Source: Mrakia gelida (taxonomy: Eukaryota > Basidiomycota > Tremellomycetes > Cystofilobasidiales > Mrakiaceae). Taken from it: a DNA stretch of 64,000 nt. The position numbers were made by a program, and so were the translations under genes. This document shows, one piece after another, positions 1 to 64,000 of this stretch. The notes beneath the pieces were generated by a model. It made no database searches, was not told the DNA's origin, and worked only from the letters and a program-made list of their open reading frames with translations. The stretch is from the NCBI GenBank assembly GCA_024345305.1, contig BRON01000016.1, positions 434,001 through 498,000 on the forward strand. Reading direction: 5' to 3'. How positions within the stretch are numbered: position 1 is the first letter of the stretch; each line of letters begins with the position of its first letter.

Positions 1-1990
1 AGAGAGAAGAAGGCAGAGGAGAGAAGCAGACGAGTCTCGCGAACTCACCATCGAGGTACAAATCGTCCATTCCACCCACATCCGTCTGAGTCTTCCCTCC
101 AATCGATCCAACACAATTCGGCTCGTCGCAGTAGCAGGGTTGAGCGTCGTGTCTGCGAGGACCGAGGAGGAAACAAACGAATCAAAGTCAGCTTCGCTCC
201 GGTCCTCTCTTCCCGTCCCTTCTCGTCCACCTCCGCACCTCGCTCTCCTCGATTCGAAGGGTCGGACGACTCACCCGTATCGATCGACGTTGTAGTTGAA
301 GGTCAACTCCTCTCCCTTGATGATGTCCCTCTTGGCGAAGATTCCCATCCTCATTCGCTTCCCGACGACCCATTTGGCGACGTAGCAGTTTGGGTTGCAG
401 CTGTGGTTGGCGAAACGTCCGATCCCTCCTTTTTTGGTTGCGTCGAGGTACTGGAGAGGAGGGAAATCGAGGACGAGGAGGAGAGATTGAAGATGAAGGT
501 GGGTTGCAGTGTGAAGAGGGGACGAAGTGAGGGGAAGGAGGGAGGGAAGAGGGACAAAGGGAGGAAGGTCAGATCCTGAACGCGCTCGTCCCAAGCGAGA
601 GAGATGCACTTCTTCTTTGGAAAGGCGAGGAGACGAAGGACGGAGGTTTGGAGATGGAGAGAAAAGGACGGGACGCAAGACTCACCTCCTCTTTCTGCAG
701 CATCATGAAGTAGAAATGGCGAATCCCAGACTCGGCGTACTCCCTCATTCGCTTCATGAACGTCGACTGCTGAACGACCTCGCCGATGTACTCGTAGATG
801 AAGGCGTCCCTGTAAGATCGAGACGTGAAGCGACGAGGAAGAAGGGAGGCAGAGAGTGAGGAGGAAGAAGGGAACGAGCGGAAGGGTCAGCTGTTCTGTT
901 TCTTGCCAGCAAGCGCGACTGAGGTGGAGGAGGGAGAAGGGCGAAGGGAAAGGCGAGCTCACGAATCGATGTCCTCAGCAGCTCTCAGCCCATATCCCTT
1001 TCGTTCCGTCTTGACGACCTCGATATCGGCGTACTCTTTTCGGTTGAATCTGATGCGAAAGAAAGGAAGGGAGGGAGAGGCAGGGGCGGGTGGTGGAAAG
1101 AGAAAGAAGGCAGGGAGGGAGGGAGGAACCAAGTCAGCTCCGACCTCCGTGTATGCTCATCCAGCGAGCTCTTGACCTTTCCGAGCACGAGAAAGAAGGG
1201 GAGTTGACGTGGAAGAGAAGCTGGACGTACCTCTGGTTCTTGCAGTGCTCTCTGCTCCTACATTCCGACTCCAAACACTCGACCTGAGTCAACCTGTTAA
1301 TGCAACCCGATCCTTCGCCGCACGCTTGATGAGGCTCGTCCCTGTCTGTTTTCGAGCGGACCAAGAGAAACCGAAAGTGGGGTGAGCACCGCCTCCTTCT
1401 GATCTCTCTCGTGAGCACGAGAGAAGTGTGTGAAAAGAGAATGGACGGGAGAAAACGCGAAGAATACGGAGGACGGAAGGGGAGGCGCGGAGGAGTGGAG
1501 GAGGGAGGGCGAGCTTACCAGGTCTGAAGCTACAGTCGCACACCATCGCATCCTCGTCCTGATGACTCCTCCCTAAGGTGTTGAACTGGTGGTGGTTGGT
1601 AGTCATCTTGATGTAGGTTTTTGAAGCTTCCTCGTCTGCTAGCGGGAGGTGGCTCATATCGACGGGGACGTCCTCGACGGTGACCTTGGGTTTCCGAGGT
1701 GCTTTTGGTTTCTTGGGTTTTGGTGTTGAAGAGGGAGGTGGGGAACGAGATGAAGAGGATGCTGTAGGAGTTGATGCTGATGATTCCTCTTCTGCTGTGT
1801 CTGGATGGGATGAGTGGGAGGAAGGGGAAGCTGAACGAGAGGTCGGGAGAGGTGGAAGGGAAGCTGAGAGCGAAGCGAGTGATGGCTTGACGTCCTCCTC
1901 ACTCTTGACGTCCACGATGATGCTCGTAGGGGGTTCAGAGGGAGAGAAGGGTGGAGGCACTTCCTCCTTGACGATCGTAGGGGAATCCAT
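1..1990 (-). CDS. SET2: Histone H3K36 methyltransferase SET2 (C-terminus cut by window edge)
   Basis: This is a nuclear lysine methyltransferase that marks H3K36 in transcribed genes. The start codon is at 1990-1988. A Ser/Pro-rich N-terminus of roughly 110 residues is followed by an AWS-type Cys cluster ([22 protein letters not shown]-like). The SET domain is next, with [16 protein letters not shown] text and the cofactor/catalytic block [11 protein letters not shown] followed by FNYNVDRYG. The post-SET motif [14 protein letters not shown] lies near 150-100. The AWS-SET-postSET order is specific to the SET2/NSD/ASH1 group, and the post-SET text is typical of SET2. The gene has several short introns. 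The SRI region that binds the Pol II tail would lie beyond base 1. It is divergently oriented to RPA49. Confidence 0.94.
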
Positions 1991-2302
1991 GGGTTGAGGC
2001 GATGAAGAAGGAGTGGAGGGAGGGAAAGGAAGGGATGGTGTTGGTCGAGCTCGGCCGGAAGAGGTCTCCTACGTTCCTCGAGCTACAAACAGACAAGAAA
2101 ACGAGTCAGTCGCGTGTTTATTGTATGATAGTATAGTTCCAAGTTCGACCTACTGTTCACTGATAGAAACTGAGAAGTCTGTCTTGTTCTGGGTCTTTCA
2201 CCGCGTCGTCGTTCGAGGTCAGCTTCTGCGCCGCGAGGAGAAGGGAGACCTCGACCTGTGAATTTCGCTGCCCGACCTCCTTCTCCCCTCCCAACGCCGA
2301 CA
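1991..2302. promoter_or_regulatory. Divergent intergenic region SET2 / RPA49
   Basis: These 312 bases separate the two divergent start codons at 1990 and 2303 and must hold both promoters. I see no clear TATA box or other recognisable element. The right part (about 2240-2302) is pyrimidine-rich, as in many fungal 5' leaders. Confidence 0.5.
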
Positions 2303-4598
2303 ATGTCTACCAGTGCTACCCCAGCTTCATCCCAAAAGAGGAAATCCACTTCCTCCTCCTCCTCATCCAACAAAAAAGTTCAGGTCTCGTTTGATCCCTC
2401 GGCAACCTCGTCCTCAGGTCCTCTCCTCGGTTCGTTCCCTTCCTCCTCCCTCCCCCCCTTCTTCCTCACCTTCGTCTCAGCTTCCGGCTCGAGCTCACAC
2501 TCCCTCGCTTCGAAATATCTCTTGCTCTCATCTTCAGCCAACTTCCCTTCGATCCAAGTTCCCTCGAACGTTCCTTTTAAGCTCTACCGAGATCGCAAGA
2601 CGGACGAGTCGAAACCCTTCGAGGAGCAGTTGACCCTCCTCGCAGGAGAGACAAACGGGGTAGAGTTCTACTCAACCAACAGAGACAACGAGCCAGACGT
2701 AGGAGAGCCAGTAGGAGGTTACCCTTGTCGGTAAGTTCATATCATCCACCTCGTTTCCCTCCCTGCTGCTACAGCTCGTCCCTTCCTCCGACCTCCAAAT
2801 TCGCAAAGCTCACCTTCCTGCCCTCCTTCCTTCCCTTTAGCTACCTCCTCGGAGTGCACGACCCTTCCACCAACACTCTCACCCTCGCTCCTACTCCCGC
2901 CTACCTCCTCTCCCACTCTGTCAAGCGACTCAAGAACCTCAAGCCGATGGAGAACCCTGACGAGGACAACGCGAATCGGATAGAAGCGAGGAACAAGCTC
3001 GGAGAGGCCTTTGGAACCAAGAAGAGCAAGAGCAGGATCAAGACGGCCGAGAGGAACAAGATCGATACAGCTGGTATGGAGGGAATGAGGAACCAGTTGG
3101 AGGAGAGTATTCTGGTCGCTGGAAAGGATCTGCCGAGTCAGGGTGAGTTCGAGGGAGCGGAGGAGGAGGGCTGAAGGGAAGACGAGAGCTGACCTGTTTT
3201 CGTCCGACTTCTTGCTGAGCAGAGACCATCAAGCAAGTCGCAGACGATGCTCGACCTATCCCTCCACCCAACATGGCCGCCGAGACTCCCTCCGAGGTTC
3301 GTTTCAACTCCACCTCTCCGTCCTTTCACCTCCCTCCCTCGCGTCCATCCCTCCTTTCTTGAACTCACCTTTCCCTTTCTTACTTCCCTCCCCAACTTTG
3401 TCTTCGTTCGGTTACAGGCCTACTCCCTCGCCTCCATCATCTCCCCAGCCGTCTCCACCTCCCTCAAGGCCTACATCAAAGAACTCCTCGAGGCCGACGA
3501 AGACAAGGATCGAATCACCATGCTTCCCTTCAAGCACTCCGAGTGGGTCAAGAGGAGGGTTAGAAACCTTTGCACGATGGAGAAGCCTAGTAAGGAGAAG
3601 ATGTGCGTATCTCCACTCCTTCGAACCCAGCGAGGCACGAGAGCTGGTGGTCGTTCGAACGAGGTCGTGATTCTGACGCGTCTTTCTTTTCGTTTTTCGT
3701 TTCGTTCGTTGGATTACAGGCGAATCCTCGTGTACATCTCGGCGATGCGAATGTTCCAGAAGTCCAGGAACGTGTTCGGGGACGCTACCGAGCTGGCAGC
3801 GAAGATGGGAGGAAGGATGCCTAAGCCGCTTATCGATTCGTTGATCGCTCACTTCACTGAGACGCCTCGAGGAACGACGAAGTGAGTGTTGCTCTCTCTC
3901 TCCTCTCCTCACTTGTCTCCACCACCATCCCCAACCCCAAGCTCTGCTCGCTTCTCGCTCCTCGAGCTCGAGCAGCCGCCCTCCGTCCCGAAGTCGAAAC
4001 TGACGCGTCTTTTTTCCTTCGCGTCTCGTTTCCTCCCAGACCCCTCATGACCCCCTTCACCGAAACCAAACTCTACTCCTACATGTTCGTGCTCTGCCTC
4101 ATGGTCGACAACTTCGTCGTCGATCTCAACGACCTCGCGAAGGAGCTTAACATGGAGCCTACCAAGTTCGTCGAACCTTCGCCTCCCTCCTTCTCCCTCC
4201 CTTTCCCTTCCTTTTCCCTCCCTCCCTCTCTCCCACCTCTCTCCCTCTTCCTCCTGCCTCTCAACACCGCGCTGACTCTCGCTCTTCGTTTTGCGCTCCG
4301 TTTCCAGAGCCCGAGCCATCTTCGTCTCCCTCGGCTGCAAGATCGACACGCCCAACGCTGAGGAGAGGGACAGGTTGGGATTGAACTTCGCTGAGGCCAA
4401 GGCGACCAAGAAGGCGATTCTTAAGGTCCCTCTGGAGTTCAAGGGTCCTTCGAGGTGAGTTTTTGCTTCCTATCGATGAGGAGGGGAGGAGGGAGGAGGA
4501 GGGAGGGAGGGGAGGGAATGAGGAGAGACGAGACGTGTGCTGACTTGATTCGTTCGTTCGTTTTCGTTCTTCGTTGCAGGGGAGCGCCGAAGCGATAG
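2303..4598 (+). CDS. RPA49: DNA-directed RNA polymerase I subunit A49
   Basis: A49 pairs with A34.5 on RNA polymerase I and helps rRNA initiation and elongation in the nucleolus. The ATG at 2303 opens MSTSATPASSQKRK, a basic Ser-rich tail. The dimerisation part follows (VPFKLYRDRKTDE, GVEFYSTNRDNEP, YLLGVHDPSTNTLTL). After a linker comes the C-terminal tandem winged-helix region (AYSLASIISPAVSTSLKAY, MLPFKHSEWVKRR, LYSYMFVLCLMVDNF, ARAIFVSLGCKI). It ends in FKGPSRGAPKR with TAG at 4596-4598. At least seven short introns interrupt it, several with the donor GTTCGT. An upstream GTG in frame at 2258 is not a plausible eukaryotic start. Confidence 0.92.
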
Positions 4599-4987
4599 TT
4601 TGAGGGAAACCTGCCTTCGTTTGCTTTTGGGATGGATGGATGTGCGTTCGTCCTTTTTCCCTCCTCTCGTTGGGACACAGCTAGCTCGACTCGACCTCGA
4701 AGACTCGATCTCGTCGGTTTTTCGTTCGCGAGCGAAGAGACGGGAGCAGCATGGATCGAGAGTCGAGAGTCGTTAATGGGCGCAAGGGCGAGAAAGGGAA
4801 CCGAGACGAAGGGAAAGTCGAAAAGAAGAGAGAGAACGGAAGAGGAACGAAACAACGGAAACAAAAGGAGACGACGCGACGAGACGTGACCTGCACGATC
4901 GAAGTCTGTTAAACGAGAGGCGGAGTCTAGGTCAGCGCGAGTTATCTTGGGGACAAGAGTGGAAGAAAAACCCACCCCAGAGAGAAA
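4599..4987. other. Convergent intergenic region RPA49 / dynamin-like gene
   Basis: These are the 3' flanks of two converging genes. No coding exon, RNA gene or repeat was seen. Confidence 0.5.
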
Positions 4988-7900
4988 CTAGAAGGTCGAG
5001 ATCTTGAAAGCAGCAGCCTGGAGCTTGGACTTCTTCGCGAGAAGTTCGTCCCTCTTGTGAACGACGTCGGGCGCTTCTTGGAGGAATCGAACACATCTCT
5101 CGACTGAACCCTCTCCCGAAGGCTGAAGCTCGGCGAGGATAGCTCCCTGGATCTTGTTGGCGAAGGCGTCGACGAGGCGGTTCTGGATCGCTCGAGGGAT
5201 GTTGTCGATCGCTCTCTGGCAGCGAAAGACAAGACAGACGAGGTCAGTACACGACGAGAAAAGTCGATGCAGTAGCTCGGATGTCATCTCGCCTTCTGAG
5301 CGACTTGGTAGTAGGCTCGGACCTCGGCCCTGAGCAAAGGAAGACGAAGCGAAGAGGTCAGCAGAGATCGAGACGACGCGTCCGTCGACCGGAAGTCGAA
5401 GACGTGGGACGAACATGATAACGAGGATGGGTTGGTACTCGTCAGGATCGACGACTTGAACGATTCGAGAGATCATGGCCTCGATATCCTTCTCCTTGAC
5501 GGGGAGGTTCAAGGCGGCGAAGGTCCTTCGGATGTTGTCGATCTCGTCCTCGTCCAACTCAGCATGCTTGCCCGTAGATTGATCCCTCTGACTGCAGAAG
5601 TGGGCGAGGAAGTTCTCCTTGTCTGTTGGAGAAAAGGGGGAGAGGGGGTCAGAAGCTCGAAGCTCGATCGAGGAGAAGTGGGAGCTCGAGTGGAAAACTC
5701 ACAGCTCGCGAGGTAGTGATCGTTCTGAGTGTAGACGGCGTCGTCGAGCTCTCTGAACAGAGCTAGAGTCTCTTGAGCATCAAGATGAAGCTCTTCGAGA
5801 AGCTTGAAGACGACTCCCCTGTCGAAGTGAAACGCGAGAGATGTAAGTTTCGAGTCGACGAGGCGAAATCCCGCTTAAGAACGAGAGACACTCACTTCAC
5901 TGAGTCGTTGAAGAGCCCAACTCGATAGTACCCGAATTGCCTGTCGACGATGGTTTCGATGAATCCCTTGAGGAGGTGGGAGACGTCGTCCAGGCAGACG
6001 TTCGTGAAGTTCTGAGAACGAGAAAAGGTCGTGCGATCAGCGATGGTCGAGAACGCGATAGAAACGACTCACCTTCCAGGATCGCATTGATCGAATCATC
6101 AGAGTTCGCTTGACGTCGAAGGGAACGTTTCCAGGGAGCTCGTTCGTGATGGCATCTGAAAGAGCGAGGCGGACGACGAGTCGGAGTCAGCGATCGATTT
6201 CGGATCAAGACGAGACGCGAAGCTTCGCTCACTCTGTTCGAATGTTCTAACGTCGTCGAGATCCATCTCAAGAACGTCGGAAACCACACTGAGTTGTCTG
6301 CGAAAAGTTCCAACGAAAAGACCAAGATCAGCGACGAGTCGAACGTCGGAACCGAGGTCGGGACTCACTCTTCCGTCGTCAACGAATCCAAAAGGAACGA
6401 AGGCTCTTCGAACTCAGGAGCGTTTCCTAGCTCCTTCTTCGGGAAGGGTCGGAAGATCGGTGCCGAGGATCTGGACAGTGAAGCGACGGAGAAGCCGTCA
6501 GATAAGCTTCGACTCGCGATCATGGCTCGACGCGACGCTCACCTGATTCCAACTCGAAAAGTCTTCCAGATCCGGTTTCTTGCCTGAGCGAATCCATCTC
6601 GACCAGCTGAAGGGACTCCTCCGAGAGATGCTCGACAGTCGGCGACGAAGCTGGTGATGGCCGAGAGGACGATGATCGTAGGGTCTCCTTTGATAGCAGG
6701 TCGGAAGTGAGAAAGCTTCGTCTCCGTCTCCGTCTGTCCGGCGAAGATGATTTGGCGGATGGCTGGGAGAGACTCTCGGTTTCGAAGGCAGAGAACCTGC
6801 GAGAGTTTGCTGGTGAGGCTGGGGATTCCGAGTCGATCGCTGTATCCGGGACCGAGCTCCTTCCACTGGGGATGCTGGGGGAAGTCCTCGAAGAACTTGC
6901 GTTCCTGAAGCCTCGTGGATTCGGGGGTGGGAGCTGAGGATCCGTCGTCGACGTCGGGGCTCTTGACGACGTGCCATGAGTGGGTCAGAGCCTCTCGCTC
7001 GTTTCGGATCTGAGGGGAAGCGCAAGTAGAAAATCGGAAGATCAGTTCGACTCGCGAGCTCTCGAGCTGTCTGAGACTCGAAGAAAGAAAAGGAGCTCAC
7101 GATGGGAAGCCACTGTCGAAAGGTGGTAGGTCGAACGACGTCGGGCTTCGTCAAGAGTCCTGGAAGACATGAGGGCGCGAGAAGAGAAGACGCGTCAGTT
7201 TTTTTCTTCGGTCAGAGCTCGTCGTCGAGAGAAAGACGGGCAACTCACCGATCGTCCTCTTCCCTTCAGCATCTTGTTCCTTCGCGAACTTGGGAGCCTC
7301 TTGATTCTCGAACTCGGCTTGAAGGGAAGTCAATTCGAGCGAGGTCAGCCGCAAGTCGCGTCGTTTCAGATGCTTCGTCGAGTAGAACGGGAACTCACTT
7401 TCCATCGAGACGGCGAGAAGGATGATCGTGGACTCCTTGTTGATGTACTTGAGCGACAGATCTGGTGAGGCGAAGAAAGAAGATGAAGGTCGGCGTATGA
7501 GAAGGATCAGGAGGAAACGAAAACGTGTCGCGACGGCTGACCCTTGATGATCTGAGGCGAGTTCTTGTCCTCTCCCTCTCGGGCGCTCTGGATGATACCT
7601 GTGAAGACGAGAGATACGTCAGAAAGTGCTACTCGTAGTAGGGATGATGAAGAGAACTTACCAGGAAAATCGATGAACGTGAGGTTGAGAACCGAAGGTC
7701 CAGAGATCTCGAGAATCACGAGGTTCTGAGTGAAGCTGTACTGTTCGGTAGAACCGAGAGGAGGAGTCCCGAGATCGACCTGGCTGAGATCGAGGGAGAC
7801 GAACTTGCTGGAGGGAACCGAAGGGTTGAGAACGGCGAGCTGAGCTTTTCGAAGCATGTCCTCGACCGCCCTGGGATCCGTGATGAGAGGTCCAAAGGGA

Positions 7901-8513
7901 ACCTCCGCTTGGTCGCTGAGGATAGCTCGACCAGTAGCGTCGTCGATCTCTCGTCGAATCTTAATCTGGCAGATCCAGACTCCTCCGATCGTCGTGATCA
8001 TTCGACACTCCATCGGGCATCTGGTCGAAGAAAGCGAATGAGCAGTCGCGTCAGTCTTCGACGCGACGAGACACCTCTCCCTTTGCGCAGAAAGATCGCA
8101 CTGACCTCGTACAAGTTCCTGAGGCTCGAGGGAAGGTAACCTGATCAGAAAAAAAAGAAGGGAATGGTCAGGACGCCGAGATGAGGAAGGGAAGGTCTAC
8201 CTCCCAGCGCGAAAACGAAACCTACACCTGAGATGGCGTTCACGACGCTGCTCTTGCCAGCAGACTGAGATCCAATGATAGCGACGACTATATGGAAGAC
8301 GAGGACGATTCAAGGTCAGCTTTACTAGAGTGAGATGGGCAAAAGAGATGGCGACGAACCAGGGATTGGCATGTTGAGCGAGTCGACTCCGATCGCTCGA
8401 AGGTCGTTCATGAGCTCAGTGAGCTTCTTGTCGTCCAGAGCGAACTGCGAAGCATCGACCGCTCCATCGGAAGCAGAGGTGGTGGGCGTGGTAAAGGCTT
8501 TGACGTCGACCAT
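4988..8513 (-). CDS. Dynamin-superfamily large GTPase (Mx-like fungal family)
   Basis: Dynamin-family GTPases polymerise on and remodel membranes. The ATG is at 8513 (MVDVKAFTTPTTSASDG). The GTPase domain shows G1 GSQSAGKSSV, a switch I region GTCTRCPMECRM, a G3 of form DFPG (usually DLPG) and G4 TKPD near 7150. A long stalk follows, then a C-terminal GTPase effector domain (EVRAYYQVAQ-like, then RAIDNIPRAIQNRLVDAF), ending in KISTF with the stop at 4990-4988. There is no pleckstrin domain or membrane segment, so this is neither classical dynamin nor a mitofusin. The TRCPMECR wording fits the Mx-like or Vps1-like soluble families common in basidiomycetes. About sixteen introns are present, including a 13-base microexon at 8106-8118. 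The cellular membrane it acts on cannot be told from sequence. Confidence 0.88.
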
Positions 8514-9246
8514 CGAGGGAGGGAGGAGGAAAGGAAGGTAGGAAGTGGTTCGAGGGACGAAGAGAGGATCGCAAAAAGAAGACGAGAGACCCAGGCGAGG
8601 ATTTGATTTCCCTGAGAGAGTGGTGACCATGTGGAGATAAGGGTTCATGGAAACCGAGCTAGCGGAGAGAAGGGAAGAAAGGACGGCGAGGGCGTCGACG
8701 AGCTTCCACTTGGTCGTAGGTTCGAAGGGCGTTGCAGACGAGCTGGACTTGGGAGCAGCGAACCGAGAGCACGCGTTGGTTCTTGTATGCCGAAGGAGGA
8801 GAGGGTAGAGAGCGGTCGACCGAGGAGGCGATGGGGGTTGGAAGGGAAGAAGTACCGATGCTTGACCACCTCGCCTTCTCTCCTTCCTCCAGTTCCTTCC
8901 TCGCTCTTGAACGCTCGGGACGCGGCAGGAGCATCTGAGTGCAATAAAAAAAGGTGTGAGAACGAGAGTAGAGAGAGGGAGACACAGCAGGGGGTATAAG
9001 TAACGAGCAACGGGAAACGAAAACGAGCCGAGCGAAAGAAAGAGGTGAACTGTCCAACGCTGAGCCCAAGGGTAAAGTAGGAACGAACGAGCCCGAGAAA
9101 ACAAGAACTAGGAGGAGGAGAGAGAGAGTGAAGAGACCACTAAACGTGTGTAGGGTAGAGAGGAGGAGTGATAGAGTAGAAGAAAAAGGGGAGAGAGACG
9201 AGAGAAGAGCAAGACACGACGCGAAGTCAGGCGACGAGAACGAACG
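8514..9246. other. Intergenic: 5' flank of dynamin-like gene and 3' flank of phosphatase gene
   Basis: These 733 bases lie between two genes on the minus strand. Minus-strand open frames here lack conserved features and are probably a 5' leader and promoter. No RNA gene or repeat was recognised. Confidence 0.4.
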
Positions 9247-12200
9247 CTACACCCACCCATCCCTCGAGAGAATCCCACTCATCGCTGTCGGCGTGTTGGG
9301 TGACCGAGGCGTTGGTGACTTCATCTCGACGTCCGAGTTGCCGTTGGTTCGAGCGTCGTCTGACCTCCGACCTGATTCCCAGTTCATCGACGAGACGCCC
9401 TCGAGACCTGCTTTGCTGACGCGACGAAGAGGTTGGAGGGTGGTGGTATCGACGGGAGGTCTGTCGCGGAAGGAAGGAAGGGAGAAAGAGGAGTCAGCTC
9501 GACGAGAAGAGTGAAGGAAGACACGAGACGAGACAACGCGACGAACCTGCTCTTGTGAATGAACTGCCCGTTCCTCCTCACTTCCATCTCATCGTGCATC
9601 CCTTCCCCAGCCGTCCCCATCCCCATCCCAAGCAACGCCGAATCCTCGGCATCGTGCTCTCCCAAACCTCCAGATCCACCAGAGCTCAGCGTCCAGTCGG
9701 GAGGAAGACTTTCTCGAACCCTACCTGTTCCCGGGGTCGAGCTTCCCTCGCCCGGAGAAGAAGCTCGACCCAGCTCAGCCTCGACGTTGAGGAGTTCCGC
9801 CATGAAGCCGATGTTGGGCGAGATCCCTTTACGACGTTCGAGGACGTAGGCGTAGGCTTTCTTGAGCGACCAGCGATGGGAGTGGATGAGGTAGGCGAGA
9901 ACGACGGTGACCGAGCGAGACTTTCCTGCTCGGCAGTGAACGTAGGTGGGCGCGGAGTGGAGTCGAGCGTCGTCTGAGGCGAGAAAAAGGGGAGAGAAGA
10001 GATGAGAGAGGTGAAGGAAGGTCAGCGTCGAATGAAGACGCGTCGAAAATCGAAAGAGTCGCGACAACTCACCGAGGAAAGAACAGGCCTCCTTCAAACC
10101 CTTCGCTACCCCCATCTCCTCTACACTATCCCTGATCCCAACCTTCTTGTACACCTCGAACCTCTCCGACAACCTCAGCTCGTCCTCGCACTCCACCGCC
10201 ATGTTCAAGATCCTCTTGATCCCCACCGCGTTTAACTGAGCGACCTCTTCTTCCGTCGTCGGATCCGGACCGAGGTAGAGGAATCCAGGGATGATGGTCG
10301 AGACGATGAAGGCTTCTGGACCTGAGGAGGAGGTAGGAGAGGAGTCGGCCGAGGAGGAGGGAGACGCGTGGAACGTCGAGCCGGTCGAGGGAGTGTTGGG
10401 TTGACCGTAGTAGGTCGACGAGGAGGACGCGCCCGAGCCGTTGGAGGGTTGGAGACGCGTCAGGTCTCCCATGTTGGTTGAAAAGGAGGAGGGAGAGGGA
10501 GGGAGGTTCGACTGGGAGTGGCAGAGGGATTGAAGGGTTTGAGGTTGAGCGAAGGAAGGAGGGAAGAGGGATTGGGAAGGTGTACGAGATCCTCCCGAGT
10601 GACCTCCGCCGCTGCCCTGCGATCCTCCGTTGACCTGACCTGAGCCTGAGGTACGACGATCTCCCAAGTTGGTCTGAATGAGCAAGCCTCGACTGGCCTT
10701 CTTCTGCAGCCCTTCTCCTCCCTTCCCGACGTCGAGACTCATCGTTCGAGGACCTCCTGCTGGTTGGGTTCCGAGCGTTCGAAGGCTGAGCTTCGGTGGT
10801 CGCGCCTTTCCAGGCTCTGGTGACGAGTTCGGGTTGGGGAGATCGGTGGCTGATTGGTTGAGGTTGGCTTGGGATTGGGAGGTGGAGGAAGAGGAAGAGC
10901 CGGGGAAGGGATGGGAAGGCGACGTCGCGCTGGACGTGTCGAGTTGAAGAGGAGGAGGTTTGGAGCGACGACCGTCTGAGGTTCCTGGAGATGACGAGGA
11001 AGATGCTGATGAGGAGGTGGAGGAGAAGGATGGGGAGAGTTGAGAGAAGTGGGCGATCGCTGATGGTGAGAGGAGGGGTTTGATGGTCGAGGAGGGATGG
11101 TTGGGCGAAGGGAGGGTGAGGGACCTCGACGGGAAGTTCCGAGTACGTGACGGTGGTGGAGATCCTTGGGAGAAGGTAGGGTTGGGAGGTGGGGGAGATG
11201 GTGAGGAGGTGTTGATCGAGATACTGGATCTCGAGAGGGAGGAGGAACGAGAGGACGCGCCGCCGAAGTGTCCGACCAGCACAGCGTCCTCCTCAGACAC
11301 CGACCTCTCTCCCTGCATGAGAAGTTTGTGATCCAGCGACGCGACTCCCTCGATCCCGCCGTCCAGGACCCAAACGAGATCGTTCTCCTTCCCAGCCAAA
11401 CGGTTGAGCTTCTCGAACGTCGCGCGAACTCCCTCCCCGCTTCCTGACCGATCCCCTGGGATAACTACGATCTCCCTTCCTGCCTCCTTCAACCCTGATG
11501 ACCCAGTAGCTTCCTTCCATCGATCCTGACCGTCCAAAGTCGTGATGAACCCCGAGAAAGAGTTCCAGCTCGCTCCAGCCCACGTCCCCGTGATCGCTCG
11601 TTTAAGGATGAGGGAAGGAAGGGCGACGTTCACGCTCGTAGGGATCCGAGACGCGAGGAATTCGCCGAGTGGGCGAAGGTCTACGATGAGGGGAGGATGG
11701 GAGGAGGTGGTGGTGTTGGAGGAGGGTGAAGGAGAGGGAGGGGAGAGCTTGGCGAGGAAGGAAGAGGGAGAGAGGAGGTTGATCGACGGGGGGAGGGGAG
11801 GGGAAGGAGAGGAGGAAGGGTAGAAATGGTGGTTGATCGTCCTTCCTAGAGATTCCGACGAGGAGATGGGACTGTCTACGATCTCGTCTGTGAGATCGAG
11901 CCCTTGCCCTAGAGGCCTCATCCTGAGATTCCCTCGAACGGCAAGACCTAACCGTTCGAGCTTCTCTTCTGTGACCTCGGACGCGTCCGACGAGATGGAC
12001 GATCCTGTGAGAGGTGTTTTGGGACGAGGAGGGTTGTCGTCGAGGCTGTGTTCCCGTTTCTTTGGCGAGTTGAGGGTGAGAGGAGGAGGTGGAGGTCGAC
12101 GACGTTGGAAGGAAGGCGAAGAGGAGGAAGGGGAGGAAGGAGGAGGGAGGACTGCGACCGCGGCCATGCTCGATGGCGAGGAGGGTTGAGGGGAGGAGTC

Positions 12201-12545
12201 TTCGAAGATGAAGGTGGGTGGGTGGGAGGAGGAGGGTGGAGTTGGTGGTGGAGAGGTGGAGTTGCGTGGGAGGTTGAGGGAAGAAGGAAGGGAGGAGGGA
12301 ACACTGCCTCCGAGGAGAAGCTTGGATCCTCCAGCTTCGTCCATCGGGTCCTTCCTGTCCATCACCCCAGGGGAGTTGAAAGCCTGTCCGATAGGAGTTT
12401 GAGGGGAAGTCGTAGAAGCGGTGGACTCGGTAGATTGAGAATTTGAAGGGGAGGGAGTGAGAGGTCGAGCAGAAACGCGCTCCATCGCCGAGTTGACAAA
12501 GGTGGTTAGAAGGGAGGGATACGAAGGTCGAGGCGGCGGGAGCAT
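9247..12545 (-). CDS. Dual-specificity phosphatase with N-terminal rhodanese-like domain (MAP-kinase-phosphatase type)
   Basis: This is a predicted Tyr/Ser/Thr phosphatase. The start ATG is at 12545. A long Ser/Pro-rich disordered N-terminus surrounds a rhodanese-like domain at about residues 290-420 (PPLIVDLRPLGEFLASRIP, later LVWVLDGGI). That layout is the MAP-kinase-binding module of MKPs. The catalytic DSP domain lies at about residues 760-930 (FIVSTIIPGFLYLGP, KRILNMAVECEDE). It has the signature HCRAGKSRS and the helix YAYVLERRKGISPNIGF. A probable general-acid Asp sits in GIRDSVEEMG. The tail ends SGILSRDGWV with TAG at 9249-9247, after an intron near 9460-9550. The yeast MKP Msg5 damps the pheromone MAPK pathway, so a mating-related role is possible but inferred. 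Confidence 0.87.
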
Positions 12546-12922
12546 GGAAGGGTAGGGGTGGGTGTGATTAGGACGAGGTCGAGGACGGATAGGGAGAGTG
12601 GGTGTTATGAGGATGGCATCCTGAGAAAGGAAGGGGAAGAAGCAGTTGGGAGCTTCATGAAAGAAAGGGCTCGCACTCGTCGACCTCCCTCCTCGAAGCG
12701 CAGCGACGATATGTCACCTCGGAGACGATCTTTCTCCAAAGAAAGTCTGGGCTTGAGAAGAGTTTTCTAGAGACAAAAAAGGCCAGAAGGATAACTCGAG
12801 AATCATGCATAAACAACACGCAAGGGACTGGTCGAAACAATAACAAAAGCTGGTGGATCTCGTCGCGCTCGCGCTCTCTCCTCTCCCTCCTGAGATCAGA
12901 TCCTCTTGTAAGAGCGCGGGTC
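12546..12922. other. Intergenic between phosphatase and LIM genes
   Basis: These 377 bases form the promoter side of the phosphatase gene and the 3' flank of the LIM gene. Nothing specific was recognised. Confidence 0.4.
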
Positions 12923-14346
12923 TCAACGCAAAGCGTAGCCACTGCCAAGAGGTCCATACGTCTGAGAAAGAAGGGAAGGTCCAAAGTCAGGAGGTCTCTT
13001 TACGAGAAGCAGGGGAACGAAGCGTCGAAATCGCGCGAGAACTCACCGACGCGTAACAATTCTTGCAGCAGACGGCTCCATCGTGCTCAGCGACCTTGTT
13101 GGCAGGTACCGTAGTCGAGCAGATGCTCTGGGAGATCGAAGAGAGAAGAAGACGCGAGTCAGATTGATTCTCGTCGAGCAAGAAAGACGCGAAACGACTC
13201 ACGCATCGAAGACACCTCGCGTGCCATCTGAAGGCGACAGGTGAACGAGTTAGTATCGGGGAATGAGAGTGTCTATTTCCGACGTGGACTCACTTCGAAT
13301 CCAAAGCGATGACCTTCAAGCGAGAAGAGGGTGATAAAAAGTCAACACTGCTTCGAGGACGGCGGATATCCAGGCTGCCCCCTTCCGCGGCGAACGAAGC
13401 GAAACTCACAGTCTCAGCATGATACTAGCGAGTGCGAAGGAAAGTGAGAGAACCATCAGCTCGAGTCGGGTCTGCTGAAAGGAAGGCGAGGGACGAGGAC
13501 TCACGACAGCACCACCGCATCCTCGACACCTCGGCGTTCCTCCTCCCTCGACTTTCCAACCACCACTCCTAGCTCCTCCACCGACAGCCAAACTAGCCGC
13601 GCTCCTCTCCTTCACTGGTTGGAAGCCCGTTCCTGCGGATGCTGGAGAAAGAGGAGGAGGGGAAGCGGCGGAGGGAAGCTGACGAGCCGAGGTCGGGTGA
13701 GGTTTGGGCGTCGTTGGGAGTGGAGGACGAGGTTTAGGCGAGGAAAGGTACGTCTGAGATGGTGGTGGAAGGAAGCTTGGCCGAGGTGGTGTTGATGGGT
13801 TGGAGGTGAAGGCTGGGGAGGTGGGAAAGCTGGTGGAGGAGAGGGCGGGAGACGCTTGAGGATGGTTGTGCGAACGAAGATCTCGAGTCCTGGAAGTAGA
13901 GAGAGGTCAGACGACCAAGACGAAGAGGAACGTTTCTGGATGAGATGGCGAGCTCACCCAAAGAGCTTGACATGGCACTGTTTGCAGTAGGGCTGAAATG
14001 AAGACGAAAGGAAGGGAGGAGGAGTCAGCTCCTGAGCTCACTTTCCCTTCCTTCCCCCTCGATGGAACGAGCTCACCATTTCGTCGTGTTCGACCAGCAA
14101 GTGGGAATCCAGACGCTTGCTGCAGTTTGTGCACTTCAAGCATGTCTTGTGGTAAACCTGAGGACCGAAAGAAGATGGGACGAAGAGGAAAGAGAAGGAA
14201 GAACGAAGCGAGTCAGCTTCGACGAGTCCTCCTCTCTGTTCACGCTCATCTGCGAAGAAAGCGAAGGAGCTCACCTTCCTCCCAGGTCCGATGCACTGCT
14301 CAGCTGCATACGCAGGCGTCCTACAGAGAGCACAGAGTGTTGACAT
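12923..14346 (-). CDS. Two-LIM-domain protein (cysteine-rich protein type)
   Basis: LIM domains are double zinc fingers used for protein contacts, often at actin structures or in nuclear scaffolds. The start is MSTLCALCRTPAYAAEQ at 14346. The first LIM reads C-x2-C (CALC), then HKTCLKCTNCSKRLD, then YCKQCHVKLFG. A Pro/Ser-rich linker follows (about 13,500-13,900). The second LIM starts with CRGCGGAVV, continues with WHARCLRC and closes with VCCKNCYA. The last exon gives TYGPLGSGYALR, matching the glycine-rich tail after LIM domains in CRP proteins, with TGA at 12925-12923. The exons are very short, several under 60 bases. Confidence 0.87.
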
Positions 14347-15035
14347 CGTTGAGGGATGGAGAGAGCGAAGGAAGGAGGGACAGGAGGTGGTAGGAGGGAG
14401 GAGAGGAGGCGAGCTGTCCTTCGAAGGCGAAGAGTGAGGAGAGGCGGATCTCGTAGAGATTTGGTGAGGATTCGGGGTTGAAGCTCGAAGATGAGTGTGG
14501 GGTGGAGAGCAGGGGGCTGGTCGTGGATGGACTGAAGTTTCGATGGAGCGGTTGAGAGTGAAAGGGTGAAAGGGTGAAGCTCGTTTTCAGGGCGAGCTGG
14601 GAGGAGGCGAGTCGGAGGCGCGAACGTCATCACGCGTCTCTGCTCGTTTCGAATGTTCCCTTCCCTGGTAGATCCCCGACATCGGAGGCGGGAAAGATGC
14701 TGCAGCTCGAGATCTCGACACTTTCGTTTGTTGATGGGAAACTCCAGCTCTCCGGCCGTCATGCAGCAGAGTCGCGTCTGTTTCTTTTCTTCTTCCGCTG
14801 GCCCAAACAGCTCGTAGATCTAATGAAAACTTGCTCTTGAACAGCGTCTTGTACCTATTTCAATGTTTCCGACGGGGAAACGGATCATCGCGAGAGCTGA
14901 GAAGCTGAAGGCTGAGGGAGGTCGCGTCGCGAATAGAGATCGTTCGAGAGAAGCCGGCTTTCTCTGTCTTCCTCTCTCGCTTGCATCTTCTCTCTATAGC
15001 TTAGATCACTTAGACGAGAAGGAGAGTCGCGTCGT
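14347..15035. other. Intergenic: LIM gene 5' flank
   Basis: No conserved coding sequence was seen between the LIM start codon and the conserved 3' block of the first pheromone gene. Confidence 0.4.
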
Positions 15036-15070
15036 TAAAACATATATATCCCCGAGTCCAGCAGGGTTCA
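15036..15070 (-). promoter_or_regulatory. Conserved pheromone-gene 3' block, copy 1
   Basis: In gene sense it reads CCTGCTGGACTCGGGG followed by an AT-rich ATATATATGTTTTAACGA-like run. It lies about 120 bases after the stop of the 15.2 kb pheromone gene, and the same block follows every other copy. It is probably the 3' end or poly(A) region. Confidence 0.7.
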
Positions 15071-15191
15071 ACCTCGACGACGTTCCATCAAAGCCGCAGG
15101 TCAATCTGAAAGAGAGCAAGAAGACGAAAGTCAGTGAGCTGAGACCATGAGATGATGGCATTGAAGTAGAGGAGACTCACTATGACTGAGT

Positions 15192-15317
15192 TTAGGCGAT
15201 GGTGCATCCGTAGAATCCAGACGACGAGCAGACGGCCTTGGCCTCGACGGAGGGAGCGGTGGTGGTCTCAGCGGCGGAGGCGACGAAAGGAGTGAAGATG
15301 GCAGAGAAGGCGTCCAT
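15192..15317 (-). CDS. Lipopeptide mating pheromone precursor, class B (solitary copy)
   Basis: The precursor has 41 residues, starts MDAFSAIFTPFVASAAETTT and ends AVCSSSGFYGCTIA. The last four residues are a CaaX box (CTIA), the signal for farnesylation, AAX removal and carboxymethylation of secreted basidiomycete pheromones. The coding part is a single exon. A short intron follows the stop (donor GTGAGT about 12 bases after TAA), then the shared downstream block. A TATA box (TATAAAA on the minus strand) is at 15427-15421, about 105 bases upstream of the ATG. This is the only pheromone gene without a divergent partner. The exact N-terminus of the mature peptide is unknown. Confidence 0.88.
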   Translation of the reverse strand: MDAFSAIFTPFVASAAETTTAPSVEAKAVCSSSGFYGCTIA

Positions 15318-15420
15318 GTTGAAGAGTGAGGGGTTTGGAAGGAAGGTGGGTAAGGAAGGAGTGGATTGAGGAGTTGAAGGTAGTGGTTGGAGGATAAGAG
15401 AGGAGGGCGCGAGCTCAAGT

Positions 15421-15614
15421 TTTTATAGGAGTTTCGAGGCCTCGGGTTGATCCTTGTACGCTTTGGGACAACGACTGAAACGAGCAGGAGATGTAGATGG
15501 TTCTCTTCTTGAACAAGGATTCAAGGGTCAGACGCTGAGGATGAAAGGGAAAGAAGGTCGTCGTTCGATCAGCCCCGTGTTTCATTGACAGCGTCGCGCG
15601 CAGAGCTCCTTTGT
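15421..15614 (-). promoter_or_regulatory. Promoter of solitary pheromone gene
   Basis: Three elements are visible. A TATA box lies at 15421-15427 (read on the minus strand). The shared motif AGCCCCGTGTTTC is at 15571-15583. A reversed pheromone-response-like element TCCTTTGT (ACAAAGGA) is at 15607-15614. The motif-then-CTTTGT order matches the three divergent promoters. Confidence 0.65.
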
Positions 15615-15887
15615 TCTTTTCTTCTGCTCCCTTATCGTTCGTTTGAGCCTGCATCGCAGCGGTCTCTCCCGATTTTCGAGCATTCCTGGATCCACTGTTC
15701 GAGTCTGAAGATAGAGAGCAACTTCGAAACGCCTTCCCCTGCAAAGTGCTCGAAACGAGACAGGCTCGCCTCGGCACTCTTCGTTCTTGAGTCTTCTGCT
15801 TCGAGCTCTTGCCCTCTTGCTCTGAGAACGAATGAACATAAGACCCAAGCTACTCATCTAGTAATGCCTTCACTTCCCTCCGCATAT

Positions 15888-17198
15888 CTAGCTCTTCACA
15901 ACCTCCTCCTGCTCCTGCTTCTTCTCCCAAACCGCCCTCTCCAAGCTCACCCACTTCTCCTCCAGTCCAAAGATCCCAAACTTCTTCCCTCCCTTCGCTC
16001 CCTTAGGTCCCTGCCACGACTCCTCGAACCCCTCCTTCTTCAGCACCGCTCCGATCAACTGCTTCGTGGGCGAATCGATAGCGAAGATCTCCTCGACCTG
16101 GTTCGATTCGGTGAAGGTGTGTTGGAGAGCGTGCTCGAGAAGATCCGCCGAAGTGGTCGCGTTCTTGTAGAGGAGGTCGACGTGGAAGTGACGGATTCGG
16201 GCTTGGGAGGTAGGGACCAGGGGATAGGTGGGGAGGGTGTCCTTCTTGGTAGCCGCGTTGGCGTTGGCTCCTCGTTTCTTGACCGACGACGACTTGGACG
16301 CGACGGCGTTGGAGTTTCCCTTCGACTCCTCGGCAGCCTTCTTGTCCTCGAGCTCGGTCTTGTTGACTTCCGATCCAAGGATGCTCTCGAGGTCCTCTCC
16401 TGGTCGAGCGGCGTCGATGGCGATGCATCCGATGATGGCTGAGCGGTGGGAGTAGACGAAGAAGGACGAGGAGGGAGAGAGGGAGTAGAATTCGGGGATG
16501 GAGTTGAGGTCACGGAGTCCGAGGGTGATTCGGAGGAGGGACTCGAAGTATTGACGATGTTGCCTGTGGGGAGGTGAGAAAAAGGAGAGAAGGAGAGACG
16601 TGGAGGTGAAGAGCGACGCGAGGCGGGAGAGGAACGTGGTCAGTTTGAGCTCGAGCGGTCAGAGTAACCGGAATTTTCATTTGACGAACCATTCGAAAGC
16701 GACCATGATAGGGACGGCGAGGAGGAAGAAGGCCTGCAAAAGGAAAGATGATGGTGAGCTTGAGCTTGAAGAGCGAGGAGGGAAGACGGGAACTCACGAA
16801 GGTAGGCGAGAACCACGAGAGGTAGAGATCAGCCTGAGGCCACCAGTTCATGAGGTGAATGAAACCCAGAGATGAGGCGATCCAGACGAGGATGGTATTA
16901 GGGTTCGAGTAGGCTGAAGAGCAGGAGAACGAAGGTCAGCTCGAGCAAGGGAGGGACGGGAGGGAGAGGTCGAAGCTCACCGAGCTTGTTGGTGGCTTTG
17001 AGGGGACGTAGAGAAGGGAAGAGGTCAGCTAAAGCTCTCAAACTACTTCCAGCCCGAAGAGTGGATACTAGACTCACATGCGAGCTGTTCCATAACTCCA
17101 GCACCGACGAGAAGCTGAACCTGCTTCAGGTCTGAGGGACGGTAAGGTCGGATTCCGTCTCGGTCGCCTTCCGTGTTCTCGAGCGTGTGGGCAGACAT
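15888..17198 (-). CDS. Two-TM membrane protein with GNAT-like C-terminus, PHO86-like
   Basis: The start is MSAHTLENTEGDRDGIRPYR at 17198. Residues about 50-110 contain two hydrophobic segments (TILVWIASSLGFIHLMNWW; FFLLAVPIMVAFEWFV). The C-terminal half looks acetyltransferase-like (SSFFVYSHRSAIIGCIAIDA; RIRHFHVDLLYKNATTSADLLEHAL; LIGAVLKKEGFEESW). This layout recalls the Pho86 family of ER proteins needed to export phosphate transporters, but that match is from memory and a membrane-anchored N-acetyltransferase is the alternative. It ends in QEEVVKS with TAG at 15890-15888. There are at least four introns. It is divergent from DCN1. Confidence 0.6.
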
Positions 17199-17623
17199 AG
17201 AAGCTGAGTTTGGAGCTGGAAGTGTCGAGAGTGGATAGAGGCGAGGATAGAGAAGTACTTTTGAGGGTCGAGAAGCTGGTGGTTGGCGGTGAGGTGGTGA
17301 AAACTCGAAGGATGGAATCTAAATTGGTCGGAACGAGCTCACACGACCACCACGTTCGTGAACTCGACCCGATCGCGTCGCTTTCGAGCCTCGACGAAAC
17401 CCCTTCCAGCAGCTTCTTTTAGAGATAAGATTGAGCTGAGGATGTTGACTGGATTTTCTCTGCGAGAAGATTTGAGCGAAAACAGGCGAGGCGAGCGGAA
17501 AGGACAGAGAGAAGGCGCTCGCTCTTTGAAGGGGAAGTGGTGAGCTCGACGGTCCTCCCAAACACTCATCCTCTTCTCACAGCTCCAGGAGCCTCTTTCT
17601 TCCCTCTTCTCACTCTCTCAGCC
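17199..17623. promoter_or_regulatory. Divergent intergenic region PHO86-like / DCN1
   Basis: These 425 bases separate two divergent start codons and presumably hold both promoters. No TATA box or known operator was recognised. Confidence 0.45.
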
Positions 17624-19446
17624 ATGGTTAGTGAGCCGCCTCCTCGATGCTAGCGCCAAAGATGTCGTTCTCGCTATCCTTCGCTGCCTTCTCGTGCTGA
17701 CCTTCTCTCCTTCCCATCGCCTCCACCGTCTCTCCCTCGTTTCCTCTCCAGTCCTCCGCTAAGAAGCTCACAGCTACTGATCAGAAACGTCTCACCGAAC
17801 AACTACAACAACTCACACACGCCACGTAAGTTTCTTCCTCGTTCTTCATGTTCTCTCGACGACAGGAGCTGTCAAAGGACGTTCATCGCTGACTCCTTCT
17901 CCTCCCCTCCTCCCTCCTCCCTTCGCTTCTTCGTCCATCTTCAGTACCACGGATGCCAACCGAATCCTGAAAGCTTCGCGCTGGGATATCAACGTTGCCG
18001 TCGAAGCTTTCTTCCAGGACTACGCTGCACAGGAGAACGCGAGTGCTCGAGGAGGAGACGCTGCGAAGAGGGAAGCGAGAGATCAGAAGCTGAAGGCCAT
18101 CTTCAAGACCTACGAGGGTGAGTCTCGCGTTCTTTCTTGCGTCCTCGATTCTCGACAGAGAGACTCTCTGTCGAGATGCCGTCCTGAAGGCCCTGGAGAT
18201 GGGTCTGAACGAGCAACGACGAAGCGAGATGTGAGCTCGACGAAGAAGGAGGAGGTGGAGCGCTGACCTTCCCTTCCCTTCCTTATCCTCTCTCTTCCCT
18301 CAGACCCCAAGTCGCCAGGTCAGGTCACTGTCCAGACCATCTCAGACTACTTCGGAGCCATCGGAATCGAGGACATGGACACCGACGTCGCCGTCTACAT
18401 CGTCTCGTACGAGCTCAAGTCTCAATCGCTGGGTGACCTCGAGCTCAAGAGCTTCTGCGAGGGTTGGGGAGCTCTCAAGTCAGTTCAAGACCTTTTTTCC
18501 TCTCCTTTCAACTCTCTCTGGATGCTCTGCTCTTTTGCCTCACAGCTTGAAGCAGAAAAGTCGCTCAAAGAAAGCTCGAAGCTGACCCTCAACTCCTTCC
18601 CTTCGCTCGACCGTCGCAGAGTCGACTCGATCCGAGGGATGGCCAACCAGGTTCCTCTCCTCAAGAAGAAGTTCCTGACCGATCCCGAGTACTTCAAGAA
18701 GGTCTACAAGTTTGTGTTCGAGCTCGGCAAGGAGGACGGAGCTAAGGTCGTTGGTGAGTTTTTGAGCTTGCTCGCTCGCTTCTCCTTCCTTCATCTCCCT
18801 CGTTCCAGCTCGCTCGCGTCTTCTAACGCTGATCACCTCTTTTTCCTTTTTTTCTTCCAGTTCGGGAGATGGGTACGCATCATTTCCTCTCCCTGTCTCC
18901 TTTCCGATCTCGTTCTCTCGACTGACTCCTCCTCATACCTCGTTACCTCGTCCTCGTCGCGTTCAAACAGCCGTCGCCTTCTGGCAATGCCTCCTCCCTC
19001 CAGTCTTCGAGTCCAAACCCTCCGCCATCGTCTACAGCACACCCAACGGAGAGCCAGGGATGGGAGCGAGGGAGTTCGGGTGGTGGTGCGAGTTCTTGGA
19101 GGAGAAGGCCGTGAAGGGAGTGTCGAAGGATCTGTGGCATCTGGTCAGTCGCTCGCGTTCCGTTCAAACCCTCTTTCCTCTTCTCCCTCCTTCACGTCGC
19201 TGACTGCTCCCTTCGTGGGGGTCATCGCAGTTCATCGAGTACGCAGCCAAGATCCCGAACAGCTACGACGTTTACGACGATGATGGTTCGTCCCTCTCTC
19301 CTCATGCTCGCTTCCCTCGTTTGGCCTCGTCGCTGACTCTCCCCTCGTTCGTCGTGTGAACAGGAGCCTGGCCCTCGATCCTGGACGACTTCACCGAGTA
19401 CGCCAAATCGCGGAGAACCAAAGAGGGAGGAATGGACCTGTCGTGA
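17624..19446 (+). CDS. DCN1: DCN1, cullin neddylation factor
   Basis: Dcn1 is an E3-like scaffold that helps Ubc12 attach NEDD8 to cullins. The coding sequence starts with an exon holding only ATG (17624-17626), followed by an intron to 17751. Exon 2 begins SSAKKLTATDQKRLTEQLQ. A UBA-like domain follows (NRILKASRWDINVAVEAFF). The PONY domain comes next, with DYFGAIGIEDMDTDVAVYI, SFCEGWGAL, WHLFIEYAAKIP and the closing acidic DDDGAWPSILDDFTEYAK, which contacts cullin. It ends GGMDLS with TGA at 19444-19446. There are about eight introns, and length and domain order match the family. Confidence 0.94.
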
Positions 19447-20034
19447 TTCGATTTTCTCGTCCTCGTTCTCTTGCTCGCTCCAAATCGTCGCTCGTTTCCC
19501 TCGGTCGCGCGAGGAAGAGGGAAGGAGAGTGAGTTGCTGGTTGGGTTGGGTGGTTTACGTATGATGCTTTTCTCTCTCATTTGCTTTTTAACGTTACACG
19601 TATCATGCTAGTTTAGTTCTCTCGCGAGGAGTCGAGCAAGAGAGGGAGAGCTCAGGACGCGTCTCGCTGATCGCCGTCGTTCTGCCTTCCTATCTCTCGG
19701 CGACCATACGACAACCCAAGCTTCGAGCGCTCTCGAGTCATTTGTCGAAGGAAGAAGCGTGAAGCGAGATCATCGACATCTCTCGACTCGCACGTCGAAA
19801 CCAAACACTACCACGTCCACGACGTCTACTCTAATCTAGATCTATACTAACCCCTCCCCTCCCCACCTCCCTCCTCTATATACGTCCATCCCGTCCATTC
19901 ACCCATCGAGCACTTCGTTTAAGCGGGCAAACAAACAAGACTTCAGACTCTGACGCGTCTCTCCATCCTTCCCGTCCCTCCCGTCCGTCCAGGTTGAGCT
20001 CGTCCAGGGGCATCGACGAGGATGCAGATGCGTA
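19447..20034. other. Convergent intergenic region
   Basis: These 588 bases between DCN1 and the next minus-strand gene show no coding exon. A pyrimidine-rich stretch (19850-19900) and simple 3' flank sequence are all that is visible. Confidence 0.4.
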
Positions 20035-22159
20035 TTAGGGATTGGATGGTGTTGGCGTGGGAGGAGGAGGTGGTGGCGGTGTCGCATCGAAGTCGGAGGA
20101 GGGAGACGTCGAGGAGGTGGTGTTAATCGACGCGTCGACGAGCAGGGGCGCCGGCGACGGTTGATGAGCAGGCACATCCCTCGCGAAAGGAGTACTCCTC
20201 CCTCTTATCGAAAACGGCACCTCCCCAGCCCCTCTCTCCTCCTCCTCGACCTCCCTGTCCTCCTCCCCATCCCGAACGCTCTCAACCCTGACCCTCTCCC
20301 CCGCCAACCCACCCTCCCTCCTCGTCTTCACCTCCTTCCCCATCACAGGCGGACTATCCCCAAACGGACCTCCCCTCCCTCTCGTATACACCTCTGCTGC
20401 GTTCCCACCACCAGCCCTAGGCAGCGACCTAACCGCACTCCCATCGAAGAACTCGTTCTCCCCAATCCCACTGCTCTCCCCCTTCCTCAACCCCAACCGC
20501 TTCCCCATCGCTCGTCTCGCCTCCCTCAGTCCTCCAGAGAAGCCAGAGAAGCCATCGAAGGAACCGAAGTTCCCTCCCGAGGGGGACCAGAGTTGGTGCT
20601 CGAGAGCGAACATGTCTTCCTCGCGTTGGTTGTAGGCGAAGGAGGAGGAGGGAGGGAGGACGTATTGGGTTTGGAAGGTTGCGGAGGGGTCGAGGACGTA
20701 GGAGGGGTTCCAGTCGTTGTCGGGGGTGATTTCGATGAAGAATTGACGACTGGAGACGACGACTTCAGCTCCCTCTCCGTCCTCGACTCCTGCCTCGTCC
20801 GCGTCGCGAGGTGGTTCGACTCGCTCGTGTTCGTCGAGGTCGAGGAAGGGTTCGGATTGCTGGTGCTCCTCGTCCGACATGAGGACTTTTTGGTGGTTGG
20901 TAGAGAAAGGGTGGAGGTCTCTGAGGATGTTGGACGGGTGAGCTGCTGCTGTTTGGAGAATGTGAGCGAGGGAGGGACCTCCGACTGGAGGGCTGGCGAG
21001 AGGGAGCGGGAGGAAGCCTGAGAGGAGGTAGCCTGGTTGGTTGGAGGTTTTGAGGCGGGCAGTGGGAGGAGTGGGGTGGGAGTTGAGGATTGTGAAGTTG
21101 AAGGTTGAGGAGGGGACGGGAGGGAAGGTGAAGACGGCGGGATTCTGAGGGAGAGGTGACGACGAGGAGAGGAGAGGGGGGGGGGGGGGGGGAGGAGGAG
21201 GGAAGGTCAGCTCTGGAACGAAGGAAAGGAGTAGGATCGAAGGTTGAGGAGTTGGGTTGGTGGGTAGAGGTGATGTAAGGCTATGCTCTAATGAGGTATG
21301 TAGAGCTCCAGCATGATCTCTGCTGAAGAACCCGAGCTCGAAAGTCCTCGAGCGAATGAAAAGAAGTCAAAGGAAAGGGACTCACTGAGACGAACTCGAC
21401 CTTCTCCAACACTCCAAATTCTCGCTTCAACCTTCCCATCACCGCCAACCTGATCCCCAGCTCCTGAAGATCTGTTGTTGTTAATTTGGTTCCGTCCTTT
21501 GTTGTGAGAGAAGCCTTGAACCTCCTGTTGTGCATCCCTGGCCTCTGAGGTTTCTCCTTCCACTGATACGCCAGCTTCCCTGTCTGCTCACGAGCCTTGA
21601 CTAACAGCTCCTCGAACTTGCTGGGAGGGAGGACTTCAGGTGCTGGACGTGGTAGAGGGGTGAGGGAGGGTTGGAGGATTGGAGGGCGGACGAAGACGGG
21701 TCGAGGAGGAGGAGGAGGGGAGGAGAGAATCGGAGAGGGAGCAGGGGCGGGTGTCGGTTCGACGACGACGAGAGGTTTTGGTTTGCTGAGCACGATCGGA
21801 GGGGGTGGAGAGCGTGAGGGTTTGGGTGGGAGATGATTTGGAGTTGATGGGGAGGAGAAAGGGTTCGAGGAACCGAAGGAGGAAGAAGGAGGGAGAGAGG
21901 AAGAGAAAGGTGAAGGAGGAGGAGGAGCAGAGGAAGGAGGACCTCGACTCAGAGGAGGAGGGGGGAGCGAAGAAGTCGACCACCGAAGAAGACTTAGTTC
22001 ATCAGGATGATTGGGTGGGGTCCGGACTGAGGTGAAGGTTGACGTCCGACGAGCCGATAGTCGAGTGATCATCGTGGTGGGGGTGGGAGAGGAAGAGAGG
22101 AAGGACTCCTCGAAGTTGACCTCGCCCAAATCCAAATTCGAGGCGCGGACCTCCGACAT
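20035..22159 (-). CDS. Unrecognised conserved-looking protein, acidic and disordered ends
   Basis: I do not recognise this protein. The ATG at 22159 opens MSEVRASNLDLGEVNFEES. A Pro/Ser-rich stretch leads into an ordered block (FEELLVKAREQTGKLAYQW, LGIRLAVMGRLKREFGVLEK). One intron (21145-21385) splits the gene. Downstream the frame continues NPAVFTFPPVPSSTFNFTIL, then PGYLLSGFLPLPLASPP, and runs in phase through an internal ATG at 20880 to TAA at 20035. The 3' part is acidic (DLDEHERVEPPRDADEA) and ends in a proline run. The frame continuity across the intron is the reason for merging the two parts into one gene. No catalytic motif, membrane segment or homeodomain is visible. Confidence 0.65.
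21176..21192. repeat. 17-base G homopolymer inside an intron
   Basis: Seventeen consecutive G on the plus strand (C in gene sense) form part of the polypyrimidine-like stretch upstream of the 3' splice site of the gene at 20035-22159. Confidence 0.9.
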
Positions 22160-22469
22160 TTTCAGCCAGTCAGAGAGACGGCAACTCTTTCTTCGTCGAG
22201 AAGGTCAAGAGAAGAAGACTGGTCATAAAGAGGTAGTTAGGGCTCGTAAATAGACGATGGTAAAGATATGGAGGGGGAAATCATACGACGATGGGGCGTG
22301 TAGGGGGGATATAGCGTGAAGGAGCGAGACCCGAATCCAAGAAAGACGAACAGGCGAGACACTACTAGAACAGGAGGAAAGAACCATTGAGAAATAGAAG
22401 GAGAAACGTAGCTCGTATATGCGAAGAGATGTAAAGCAAAGCAAAATCAAAACAGAGAGGGACGAGAGA
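22160..22469. other. Intergenic between two minus-strand genes
   Basis: These 310 bases form the 3' flank of the upstream gene and the promoter of the next. Nothing specific was recognised. Confidence 0.4.
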
Positions 22470-25464
22470 TCACCGCTTCCCAGCACCCGACGCGTCCTTC
22501 TTCTTCTTCCCGATCCCTCCCCACTCCTCTCGAACGAGGAGGAACAGCGCCGTCGCGCAGAGGACCTCCTTGAGCTGTTGCGGAGAGAGGAAGGGCATCT
22601 CGTTGAGGCCGGGGAGAGGGAAAGGGTTGAGAGGGAAGGGGGTTTTGAGTTGGGCGAGGACTGAACAAGGGGATTGAACGAGGACGACTTGGTCAGTTTT
22701 GATTCGCTCGAAGAAAGGAGAGGGATAGTATAACGAGACGAACCTTTAGGATGATGAGGAGCAGGACTGAGAGTACCAATCAACGACCTTTCCGACGGTC
22801 CAGAGGGAGGAGACCTGACGACGTAGCACATCCACGGAACTTCGCTGTCCTCCGGATCGACCTCCTCGTCGGCGTCAGTTTCGTGAGTCGAAGAGGGTTC
22901 CGTCTCGGTACCTCCTCCGTTCCTAGACTCGAACGACATTCGAATGTTGTTCTCTGAAGCTCCGGTGTTCGAGAGAGCGAGCGACGTTCTCGAAAGGTTC
23001 GGCGACGAGAGACCTGGGCCGAGGGAGGAGGGAGGGAGCTGGCCGCCGACGCTCGGTTGGAGAGCTCCGTTGTTCGACTTGAAAGCTGCTGACGATCCTG
23101 GAACGGGAGATCCTGCTCCGCTGGCTCGACGAGGATTGGTATGCCGTTTGCCTGTACGTCCTCGAATCCATTCGAAGCGAACGGTCGTGGTTCCGTTTTG
23201 AGCTTGCTGAACTCCCGCTCCGATGCTGAGAGCGTCCGAGAGACCAGCGAAGGTCCAACCATCGTCTCCTGCTGTCCATTTGGTGACGACCCAGCTGTAA
23301 AAAAAGAAGAGAGGAAAGTGAGAAGGAGGAAGGTCAGTCGAGAGTCTCGGATCGGACGCGTCTCGCGCTAACTCACATGTAAGCTGCTGGACGGGATCCA
23401 GGTGACTTCTCGTTGACAGGAAGAGGTCGAACGATAGGCTGAGTTCCGAGAGTAGGGTATCCGAGGTAAGGGAGAGGTCCGTGGATCGAGTCGACCTGGG
23501 CGATGTTGACGGAGGGAGCTGCGACGCTGCCGTTCGACGGACTTGGACTTCCTGGCACTCCGAGAGCTGCGAACGACTTGGTAGGACTGGCTGTAGGTGT
23601 GACGGAAGCTGCTGATGCTCCTGAGGGAGACTGAGGAGGAGGTTGGACGTTCTCTTTGCTCGCGAAGAGACTTCCGACCGATCCTGAGGGCTTGAAGAAC
23701 GACGAGAAGTCCGACGACGTTCCTCCTCCCGACTCCTTCTTCTTCGAACCTCCGAAGAACCGTCCAAACAACTTCTTGGGACCTGCGTGATCTTCTCCGT
23801 TGACTGCTGTTGCTTCGCTTGACGCAGCGGAGAGGATGGACTGGCGAGAGAAGACCTGATCGAGACTGGGTCGGCCGAGGTTGACTTCGGTCGGGAGAGG
23901 AATGAACTTGGAGGAGGGTGAAGGGTTGGTTGACGAAGGTGAGGAGATGACGGATGGCCAGTGTTCGTAAGGCTCGAGGAATCCCAGACGGTGAACGGCG
24001 ATACCTCGTTTGAGGAACTGAAGGAAGAGAAGAGGCGAGGTGAGCACAAGAAGCTAAAAGGAAAGCGACGCGACGAGCTCACCTTGACGAGTTTAGCGTC
24101 CGTTCCAGCATCAGACTGGGCAGTCAAAGGGAAGAGAGTGCGAGTGTCAGCGCGAGAAGAAGGAAATAAAGTGCGATTCGACGGTTGAACGTACGACGTA
24201 GGTCGTCATGACCGTCTAGAAAGAAAGAAAAGGGAGAGGATCGAAGGTCAGTTTCACGTCTTCTACTACCCGGGGCTCGATTCGACGAGAGCTGTACTCA
24301 CATGATGATTCAGGTTCCACAGAGGAGTGATCCTCTTCGTCGTACTCCCACTAGCAGTCGACGCGACGGTCCCCTGCGACGTGGCTGAGGTCGTGCTCCT
24401 CATCGAGGGCGACCGAGAGACTTGTCTCTCCATCCCTGCGTCTCCGATGACCTCCAAACCTCCTCTGTCCTCTCCATAGGCTGGTTCTGGTTCTAACGAC
24501 GGGTCGTTGAGGGAAGTGGTGGACTGGTGAGGCGAGGCAGTGAAGACGGGGGCGATGGTCGATGCTGTCGAGTGAGATCGAGCACCGCGGGTTCCGCTGA
24601 AGGTGCTTTCCTGTGAGTCGGATAAAGACGCAAGCGAAAGGAGAGTCAGAAGACGTAAGATGCTGAAGTCGCACGAGAACAGAGTTCTTAAAAAGAAAGG
24701 AGAGGAGAAGAGGGAGGAGCTTGGACCAGGCTCGATCCCTCGCGAAGAAGCAACGCAAGGGGCGAGCTCACGAGCTCGAGGGAGAGACTCACGCTAGCTG
24801 TACGAGCTTCACCTGTAGGATGAACGACGAGTTGACACTGGATGTTCATGGCGACCTTGCTCGAGATCGGGGGGCGAACAAAGATGAGAGTCTGTAGGAG
24901 GAGGGAAGGGAGGGAAGGGAGGAAAAGGTTTGGGTCAGCGAAGGAGAATCAGGGGCTGGGAAGGACCTGGAATGGGTAAGCTCATGCTCGCTCTGCTCGA
25001 CTTTTCCACCACTCTTCTCTTTCTCCCAGAGGAAGCCTTCTCCCAAGGGAAAGAAGAGAAAAGCTCGAGAGTGAAAAAGCTGAACTCGGGGAGGAGAAAG
25101 ACGCGGCCTCTCGTGCCCCTTCCCCGACTCGAGCGAGAGTGAGAGAGATGAGCTCATGCGACGAAGAGACGAACGAGCAACGTACCTCTGTAGGAGCTCT
25201 CGGTTTCTTCCTCCTTCTCCCTGAATCCGGTTCTCCTTCGTAGATCCCTGATCTGAATGAAGCCATGGAGAGCGGTCTTTCCTGAGTGCTTGGGAGTCGT
25301 GAAGAACTGCTGGCTTGAGTCGGGGGTCCTCCGTTGCTGCTCTGATGTTGTCGAGACTGCGGCCTAGAAGGTGGTGAGGAAGAGGGAGGCGAAGAGTTGC
25401 AAGGTTGAGGTTGGGTAGAGGATCGAGTTGGTGTTTCTGGTCTGAAGGTGGTGGTTACGGACAT
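22470..25464 (-). CDS. Unrecognised large fungal protein, mostly low complexity
   Basis: I do not recognise this protein. The start is MSVTTTFRPETPTRSS at 25464. A Ser/Pro-rich N-terminus is followed by a conserved-looking strand-rich block (TLIFVRPPISSKVAMNIQC, then LVVHPTGEARTAS). Further on come FLKRGIAVHRLGFLEPYEHW, a basic patch KKLFGRFFGGSKKKE and a block WVVTKWTAGDDGWTFAGLSD followed by TTVRFEWIRG. The final exon contains FPLPGLNEMPFLSPQQLKEV and ends KKKKDASGAGKR with TGA at 22472-22470. At least seven introns are present. The conserved blocks could form a beta-sandwich, but I have no family to name and assign no function. Confidence 0.6.
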
Positions 25465-25962
25465 GGTGGGAAAAAGATGAAGGAGGGAAGAGGCGAGGGG
25501 GGGGGGGAGGGGGATGGGGAGCTGAGGCTGCCGGGAGGAGGAGGGCACTGGAGGCCGTAACGAGGAGAGTGTTGCGGGAAGGAAGTTTTGATCCCTTGAG
25601 GAAGCGGGGAAGGGGTGACGGTTGAGTGTGAAGTTTGAGCTAGAGAGACGAAGCGAGCCCGCTGGTGACCGTTTTGAGGAAGAAGAAGGGAGGGAAGCGA
25701 ACCCAAGCTCGACCTCGTTCGATTTCCGCGGGAGAGATCAATCGGCAAACAAACACCTTGGCAAAAATTCAGAAATCGTCTTTCGCAAAACAGGCACGAT
25801 CTACCAGGCGATCTCTGTCCCTTGAGAGTGAAAATCTGAGGGAGAGAGTGGGTAAGCTCGGGCGAGGCGATTCTGTCATCAGCCGGGGACCGACCCTCTC
25901 CCGACGAGCGAGGTCAGCGAGTTGACCTTCAACTCCTTCCTTCCTTCTCCTTCCTTTTTGAG
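25465..25962. promoter_or_regulatory. Divergent intergenic region upstream of METTL14/KAR4-type gene
   Basis: These 498 bases lie between divergent start codons at 25464 and 25963. A G tract lies near 25498-25507. No clear TATA box or ACAAAGG element was noticed. Confidence 0.4.
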
Positions 25963-28699
25963 ATGGTCTCACCCTCCTCCAACCCCACATCAGCCCTTCT
26001 CCAGACTCACAGGGACCTCTTACGCAAGATCCACGACAACAGGAACGAGCGAGCTTCCGTCGTCGCTCCTTCAGAACACAAGCTTCCAGACCTCCCTGCT
26101 TCCCCTTCTCCTTCACCTCGTCCCTCATCGCCAGAAGCTCAGCTTCAAGTCGAGTCGACTTACGATGTCTCTCACGTTCCAGAAGCGAAGAGGAAAAAGT
26201 ACGAAGCTTACTATCCGACCTACTGGTGAGCTTGATCGTGAACGTTCTTACGAGAAAAGAGGAGGGGAAGGAAGAGTCGAGCTGACCTGATCGCCCTTGA
26301 TCCTCCGTCTTCTTTTCAACTTCAGCTGGGACGAAGAGACAATCAGGAACGATCTACCAGAGAGGTACTCTGTAGCAGGAGAGTGGGGAGGAAACTCGAT
26401 CCATGGAGCTGAGGAGGAGAAGCGATGCGAAGAGTAAGTCCTTCGATGTTGAGCTCGACCATCCCTCCTTCCTGAGCTCACTTCTCCCTGTTTCCCATCG
26501 TACTGACCTTTCGTCCATATCTCCCCTCTATCTCCTCTTATTCTGCAGATACCCTCGACAACGTCGCCTCTTAGCCTTGAAGTCCCAACTCCTTCTCTCC
26601 TACGCCCATCCTCCTCTCTTCCTTCCCATCCCTTCTCATCTCCTCATCACAGAAACTCCCGTCCCCAAACCCTCCGCTCTGCCACCAAAACCATCGAGTC
26701 CCACTACAGCTATGCTACCTCCACCTCCCATCTCGATGCCACCTCCTCCTTCACCACTCGCGACTCATCTCCTCCAGACCATCGGATCCAACGTTCGATT
26801 CGACTCGATACACATCACTCCTCCTCCAGAGATGCCCTGGTCGGAAGTCCTCGCTCTCCCAATTAGGCAGCTCTCGACGGAGCCTGGCTTTGTGTTCTTG
26901 TGGGTCGGGAAGGGGAATAAGGAGGGAGGGTTGGAGAAGGGGAGGGAAGCTTTGACGAAGTGAGTTCGCTTTTCTTTGCGAAGGTGCTCTCTCGTTTCGA
27001 ACGAGACTGAGCAAACGCTAATCCGACACCCGTTTGATCTGCTCTGCTAGATGGGGATTTAGGAAGTGCGAGGAGATCGTGTGGGTCAAGACCAATAAGA
27101 CGAGGGAAGGAGGACCTGGAGTGAGTCGCGACGTGACTTTCGTTCGAAGTCCTAACGCGTCGAAGTAGGAACTGACCTCTCCTTCTTCGTTCAACAGATC
27201 GATCCACCGACGGACTCAATCTTCCAGAACACTAAGGAGCACTGCCTGATGGGAATTCGAGGAACGGTCAGACGAGCGACGGACGGTTGGTTCGTGCACA
27301 CGAACGTGAGTTTCGTTCGATCTCTCAAACTCCACCGACATCTCGTTTCACTGACTTCGGTTCCCATCTTGATCACAGATTGACACCGATGTCATGGTCT
27401 GGGAAGGAGACGCCGAAGGTGCGCTTCCTCTTCGCGTTTCCCTCGTCGACGAGACCACACTGACCGCCTCGACGCATCTTTCCTCCAGATCCTCACCGGA
27501 AACCTCCCGAGATCTACTCCCTCATCGAGAACTTCTGCCTGGGACTTCGACGACTGGATCTCTTCGGCGACGGATCGAGAGCTCAGCCTGGCTGGGTCAC
27601 CGCTGGCTTCCCTTCGACCTCGCCTTCCTCGTCTCTCTCTGCTCGCTCGAATCCGCCCACCGTCGTCGCTAAACTCGAAGCCATGGTCGACTCGCCCGAA
27701 ACCTCTGATCCCACTACATCAGCTCCTCCGAAGGTCGTCGTCCAGAGGTTCAACAGGGACTCGTATCCAGCGCTCGTCACGGTCGACGGAAAGCACGTCC
27801 TCCCTTCGACGAACGGTTCGTTGTCTCTTCCTCTTCCCACCCTCCTCTTCACCCTTCCTGACCTCGAGCTTTCCTCTCTTCCTCTCTCATCCAGACATTG
27901 AATCCCTCCGACCCAAGTCTCCCAACAAAGGTCGCCCTCACTCCTCCCAATCCACCGCCTCCGCGACGCTCAACAACGGCGCGTCGAGAGCCTTGAACCT
28001 CCCTTCTCGCCCTGCCTCCTCGACGAACCTTCCTCCGATCAACAACCCTTACAACAACACGGTCGGGGGCTTTCCAGGTGGGATGATGATGCCGAACGGG
28101 ATGGTTGGCGGTGGCTTCGGGATGGGCGACTTCTCGGGAGGAGGGGGGCAGGGAGGAGCGATGGGCGGGATGGGGATGGGGATGATGGGAGGAGGAGGCA
28201 TGATGGGAGGTGGGATGACACCTCAACAGCAGCAACAGCAGATGATGATGTTCCAGCAGCAACAACAACAACAACAGCAGCAGCAGCCTCAGCCTCAGCA
28301 GTTCGTCGGCGGAGGTCAACAACAACAGTTCTTCGGCGGCGGAGTCTTCTTCCCTCAGCAGCAACAGCAGCAGCCCTCCTTCGTTCCCCAGCAAAACTTC
28401 AGCCAGCAAGCCTTCCAGCAGCAGCAATCTCCTCCTCCGAACCTCTACCAGCAGCAGCTCCAGCAACAGCAGCAGGCTCAACACCAACAGATGCTTCAAG
28501 AGCAGGCGATGATGCAGCAGATGATGAGTTCGTCCTTCTCTCCTCTTCTCGTCGACCTTCTCTCGATCTCATACTGACTCTCTTCTCGGTCTCGTCTCTC
28601 GCTCGAACAGTGATGGGTCAGTTTCCTGGGCAGGGAGGATTCGGAGGAGGTGGTGGTGGGTTCAACCAAGGCGGGCAGGGAGGAGGGTACGGAGGTTGA
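25963..28699 (+). CDS. MT-A70 family protein, METTL14/KAR4 type, with Gln/Gly-rich C-terminal extension
   Basis: METTL14/Kar4 proteins are the non-catalytic partner of the mRNA m6A writer, and yeast Kar4 also acts in mating and karyogamy. The start is [20 protein letters not shown] at 25963. Family blocks are [107 protein letters not shown] and PGWVTAG. The catalytic DPPW of METTL3/Ime4 is not seen; the equivalent region reads ITPPPEMPW. Beyond about residue 400 the protein carries an unusual tail of Met/Gly repeats then poly-Gln (about 28080-28530), ending [14 protein letters not shown] with TGA at 28697-28699. It sits 409 bases from a pheromone gene. Confidence 0.9.
28230..28530 (+). repeat. 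CAG/CAA repeats encoding poly-glutamine
   Basis: An imperfect run of CAG and CAA codons encodes Gln tracts of up to about 11 residues within the C-terminal tail of the METTL14/KAR4-type protein. The mixed codons argue that the tract is maintained as protein rather than being a pure microsatellite. Confidence 0.85.
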
Positions 28700-28937
28700 G
28701 AGCGAGCTGGCTGGGGTTTTGACGATCTTAACGAACGATGACGACATGGCTTCTTTCAATCTTGCGAGTGGTTGGAGTCGCGAGGACGGGAGGGAAGAGC
28801 AGCAAAGCGTTGGGCTTTGAGATGAGGACGCGTCGAGTCGAGTATCGTTCGTTGACGAAGGTGACTTCCTTTCGTCTCGACTCATCAGATGTTTCAGGCG
28901 CTTTCAGGACTATCTTTCAGGAGTCAGGGAGTTCGTT

Positions 28938-28969
28938 GCAAACATAAATATCCCGAATCCAGCAGGTCT
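28938..28969 (-). promoter_or_regulatory. Conserved pheromone-gene 3' block, copy 2
   Basis: In gene sense it reads CCTGCTGGATTCGGG then ATATTTATGTTT. It lies downstream of the class B pheromone gene at 29108-29233. Confidence 0.75.
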
Positions 28970-29107
28970 AGCTCCAACGACCCCCGACGAAAGCGAGGTC
29001 AAGCCAAAGAATCATCTGCGAAAGAAACGAAAGAGAGAGAGAGGTCAGCTTCGAGCTCGAGTTGCGAGAACCGAAGAGGAGGAGATATAAACTCACGAAG
29101 ACTCGAT

Positions 29108-29233
29108 TTAGGCGATGATGCATCCGTAGAATCCAGACGAGGAGCAGACAGCCTTAGCCTCGACGGAGGGAGCGGTGGTGGTCTCAGCGGCGGAGGCGAC
29201 GAAAGGAGAGAAGATGGCAGAGAAGGCGTCCAT
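29108..29233 (-). CDS. Lipopeptide mating pheromone precursor, class B
   Basis: The precursor has 41 residues. The N-terminus is MDAFSAIFSPFVASAAETTT and the C-terminus is AVCSSSGFYGCIIA with CaaX box CIIA. It differs from the 15.2 kb copy at a Thr-to-Ser change near residue 9 and in the CaaX box. A short intron lies just after the stop (donor GTGAGT near 29093), then the shared 3' block. It is divergent from the class A copy at 29760, and the two start codons are 526 bases apart. The basal element is CATAAAG instead of TATAAAG (29341-29335 on the minus strand). Confidence 0.9.
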   Translation of the reverse strand: MDAFSAIFSPFVASAAETTTAPSVEAKAVCSSSGFYGCIIA

Positions 29234-29759
29234 GTTGAAGTTAAGAGGAGAGGGTTTGGGGTTGAGGAGTGAAGGAGAGGAGTGAAGTGAAGGTAGTGGT
29301 TGGAGGATAAGAAGAGGAGAGCGCGAGCTCGAGTCTTTATGGGGATTTCGAGCTCACCGAGAGGACGTTGTTCTCGTCGATAACAGCATTGAAACGAGTA
29401 AAGAGGGGTCAAAGGCGAGGGTGCTCGGCAATGAAGAGGAAAGAGAGCGAGTCAAAGGGAGGAAGGTCGATCGACGCGTTCAGCCCCGTGTTTCAGCGCG
29501 AGCTTCCTTTGTTCTCCTTCTTTCTCGTCTTCTTCCGGCGATTTTCGTCCTGTATCGTATGTCAATTCTAGAAGCTTCTTCTCCTGATCGTTTCGGCTCT
29601 CTTTTCGTCGGCCCTTTGTGCAGAGGGGCCAACAAAGGGAAAACGAAGCACTATAAAGATCCGAGGTCGAGAGACTCTCTTCACCTCCAACCAACACTTC
29701 CAACTCCTCTCTTCACTCCTTCCTCTACCCACCTTCCTTTCAAACCCCTCACTCTCAAC
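29234..29759. promoter_or_regulatory. Divergent pheromone promoter 1
   Basis: Both pheromone genes of the pair share this region. The 13-base motif AGCCCCGTGTTTC lies at 29482-29494. ACAAAGG-type elements lie at 29506-29513 (reverse), 29612-29619 (reverse, CACAAAGGG) and 29632-29640 (forward, ACAAAGGGA). A TATAAAG box at 29652-29658 serves the right gene. ACAAAGGG is the pheromone response element bound by HMG regulators such as Prf1 and Mat2 in other basidiomycetes. Confidence 0.8.
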
Positions 29760-29885
29760 ATGGACGCCTTCACCGCTATCATCTCTTCTTTCGTCGCCAC
29801 CGCCGCGGTCGAGTCCACCAACTCCCCCGTCGAGGAGGCGAAGAGGTCGACCGGAGCCAACGCTCTCATGTGTATCATCGCCTAA
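29760..29885 (+). CDS. Lipopeptide mating pheromone precursor, class A
   Basis: The 41-residue precursor begins MDAFTAIISSFVATAAVEST and ends KRSTGANALMCIIA, with CaaX box CIIA. Likely processing is farnesylation of Cys, removal of IIA, methylation, and N-terminal cleavage near the Lys-Arg/Ser-Thr region. The last step is inferred from position only. The TATA box is 102 bases upstream of the ATG. The stop (29883-29885) is followed by an intron in the 3' untranslated region at 29894-29971 and a weaker version of the shared 3' block near 30016-30045. The nearest downstream gene is STE3. Confidence 0.92.
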   Translation: MDAFTAIISSFVATAAVESTNSPVEEAKRSTGANALMCIIA

Positions 29886-30015
29886 AAAGTCTTGTGAGTT
29901 TCCAGTCCTTCCCTTTCACTTCACCCCTTCGCTCTTGTGCTGACCCTCGGTCTCCTTTCGCTTCCTCTCAGTCGACTTTGATGAGTTTGCTGGGTTGTAG
30001 GGAGACTCAGGAGCT

Positions 30016-30045
30016 TCGCTGGATTCGGAGCTTATTTATGTGTTC
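30016..30045 (+). promoter_or_regulatory. Conserved pheromone-gene 3' block, copy 3 (divergent)
   Basis: The sequence GCTGGATTCGGAGCTTATTT followed by ATGTGTTCGG matches the block after the other pheromone genes but with several mismatches. It is the most diverged of the seven. Confidence 0.55.
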
Positions 30046-30599
30046 GGCCCTCTACTTTCTTCTGCGAAAGTTCTCATCCTCTCATCACTTTCTCGGCGGA
30101 TTGGAGTCGAGATGCGAACGAGCATCCGTCGTCGACCAAAGTCGACGCGTCCGATCACTTCATCTCGTCCCCTTTTGCGTCCACTCTGGCGCCTCATCGA
30201 TCGCACTCGAGGAAGATACTGGAATCAGGCCCTCTCCGGTTTCATTGATCTCGCTTCACCTCAACAGTTGACTTTGCGAGCTCGCGATCGCGACGCGTGT
30301 GGCTCGTACTGTTGTGAAGAGAAAGGAGCGTCGAGCTGGTCGGCGAGAAAGATCAATTTGGAGATACAGGAAATCAATTAAGCCGACTCTGAAGATGGGG
30401 AGAACAACGACGCAGCAGGTTGGAAGAGAGTCGAGAAGCAGCAGAGGAGGAGGGGAAGGGTCGGTTGGTTCAGGGTCGATCTACAGGAGATGAAGCAGAG
30501 AACAATGTGAAAAGGAGCGATGGAAGATGAGTATGAGCGGAAGGCGCTCGCTCTGCAAGGGAGATACATAGGAGACGCGCGTACATAACAAGCATGGTT

Positions 30600-30862
30600 C
30601 AAGGCAACAAAGGGAGGAAAGCAGGAGGAGGAGGAGGTCGAAGCTCGCGCTCGAAGCGGACGAGGAGCAAGCAGCTTTGCTGCTGAGCCTTGGCTGAGCG
30701 AAGTACATGAAGCTGAGATCATTTTGTTTCGGAAATGGTCTCCCTATATATGAAGAAGTCTCGGTAACAAAGGATATGGCATCCGAGACGGTGAAAGAAA
30801 GAATCACTCGAAGCGGAATCAAAGAGGCGATCGAGCTGCGACCTCCCCTTGTTCTCTTTGTT
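30600..30862 (+). promoter_or_regulatory. STE3 promoter with pheromone-response-like elements
   Basis: ACAAAGGGA at 30607-30615 is an exact match to the pheromone response element known from smut fungi. A second site ACAAAGGAT lies at 30767-30775, and a reversed CTTTGT at 30856-30861. A TATATA run at 30745-30750 may be the TATA box. These sites lie 130-380 bases before the receptor ATG and match those of the pheromone promoters. Confidence 0.65.
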
Positions 30863-30988
30863 CTGTCCGTTTCATCCTCAACCTCCTCCAACTTTCACAA
30901 TGGAAGCTGACCTCTTTTGACCTTCAACCACCAGCATCCTCTCTAGCATACACACAGCTCTTCCACCTCCTCCACTCCTCCCCTCGCT

Positions 30989-32392
30989 ATGCACGACACC
31001 CTCTTCATCGTCTACGCTGCCGTCGCCTGCCTCCTCCTCCTTATCGCTTCCCCTCCTCACTGGCGCTCAGCAAACGTTGGAGCTATCTGTCTCGTCGTCT
31101 GGGCCTTCGTAGGGTCTCTGGGATACTTCGTCAACGCCATCGTCTGGTGGGACAACGTTGAAAATCCCTCGCCTGTCTGGTGCGACATCTGTGAGCTCGA
31201 CCGCTCCTTCCTTCCCTCCCTCTGTTTCTCGAGCTCACTCCTTCTTCTTCTCGCTGCTTCAGGGACCAAAATCAGCGTCGCCCTCACCACTGGTATTGCC
31301 TCAGCATGCGTAGTCGTCAACCGTCGCCTCAAAATCATCTCGTCGGCAAGAAGATCGTCACTTTCCCCCTCAGAGCGTCGATGGAGTTTCTGGATCGACG
31401 TCGCCATCGGAGTCGTCCCTCCTGTCTTCGTTATGGCGATTTCCTACACCGTCCAGGGAAACCGATTCGACATCAGGGAGGGATCGGGATGCATTCCTGC
31501 TACCTACACCGATTGGAAGGCCATCCTTGCGATCTATGTCCCTCCCCTGCTCCTCGGAACGGTCTCGTTCGTCTACGGAGGTTCGTCGTCGCTTCCTTTC
31601 TTTCTCTACCCGCCTTCTCCTCGAGCTAAACTTTCCTCGCTTTGTTCCGCAGGTCTCTCCATCTTCAACTTCACCTCCCGTCGTCGTCAGTTCCAATCGG
31701 TCCTTCAACAATCCGGAGGAGGTCTCAACACGTCGAGGTTCGCTCGGCTCATCGCTCTCTCCTCCTTCGAAATGTTCCTCTCGGTCCCGCTCACGGCTTG
31801 GAGCATCGCCTACACGGTTCAAATCGCTCTTCAACCAAGTCTCAGCTGGAGCGACACCCACGCCGACTTCTCTCAAGTTTACGTCTTCGACGAGGCGGAC
31901 ATCCTCGCCAGTCCTCAGATGACCAGTGTCAACGGTCTGCAGCAGTGGATTCCGGTATTCGCAGCCTTCGCCTACTTCTGCTTCTTCGGAGTGCAGGAGG
32001 ACGCGTTGGTCTCGTACTGGTCTCTGGTGAATCGATTGAGGGGGGTGAAGTTTGGAAAGAAGTCCGGATCAGTCGCGTGAGTTCTCTCTTTCTTTCTTTT
32101 CTCCTCCTCGCCTTCCGGACGACCATTCTGACCTCAGCTATCTCTTCGACCTCTCTATAGCTCAACCAAACTCGAAACCGACGACTTCCTTCGCGTCCCT
32201 CAGCTCGGAAACACCATCGGTCCCGTCAGCCCAACCAACCCTGGCTTCCCAAATCGTTCGGCGGAGGATCTTGAGAAGGGAGGACTCTCGTTGACGGTCA
32301 CGGAGGATGGAGAGAAGGATCAGTCGCTGGGGTTCGGGCACAAGAAGTCGGGGATAGCGGTGAGGGTAGAGCGTAATATTGTCGAGGAGTAG
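30989..32392 (+). CDS. STE3: Pheromone receptor, Ste3 family (class D GPCR)
   Basis: Ste3 receptors sit in the plasma membrane, bind farnesylated pheromones and signal through a G protein to the mating MAPK cascade. The ATG at 30989 starts MHDTLFIVYAAVACLLLLIA, helix 1 of seven. Helices 2 and 3 follow (GAICLVVWAFVGSLGYFVNA; ISVALTTGIASACVVVNRRL), with the family text WWDNVENPSPVWCDIWTK between them. The Trp-rich middle (RRWSFWIDVAIGVVPPVF), SRFARLIALSSFEMFLSVPL and WIPVFAAFAYFCFFG complete the set. Introns are at about 31191-31262, 31581-31652 and 32077-32160, giving roughly 391 residues. The C-terminal tail is short and charged, ending VERNIVEE. Its ligand specificity cannot be read from the sequence. 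Confidence 0.94.
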
Positions 32393-32779
32393 CTTTCGTT
32401 TTCCGTCGTCGGTTGTTTGCTTCGTTCTCGTTTCTCGTTCTCCTTGCTTAGCTTCGCTTTCGTCTTTTTGTCTGTCTTTCTTCATGTTTTTGGTTATAGT
32501 TGTTTGCCACGCATATATACTACTTAGTAATCGGCCGATATCTTATCCGCGTTTCGTTCTTATCATCCTCGAGGAGAGAAGAGGAAACTCGCTCGACGCG
32601 TCTTCCGCTTCCTTCCTTTCCCCTGCTTTATCAGCTCGTCTGAGCATTGATCTCTTCTTCGACCAGAATCGGGCGAGATGAAGATCTGAAAGTTCTCGAC
32701 TTTCGAAAGGCTAGGCAGAGAGTGGCGTCAAGTCATAAATACGAAACCCGTCGTTCCTTCTTCCCTCTCGAAACGAATC
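32393..32779. other. Convergent intergenic region STE3 / POP2
   Basis: These are 3' flanks of converging genes. T-rich sequence follows the STE3 stop. No additional feature was seen. Confidence 0.4.
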
Positions 32780-34442
32780 CTATTTCGATCCGATCTGTAG
32801 ACGTCCTGCGGCTGTTTGAGCGAGCTGCTTGGTGTTTCCGAATCCGTAGAGGTAGTTCCTGAGAGAAGGGAAGACGCGAAGGAGAGAGAAGAAGCGTCAG
32901 TCGCGTGGACGAGACGAAGCCGAGAAGAGAGGATCGCGACTCACTTGTAGAACTCGTCCTCAATCTTGTCGTCGAAGAAGACTTTGCGCATCTTGAAGAA
33001 GGTGGCCGCCGTCAGTAGACTGTCACTTCCGGCTTGATGTTGAGGACCGATTCGAGCAACCTGAGAGAGAGCGAAGAGGCGAGAAAATCAGCGCGAGCTT
33101 GTGGAATGCGTGAGGTCGAGCTGTCGAGCGAGTTGGTTCTGCAGCTCCATCCGCGAAACACCTTCGAACGAGCAGAGGTGATCGCGAGCAATCTCGTCTG
33201 CCTGTCGACTGAAGAGAGAGTGTGCTCCCCTCCTGACCAGCGAGCTCGCGAGCTGCACGCGATTCAGCCCAAGCTGCTCGACTCGCCTCCCCTTCCGTCC
33301 CTCCCTCCGATGCTACCTTCCCAGCTCTTGCGCTCTCTGAGTGACTCACCTGCAGACTATCGGCGACATCCTGCAGTCCTCCTTTGAGACTCTTACAGCT
33401 CCTCATGATGTGCTTGATGTCGTAGATGTTTGGGAACCAGAGCTCGAGCAGCTCAAAGAACTCGGACTCGGTCGGCGGTAAGGGAGAGCAGGTGAGGATC
33501 TTGATGAGGTATCCGAAGTCGTATCCACTGAGTTGAGAAGAGAGAGAGAGGGCTGGTCAGCTTGTAGCAGTGGTGACGAAGGAGCGGGGAGCGAGAGGAA
33601 GGGGAGGAGGTCGAAGGGAGGAAGGAAGGGAGTGGCAGGTGAGCTCGAGAGGGAAAGAACGTACCTGTGGAACGAGACCCATTTCACGTCGTCGAAGAGG
33701 ACCAGCCCTGATGTGATGAGAAGCTCTCCGAAGTACTCGAGGTCGATTCCCTGCTCCTCGTGCCGTTTGAAGTCGATCCCAGACTTGGTGAGGAGCTCTA
33801 TCGATTCGGGAGCGGACATGTCCTCGCTTCGAAGCACAAAGAGAAGCACGAGAGCGATGAGTACACGAGTCGAGTGAAACAGAAGCGAGCGAGAAGGTCT
33901 ACTGACTTGATGTTGAACTTGAAGTTGAACTGCCAGGTGCAGGCGTCTGGGAGGTTTCCATCTTCGTCCGAGAGGGTCACTCCGAGCTGGATGAGACGAA
34001 GGATGTCGACGTTGCATCGCATGGTCTGGTAGTGGTAGTCGGCTCCGGTCTTGAAGTTACCCATCGGACGAGCTACGATCCCTGGAAACTCGGTGTCCTG
34101 GGGGAGGCAAAGGAAAGAGGATGGAGCAAGAGCGAAGGGAGGAGGTGAGGGAAGGAGGAAGGGAGGAGGTCAGGCTTCGCGGTCGGGTTGAGCTTCCTCC
34201 TCCGAGCTGAAGATGCCAGTGATAGATGAGACCGTACCCTGTAGTTCGAAGAAGCCATAAAGTAGGTCAGCATTACGTGGAAAGAGCGGAGGACCTGGAT
34301 CAAAGGAGGGAGAGCGAGGTCGACGGAGGCAAGGAGCTTACATCGAGACGACCGGAAACGAGTCGATAGCATTCCTCAGAGCGATGAGTTCCGATTCCAG
34401 GTTGTCGACCCAGACCTCATGAATCCTGCCAGCCGATGTCAT
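32780..34442 (-). CDS. POP2: CCR4-NOT deadenylase subunit CAF1/POP2
   Basis: Pop2/Caf1 is a DEDD-family 3'-5' exonuclease that shortens mRNA poly(A) tails in the CCR4-NOT complex. The start [20 protein letters not shown] is at 34442. The first DEDD motif follows (FPVVSM, then an intron, then DTEFPG-like text), and then [20 protein letters not shown]. Later blocks are [58 protein letters not shown] and [15 protein letters not shown]. It ends [20 protein letters not shown] then IGSK, with TAG at 32782-32780. There are at least seven introns. It is divergent from EMC5 with only 150 bases between the start codons. Confidence 0.95.
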
Positions 34443-34592
34443 GCCAAGATGCGAGAGATGTAGGGGTTGATGGGAGGGAGGGAAGGGAGTGAGAGGGAGG
34501 AGGTCTTGTCGGATGATGGCCGTTTTGAGCGAAAGGAAGGTGAGCTCTTCTCGATCCCAACTCCATCCGCCGCACCCCAAGTTTTTATCGAT

Positions 34593-35306
34593 ATGGGCCT
34601 TCTTAAAACCTGCTTGACATGGCTGCCTCTCGCTGTACTCCTTCACGGTTAGTCTGCTCGTTCTTGTGCTTTGGTTCTCGCGTGAGAAGCCCTCCTCTTC
34701 GTCGACCTCGCCAGCGCTGACCTCCTTCCTTCCTTCCCTCTCTTCAGCTGCCTTTTCCGCTTATGAACGTGAGGCAGACCGTGTCTAGAGCTCTCGCGTG
34801 GAGCGTGACATAGTGCTTACTCTTCTCTTTGCATCCCTTTCTCAGATCTCGCCCATCTCAAAGCTCTAGATCGACAGGACTCCCTTCCTTCCTCGGTGAG
34901 CTCTCGCCCATCTCTCTGCTCCTTCTCCCTCTCTCAACCCTGTCTCGGTTCCCTCTCCTTGTCTCGCCTACAAGTGAATCTAGTGACTGACTCACATCTC
35001 CTCTCTTGATCCTTTCTCCCGTCGTCAGATCGTTATCGAAGCTCTCGCCGCCTTTGCCGTCTTCCTCGTCGGCGTCCCTCTCAGTTCGCAACCTCTGATG
35101 AAGATCTCGTGGGAGAGCTACATGCAGTCGAAGTACGTAGACACCCTCCCATATCAGCTGCTCGTGTTCGATTCCGCTCGCTGACCCTCTATCCTTCTGT
35201 TTCAATCTCTCGCAGAACCATCGACGAGGTCGACTCGAAGCTCGCCTTCGCGACGATGCGGACGCGTGCAGAGACTCTTTTCGGTCGAGACAAGCCTCTC
35301 CGATGA
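34593..35306 (+). CDS. EMC5: ER membrane protein complex subunit 5 (EMC5/MMGT family)
   Basis: EMC5 is a two-helix core subunit of the EMC, which inserts transmembrane proteins into the ER. The ATG at 34593 opens MGLLKTCLTWLPLAVLLHAA, the first membrane segment, then FSAYEHLAHLKALDRQDSLP across two introns. The conserved second helix is SSIVIEALAAFAVFLVGVPL. The cytosolic part is MKISWESYMQSKTIDEVDSK and the protein ends GRDKPLR with TGA at 35304-35306. Four short introns, small size and HAAFSAYEHL agree with the family. EMC1 of the same complex lies less than 2 kb away. Confidence 0.92.
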
Positions 35307-35840
35307 TACGATGCTTTGTGAGATCATAGTGTGCATGTCTTCGACGAAGATCGAGATCCAGACTCCGGGTTGAGCTTCGACAACCCCGTTCGGACGACGC
35401 GAGTCGTCGTCGAGGGCTGGGATCCGACACCTTCGAGCTGAGTGAAAAAATCCGGCTGCCTCCGTTCGGATACTCTTACAGCTATCTCCTTCTGCGACTT
35501 ACAGCTATCTCCTTCTGCGAAGACAAAGCCGGGCTGGATGCGTTGAGGAGGCGATGGGCGCTGAGGCGGGATGAGACGCGTCGACCAGCTCTCAGTCTTT
35601 CCTCGTTTCTCGGGGCGGACTCGGAAGAGCGGTCACAGCCAGATAGACACAACCTTCTGATATGACGAAGATCAGAAAAAGGACGGCTGATCTTCGCGCT
35701 CCTGAAAACGGACAGAAGGAGACGAACGTACCGACACTTTGAGGATTCGTTGGACGATTCAGTTTGAGTCTCTCGTGTTGAAGCTGACTTAGCGGCTTTC
35801 GTAGACAGTGCTGATCTTAGATGAGAACGTTGTAGCTTCG
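35307..35840. other. Intergenic between EMC5 and pheromone pair 2
   Basis: There is no coding exon. A 23-base sequence starting CTTACAGCTATCTCC is repeated in tandem at 35475-35497 and 35498-35520. Confidence 0.5.
35475..35520. repeat. Perfect tandem duplication of 23 bases
   Basis: Two identical adjacent copies (35475-35497, 35498-35520), each starting CTTACAGCTATC and ending TTCTGCGA, downstream of EMC5. Confidence 0.9.
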
Positions 35841-35871
35841 TTAAAACATAAATATCCCGAATCCAGCAGGT
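35841..35871 (-). promoter_or_regulatory. Conserved pheromone-gene 3' block, copy 4
   Basis: In gene sense it reads CCTGCTGGATTCGGG then ATATTTATGTTTTAA. It follows the class A gene at 36006-36131 and its 3' untranslated intron. Confidence 0.8.
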
Positions 35872-36005
35872 CTACAAGCCTCAGCGACCTCTCGTCCGTC
35901 CATCAAGCCCAAAGTCGTCTGAAAGGATGGAGAGAAGGAGGTCAGCCTCGAGATTTGGAGTCGAAGACGGTGAGGAAGGAGGAGAGAACACTCACGAGAC
36001 GTTGT

Positions 36006-36131
36006 TTAGGCAATGATGCACATGAGAGCGTTAGCTCCAGTCGACCTCTTAGCCTCCTCGACGGGGGACTGGGTGGACTCGACGGCGGCGGTGGCGACGA
36101 AAGAAGAGAAGATAGCAGTGAAGGCGTCCAT
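36006..36131 (-). CDS. Lipopeptide mating pheromone precursor, class A
   Basis: The 41-residue precursor begins MDAFTAIFSSFVATAAVEST and ends KRSTGANALMCIIA (CaaX box CIIA). Its protein is identical to the copy at 44000-44125 and nearly identical to the one at 29760. An intron follows the stop codon. At the usual TATA position the minus strand reads GCACAAAGATCC instead of CTATAAAGATCC, so the TATA box appears lost while the surrounding bases are kept. It is divergent from the class B copy at 36695. Confidence 0.92.
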   Translation of the reverse strand: MDAFTAIFSSFVATAAVESTQSPVEEAKRSTGANALMCIIA

Positions 36132-36694
36132 GTTGAGAGTTGAAGGTTTGGGAAGGAAGGTGGGTAGAGGAAGAGGAGTGGAGTGAGGAGTTGAAGGTAG
36201 GGGTTGAGGGAGAAGGAGAGTGCGACGCGTCCGGATCTTTGTGCACTTTCGCTTTCCCTTGTTCGCCTCTCTGGACAAAGGGCCGAGAAGAACAAGAACC
36301 GAAACGAAGCAGGAGAAGAAGCTTCGAGAAACATCCACTCGCCTGAAGCTCGAGGAAGACGAAGGCTGAAAACGAAGAGAGAGGGAGAACAAAGGGAACG
36401 ACGCGCGAAACACGGGGCTGACCTTTCTTCCCTTTCATTCTCTGCCTTTCCTCTTGATTGCTTCCAAATTCCTCACCTTTGATCCTCTGCTCCCGTTTCA
36501 CTGACTGATTCATCGATCTAGGCCCTGGACGTTGTCCGGATGCAGAACAAAGGGGCGTTTCGTCGATGCGTCGTCGAAAGAAAGGGTATAAAGTCCTCGC
36601 TCTCGACGCTTCTCATCTTGTCCCCCAACCACTACTACCTCACTCCTTCACTCCTCTTCTTCACCCAACCCCAACCCACTCTCTTTACTTCACA
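36132..36694. promoter_or_regulatory. Divergent pheromone promoter 2
   Basis: ACAAAGGG elements lie at 36275-36282, 36389-36397 and 36547-36555, all on the plus strand. The shared 13-base motif lies on the minus strand at 36407-36419, exactly midway (about 276 bases) between the two start codons. TATAAAG at 36587-36593 serves the right gene. This promoter is inverted relative to divergent promoter 1. Confidence 0.8.
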
Positions 36695-36820
36695 ATGGAC
36701 GCCTTCTCTGCCATCTTCACTCCTTTCGTCGCCTCCGCCGCTGAGACCACCACCGCTCCCTCCGTCGAAGCCAAGGCCGTCTGCTCGTCGTCTGGATTCT
36801 ACGGATGCATCGTCGCCTAA
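36695..36820 (+). CDS. Lipopeptide mating pheromone precursor, class B
   Basis: The 41-residue precursor begins MDAFSAIFTPFVASAAETTT and ends AVCSSSGFYGCIVA (CaaX box CIVA). The body is identical to the 15.2 kb copy except for the CaaX box. The TATA box is 108 bases upstream of the ATG. An intron in the 3' untranslated region runs 36831-36929, followed by the shared 3' block. It is the partner of the class A gene on the opposite strand. Confidence 0.91.
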   Translation: MDAFSAIFTPFVASAAETTTAPSVEAKAVCSSSGFYGCIVA

Positions 36821-36969
36821 ATCTAGTCTTGTGAGTTTGCCTCTCCTCTCTTCTCTTCTTTCGCCGTAAACGCCCACCCCGAAACGCGACGCTGACCCTC
36901 CCCTTCTCGCTCTCTCTTCTCTTCCTCAGTTGACTATGGGTTTCGCCAGGGCCGTTCAAGATGTTTGAT

Positions 36970-36998
36970 CCTGCTGGATTTGGGATATTTATGTTTAA
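36970..36998 (+). promoter_or_regulatory. Conserved pheromone-gene 3' block, copy 5
   Basis: It reads CCTGCTGGATTTGGG then ATATTTATGTTTAA, about 40 bases after the 3' untranslated intron of the class B gene. Confidence 0.78.
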
Positions 36999-37192
36999 AC
37001 GACTCTAAACTACTCTTCTCGTCTTCTCCTGAAAGATCTACGTTCGCGAAAAGAAGCAACGAGCAAGCTTCCAGCCGTCGACTCACGGTCGACCTTGTCG
37101 CTCTCCTCCCTCCCCCCTCCCGAGAAAGCACAGAAGCGAGATACACTTTCATTCCTCATCTCATCTTCAGATCTACCAGCCCAAGCCCAACC

Positions 37193-40100
37193 CTAGAACC
37201 ACTTCGCCCTCGACTTCTTCCTCTCCACGATCGGCTACGCAAACCAAAACGAAAACGAAAGTCAGTTCGACGCGTCTCTCTTTCCTCCCTCTCCCTCTCC
37301 CTCCCCCCCCCCACCCCTCCTCTCTTCCCACCCTCCCACCCCCTCTGCTTCGCTTCAATCAACGCCAAAACTCACCTTAACGGCCACAATCCCCACACTC
37401 AACCCCAAAATGGTCAACACGAGCTGAGCCTTGTTGAACGAGTCCGAAAGGATATCGAACGTCCCTGAGGGCATGACTCGGGTTGAGAAGAGGTCGAGCC
37501 CGTACGCGAAGACGAGGGAGGTGGATTCGAGGAGGGCTGGGGAGGTGAGGATGCGGGAGACGCCGAGGAGCTGGATTCAAGCGAGAACGAAAAGGGCGAA
37601 GAGGGGGAAGTGAACGAGAGAGGGAGGTCAGCGAACGAGGTCGAGAAGGAGGAGTGCGAAGAGGGACGGAGAGGAGGGGACGGCAGGATGATCTGACGCA
37701 CCTCGTAAGCATGCGAAAGAGTCCTCTTGGGGTCGAGGGTGATGATAGGATCGTAAGGGACGAGCTGCTCCTCTCGGTCGAGAGCTGAGGGCTTCCCGTG
37801 AGGACGACGAGGGTCGAGGAGTCTTCGAGGGATGGAGTGAAGTTGGTTTCGGGAGTCGGCGACTGAAGTTAACGAGGAGAGAGAGTGAAAAGGGGTCAGA
37901 TGAAGGGTAGGAGGGAGAAGCAGGCAAGAGAAGGAGAGGAAGACGAACTGATGACCTCCTTCGAAGTGATTCCATGCTTCGTCGACGTCGTCCCGATGGC
38001 CTTGATGCTGCTGGGGAGGATGAACGTCTTAGAGACGATGTTGAGGTCATGCTCGGCTGAGTAAGAAGTGAGCTCGGAGCTGGTAACGAAGTCAAAGAAG
38101 GGCGAGAGTCAGGGAGACGCGTCGAAAGAACGAGCGACAGCAAAGCGAATCGACTCACGATCCAATCTTATCAGCAGCAACACCTCGCTCGAACAGTTCA
38201 ACAGTCACAACCCTGTTCCCAGTCGAGACTCCAGCGGTAGCGACGAGTCCCTCGACCCTGTAGCGGTAGACGAGCCAGTTCTCGAGGAGAGAGAGTTCGA
38301 TACCGGCTGAGGTGTCGAGGTTGGCGTGAGAGACTTGGTAGACAATGGTTCCTCGAGCTCCGTCGACGAGGTAGACTGTTCCTTCAAAGGTGGCAGGGGA
38401 GACGGTTGAGACGGCGAGGAGGTGAGGGTTGAGGTCTGAAGAAAGGAGACGAGCGTCAGGAGTCCAGAGTGAATGAGAAGAGCGACGAGGACATGACTAA
38501 CACTTGTAGAGAGCGCTTCGATCTCCCAGGATTCGTCCTAAGGAGGCGATAGGATCCTGAGACGTGGCCTCGATGCTGTAGATGGTTTCTCCCTCCGCGA
38601 AGGGGAGCTTCCAGACTTCGGATGGGGACGCGTTCGTCGAGACTCGGAAAGCCTTGAGGGACTGCTTTCCTCCGTCGAAGGTCGCTCGAGTGATGACGAA
38701 GTCTTGGGATTCAACGGCCGTGGGAGGTCGAGGGAAGAAGTGGACCTGCAGAACGAGCGAAGGAGGAAAGGAAGGTCAGCTCAAGGGTAGCGAAGGGAGG
38801 AGGAGGCAGAGGGAGGCGCGACGAACCTGAGATTCCTTGTCGAGAACAGCGAGCGACTTCCCGACGAGCTCATCGACGACGAGAGGGATGACTTCCGATG
38901 GTCCGCCGCCGAAGAGAGTGGGAGCTTGGCTGAGGATGTCTCCGGAAAGTGAGTCGATCTCGAACGCGACGGTGTTCTCCTCCTGCTCGAAACGAGAAAG
39001 CAAAGGCGGAGTCGCGTCAGCTCAGCTCTTCTCCCTCCGTCCCAGCCTTCGTCGTACTCACAGCATCTAAGATCGAGCTCCCGATGATCGCGACCCTAGG
39101 CCTGAGTCCAGTCTTCGCAGGTCTCGTCACGAACACGCCCAAGATGTCCAGCGATCCTCCCTCGACGACGCTCTTCCCGAGAAGCTTGCTCCAGACGATG
39201 TTCCCGTTCGAGGAGTCGAGTCCGAAGACCTTTCCAGTCGAGGTTCCAACGACGAGAAGCTTCCTGAAACCGAACTGATCCCTGAAGAGGCCGCCCTCAG
39301 TCGAGGTTGAGGGGGCGGTGGTGAGGACGGAGGCTGCTGAGGAGGAGGAGACGAGTCGGGAGGCGAAGCGAGCGAGGTACGCGGGAAGGTGCTGCGAAGA
39401 GAAGAGGGGAGGGAGAGTCAGCTTGTGGTCTCGAGGATGAGGGAGATCGAAAGGCTGAACTCACTCGAGCCTCGACGACGTGACGAACGAGTCGATCCGC
39501 GAAAGGCTCGTCGTCCCTCGAAGCTTGCTGGAGGACCTCCTGCTCGGGCAGATCAACGAAGACGACGGACTTGATGTCGGCGAGAGACTCTTCCTTGGTG
39601 AATCGAAGTTGGCCGTGCTCGTAGAGTTGAACGGCTCCGGTGCTGGTGGTGAGGAAGAGTCCGATCACGTCGAGGTGCTCGCGGGGAGAGGCGACGTGGA
39701 GGGCGGTCTGGGGAGGAGAAGAAGTGACGACGAAGTTAGAGGAATCGGTGGAGGTCGAGATAGGTAGAGAAAGAGAAGAGGAAGACACACGTGAAGTATG
39801 ACTCCGTGAGAGACGGTGTCGAAGGGGAAGGTGTGACCTGAGAGCTGACCCTCGCCCTCGAAGGAGTAGACGTGGACGTTGGCAAGCTGAGAGGATGAGG
39901 AACGAACAGTCAGCTTGCGAGTAAAGAAAGAGACATCGGGAAAGACGAGGAACGAGGGACCAACCTTGAGAGAGTGAGACCAGAAGGTTCGACCAACGAA
40001 GACGCTTCCCGTCGCGTTCACGAATCCGTTGTAAGTCGAGCTCGACGCCTCGGGAGAGTCCACCTGCGCAACAATGAACGACGAGTTAAGCAAGGGGAAA

Positions 40101-41428
40101 GAGAGATAGAGAGTGGAAGGCGAACTCACTGAATCAAAGGTGTAAGCCAACACCGTACCCTGATCTTGCTCCGTCTTCAAAACCTCAGCCTGCCCGTCCT
40201 TCTTGATTCCGAGAAAGTAGCCCTCCTTCTCGAGGCCCAGAGCTTGGAGAGAGGTGAAAGCTGAGAGGCTTCGTTGGGGCTTGGGGCTGGAGGTCTCAAG
40301 AGAGAGGGTGTAAACGGACTCGTTCTCGAGCCAGACGAGGGAGGATCCAGTGACGAGGAAAGAGGTTGGGGAATCGATGGAACCGAAGTGTCCTGGGGAG
40401 GTGATGATCTCGGAGGTGGTAGGGTTGAGACGAAGGGTTTTGAGAGCGTAGCCGGTGAAGGTGTTGACTGATCCGACGAGAGAGAGGTGGTTCGAGGAGA
40501 GGACGAGTCGAGACCAGAGACTGGCAGGGAGAGAGGGGAAGGGTAGGAGGTGGTGAGCTTCGACGAAGAGGGAAGTCAATCGTTCATCTCCTCCTCCCGT
40601 CCTTCCTCCTAAGTCAACGGCCAGGGACAAGGACTCACGAGTCACCACCCGTCTTGTAGCTCCAAACAATCGAACCAGTCGTCCCGTCGAGCTTGTAGAC
40701 GTCCGACGCGTCGACAAGCACGAAGAGCGATCCATCCTCCGCGAAGGCGACGTCCGAGAGAGATGCGACCTCTGCGTCTCGAGCACTGTCGCTGGAAAAG
40801 TTGAAGGCCGTCTCCCAGATGAAGTGACCGGTCACTGAGTCGATGAGACGAATGGAGCCTCCCTCGAGGGTGGTGGAGAGTAGGACGATGGTGGCTGAAC
40901 GAAGGGAGGGAAGGAAGGGGAGGAGGGGAAGGTGAGCTTGAGCTTCGAGCTCAGCGATCAGCTCGGAGACAGAGGCAGGGCGCTTACCTGAAGATGGAGA
41001 GGAGTGATAGCTCTGGGCAACCTCTCCTTCACGAAGTTGATGCCGCCAGTCTGTAAGAGAAGAAGGAACACAGGGCGAAAGGGGTAGCGAAGGAAGGTGA
41101 GCTCGACCATCTCGCTGGCGCGACCTCCCTCCTTCAAGCCCTCCTTTGTCTCAAGCTGAGACTCACTGATGTTTCCAAACGAAGGATCTAAGGACGCGAC
41201 TACGTTGCTTTTTGTTATTGTCACTATCGAAGTTGAGTTTGCTCCATCTGTCGAAGGGAGAGGGACGAAGGAAGGAGCTGTCGCTGAAGAGTGAAGGAGA
41301 GGGATTCCGATCTTGGGCTGATGCCAGTCGATAACTCCAGCGAGATTCGATTGAAGCCCAAGTGCTAAGTGAGGGAGGGAGATGAGGAAGGTCGCCAGCA
41401 GACTGGAGGAGGAGATTGAAAGTCGCAT
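37193..41428 (-). CDS. EMC1: ER membrane protein complex subunit 1 (EMC1)
   Basis: EMC1 is the large luminal beta-propeller subunit of the ER membrane insertase. The start MRLSISSSSLLATFLISLPH at 41428 is a signal peptide, followed by SNLAGVIDWHQPKIGIP, the hallmark EMC1 start of the mature protein. PQQ/WD-like propeller repeats follow (TGHFIWETAFNFS, LSDVAFAEDGSLFVLVDASD, YKLDGTTGSIVWSYKTGGDS, VQLYEHGQLRFTKEESLADI). The C-terminal DUF1620 region contains LDPKRTLSHAYE and a final membrane helix (FNKAQLVLTILGLSVGIVAV). The tail KPIVERKKSRAKWF ends with TAG at 37195-37193. There are more than ten introns. It lies tail-to-tail with the class B pheromone gene and head-to-head (112 bases) with the MYND gene. 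Confidence 0.93.
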
Positions 41429-41540
41429 CTCGAGTGGAGATGAGGGTGAGCACTGAAAGAAAGGAAGGAAAGCGAAGCTCAACCTCCTTCGCTCAAAACC
41501 GTCACTCGCACTCCTCCCTTCCCCCTCCCTCTCTTCTTGG

Positions 41541-42840
41541 ATGGTCTCGCCTCAAGTTCTAGAATTTGGTCGGATCTATGGCTTCTCACCCGAACTCGAT
41601 GGTCCTACTCCCGATGTCGCTTCTCTCGAACAGCTCGAAGAGTATCGGGAGCTTCACGTTCGTCCGACCTTCCCTCCCTTCCCTCCTCTTCAGCTCTCGA
41701 CCTCTCTTCAACGCTAACGCTCTCTTCTTCAACTTCGCAGTCTAAGATGGCGAACGCGGATAAAGATGGCTTTTGGGTCAGCTCCTCTCAGAGAGGACGA
41801 GTTCACGAGAAGAGGAAAAGGAAGACGGAATCGCTGACCTCTTGCGTCTCTCTTTCTTTCCCCTCCCTCTCCCAGGCAGAAGTCTCAGCTGAATACCTCC
41901 CCTGCATCCTCAAAACGGCCATGAAGACTCGACCTCTCACCTCCTTCTACGAGGACTTCGTTTATCTCGCCAACCACCTCAGGCTGAAGGCAGACCTCCC
42001 GTACGAGCATCGATTCGTGAGGGATCATCCTGAAGAGGCCCTCGCCTTTCACCTCTTCCTCAGGGAAGCGATCTACACGATGCCCGACGAGGCCTACGAT
42101 GTCAGTAGCCTGTTCCTCCATCTATCTGTCTCTGTCTCTCTCTCTCCACCTATGCGGCTCTGACGAAATCACTGTTGTTCCGCCTCATCGTCGAACCAGA
42201 TCATAAACGGAGAGAGCGTCTTCTCACCAGTCCTACGCTCCTTCGGCATGGCCCTTCACCTCAGCTTCACCTCCCTGTACTTCGCCTACCCCGGATCCTC
42301 CTTCCCCTTTCCCAAAGAACACGCCCTCCCTTCCACCGAGCAGATCTCAAGCATCCGTCGGCTCGTCGAGAGGGTCATCGCCTCGCCGGATCTGGAGCTC
42401 TCGCCGGACGACTTGGAGGCTCTGTTGGACCTTCCGGAGGATATCAACCACATGTCCCGCTTGGATCCAGTAGCGGGGAGGGAGCAGTCAAAGCCTGAGC
42501 GATGGGAGGCTTGCGAGTGGGCTTCGGTCGAGGAGCAGCAAGGAAGGAAGGTCGAGTGTGAGAGGTTTGGGGAGGGGGAGGAGATGATGACTTGTGGTCG
42601 GGTAAGTCGGCTCGCTCAGCTTTCTTGGGATATGTGCTGGATTGCTGACTTCCTTCGATGTCGTTGTCCCAGTGCAAAACCGTTCGATACTGCTCGCGAG
42701 GCGAGTTGACGCGTCCGATTCCTACCTCGCCGACAGCTCGTTCTGATCTCGTCTCTCCTTACTTCTTGACCTCCTTCTCAGACCACCAGCGAGCGGGCTG
42801 GACGGAACACAGAGACTTCTGCTTCAAGACGAGTTGGTGA
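41541..42840 (+). CDS. MYND zinc-finger protein
   Basis: The start is MVSPQVLEFGRIYGFSPELD at 41541. Most of the protein is helical and unrecognised (YLPCILKTAMKTRPLTSFYE, FVYLANHLRLKADLPYEHRF, FHLFLREAIYTMPDEAYD). The C-terminus is a MYND finger: the first Cys pair is CGRC, followed by KTVRYCSRDHQRAGWTEHRD and FC, with TGA at 42838-42840. MYND fingers bind Pro-rich peptides in repressors and assembly factors. Without a SET domain the role stays unknown. The last intron (42701-42781) must use a GC donor to rebuild the finger. At least five introns are present. Confidence 0.85.
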
Positions 42841-43837
42841 GGGGAGGTGTGTGAGATCGAGAGCGAGTGGTGAGTCTCGAGTCTTCGCCTTCGCCTTCGC
42901 TCTCGGCTGCTCGCCCGAACTGACGACGACGATTTTCTGTCCTTTACGTTCCCTCCAGCTCTCCGAGGGATACCAGGGGCCTATATCAGCTGGCTGGCGA
43001 GGTAAGTCCGACCTTCCGCTCTCGATGGTTGACGACTGAAAGAGGACCGTAGCTCGAGACGCGTCGAGCTCGAGGGCGAGCGACGTCGCGAGCATCAAAA
43101 TGGCTCGACGAGCTGACTCTCCCCTTTCTTTTTCTCCACCAGACTCCGATCGAATACACTACGCTCTTCCATATCGGAGCGTGAATGCTACCTCAGCTGC
43201 TCTCAAAGGCAAGTGCATCGCGGCTGATCTCCCTTTCTCGCTTTGTCTTCGAACGGACGCTGAGTTTGTCACTCCTCTTCTTCTTCCCTTCCTCAGGACT
43301 ACTCTCGTAGATCGGATCTAGATTCTCGTCGTCGGTGAGATCAGGTGGACGGAAACTCACTTCGAGGACGGAGTTCGACGGTTCGTTCGTTCATCCTTCG
43401 TTTGTTCGTTCGCTCGTCTCGTTTCTCTCTTCCCCCGCCCACTTTCCGACCCTCTTCTTCTGCTCTTCGGACTCCCCAGCTGACTCTAAAACTCCCGTCT
43501 TTCTCCTCCACCTCTCGTCCAGTCTCTCTTCGAACTCTCGAACGAACATCAAGCAAACGACGACGCGAGATCGCTGACTCGCTTTGGGAGACCCGTCGTC
43601 GGTTTGGCTTTTCGTTCGGTAGACTAGACGCTTTCTCACCGCTCTCAACTTATCTGAAGATGCTTCGCTCGACGAAACCTGATGAGGAAGACGTGACGGA
43701 ACGCGAGGGAAGAAGGGAGTCGTGGACGATGAACGAGAAGAGAAGTCGAAGGTCGACGACGCTTGAGTAGGACATTTTTCCTACTTTCTTTCTCAAGAAC
43801 CTTCCTTAGCCGAGAAGCAGAGCGAGAGTTCAGGTCG
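42841..43837. other. 1 kb without a clear gene, but with splice-like signals
   Basis: Between the MYND stop and the 3' block of the next pheromone gene there is no conserved protein. Several intron-like units do appear: GTGAGT near 42869 to CAG near 42958, GTAAGT near 43001 to CAG near 43141, and GCAAGT near 43209 to CAG near 43297. The exons between them are not open in one frame. This may be a spliced 3' untranslated region, a non-coding RNA or a decayed gene. Confidence 0.35.
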
Positions 43838-43868
43838 TAAAAACATAAATATCCCGAATCCAGCAGGT
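43838..43868 (-). promoter_or_regulatory. Conserved pheromone-gene 3' block, copy 6
   Basis: In gene sense it reads CCTGCTGGATTCGGG then ATATTTATGTTTTTA, downstream of the class A gene at 44000-44125. The preceding 40 bases (ACGACTTTGGGCTTGATGG in gene sense, the start of the last exon) also match copy 4. Confidence 0.8.
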
Positions 43869-43999
43869 TCAACCTCAACGACCGTCCATCAAGCCCAAAG
43901 TCGTCTGAAAGGGAGTCAAAAGGAGGAGCAGGTCAGCTCGGAGCTCCCAAGTCTCGAGAAAAACGAACGATCAAGAGAAAACACTCACGATGACTCCGC

Positions 44000-44125
44000 T
44001 TAGGCAATGATGCACATAAGAGCGTTAGCTCCAGTCGACCTCTTGGCCTCCTCGACGGGGGACTGGGTGGACTCGACGGCGGCAGTGGCGACGAAAGAAG
44101 AGAAGATGGCAGTGAAGGCGTCCAT
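44000..44125 (-). CDS. Lipopeptide mating pheromone precursor, class A
   Basis: The 41-residue precursor is the same at protein level as the copy at 36006-36131: it begins MDAFTAIFSSFVATAAVEST and ends KRSTGANALMCIIA, with CaaX box CIIA. The minus-strand TATAAAA box is at 44239-44233, about 108 bases upstream of the ATG. The stop is followed by an intron in the 3' untranslated region and the shared 3' block. It is divergent from the class C copy at 44675. Confidence 0.92.
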   Translation of the reverse strand: MDAFTAIFSSFVATAAVESTQSPVEEAKRSTGANALMCIIA

Positions 44126-44674
44126 GTTGAGAGCGAAGTAGAGTTTGGGTTGGGTGGGTGAAGAAGAGGAGTGGAGTGAGGAGTTGAAAGTAGTGGTTGG
44201 AGGAAAGGAGAGGAAGGAGCGGGAGGGAGAGGTTTTATACGATTTTTGGGCGAGGTTGTTCGAAGCCGAAACAGGCAGGAGCTGGTAGAGCGTCGGCGAA
44301 CAAAAGGAGGCTGAGAAAGGGGAAGTAATCAAGAGGAAACAGGCTTCGGATGAAAGGGAGAGAAATCGAACGACTGGTGGGGAGTGATCGACCCCTGACG
44401 AGCGTGTTTCATCGCGTCCTCCCTTTGTTCTTTCCTTCGATTCGGTGGGTTCTTGCGTTTTGGAAGACCTGCTTCGATTTTGGACGCCTCCGTTCTTTTT
44501 TCCTCCCCTTCTCCTGACCGTTTCATCCTTGTTCTGTCTCTCGAACAACGCCAGCATCCAAACCTATAAAACCTCGACGTCCCTCCCTCCTCGTTCTTAT
44601 CCCCAAACCACTACCTCACTCTACTACTCTCCTCTCTTCACTCTTTCCCTTCCAAACCAACCCAAATTTTCAAC
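44126..44674. promoter_or_regulatory. Divergent pheromone promoter 3
   Basis: A reversed ACAAAGGGA element lies at 44420-44428. A partial copy of the 13-base motif (CCCC, then an 8-base gap, then GTGTTTC at 44404-44410) sits about midway. TATAAAA boxes face outward at 44233-44239 (minus) and 44575-44581 (plus). Confidence 0.75.
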
Positions 44675-44797
44675 ATGGACGCCTTCACCGCTATCTTCAC
44701 TCCTTTCGTCGCCTCCGCCGCTGAGACCACCACCGCTCCCGTTGAGGAGGCGAGGGCTTCCACTGGACCTACCTTCGCTTTCTGCACCATTGCCTAA
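44675..44797 (+). CDS. Lipopeptide mating pheromone precursor, class C
   Basis: The precursor has 40 residues, one fewer than the others. The N-terminus MDAFTAIFTPFVASAAETTT matches class B. The middle VEEARASTG resembles class A, and the end PTFAFCTIA is unique, with CaaX box CTIA. The predicted mature peptide therefore differs from both other classes. The TATA box is 100 bases upstream. An intron runs 44809-44898 after the stop, followed by the shared 3' block. Its mosaic structure suggests recombination between A and B copies followed by divergence. Confidence 0.9.
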   Translation: MDAFTAIFTPFVASAAETTTAPVEEARASTGPTFAFCTIA

Positions 44798-44935
44798 ATC
44801 GAGTCTTTGTGAGTTTTATCTTCATCCCTCTGGCTTCATATCTTCTCTTCACTCTGCTCGAATGCTGACCTCGACCTCGTCCTTTCCCTCTCCCTCAGAC
44901 GATTCTTGGGCCGGAGCTTTTCTTGGGAGTCGCAG

Positions 44936-44969
44936 CCTGCTGGAGTCAGGATATTTATGTTTTAACGAC
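44936..44969 (+). promoter_or_regulatory. Conserved pheromone-gene 3' block, copy 7
   Basis: It reads CCTGCTGGAGTCAGG then ATATTTATGTTTTAACGA after the 3' untranslated intron of the class C gene. Confidence 0.8.
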
Positions 44970-45770
44970 CCCTATTGTCTCTTCTCGTGTTGACATCCAA
45001 GAAAGTCTCGCCAAGTCGTGAGCATCTCAATCGAAGAAAGCGAACTCGTCCCTACGACGCTCGCCCGATGAGCTCTCTGAACGCTCGACCTCCGATCAAC
45101 CCACGGCTCGTCGAAACGAGCCTTGCGTTCATTCCCGAACCTAGACAGCCAAGAGACGAAGATAATGTGGAATCGAGTAAAGGAGATCATGAGTTAAGAG
45201 AAGAGAAAACGAGAAAGAGATCGAAGACGCGTCGTACGAGAAGAAAGTCAAGGAAGTGCGCGGAGTGTGAGCGAGCTGCTGCTTTCCCTCGCCTGAAAGC
45301 CAGCGCAGAAACGTAAGGGAGTCGTGGATGCTATGGAGGAGAAGGACCAAGAGAGAGAACGAGGAGATATACACGAGAAGAGAAGAGCAAGCGAGGCGAA
45401 ACGAGGAGGGAGAGAAAGTAAGCACAACAATCAAGGGGACGAAGAGCGACGAACGAAAAAAAAATGGGTACGGTAGATCTGAAGAGTAAGAACGGTGTTG
45501 GGCATATGCGACGAGTGGACGGTGGATCGAAGAAGAGAGAGGGAAGGGTGGTGAGAGATCCAGATCGAAGACGTGACGCGACGGCGACGATGACGACGAC
45601 GACGACGAGGAGGAGGAGGTTTGGAGGGACTAGACGAAGAGAAAGGGGTGGGAATGGTTTGATGATGAGGATGGACGAGGTCCGAGGGGAGGAGGGAGAC
45701 GTTGATGCAAGAAGGGAGGAGGTGGATCCGACGCGACGACGATCCGATGAAGCGGTTTCCTCGAGTCCTC
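44970..45770. other. Intergenic after pheromone pair 3
   Basis: About 800 bases without a recognisable gene. A short GAC/GAT-rich simple repeat (about 45588-45620) is the only visible structure. Confidence 0.4.
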
Positions 45771-47234
45771 CTACGAGTCTTGTTGACCGGCAACGACGAA
45801 CCTCAGGAACGGCTGTAGATCCCCGTCGTAATTGTCGACGAGAGTATGGGCTGCCTTGACAACAGCCTCGTCCATGACGATGACCGTGACGGAGGTGATC
45901 AGGGGGAGGAAGAGCGTGCGATCTCGTTTGCTGAGGAGGTCTAGGAAGGGGCCCCATCCGAACGAAGGAAGTCTTGTGAACTGAGAAACGTCCCAGACGA
46001 GAGAGATGTTCGCCGAAGCGATGGGCAGGGAACCTCCAAGTCCCAGGAAGAAAACGCCGTCCATCTCCTCGAAGAGGGGGTCGTCGTCCTCCTCGCAGAT
46101 CAGGTCCAGACGTTCGAGGCGAAGGGAGCGAAGGCGCGTCCACCCCGAAACTGCTAAAGCTGATTCCAAAGAGATCTGGTACGTGGGGTAGGGGGATGCG
46201 ACCACGGTCTTGCCGATCCGAACGATGAGTTCCGTTGGGTCGAAGTGAGAGAGGAGGGGAGGGGAGAGATCGAAGACGATGAGGCTCGGAGCTTCATCCT
46301 CGTCGAACTCGTAGTCGTCGTCGCAGGGCGCGATGTCCATAATGATGATGAGGCGGTCGAGCTTGAGCGAGCCGTCCAGGCGGTCTTGGGGAGAGGTGGC
46401 GAGTCGAGGGAGGAAGTAGAGCGAGGAGGACGTGAGCTCGAGGGTTCGGATGTTGTTGAGGGAGAGGCTGGGAGCCAAACGAAAAGAGGAGGGAGGTAGC
46501 TGAAACGCAAAGGTACGCAGCGATAATGAGTCAGCTACAATGCAAGGAGAGATCCGGGTGGGGTGGGGAGGTCACTCACTCGCGAGGGGAAGAGGAGGCC
46601 GAGGGTCTTGAAGGAGTTGACCAGGACTGAACGGTGAAGCTCGGGAGCGAAGAGCTGGAGACAGGCAAAGCTAGTTCGACATGCCCTAGCAAGGGTCTCT
46701 CGACCTCCGAAGGGGATGATGTATTCGAAGATCTCGAGAGGGAAGGAGGAAAGGAAAGGAGCGAAGCCTTTGTAGCGCTTGACTTGGTTCTTGATCCTGA
46801 AGTTCGGTAAGTTCGAGCCAGGACGGGAGAGCCTGGGGATCTGATCACGCAGGAGGTAAGAGAGATCAGTCCAAGAGCCCTTTCGTCCGTCGTAGAGAGA
46901 ACGAGTGAAGAGCAAAGGACGGAGGGAAGGAGACGAAACGACTCACCTTCATCCATCTCCACTCCTTGCCGAGCTCGAGAGCGCTCTTCGACTGGGACTT
47001 GACTCTCTCCATCGCGACCTCGTCCGTTCTTTCTATCCAGAAGCCCTCAGGCTGAAGAGGACTCTGCTGAAGATTGATCGTTTGAAGGAGGGAGGAAGCG
47101 ATTCGAAGGAGGGACTCTTCGTTGGAGGAGACCGCTTTGAGAGAGAACGAGAGGTCTGCGTTCTTGGCTTCGAGAGCGACGATCTTCTGCTGAAGTTCCT
47201 CGTTGGATGGAGAGGTAGAAGAAGAGGGTTCCAT
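45771..47234 (-). CDS. F-box-like protein, otherwise unrecognised
   Basis: The start MEPSSSTSPSNEELQQKIVA at 47234 begins a short coiled coil (ELQQKIVALEAKNADLSFSL). Across two introns an F-box-like segment follows (FLSSFPLEIFEYIIPF, then ARACRTSFACLQLFAPELH). The rest looks like an irregular leucine-rich repeat region (NNIRTLELTSSSLYFLPRL, WTRLRSLRLERLDLICEE, LITSVTVIVMDEAVVKAAH) ending FLRFVVAGQQDS. TAG is at 45773-45771. Basidiomycetes have many such F-box/LRR-like proteins, which may recruit substrates to SCF ligases. The F-box match is by eye. It is divergent from APC1 (351 bases). Confidence 0.7.
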
Positions 47235-47585
47235 GGCGAGAAGAAGGAAGGGAAGGAAAGGGAAGGGGAGAGTGGACGTCGAAGGAAAGGAAGGTGTTGA
47301 GCTCGTCGAGTTTGGGGAAGGCGGCTTGACTACGCGTTATTTCGTTTGGCAGCAAATTTCACAGACTTGTTTCGTGGCGAGCGTTTTTGAACATGGCCTC
47401 TGGGCTCACTGACGGTCTCAAAAATATGAGTGAGCCAAAATCTAAAGCTGCAGGAGGGCTGGAAACAGGAGGGGAGGGAAGCTCACGTCCCTTCCTTCCT
47501 CCCTTCCCCTTCAAACCATCACAGTCTCGTTCCGAGCCCTTTCCCCTTCGCATCCTCTCCCCTTCTTCTCTGGAAGGAAGGTCGG
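47235..47585. promoter_or_regulatory. Divergent intergenic region F-box-like / APC1
   Basis: These 351 bases hold both promoters. No clear TATA box or known operator was seen. Confidence 0.4.
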
Positions 47586-50500
47586 ATGTCGCTCGTTCCA
47601 GCCATCAACTTGGGAACTCCCCTTTCGGTAGGAGAGCTCCATCAACAACGCGAGAGCTCAACCTCCCTGCCTCCTCCATCTTCGACGCTCCTCTCCTCCT
47701 CCGCCTCCTCTTCAGCATCGGCTCCTCCCTCCAACCTCCTCGCCAACCTTCGAAGGATCTTCGCAACAGACAGCACATCGTATCCAGCATCCAATCTATC
47801 CTCCTCAACCTCGTCCCCGCTCCCTCAACCTCCGTCGTCGGTCTTGGAAGGGAAGGAAGAGCTCACCTGGTCTGGGAAGAGAGTCGTTTGGAGCGACGGA
47901 GTAGAGCTCGTACGAAGCTTCTCCTTCGAAGGGAGAGGAGAGGTCCTCCAGGCTTTCTTCGCATGGTTCGACATCGGGAGAGGAGGAAGTCAGGATCGTC
48001 CATCGTCGTCTCAACAAGAAGGATCAGCACCTCCCTCCTCCTCCGCGAACGGAACCTCCCACCATCAATCCCTCTCTCGCTCAGGCCCCAGCACCTTCTC
48101 CTCAGCATCCTCTTCCTCCTACTCCGCCTCGACAGCACCCAAAATCTCCAAAGCCAGAGCCGTCTGCTTCGTCTTCCTGGACCAGCTCGAGATCCACTTC
48201 GCGTCAGGAGATCGTCACGTCGTCCACCTCCCCTTCCCCTTCGGACGAGCCTGGCCACTCGATCTTGGGGTCCTCATGCAGTCCTCAGCTTCTCAATCGA
48301 CGAGCATCGATGCTCTCGGATACCCCAGTCAGCAGACCTCCCTCTTCAGTCTCACGGATCTCTTTGGAGAACCGAGACCCGTCGTCGTTCTTCCTCCATC
48401 GCCGTCGGTCGTCGCCCCTCAAGAGGTCCAAGGAGTAGGAGTTGACTCGTTAGTCCTCGGAGCAGAGATCCTCTTCGTATCATCCCGCTCAAGTCCTCTC
48501 CCCATCGTCGTCGCGAGGTCCCCATCGTCCGGAGACGTCTTCTTCCTTCGATACGGACTTTCCAACCCATCCTCCTCCTCTCTCAGCTTCCCCCCTCTCC
48601 CCTCTCCCATAAAACCCTCGCCTCCACTCAATTCCCAACCCTCCCTCCCTCCAACGTCTAGGCCCAAACCTCGACCGTCTCTCACCCAAGCTCGTCGACG
48701 ACACTCCTCCCTCGGTCCCTCCGAATCCTTCGCCAACGGAACTTCCATCCTTCCTCCTTCACGAACTCCAATCAGCGGAACCTCCAAATCAGCACCAGAG
48801 CAGGACCCCATGTTTGCGAACATGACCCGAGGAGCGCTGCCGCCGTCGTTGGATCCCAGCGGTCTGCAGGACAGGAGGTTGAGTCTTGGGAGGCACGATT
48901 TGAACAAGAGCATGGATCGGATGGTGTTGAACGGAGAGGAGGACGAGTTTGGATTGAGGAGAGGGCCGCTGGTGGATGGGGAGGAGGAGCTTCTGGGGAG
49001 CTCGCTGGAGCTCATCTTGGTGGACGTTTGCAGATCCGGGGAGAGGTGAGTCGAGCCATCTTATCTTTTCGACGCGTCGTCCGAGGTCTCCTTCCTGACC
49101 CTCTCATTTCTCGTTCAGATCCGTTCTTGAGGCTTCAGCAGCAACCACCAGCGACCAAGCCATGCATATCTCACTTCTCGACAAGTCCAGTCATCTTCTC
49201 TCGACCTACCTCGTCTCAACCAACTCGAATCATCCCTCGACCCTCGGCGTCGCCCTCGTCAGAACCCAGCCATGCGTCTCCATCGCATCAAACCCAACTC
49301 AGCTCAACTTCGAGCCCCTCATTCTCAACGGGAACGGTCAGCTCCTCCTCGCTTCACCGGGTCCCTGCTCAAATACGCTCGTCGACGTCCCTTCGCCTCC
49401 CTCCCCCGTCGACCACGACTTCGGTCCTCCGCTTCAGGTTCTGCAACTCGACACAGGGGTCTCCTCATCCTTCCATTCTTCCCTCAACGTCATCGCCAGC
49501 TTACGGACCTCAGCTTCATCGACGACCACCATCAAGTTTGGAGACGGTTCGTCGAACGCGATCAAGATCTCGTCGGGACCGACAGAACTCGTCGCCAGAT
49601 GTCTTCAGGCTCTCGATTTCGCTCTCGACGCTTCGCTGGCATCAGAGTTGAGGTCGAAGCTGGCAAGGAGAGGAGGAGGGATATCGACGGAATGGGAACC
49701 TTTCGTCGAACAGCTCTTGACGATCGTCGGACTGGGTTCTTCCTCGAACACTCCTTCCTCGATCGGACTTCGACCATGGGATCGACTTCGCCGGAGCTCC
49801 CAGCAGTCTCGGGACCCAGCTCTCCTCGCTCTCCAGTCTCCCATCTCTCCCTCGGAACCATCCCGGCCCTCGAATGTCGTCCTACCTCCTCCAGATCTCC
49901 CTCGCCTCGCCGCCGTCGCTCGGTCACTTCACCTGCTCGCGGAGGACTGCAAGCTCAGCCTCGTCAGGCTCGTCGACCTCGATCGACTCGCTCCTCTCAT
50001 CGCTCGGTTGGCTTCGGCTCTAGGAAGGGAGGACTGGGTCGACTACTGGTTCAGGATGGTGCCGTTTCAGGTTGGGAAAGACTGGCTGGGACGTGAGTCG
50101 ACTCTCCTTCGGGCGACTCGGACGTGTGCCCTCTTCAGAAAGCTGACCTTCCGACGTCTTTTTCTATCTAGCTAACCACTCCACACCCTCGGAACTCCTC
50201 CCATCTCCTCCCGACATCTACACCCACCTCTCCTCGATCCTTCATCGTCGTCCGATCATCCAGCAATGGATCACCCTCTCGGACCTCTCTCCTCCTCGTC
50301 CGATCACCTCACCACCAAGGAAGGATCCATGTAGCCTCACGAAGGGACTCCTCGCAATTTACTCAGAGCTCGGGAAACCCTCGTCGTCGTCGGAGCCGTC
50401 GAAGCAAGCAGCCGAGGCCGTTCTCTGCATCGTCTCGCATGGAATCACTATCGACAAGCTCCTTCAACTTCCATTCGGAGTCTCGCTTCCCCTTCACGAG

Positions 50501-53500
50501 GTCATTCGAGCTTGTCAGGCTTCTCCTCCGTCGGACTGGCCACTCGCGGCGTACGAGCTCGTTCAGAGGTCGGACATGGGCAGAAGGTTGGGTGTGGATC
50601 GGAAGGTGGTCGCGAAGACGTTGGACGTGAGTTGCTCTGCCCCTCTTCAGACGTGTCTTTCTTCGCTGACTTTCATTCATCTTCATATCTCTTATAGTTC
50701 TCGTCGCAGGAGGTCCCATCGATCGCTTCGTTGACTTCGACAGCTCTCGACGCTCGTTCGAAACGGGTCCCCTCGTCCAAGCCAGCGACGACCTCGAAGG
50801 CAGCTTCCTCGAGCGAGCAGACCCTTCGCTTCGGATCGGATCGAAGGATGGAGGAGGTCGATAGAATGCTTTCGACGTCTCGAACAGTCACCCTCACTCT
50901 ACCACCCAAGCAGAATCAGTCGTTCGTCCCCTCTTGCTCTTCCTCTCATCCCCTTCGCGCCGCTGATCGGTTCTTCCTTTACTCGCACTCCAGGGACCAA
51001 GAGATCGCAGCCGCTCAGAAGACAGCAGCTCTCACCCTCGCTCAGCGAACCTCAGCCATCTCGGTCGGTCAAGGAGTCTTCGCGTTCGGGAGCTGCTCAG
51101 CAACCCTCACCCGATCCTGGCCCATCCCTCCCGTCGACTTCTCCGTTCGGATCCTCCCCCAGAACATCGTCCTCTCGGTCGACACTCCCACACTCGGTCT
51201 CGAAGCTCGAGAGTGGTCCAACTTCCACAACGGAGTAGCAGCAGGACTCCAGATCTCTCCCGAATCGCCAGCCGTCGACAGCTCGTGGGTCGTCTTCAAT
51301 CGTCCAGCGGAGCAAGGCTCGACGCACGCAGGATTCCTCCTCGGACTCGGTCTCACAGGTCACCTTCGAGGAATGATGCCATGGCACGCTTTCCCTTACC
51401 TCGACTCGAGACACGACTTCACCTCCATCGGACTCCTCCTCGGACTCGCTTCGTCCTACGCCGGAACTCAAGATACGCTCCTCACCAAGATCCTCTCCCT
51501 CCACGTCCACGCCCTCCTCCCTCACGGATCCAGAGAGCTCAACGCCTCCCCTCTCACCCAGGCAGCAGCTCTCCTCGGAATCGGAATCCTCTACACTGGA
51601 TCGAGGAATCGGAAGATGGCGGAGATCGCGCTCAGCGAGATCAATCGTTCGTCGGGCGTCCCTCCTCACGACCCGCTCAACGACTACCGCGAAGCGTACG
51701 CCTTCTCAGCAGCGATGTCCTTCGGGATGGTCATGGTCGGACGAGGAGGGAAGGATCGAAGCCCTCGAGACCTCGAGATGGTCGCTCAACTGAGGAAGGG
51801 CATCTTCGGATCGAGTTCAGGAACCGAGCAGCAGTCGACCTCAAATCATCGAGGAGGAGCAGAGACCATCGTCGACGTCAACATCACCGGACCAGGAGCG
51901 ACGGCAGCGCTGGGACTCATGTACCTTCGCTCGGACAGGCAGGACATGGCGGAAATCCTCGACCTTCCAAGGTCTCGATTCGATCTCGATCTCGTCAGAC
52001 CGGATCTCCTCCTCGTTCGCACCCTCTCGAGAAGTCTCATCCTCTGGAGCAGCATCTCAGCTTCGCAGGAGTGGGTGGAGTCGAACGTGCCGTCGTTCAT
52101 TCGGTCGTCAATGAGGAAGAGGAAGAGAGACGGAGCCGCTCAAGGCCACGGCGTCGAGACCGCTTACTTCAACATCGTCGCTGGAGCATGCTTCGCCATC
52201 GGACTCAAGTACGCTGGAACGGCTCGCTCGGCAGTCCACTCTCTCCTCCTTCACTACTACGACGTCTTCTGGAAGGCTTCGAACGACAATCGTGAGTTTC
52301 CTCCTTCTGCCTTGCTCTCGACGCGTCTTTATAGCTTTCGAATGCGTTTGTCCGACTTGACTTTCGCTTCTACTCCCACAGCTACCTCCTTCGAACATCG
52401 GATCCGCCTCAGTACGGCTCGAGCCTGCCTCAGCGTCGTCGCCATCTCGCTCGCCGTCGTCATGTCTGGAACCGGAGAGCTCAGCGTCCTCTCGCGTCTT
52501 CGTCTCGCTCACGGTCAACAGGACAAGGGAGTCAGCTACGGGTCTCACATGGCCATCCACATGGCTCTCGGGATCCTCTTCTTAGGAGGAGGAAGGTACA
52601 CTCTCGGAACGTCGGACGCTGCCATCGCCGCTCTCGTTTGCGCGTTCTTCCCTCGGTTCAACCAACCCCAAGCAGACAACCGATCCTACCCTCAAGCCTA
52701 CCGTCACCTTTGGGCCCTCGCCGTGGAGCCTCGATGCTTTGTCGCTCAGGACGTCGATACGGGAGAGTCGGTCTACCTGCCCATCAAAGTCAAGCTCGAG
52801 GAAGACGGAGTCGTCGGATCCCATCACCTCATCTCTCCCACCCTCCTTCCTCCCGTCGAACGACTCGTCTCGGTCAAGATCGACAGTCCTCGATACTGGC
52901 CCATCGACCTCGATCCCGTCGGAAGCGTCCAAGACCGAGTCGTCCTCACCCAGAACCACCCAGTCTTCGTCAAACGTCGATCAGGATTCCTCAGCTACGC
53001 CGCCGACCCCAAGGGAAATCGAAGCATCTTCGTCCAAGCAGGACTCATCGGAGCCGCTCCGGACCTAGGAACGATGGCCGTCTCTCGAGGATCGTCAGCA
53101 GTCGGACTGGAAGCCGTTCGAGACCTCGTCCCCTCCCTCACGCCGGATCCCTTCCTCGTCGCCTTCTTCCGTCGACTCTGCACCGGAACGAGCACTCCAT
53201 CCCCTCCCTCGTCGATGTCAGACTTCGCAGGAGCAGCCTTCCTCGAATGCCTCATCAATGATCAACCTCAAATCCTACGACTCTACCTCCAAATCCATCA
53301 ACTTCGGTTCGCTCGATCCTCCACTCCGTTCCTCCCCATCCTCGTCCGGAACCTCCAGATGGCTCAAAACGTCCCCTCCTCGGTCGACTCCCTCCTCCCT
53401 CTCCACCTTCGACCCTCCTCCCTCCCACCTCCAATCGTTCGATCCTCCCTCCTTCGTCAAGTCGAGTCCTCCCTCTCCAACCTCGTCAACGGAGTCCGAA

Positions 53501-53835
53501 CGGACGCGTCGTTCCAGGACTTCCTTCCTCGCTACGCCCACTCGGAAGTCATTCGAGAGACCTCGGAGAAGGAAAGGCAGGATCTGGCTCTCTACCTCGT
53601 CGCTGGAGGAGTCCCACCTCGAACGGTGCTCGCGACTCTTCGCCATCTCGTCGTTGAAGCGCGTCGGCAGTCAGATCATCTCTCGTCGGAGGTCGGAGGA
53701 GCGAGTCCAGAGGAAGCTTTCGATTTGGAGAGAGGGATGAAGATAGTTCTGGCAGCTACGGCGAGGAGGGTGGGAGGAGAGGATGTTCAAGGGTGGGAGG
53801 ATCGGTCAGTGGAGGAGATCTTGAGCTGTTGGTGA
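47586..53835 (+). CDS. APC1: Anaphase-promoting complex subunit 1
   Basis: APC1 is the largest scaffold of the APC/C ubiquitin ligase that drives anaphase. I place the start at ATG 47586 (MSLVPAINLGTPLSVGELHQ); in-frame codons further upstream are not ATG. The N-terminal half forms a propeller-like domain (VVWSDGVELVRSFSFEG; AVCFVFLDQLEIHFASGDRH) with Ser-rich insertions. The C-terminal half has the proteasome/cyclosome repeats (STHAGFLLGLGLTGHLRGMM; FTSIGLLLGLASSYAGTQD; LTQAAALLGIGILYTGSRNR; AYFNIVAGACFAIGLKYAGT; MALGILFLGGGRYTLG). It ends VEEILSCW with TGA at 53833-53835. Few introns for its size (about six, near 49046, 50092, 50625, 50922, 52290). Confidence 0.91.
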
Positions 53836-54380
53836 GCGTCGCGTCGCTAGTCTTTCGGTTTGGTTCGTGTTTAGGTTTCGAGGGAATGTTATGCTCGAGG
53901 GAACTAAACTACGAAAGGGTAACGAAGGAAAGAAGGAAACAAGGTAAACGAAGTTGAAAGCTAGGTGGGTACGTAGGGACAGTGACCGAGGGCGAGGGAA
54001 TCAAGAAGGGCGAAGGGAACGTCGAGAGATGCAAGGGAGGGAGGGGTACTGGTAAAGGGGAAGTGTAAGAGACACGAGGATGGGGTGGTGGTGTAGATGT
54101 ATGACGTTCGAGAAGCATGTGCGAGAGAAGGAAGAGAAGAAAAGAGAGTGACCATGCGAGAAACGAGAGAACTAAGCAAAAGGAACGAACGGGAAAGCAA
54201 AACGAGAGCAAGGGGAAACGAGAAGTCGTGAAGGAGCGTATTAAATCCGAGAGTACGTAGATCCGGATGTGTGGGTCGTGAGGTGGTCGAGAGACGTTTT
54301 GGCGATGTGGTTGTATTTATGGGGGGGGAAGTGGGAGAGAGGAAGGAGACGCGGAAGGGGAGGGAGGGAGGAGACGCGTT
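53836..54380. other. Convergent intergenic region APC1 / AGC kinase
   Basis: 3' flanks of converging genes; purine-rich on the plus strand. No other feature was seen. Confidence 0.4.
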
Positions 54381-57300
54381 CTAGGGCGAAGGGTTCTTGG
54401 GAGGCTGGTTGTTCGTTGTAGAAGAAGACGAAGAAGAAGATTTGACTCCGAAGAGACTCATCATCTTGTCCTTCCCCATCTTCATCCTCTCCTGACCGCT
54501 CATCCTCGAAGAGGAGGTTCCTCCAGCGTCGCTCTCCTCCCCAGTCGATCCGCTGACGACTCGAAGTCCCTTCGTTGGCGAGGCTGAGGACGACCGTTCT
54601 GGAGTGGAAGCCATCGTACTGGATGCTGCTGAGTGATCCGAGCGTCGGTTTCCTCCGTGGCCGTTGGTGGCGAGTTTGGCGGGAAGGGAGTAGGAGGCGG
54701 ATATGTTGGAGGGAGCGATGCTCGAGGAAGAGTTTGGGTTGGAGGAAGAGGAGGGAGGGTGGGAGACGGAGGGAGGGTTGGGAGCGGTAGTGTAGGATTG
54801 AGAGGTGACGGGTTTGGGTCTGACCTTGAACGTGGAGGACTTGAAGGTGAGGCCACGTCGGATCCTCGACTCGGAGGGGGACGAGGACGAGTCGTTTCCG
54901 ATGGTCATCGACGAGTTGCTGGTCGAGAGGGTGGCCGCCGAGACGCTTCTGGGAGTCGACATTCCTGATCCAGAGAGCCCACTGGCCCTCGACTCCTTCT
55001 TCTTGAGGACTCCGAGGCGGTACCGATCGACGACGCCTCGAGCGAAGAGGGTCGTTCCTCTCGAACCGTTCTGCTCGCCTCGACCATCCCTCGGCTTCTC
55101 GACGAGATCCCAATCGTCGTCTTCGTCGTCCTCGTCTTCTTCCGCTTCGATGTCGGAGGGAAGACCTCGGTCGAGAGCTGGGATGCCTGACCGCTGACGG
55201 TGGTGCTGCTGAGAGGGTTGTCGAGAAGGAGGGAGTTCCGGCGAGACGGAGGGAGAGATGGCTTCCGACGACACGTCGACCGTGCTGGTGCTTTGAGGAG
55301 CGTTCGAAGAAGCGGTGTCCTCGTTGATGGTCGATGTTGAGTCGTTGTTGTGGGCTGTTGGCTCGACGGCGTCCGAGGTGAGAGCGTCGATGCTTCGACG
55401 CGTCTCGTTCGACGAGAAACCTCCTTGCTCGAAGCTCGACCGCATGAGTTCTCCGCTGGCTCGATCAACGGGACTGAGAGGTTCGTCCTCCTCCATAAGG
55501 ATGCTGGCGGCGTCCCTCTCTCGATAAGAGTATCCGTCGAAGAGACTGACTTGGTCGTCGCCGTGAGCTGCTTGATGAGCTTGAGCCGCTTCTTGAGTCT
55601 GTTGAGATGGAACCGACGCGAGTCCTTCTCCAGTTTCGGCGTCTCCTCCAACCGAGGGAACCATGTCGAGGAAAGCCGAGTCGAAGTTCTGAGTGTCCGT
55701 CTCGTTGAGAGGATCCGTTGGGGGAGTGTAAGGAGCTGCGAAGAACAAAGCAACGAAGTCAGAACGGCGAAGCTCGAGGAGGGGGTCGCGATTCGACTCA
55801 CGGATGTATCGCTTGTGGTAGACGTGATCCCAATCACTGAGGAACAAGGAGAGAAGTCGTCAGCTGAGTTCAGAGCGCTCCGCAGAAACAGTCAGCAGGA
55901 ATGGGAAACGCACATCACTGCAAATGGGAGAGGAAAGTCGCGTCAGTTTGAGTCTCGAACGATCTTCCTCAGACCAAGCTCGGAACACTCACTCGAGAAG
56001 TAGGGGTGCTTCTTGATCCTAGGCTCGCTGAGCCTCAAAGCAGGGTTCCGTTGGAGGAGCTGTGAGCGTGGAAGAAAACGTCAGCAAGGCTCTCCCGTTC
56101 AACTCTCCGCGAGAACGACGACTTACTCCTCGAATCAAACTCTTGGTGTCTTGATCGACGGGTCGCTCCTCAGGGAAGATGAGATCGTCGTGAAGGACTC
56201 GAGTGTACATGTCGGTGTGGTTGGGGGCGTAGAAGGGAGTCTGAGAAAGACGAGGGAAAGTTAGTTCGGGAGATGTCGAAGTCGAACGAGACGAGACAGG
56301 CGACTCACGATTCCGATCAACATCTCAAAGAGCATGGTTCCGAGAGCCCACCAGTCGACAGGGTAAGAGTAAGGGAGACCTTGGATGACCTCGGGAGCCT
56401 GAGAGAAGGAGGATAGCGAGTCAGCGGTGAGAAGTCGACGCGTCGAGCTTTCGCTCGAGGGTTCGAAGACGTACGAGGTACTCGGCAGTTCCTGGTAAAT
56501 GGATACGAGCGAAGAGGATCAGCTGATGATGGGGTAGAGAAGGCTGTCGGGTTGAGAAAGGGTGAGACGTCGCGGAGCCAAAACTCACCACAGAAAGTGT
56601 TCGTCGTGTCCTTCCCTCGCCCTCCAATCGGAGCCCAATCCCTCCTCTCCTGCTCAGTCATCGGAGTTCCGTTCTGCTGCATGTACGTTGGAGTGACAGC
56701 TTCGGAGTCTGATCCATCGGCATGAGGCGAGGTGGCGGAAGCGGATCGAGAGAACTCCTTCGAAAGACCGAAATCGGTGAGGACGAGATGGCCGGCATGG
56801 TCGAGAAGGATGTTCTCGGGCTTGAGATCTCGGTAGATCACTCCAGCGGCATGAAGACCTTGAACTCCTTCGACCTGCGAGTGAAACGTGAAGATGAGAA
56901 GATGGTCAGCGAAGGACTTCGAAGACCTTTGCGGGCGAACGACGACTCACGATCTCGGCGGCGTAGAATCGAGCTCGGTCCCTCCCAAACTTCCCCCATC
57001 TAGCGAGCTGAGTGGCGAGATCTCCTCCAGGGTGGAAGTCCATGACGAGGAACCTGCGAAAAGCGAAAAGAGCGAAGTCAGTCAGCGGAACGGTCGCGTT
57101 CGAGTGCTTCCGAGATCAAGCTCACAAGTTCTCCTTGTCGTGGAACGAGTGATGAAGATGGACGACGAAAGGGTTCTGGATCTCCCTCGACATCCGCTTG
57201 AGGACTGCCTGCTCAGTGAGAGTGTGTCCGATCTCTTGGTGGGCGACGACGTGACCTGGAAGCGTTGAGAGCGAAAAGAAGAGTCAGTCGTCGCGTCCGT

Positions 57301-59771
57301 CAGGAAGTCGAGACCAACGAAGACTCACGCTTGACGATGCATTTCTGGATCAAAGAAGAGACGGAGGAATTAGAGACGCGTCCGAAGTCGAGAACGAGGG
57401 AAAGAATAGACTCACCATGGCCATCAAAGTCGAAGATGACGAGGTCTTCTGTCGAACGAGCAAGACCTGGCGACGGAAAGAACCAGCGCGTCAGACCCGA
57501 ATGCCCTCGAGGTGCTCCTCCACCGCTCTCCAATTCCAGGACTCACCTTTCCAGCACAACCTCGTCCTAGCACTCTGATCAACTCAAATTCCTCGATCGA
57601 GACCTTCTTCTTCTCTCGCTTCCTCCTTCCTCCTCCAGCAGCCCTCTTCTCTCCCGTTTCCGCTCCCTCCGACTCATCCCAGAGCCCTCGATCCCGCATC
57701 ATCATCTTCGACGAGCTCTTGTCTGGATCTGCCGAGGCTGGTCGAGGAGGTTGCTGCTTCGACTTCGCGAGAGGCGACGCGGATGAGGTCGCATCGTCGT
57801 CGTCGATGTCGGACGCCTCGGGAACGACGTCTCGCTTCGACGAGGAAGCTGAGGAGTGGTCGACGATGGGTTTGAGAGGGGTGGCTGCTGGGGTGGGAGG
57901 GAGGTCGACGGTTTGGGAGTTGGGGGAGTTGGAAGATGAGGAAGCGGAACGACCCTTGAAGAGCTTCCGAGAGGACGACGACGACCGTTCGAGAATGGGT
58001 TTCTTGATCTTCTCGTTCGGCGACGAAGGGAGAGGTCGAGTTCCGAGGGATCCAGTCGAGACGGAGAGAGTATCTCCGTTAGGTCCTCGGTTGAGTTCTC
58101 CATCGTCGAGCTCCTCGAACCTCTCGATGAGGACTCCTTCCGAAGCGAGGACGTCTTCTGCTGATGAGGACGTTGTTTCGCTTCGATCTTGGTAGCGACG
58201 GCTCTTACCAGCGTGGAGACCAGGAGGCGAGCGAAGGTTGAGAGCTTGAGCAGATTGAGTTCGTTTGATCTTCCTCTCGACCTGCGAAGGGAGCCAGCAG
58301 AGCAACGAAAGGATCGGTGTCAGTTTGACCTTCAGACGAACAGCGCGACCAAGAAGAGGAAGGAAGGAAGGCTCGTTCTACTCACTCTGACTGAACTCAA
58401 ATCGTCCCCTCTGACTCTGATGAACTTCTTCCAAGCTCGCGTCTCCCTAGCCCTCTCGTTGTTGGCGACCTCGGTCAGGTAGCCCGAGAGAGCTGACATC
58501 TGGGAATGAGGACCCTCGTCGAGCTTTCCACCGGTCAAACTCCTCTTGACAGCTCCAACTCCCTTCCCATTCTCAGCGAGCATCTCCAGAGGGTTGCTAG
58601 ACTCTCCTTCTGGACTTCCGAGGGCGGGTTCTCCGATGTTGAAGTGCGAAGACGAGCCGTTGAGAGGAGGGTTGGGAGGAGGGGAAAGGGGAGGGGAGAC
58701 GAGGCCATGACCTGGGGAAGGAGGTCGAGAGGTGGACTCAGAGGTGAACCGAGAGAAGGCATTGAGGAACGAACGACGGCGAGAGGGGGTGTGAGCTTTG
58801 ATGGTCGTTTGGGAGTAGGTAGGGAGAGAGTTGGGAGGGAAGGCGGGGAGGGAGGATCCGGGGACAAGAGGGACGAGCTAGACACGGAAAAAAGGAAGAA
58901 GAAGAGGGAGGAAAGGTGAGCTTCACATGCAACTTCTCTAGTAACGGGAAGAAGAGCATGCCAGGCATAGGGAAGACCAGGGAAGAAGAGGATAACGCAC
59001 CTTATCGTGCAGCTCCTTCATCTCTCGGATCGTTCGAAGAAGAGTGTAGTTGTGGGTGGCGGTGGCAGCTGTAGGAAACAAATCAAGGTGGAGACGGAAG
59101 GGATACAAGAGAGTTCAGTTTGTGCTCATCCCTGTTCCGTCGTTCGAACAAAGACAATGAAGGAAAACAGTCCAGATGCGAAGGATCTCCTCGTCGAGAA
59201 GCGACCCCTGATCGAGGAGGCTACCCTTCCTTCCCAGCGTTCCAAGGTCACTCCTTCCTTCCTCCAGTCTCGCACCTCAACGTCTTCCTTCTCTCGACGA
59301 GCCCCCGACGAACAGCTTCCGAACGAATGAAAGAAACTCACCGTAGAGGACGACTCTTCCCTCTCCTTTCCCCTTCGCTCCCGAGCTCATGTCCTGAGCG
59401 ACGCTGATGGTCCACCCGCTCGTTACCTTCCCTCCAACTCCTACGATGTTCCCCAAACCGAACGAGCCATCGACGGCAGAGGTAGCTGGAGGCTCGACTC
59501 CTCCTCTCGAGCGTTCTGTTGCTCCTCCTGAGTTGTTTCCGAGACGAAGGAGCTCTCCGAACTTGCGAGGAAGCGTTTGGGACTGGGACATCCCCGAGGG
59601 TGGCTGCTTGGCTGATGAGGACTTGGCTGAACTGAGGGTTGAAGAGGATGCTGATGATGGTGGTTGGGAGCGATCCATGCTTCCTCGCGAGTTGAAAGAA
59701 GACGGGGGAGGGGGTGGGACGAGGGCGGAGTCCGAGAGCCCAGTGGCGGTTGAAGGTCGACGAGAAGGCAT
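54381..59771 (-). CDS. AGC-family serine/threonine protein kinase with long N-terminal region
   Basis: The first clear ATG is at 59771 ([19 protein letters not shown]). A Ser-rich region of about 170 residues leads to a strand-rich block ([18 protein letters not shown]). After [17 protein letters not shown] comes a conserved segment ([39 protein letters not shown]). The kinase domain has the Gly loop LGRGCAGKV, catalytic Lys in LMAMKCIVKRH, the DFHPGGDL hinge, [11 protein letters not shown] and TDFGLSKEF. Its activation-loop motif is TNTFCGTAEYLAPEV, the PDK1-site form of AGC kinases. A turn-motif-like PPYTPPTDP and FDSAFLDM follow, then a long Ser-rich tail ending NQPPKNPSP. It is not a clear Sch9, Ypk or PKC. 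Over fifteen introns. Confidence 0.85.
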
Positions 59772-60551
59772 CTCCTGGCGCTCGAAGGAGGGTTTCCTAG
59801 GGTCGCAGAAGAGTGGCGGAGGGTGGGTATGATGAGATGGACTTGGAAGGACGAGGTATCTGCTGTTGGGGTTGGGGAAAGGGACGGAAAGAGTCAGCGA
59901 TGACGGGAAGGCGAGCTCAGGGGCGAAAGGAGGAGGAGGTGGGAGCAAAGGTAGAAGGGAAGATCTCACCTTTCCAACGACTCTATAGATCTTCAAGCTT
60001 CTTTCTTGACGAGGAAGACTTGGTGGGATGGTGGTTAGGGAGGAGAGAACAAAGAGAGAGAGGCTCGAGGACCGTCTCTGAAGCTGTTGGAAGGTGAAAG
60101 GGAAGGGAACGAGAGCACGTTGGGGGGAGAAGATGGGGAAGACTCGACGACTCAACTTCGACGCTTTTTCTCCTCTTCTGCGACTTCCGTCTTACTCCAG
60201 AAGGTCTTCAACGTGTGGTAGAGGTCGGACTCGATGCATTCTGTAAGCTGTTCGGAATCTAAAGCTCAAAATTCTAGAGAAAGCGCCTTCAGCCTCGTCC
60301 TGCGACGCGTACGGCGGCCCATCTCCTGGCTCTCGTCTTCCTCTCGTAGCTTATACAGACGTCGGTCAATCTTTGCCACTAGTTATGATACCATAGGACC
60401 TGCGATCGAGCGAGCGAAGCGTCTGCACGCGTCTAATCGACCCTCGCGACGCGTCGAGCCCAGCCCGTTTCTCTTTCCTCGAATCGTCGACACCTTAACT
60501 CAGAGCTCTCTGCGGAGACCTCGAATCAAGATACACACATCCTTTTCAAGA
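59772..60551. other. Intergenic upstream of AGC kinase
   Basis: These 780 bases hold the kinase promoter and the 3' flank of the next gene. From about 60400 the sequence is duplicated downstream of the paralogous gene (about 61410): both copies contain GATCGAGCGAGCG and GCGACGCGTCGAGCCCA. Confidence 0.45.
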
Positions 60552-61162
60552 TCAAAGTTCTTCCGCCACCTCACCCTTCTCCTCCTTCTCTTGTTCCCTC
60601 CTCTTCTCCTCGTCTTCCCTCTCGTCCTCTGCCTCCTCCCACTCCCCCCTCTCCTTCGCCAACCTCCTACACCTATCGAGCACATTTTCTCTATCAATGT
60701 TTCCCTTGACGTACTCCAGCATCTCCTTTTCCTTCCTCTCGTAGGAGCGATGCATCCGATCTGCGATCTTGTTGAGCGCCGCGACTTCGAGCGCGTCCCG
60801 TTCACCTTTGGCGCGAAGGCATTTGAGGAGCCAGATGGACCCTGGACGAAGAAGGTGAAGGGACGGGTATGAGTCAGATGGGGTGAGGATAAGGGTTGGT
60901 GAGGCGGGACGAAAAGAGGGAGACAGGGAAACAGGGACGAACAGGCTTTAAGTTGCTCGTGCGTGAGTTCTTCTAGGATTTGTTGGCCTGTGACGAGAGG
61001 GAAGTCTTCGATGATGGAAGGGTAGGGGGGTAGGACGAGAGGGTGATTCAAAGGGTCACCTTCGTCTTTGGGTGAGGAGGGGGGAGAGGGGAATTGATCG
61101 GACACTGTCCGAAAACGAGACAAGAACGACGCGTCGAGTTCAATCAGTTCGTCGTCCTCCAT
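60552..61162 (-). CDS. Small charged coiled-coil protein, tandem copy A
   Basis: I do not recognise this family. The C-terminal exon, closed by TGA at 60554-60552, reads SIWLLKCLRAKGERDALEVA, NKIADRMHRSYERKEKEML and DRCRRLAKERGEWEEAEDE, then a Glu/Lys/Arg-rich helix. The upstream exon has FPSPPSSPKDEGDPLNHPLV, PYPSIIEDFPLVTGQQILEE and LTHEQLKA, with an intron between them. I give ATG 61162 (MEDDELIELDASFLSRFRT) as start. The stretch just after it also looks like the end of an intron (branch-like CTGATTGAAC, then ACAG), so the true first exon may lie further upstream. It is a near copy of the gene at 61570. Confidence 0.6.
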
Positions 61163-61569
61163 CTCTCATCTCGAATCCTCTTTCGTAGACTCACTGGCTG
61201 GAAAGAATCCGACAAGAGCTGTAGTGGGTGAGAGGAGAGAACCTCGTCGTTCCCTCAGCGGTCAACTCCTCGTGGCTTCTTTCAACCCACCAGCCTCCAT
61301 CCTCAACTCAACCAGGCTTGCCTCGGTCCTCTATCCTCTCGCCTCCTTCACCCACTCTGGTTCAGAGTGTTCATCGTCACCGAACGTGTCCGTGGACCAA
61401 AATAATCCGCACAAGATCGAGCGAGCGGGTTCAAGCGACCCTCACGCGACGCGTCGAGCCCAACTCATTTTGTTCCCCTTTCCACGACTCCTCAGCATCC
61501 CCAGCCGCGCCAACAAGATACAGACATCGAGATAAACACTCTATTACGCCAAATCAAGACTCTTACCCC
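61163..61569. other. Spacer between tandem copies A and B
   Basis: It carries the upstream part of copy A and the duplicated 3' flank of copy B (from about 61410). A GTGAGT donor-like site in copy A sense near 61192 suggests a possible untranslated or first coding exon. Confidence 0.4.
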
Positions 61570-62121
61570 TCACTCCTCTTTCTCCTCCTTCTCTCGTTCC
61601 CTCCTCTTCTCCTCTTCTTCCCTTTCGTCCTCCGCCTCCTCCCACTCCCCCCTCTCCTTCGCCAACCTTCTACACCTATCGAGCACGTTCTCCCCCCCAA
61701 TATCTCCCTTCACGAAATCAAGCATCTCCTTCTCTTCCCTCTCGTAGGACCGATGCATCCGATCCACAACCTTGTTGATCGAGACGGAAACGAGCGCGTC
61801 GCGTTCGGCTTTGAGGCGAAGACATTCGAGGAGCCAAATGGACCCTGCTCGGGCGGACGACCAGAACCAGCCCCAAAAGAAGAGATGAGGGTCAGCTGGT
61901 GGTCGGGAGGGAGCAGTGACGGAGAGAGAGACTCAGAGAAATGGGAAGAGGGACGAACAAGCCTTCAGCTGGTCGTGGGTGAGTTCCTCTTCGATTTGTT
62001 GGGCTGTGATGAGAGGGAAGTCTTCGATGATGGACGGGTAAGGAGGGAGAACGAGAGGGTGGTCGAGGGGGTCGACCTCGTCCTTGGGAGACAAAGGAGG
62101 AGAGGGAATGAGCGACGACAC
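61570..62121 (-). CDS. Small charged coiled-coil protein, tandem copy B (5' end unresolved)
   Basis: A paralogue of copy A with the same two-exon core. The upstream exon reads SSLIPSPPLSPKDEVDPLDH, PYPSIIEDFPLITAQQIEEE and LTHDQLKA. The downstream exon reads SIWLLECLRLKAERDALVSV, NKVVDRMHRSYEREEKEML and DRCRRLAKERGEWEEAEDE, ending EKEEKEE with TGA at 61572-61570. The first codon was not found. The upstream exon follows a 3' splice site (GACGCAG) near 62122, so a first exon must lie further upstream or the copy is 5'-truncated. Reading frames are intact over the whole shared part, which argues for function. Confidence 0.58.
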
Positions 62122-62844
62122 TGCGTCAAGGAGCGAAACGTCAGATCAAAGGGACATCGTCAGTGCTCGCCTTTCAGCCTGTTGAGCGCAGAGAGAACTC
62201 AACTTGGAAGAACGGGAAAGAAAGGGGTTGGAGGGGAGAAGTCAAGAGGACGAGGTTGTGGTGGTTCGAAGGAACCTTAAGTCGTTCCGTCGACTCTTTC
62301 TCGCGCGTCGCGATCGTCGGACGCTGCTTTCTCCTCCGAAATGATACCATCTTTTGTTCGAGAGGAATTGATACACTTTTCACTTCACGTACTCTGGACG
62401 AGTCTCCCGCTCTCTCTCTTCTCCGAAGCAACCAGTCCTTCCCTCGACTCGACTCGTCCCCTCGCTCACTCTCGTCGCGTCTCGAAAGAACCCCATCACA
62501 CAGCACGCGTCTACTATCGAGGGAAAGCGAGCACTCCGAGGGCAAAGCCAAAAAGAGAAGCGAAGAGAGAAGAAAGTCAAAAAACGAAGAAGTTGAGCCT
62601 GCTGAAACGAAAAACCGAGAAATCGAAAACACAAAGTTGTTGAAACCACATCGCGACACCCTCGCCCACCTCCTCGCTCCCATCTCCCTCGGTCGTCGAA
62701 GACTAGATCCTCACCCTCCTCCCTCGCTCTGCCTCCTCGACTCTCCTCTCTCGCTTCAATCCTCCTTCGACTCTCCCTCGCCTCCCCATCTCCCCAAACC
62801 CCGCTCCTCCCTCCACTCGACTCAGATCGACGACTGAGAGCTCC
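62122..62844. other. Intergenic upstream of copy B and downstream of OPI3-type gene
   Basis: About 720 bases with no recognised gene. A missing first exon of copy B may lie in the left part. Confidence 0.4.
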
Positions 62845-64000
62845 TTAAAGCTCATCATCGCTCGTCCTCGCCTTACTCCTACTCCTCGTCATCCTTCCAG
62901 GGGTCTGTCCCGTCCCCTCCGTCGCGCTCGTCGTCGCCTTCTTGGGAGGCGTAGCAGGCGAGATCTTGATGGCGTCCGCGTACGACTCAGCCTCGGTGTT
63001 GGCGGGCTTGAATGGAGCGGGGGCGAAGGACTTCTTCGCGGGAGTGGATTTGGCGGGGGTGGAAGGGGCGACGAGGGATTTGGGAGCGGCGGGAGTGGAG
63101 GATTTGGCGTCTTTGGCTCGTTGGACTTCTCGGGCGGCGTAGATTTTGGAGGTGAAGGGACTGGTTGGGAGGAGGAGAGGAGGGGGAGGAGCTCAGTGAA
63201 AGGTCCGATGGGTCGCAGAGGAAGGTGGCGAGCCAAGAGGAAAGGGCGAGGGAGGCGAACGGAAGGAGACGAGACGCGTCGAAAGTTGACGAAGGAGAGG
63301 ATATCGAACGTACCCCTCGAACCTCAACGCGATCCTGTAGACGACCCAGACGACGGCGGTGATGAGGATTCCAGCGGGTCGTCGGTACCTACACGCGTCG
63401 AGAAAACACGCTCAAGGTCAGTTCTCGGCGAGGGAACGAGCTCGAGCCGGAAGCAGGGAGGGAGGGACGAGAGCTTACCAGAGAGCGGTAGCGAAGAAGC
63501 ACATGGTCGATCCGTTGTACATGGGATCGGTCTGGACGTTGAAGGGGAAGCCGGTGACTGTTTGGAGTGAAGGAAAGACGCGTCTCGTCAGTCGGGAGAG
63601 GTCGAGAGGGAAGGGAAGGGAGGACGAGCTCGCGAACGCACCCATCTTGTCCTGGAGGATACCACAGTAGTCTCCGAGGTAGGTTCCTGCGCCGCCAAAG
63701 AGTTGAGATCAGCTTCATGTCTCGTCGAAGGACCGGAGATCGAGGAACAAGACCCACCAGTAACTCCAAGAGCCCAAGTCGAGCTCAAAACGAGGAGCTG
63801 TCCGATGAAGAAGATGAGGGCAGCGGTAGGCTTGAGGTAGGGGTGATCAGGGATAGCTTGAGGCTGAGCTCGGAGAGCCTTCTCGAACCTGGGAGGGATC
63901 GTAAAAGCGAGAAAGCAACGACGAGCAAGGTCAGCGAGAACAAAGGACGGCGAAAGGCGGACGGACGAAGGAAGGAGGAGGAGTCGACGGGAAAAGCGAA
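62845..64000 (-). CDS. OPI3: Phospholipid methyltransferase OPI3/PEM2 type (N-terminus cut by window edge)
   Basis: Opi3 carries out the later SAM-dependent methylations of phosphatidylethanolamine to phosphatidylcholine in the ER. Visible text runs FEKALRAQPQAIPDHPYLKP, a membrane helix AALIFFIGQLLVLSSTWALG, then TYLGDYCGILQDKMVTGFPF and NVQTDPMYNGSTMCFFATAL. The last helix is GILITAVVWVVYRIALRFEG followed by PFTSKIYAAREVQ. These are family hallmarks. Beyond that a Lys/Ala/Pro-rich extension of about 75 residues is present, which Opi3 usually lacks, ending SKARTSDDEL with TAA at 62847-62845. At least four introns; the 5' exons lie beyond base 64000. Confidence 0.91.

What the first reader, a model, noticed from the sequence alone, without database searches (positions are those of the whole stretch)
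15036..44969. P/R mating-type region with seven CaaX pheromone genes around a Ste3 receptor
Seven open frames of 40-41 codons share MDAF(T/S)AI and end in CIIA, CIVA or CTIA. All have the same promoter and 3' architecture, and a Ste3-type receptor lies among them. Known: basidiomycete pheromones are short CaaX lipopeptides, and the MDAFTAIF start resembles Cryptococcus MF genes. Inference: this is the pheromone/receptor locus, spread over about 30 kb and interspersed with housekeeping genes. Automatic gene callers would probably miss every one of these short genes.
Basis: partly seen in the sequence, partly recalled or inferred. Interest (0 to 1): 0.92.

Follow-up and report, generated by a model that had tools for sequence, protein, structure and literature searches.

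The report
Expanded two-receptor fungal mating-pheromone locus
This is the mating-pheromone region of a yeast close to Mrakia, with twelve intact pheromone genes and two receptors in one genome, a layout that suggests the fungus can mate with itself and offers a second case for testing how that evolved.

Summary
On the same contig, five more intact pheromone genes, one frameshifted copy and a second Ste3 receptor (70% identical) follow within 21 kb of the window's end. The P/R region is about 70 kb, with 12 intact pheromone genes: one single gene and six divergent pairs (one pair includes the frameshifted copy), start codons 526-576 bp apart.

The closest named receptors are two Mrakia frigida proteins. 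One HD1/HD2 pair lies on another contig. Two receptors plus one HD pair is the layout of homothallic Phaffia rhodozyma (PMC4915694), where each cluster's pheromone activates the other cluster's receptor. My best reading is a strongly expanded, self-compatible P/R locus; self-compatibility is inferred, not shown, and a mushroom-like multi-receptor heterothallic haplotype remains possible. Copies of one pheromone class differ mainly at synonymous sites. Pheromone upstream regions are enriched for the ACAAAGG core, and 7 of 12 genes carry a 3' element that a genome-wide pattern search found only there.

The parts
15192..15317 (-). pheromone precursor gene 1 (class ending ...CSSSGFYGC-TIA); the only one without a divergent partner
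   Evidence: no convincing relic of a partner in 449318-451500 (best hits 11-22 bases, E>=0.076)
15318..15867 (.). upstream region of gene 1, with an AACAAAGG site (15608, minus strand)
29108..29233 (-). pheromone precursor gene 2 (class ...CSSSGFYGC-IIA), divergent pair with gene 3
29234..29759 (.). 526-bp shared upstream region of genes 2 and 3, three ACAAAGG sites
29760..29885 (+). pheromone precursor gene 3 (class ...STGANALMC-IIA)
   Evidence: 1 mismatch to the start pattern
30389..30988 (+). 600 bp upstream of STE3-1 with two AACAAAGG sites (30606, 30766)
30989..32392 (+). STE3-1 pheromone receptor, exons 30989-31190, 31263-31580, 31653-32076, 32161-32392, 391 aa
   Evidence: same model found by script; PF02076; 7 hydrophobic segments
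36006..36131 (-). pheromone precursor gene 4 (class ...STGANALMC-IIA), divergent pair with gene 5
36132..36694 (.). 563-bp shared upstream region of genes 4 and 5, three ACAAAGG sites
36695..36820 (+). pheromone precursor gene 5 (class ...CSSSGFYGC-IVA)
44000..44125 (-). pheromone precursor gene 6 (class ...STGANALMC-IIA; protein identical to gene 4, 4 synonymous codon differences), divergent pair with gene 7
44126..44674 (.). 549-bp shared upstream region of genes 6 and 7, one ACAAAGG site
44675..44797 (+). pheromone precursor gene 7 (class ...STGPTFAFC-TIA, the class that prevails around the second receptor)
28940..28962 (-). 3' element CTGGATTCGGGATATTTATGTTT of gene 2
   Evidence: genome-wide: 7 sites, all 7 lie 3' of pheromone genes
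35844..35866 (-). 3' element of gene 4
36974..36996 (+). 3' element of gene 5 (1 mismatch)
43841..43863 (-). 3' element of gene 6
44940..44962 (+). 3' element of gene 7
17624..19446 (+). non-mating gene inside the region: cullin-binding (DCN1-like) protein
   Evidence: PF03556, 100.5 bits
26403..28699 (+). non-mating gene: MT-A70 family protein
   Evidence: PF05063, 116.9 bits; 320 of 550 residues scanned
32780..34442 (-). non-mating gene: CAF1 family ribonuclease
   Evidence: PF04857, 82.4 bits
37193..41110 (-). EMC1 copy, part of a segment (37194-43082) that is also present inverted about 60 kb upstream
   Evidence: PF07774, 222.6 bits; C-terminal 215 of 911 residues scanned

Best explanation
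Each pheromone gene makes a 40-41 aa precursor. It is expected to be farnesylated at the CaaX cysteine, trimmed of the last three residues, cut near EAK(R/A), and exported as a lipopeptide of about 9-12 residues. Two Ste3 GPCRs in the same genome, STE3-1 in the window and STE3-2 about 38.5 kb downstream, sense these peptides. Ste3 signalling then raises transcription of the pheromone genes and STE3-1, through ACAAAGG-type pheromone response elements upstream. [quoted passage not shown] By that model the FYGC-class peptides, found only around STE3-1, would activate STE3-2, and the FAF/VLF peptides, which prevail around STE3-2, would activate STE3-1. A single HD1/HD2 pair elsewhere would act after fusion or self-activation. 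SHOWN by sequence: the genes, their number, order and classes, the two receptors, the HD pair, the shared motifs, and the excess of synonymous changes within classes. INFERRED: processing, PRE function, which peptide activates which receptor, and homothallism. My estimates: P/R locus 0.97; self-compatible P/R 0.6; the stated cross-pairing 0.35.
For: Two PF02076 receptors at 279.5 and 280.2 bits; a genome search with that family gave four exon-level matches, all in these two genes. They are 70% identical (277 of 394 columns), with dN/dS 0.20/0.63 by NG86 and 0.17/1.77 by YN00. Twelve intact precursors, all on one contig, control 0. In 11 of 13 within-class gene pairs synonymous codon differences outnumber nonsynonymous ones; the CaaX cysteine is invariant in the 10 distinct precursors. 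Predicted mature ends are identical within three classes: FYGC 3 of 3, ALMC 3 of 3, FAFC 4 of 4. Pair spacings 526, 563, 549, 576, 570, 528 bp. ACAAAGG: 10 sites in seven pheromone upstream regions against 0.36 expected, 2 before STE3-1, 2 in 26 control promoters; ACAAAGGGA is the PRE drawn for smut P/R loci (PMC3248468, passages). One divergent HD1/HD2 pair, no second copy found with the HD2 query. A gene with PBD and kinase domains lies past the last pheromone gene, its PBD about 8 kb away; PMC5103461 puts STE20 near STE3-2 in Phaffia (passages). Phaffia: two P/R clusters, one HD pair, reciprocal activation (PMC4915694, sections 6, 8 and part 1 of 12).
Against: No expression or mating data. 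PRE counts come from related promoters, so the printed P values overstate independence; STE3-2's upstream 600 bp has no ACAAAGG, nor has the pair with the frameshifted copy. Classes do not sort cleanly by cluster: one FAF gene sits on the STE3-1 side. The receptor tree does not decide whether the duplication predates the split from M. frigida (no pairing rejected). The 70% receptor identity exceeds the about 50% of Phaffia, so two specificities are less certain. A frameshifted copy shows some decay. STE3-2's four-exon model is mine; the script preferred three exons and 417 aa, and a hydropathy scan passed only 5 segments in STE3-2. The HD1 model breaks off at in-frame stops. Other PBD genes exist on C18, C5 and C6, so calling the C16 gene STE20 is unproven. 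STE12 is on the same contig but over 600 kb away.
Confidence: 0.62

Rival explanations
1. A heterothallic, mushroom-like multi-receptor P/R haplotype. The haploid carries two receptor/pheromone modules, none of its own pheromones activates its own receptors, and other strains carry different alleles.
For: Several pheromone classes around one receptor recall mushroom B loci (recalled). PMC4915694 considers this model for Phaffia and sets it aside because MAT sequences were very similar across strains. Receptors up to 80% identical can still differ in pheromone binding in Coprinopsis (same paper).
Against: About one-third of described Cystofilobasidiales are homothallic (PMC8545103, section 5 part 1), and the two-receptor, one-HD-pair layout matches homothallic Phaffia. 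M. frigida also has two receptors, listed with equal contig length.
Confidence: 0.25
2. One mating-type haplotype with redundant duplicates: the second receptor and the extra pheromones are dosage copies of the same specificity, as for multiple MF copies in Cryptococcus, and mating needs another strain.
For: Receptors are 70% identical and may be sisters (S1+S2 clade not rejected, p-AU 0.226). In Cryptococcus MF copies are often divergently arranged, and in C. deneoformans additive (PMC12510652, section 19).
Against: The pheromones fall into at least four classes with different C-termini; Cryptococcus copies encode identical mature peptides (PMC12510652). Over all 66 pairs the last 12 codons differ mostly by nonsynonymous changes (372 against 98).
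Confidence: 0.1
3. Assembly artefact: the two modules are the two mating-type haplotypes of a diploid or dikaryon joined head to tail.
For: One 6-kb segment (EMC1 and its neighbour) is present twice at 79-83% identity, one copy inside the region and one upstream of it.
Against: Otherwise a self-comparison of 144 kb (E<=1e-8, low-complexity filter on) shows only pheromone, receptor and EMC1-segment repeats plus a few others of up to 553 bp. A 6,250-bp gene between the modules occurs once in the genome (the only such gene tested), and no STE3 or precursor match lies on another contig.
Confidence: 0.03

Closest known systems
Phaffia rhodozyma P/R1-P/R2 locus (PMC4915694, PMC5103461)
   Same: Same order (Cystofilobasidiales); two STE3 genes in one genome, near each other, each with pheromone genes; one divergent HD1/HD2 pair on another scaffold; STE20 near the second receptor there, a PBD kinase gene near it here.
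   Different: Phaffia has one pheromone gene per receptor, about 5 kb between clusters and receptors about 50% identical. Here: 12 intact pheromone genes in about 70 kb, receptors about 38.5 kb apart and 70% identical, with non-mating genes between. Reciprocal activation is shown in Phaffia, only inferred here.
Mrakia frigida STE3 pair (P0001, P0002) and pheromone-like protein P0011
   Same: Nearest receptors (66% and 67% identity); in a six-row tree they form one group with the two found here, support 100/100. P0011 shares the FYGC end up to the cysteine.
   Different: P0011 is listed with another contig length (447,299 against 602,898) and annotated with another C-terminus. I had no DNA of M. 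frigida, so its pheromone number and layout are unknown.
Cryptococcus P/R loci with multiple MF genes (PMC12510652)
   Same: Multiple CaaX pheromone genes, often in divergent orientation.
   Different: [quoted passage not shown] here 12 intact copies, several peptides and two receptors.
Rust fungi with multiple pheromone genes and STE3 duplications on one haplotype (cited in PMC12510652, section 19)
   Same: Several pheromone genes, some encoding distinct pheromones, and duplicated STE3 on single haplotypes.
   Different: Far-off lineage; that paper says the full P/R structure there is incompletely resolved. I did not read the rust papers.
Cystofilobasidium capitatum and C. ferigula (PMC8545103)
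   Same: Same order; C. capitatum is homothallic.
   Different: One STE3 and two pheromone genes (identical in C. capitatum; the authors say more may appear in better assemblies). Its abstract suggests a dispensable or constitutively active receptor.

Membership tests
Basidiomycete P/R mating locus | Ste3-type seven-helix pheromone receptor | tested here: met
   PF02076 at 279.5 and 280.2 bits, cut-off 29.2. A simple hydropathy scan passes 7 segments in STE3-1 but only 5 in STE3-2.
Basidiomycete P/R mating locus | short pheromone precursors ending in a CaaX box near the receptor | tested here: met
   12 intact precursors of 40-41 aa on the same contig
Basidiomycete P/R mating locus | farnesylated secreted peptide, pheromone-induced transcription | not testable with these tools
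   needs mass spectrometry and RNA data; PRE-like sites only
Phaffia-type primary homothallic MAT | two P/R clusters in one haploid genome | tested here: met
   No second haplotype seen; ploidy itself was not measured.
Phaffia-type primary homothallic MAT | a single divergent HD1/HD2 pair outside the P/R locus | tested here: met
   C11: HD2 377281-379585 +, HD1 from 377133 -, its 3' end uncertain; PF00046 47.9 bits and PF05920 26.6 bits; no second HD2 copy (next E 0.185)
Phaffia-type primary homothallic MAT | P/R and HD genetically unlinked | tested here: inconclusive
   different contigs, but each shows telomere repeats at one end only (1,500 bases read at each end), so they could be parts of one chromosome
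Phaffia-type primary homothallic MAT | each receptor activated by the other cluster's pheromone; self-fertility | not testable with these tools
   needs mutants or reporter assays
Trans-specific receptor alleles | each receptor closer to its counterpart in another species than to its paralogue | tested here: inconclusive
   best six-row tree pairs S2 with P0001 at 79/87; the five other pairings were tested and not rejected; unresolved in the eight-row tree too

The most novel reading that the evidence does not exclude
A self-compatible P/R 'super-locus': two receptors and at least four classes of pheromone, kept as six divergent pairs plus one single gene, which turn the usual one-to-one mating switch into an internal many-peptide, two-receptor autocrine circuit in a homothallic yeast. 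It would be conserved in Mrakia and independent of, or ancestral to, the small Phaffia version, with a pheromone-only 3' UTR element that coordinates the copies after transcription.
Probability: 0.3. Interest if true: 0.7.

Novelty: new variant of a known kind. Interest (0 to 1): 0.5.

Why it matters
The molecular basis of homothallism in Cystofilobasidiales has been studied in two species, with different answers (PMC8545103, passages). A Mrakia-like genome with a Phaffia-like double locus, but strongly expanded, would help say whether the two-cluster state arose before the genera split. It also offers twelve natural pheromone genes of several classes against two 70%-identical receptors for mapping specificity. 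In the Tremellomycetes papers consulted the counts are 1 per mating type or allele (Kwoniella, Trichosporonales, Filobasidium), 2 (Phaffia, C. capitatum) and up to 4 per mating type (Cryptococcus).

Tried and rejected
Chance explanation: rejected (control 0; two unrelated CaaX-like frames in the window, and two more rows in the 144-kb scan, show that the CaaX end alone is weak evidence).

Haplotype-concatenation artefact: not supported.

Divergent partner for the single gene at 15192: none found in the 2.2 kb upstream.

Receptor orthology with M. frigida: trees unresolved, no pairing rejected; columns supporting the three arrangements are 9, 6 and 5.

Solved structures: no sequence relative of STE3-1 at E<=0.001.

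GC depletion as a sign of suppressed recombination: none clear in 6-kb steps (0.542 to 0.585 over the 144 kb).

Literature: searches on homothallism and pheromone receptors gave 56 papers, 25 listed; 'Mrakia + mating type + pheromone' 3; 'Cystofilobasidiales + STE3 + pheromone precursor' 6; pheromone response element terms 19, 15 listed; 'Mrakia + homothallic' 7; a five-term search with at least 4 terms 12, 10 listed. In these listings, and in the sections or passages read of eight papers (PMC4915694, PMC8545103, PMC7692969, PMC5103461, PMC12510652, PMC3248468, PMC9210288, PMC6730849), I saw no description of a Mrakia P/R locus. No paper was read whole, supplements were not read, and most subscription journals are not held.

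Structure prediction was not run: family assignment was already decisive.


Full report
WHAT IS THERE. The seven frames of the finding exist as described: 40-41 codons, MDAF(T/S)AI start, CTIA, CIIA or CIVA end, and a Ste3 receptor between them. A CaaX-like end by itself means little, since the same scan returned five more rows from two unrelated frames. The shared start is decisive: with up to one mismatch it occurs 12 times in a 34.86-Mb, 25-contig assembly, always on contig C16, and never in the reversed control. The window is C16:434001-498000.

THE OTHER HALF. Five intact precursor genes lie beyond the window, at C16:501357-501479 -, 505661-505783 -, 506354-506476 +, 517998-518120 - and 518649-518771 +. 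A thirteenth copy at C16:502056-502183 + starts MDAFTA, after which its CaaX-bearing part is read in a different frame. A second STE3 gene lies at C16:503447-504877 +. The two receptors are 70% identical (277 of 394 aligned columns). With my manual splicing both have four exons; the script's model agrees for STE3-1 but gives three exons and 417 aa for STE3-2, so its last intron needs RNA evidence. The region runs from 449192 to 518771, about 69.6 kb.

ARCHITECTURE. In order: gene 1 (-) alone; a pair (-,+); STE3-1; pair; pair; about 22.6 kb without P/R genes; a pair whose + member is the frameshifted copy; STE3-2; pair; pair. The six start-to-start distances are 526, 563, 549, 576, 570 and 528 bp. 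Precursors fall into classes by C-terminus: CSSSGFYGC (3, all on the STE3-1 side), STGANALMC (3, all on the STE3-1 side), STGPTFAFC (4: one on the STE3-1 side, three on the STE3-2 side), and STGANVLFC and FTGASVLFC (one each, STE3-2 side, counted as one VLF class). Class names and cut sites are mine. Within classes, synonymous codon differences exceed nonsynonymous ones in 11 of 13 pairs; the exceptions are one FYGC pair (1 against 2) and the VLF pair (7 against 8). Two pairs of genes encode identical proteins with 4 and 3 synonymous differences. Across all 66 pairs the last 12 codons show 372 nonsynonymous and 98 synonymous differences, against 132 and 131 in the first 15 codons (its printed label says 16, but 45 bases were used). 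So the copies are kept as proteins, and the expected receptor-facing end is what varies between classes.

REGULATION. ACAAAGG occurs 10 times in the seven pheromone upstream regions (six pair spacers and 550 bp before the single gene) against 0.36 expected from the rest of the 144 kb. It occurs twice in the 600 bp before STE3-1, not before STE3-2, not in the spacer of the frameshifted copy, and twice in 26 control promoters of 600 bp. The P values printed there treat sites as independent, which duplicates are not. ACAAAGGGA is the element drawn for smut P/R loci (PMC3248468, passages); the exact 9-mer occurs 4 times in these upstream regions, out of 7 in 144 kb. After the stop, 11 of 12 genes show a donor-branch-acceptor set that looks like a 3' UTR intron; gene 506354 does not. 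A 23-base 3' element matches 7 sites genome-wide with up to 3 mismatches, all 7 lying 3' of pheromone genes, control 0; the five other genes have altered versions or none by this pattern. Its role is unknown; a poly(A) or stability signal is a guess.

THE HOST AND ITS MAT. The receptor search returned six proteins; the best are two M. frigida proteins (66% and 67%), both listed with a contig length of 602,898. In a six-row tree these and the two found here form a fully supported group against two metagenomic receptors, but the order inside it is not resolved, nor in an eight-row tree with a far outgroup. So the species is probably Mrakia or a close relative; I did not identify it further. A search with the precursors gave 14 relatives at E<=10, P0011 of M. 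frigida among them. A divergent pair on C11 has a homeodomain (PF00046, 47.9 bits) and a KN homeobox (PF05920, 26.6 bits), the HD2 and HD1 layout; my model of HD1 breaks off early. The HD2 query found no second copy (next E 0.185). Three other homeodomain matches (C8, C14 twice) were not studied, apart from C14:442921, where my script called no gene. C11 and C16 each carry telomere repeats at one end only, so linkage of P/R and HD is open. A gene with PBD and kinase domains lies at about C16:526-527 kb and below; it was cut out of a longer fused model for the scan. Other PBD matches lie on C18, C5 and C6. The STE12 domain is on C16 at 1,153 kb.

MECHANISM. In Phaffia rhodozyma two P/R clusters and one HD pair give primary homothallism, and deletion mutants show that each receptor answers the other cluster's pheromone (PMC4915694, sections 6 and 8 and part 1 of 12 read). 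The genome here has the same parts list, so I infer a self-compatible P/R. What argues for caution: receptor identity is higher than in Phaffia, classes are partly mixed between sides, and there are no population or phenotype data. The multi-allelic heterothallic model remains the main rival.

NOVELTY. CaaX pheromones, Ste3 receptors, divergent MF pairs and two-cluster homothallism are all known, and duplicated STE3 with distinct pheromones on one haplotype is reported for rusts (as cited in PMC12510652). New here, as far as the searches named in Tried and rejected show, is the combination and scale: 12 intact pheromone genes of several classes with two receptors in one tremellomycete genome, in or next to a genus whose MAT I found no description of. 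That is a new variant, not a new kind.

Noticed in passing
window 37194-43082 and C16:407010-412865 (window -26990 to -21135): A 6-kb segment with EMC1 and a weakly MYND-finger-like neighbour (18.8 bits, under the cut-off of 22.7) is present twice in inverted orientation, 79-83% identical, one copy inside the P/R region. Both give long EMC1 gene models, the window copy with a less certain 5' end; two EMC1 copies seem unusual to me (recalled).
   Followed up: partly
C16:502056-502183 (window 68056-68183): A frameshifted pheromone copy that looks mixed: middle part like the FYGC class (APSVEAK), C-terminal part like the ALMC class, hinting at recombination between copies.
   Followed up: partly
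3' of pheromone genes, e.g. window 28940-28962, 35844-35866, 43841-43863: A 23-base element (CTGGANTCNGGATATTTATGTTT) found 7 times in the genome, each time 3' of a pheromone gene; function unknown.
   Followed up: partly
window 60577-61107 and 61580-62123: A direct repeat of about 550 bp at 78% identity between predicted genes.
   Followed up: no
C16:1241362-1242861 and C11:1561606-1563105: TTAGGG telomere repeats at one end of each contig; the first 1,500 bases of each contig have none.
   Followed up: partly
P0011 (M. frigida, public protein): A pheromone precursor annotated as a 51-aa hypothetical protein without a CaaX end; its listed contig length differs from that of the two receptors.
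   Followed up: no
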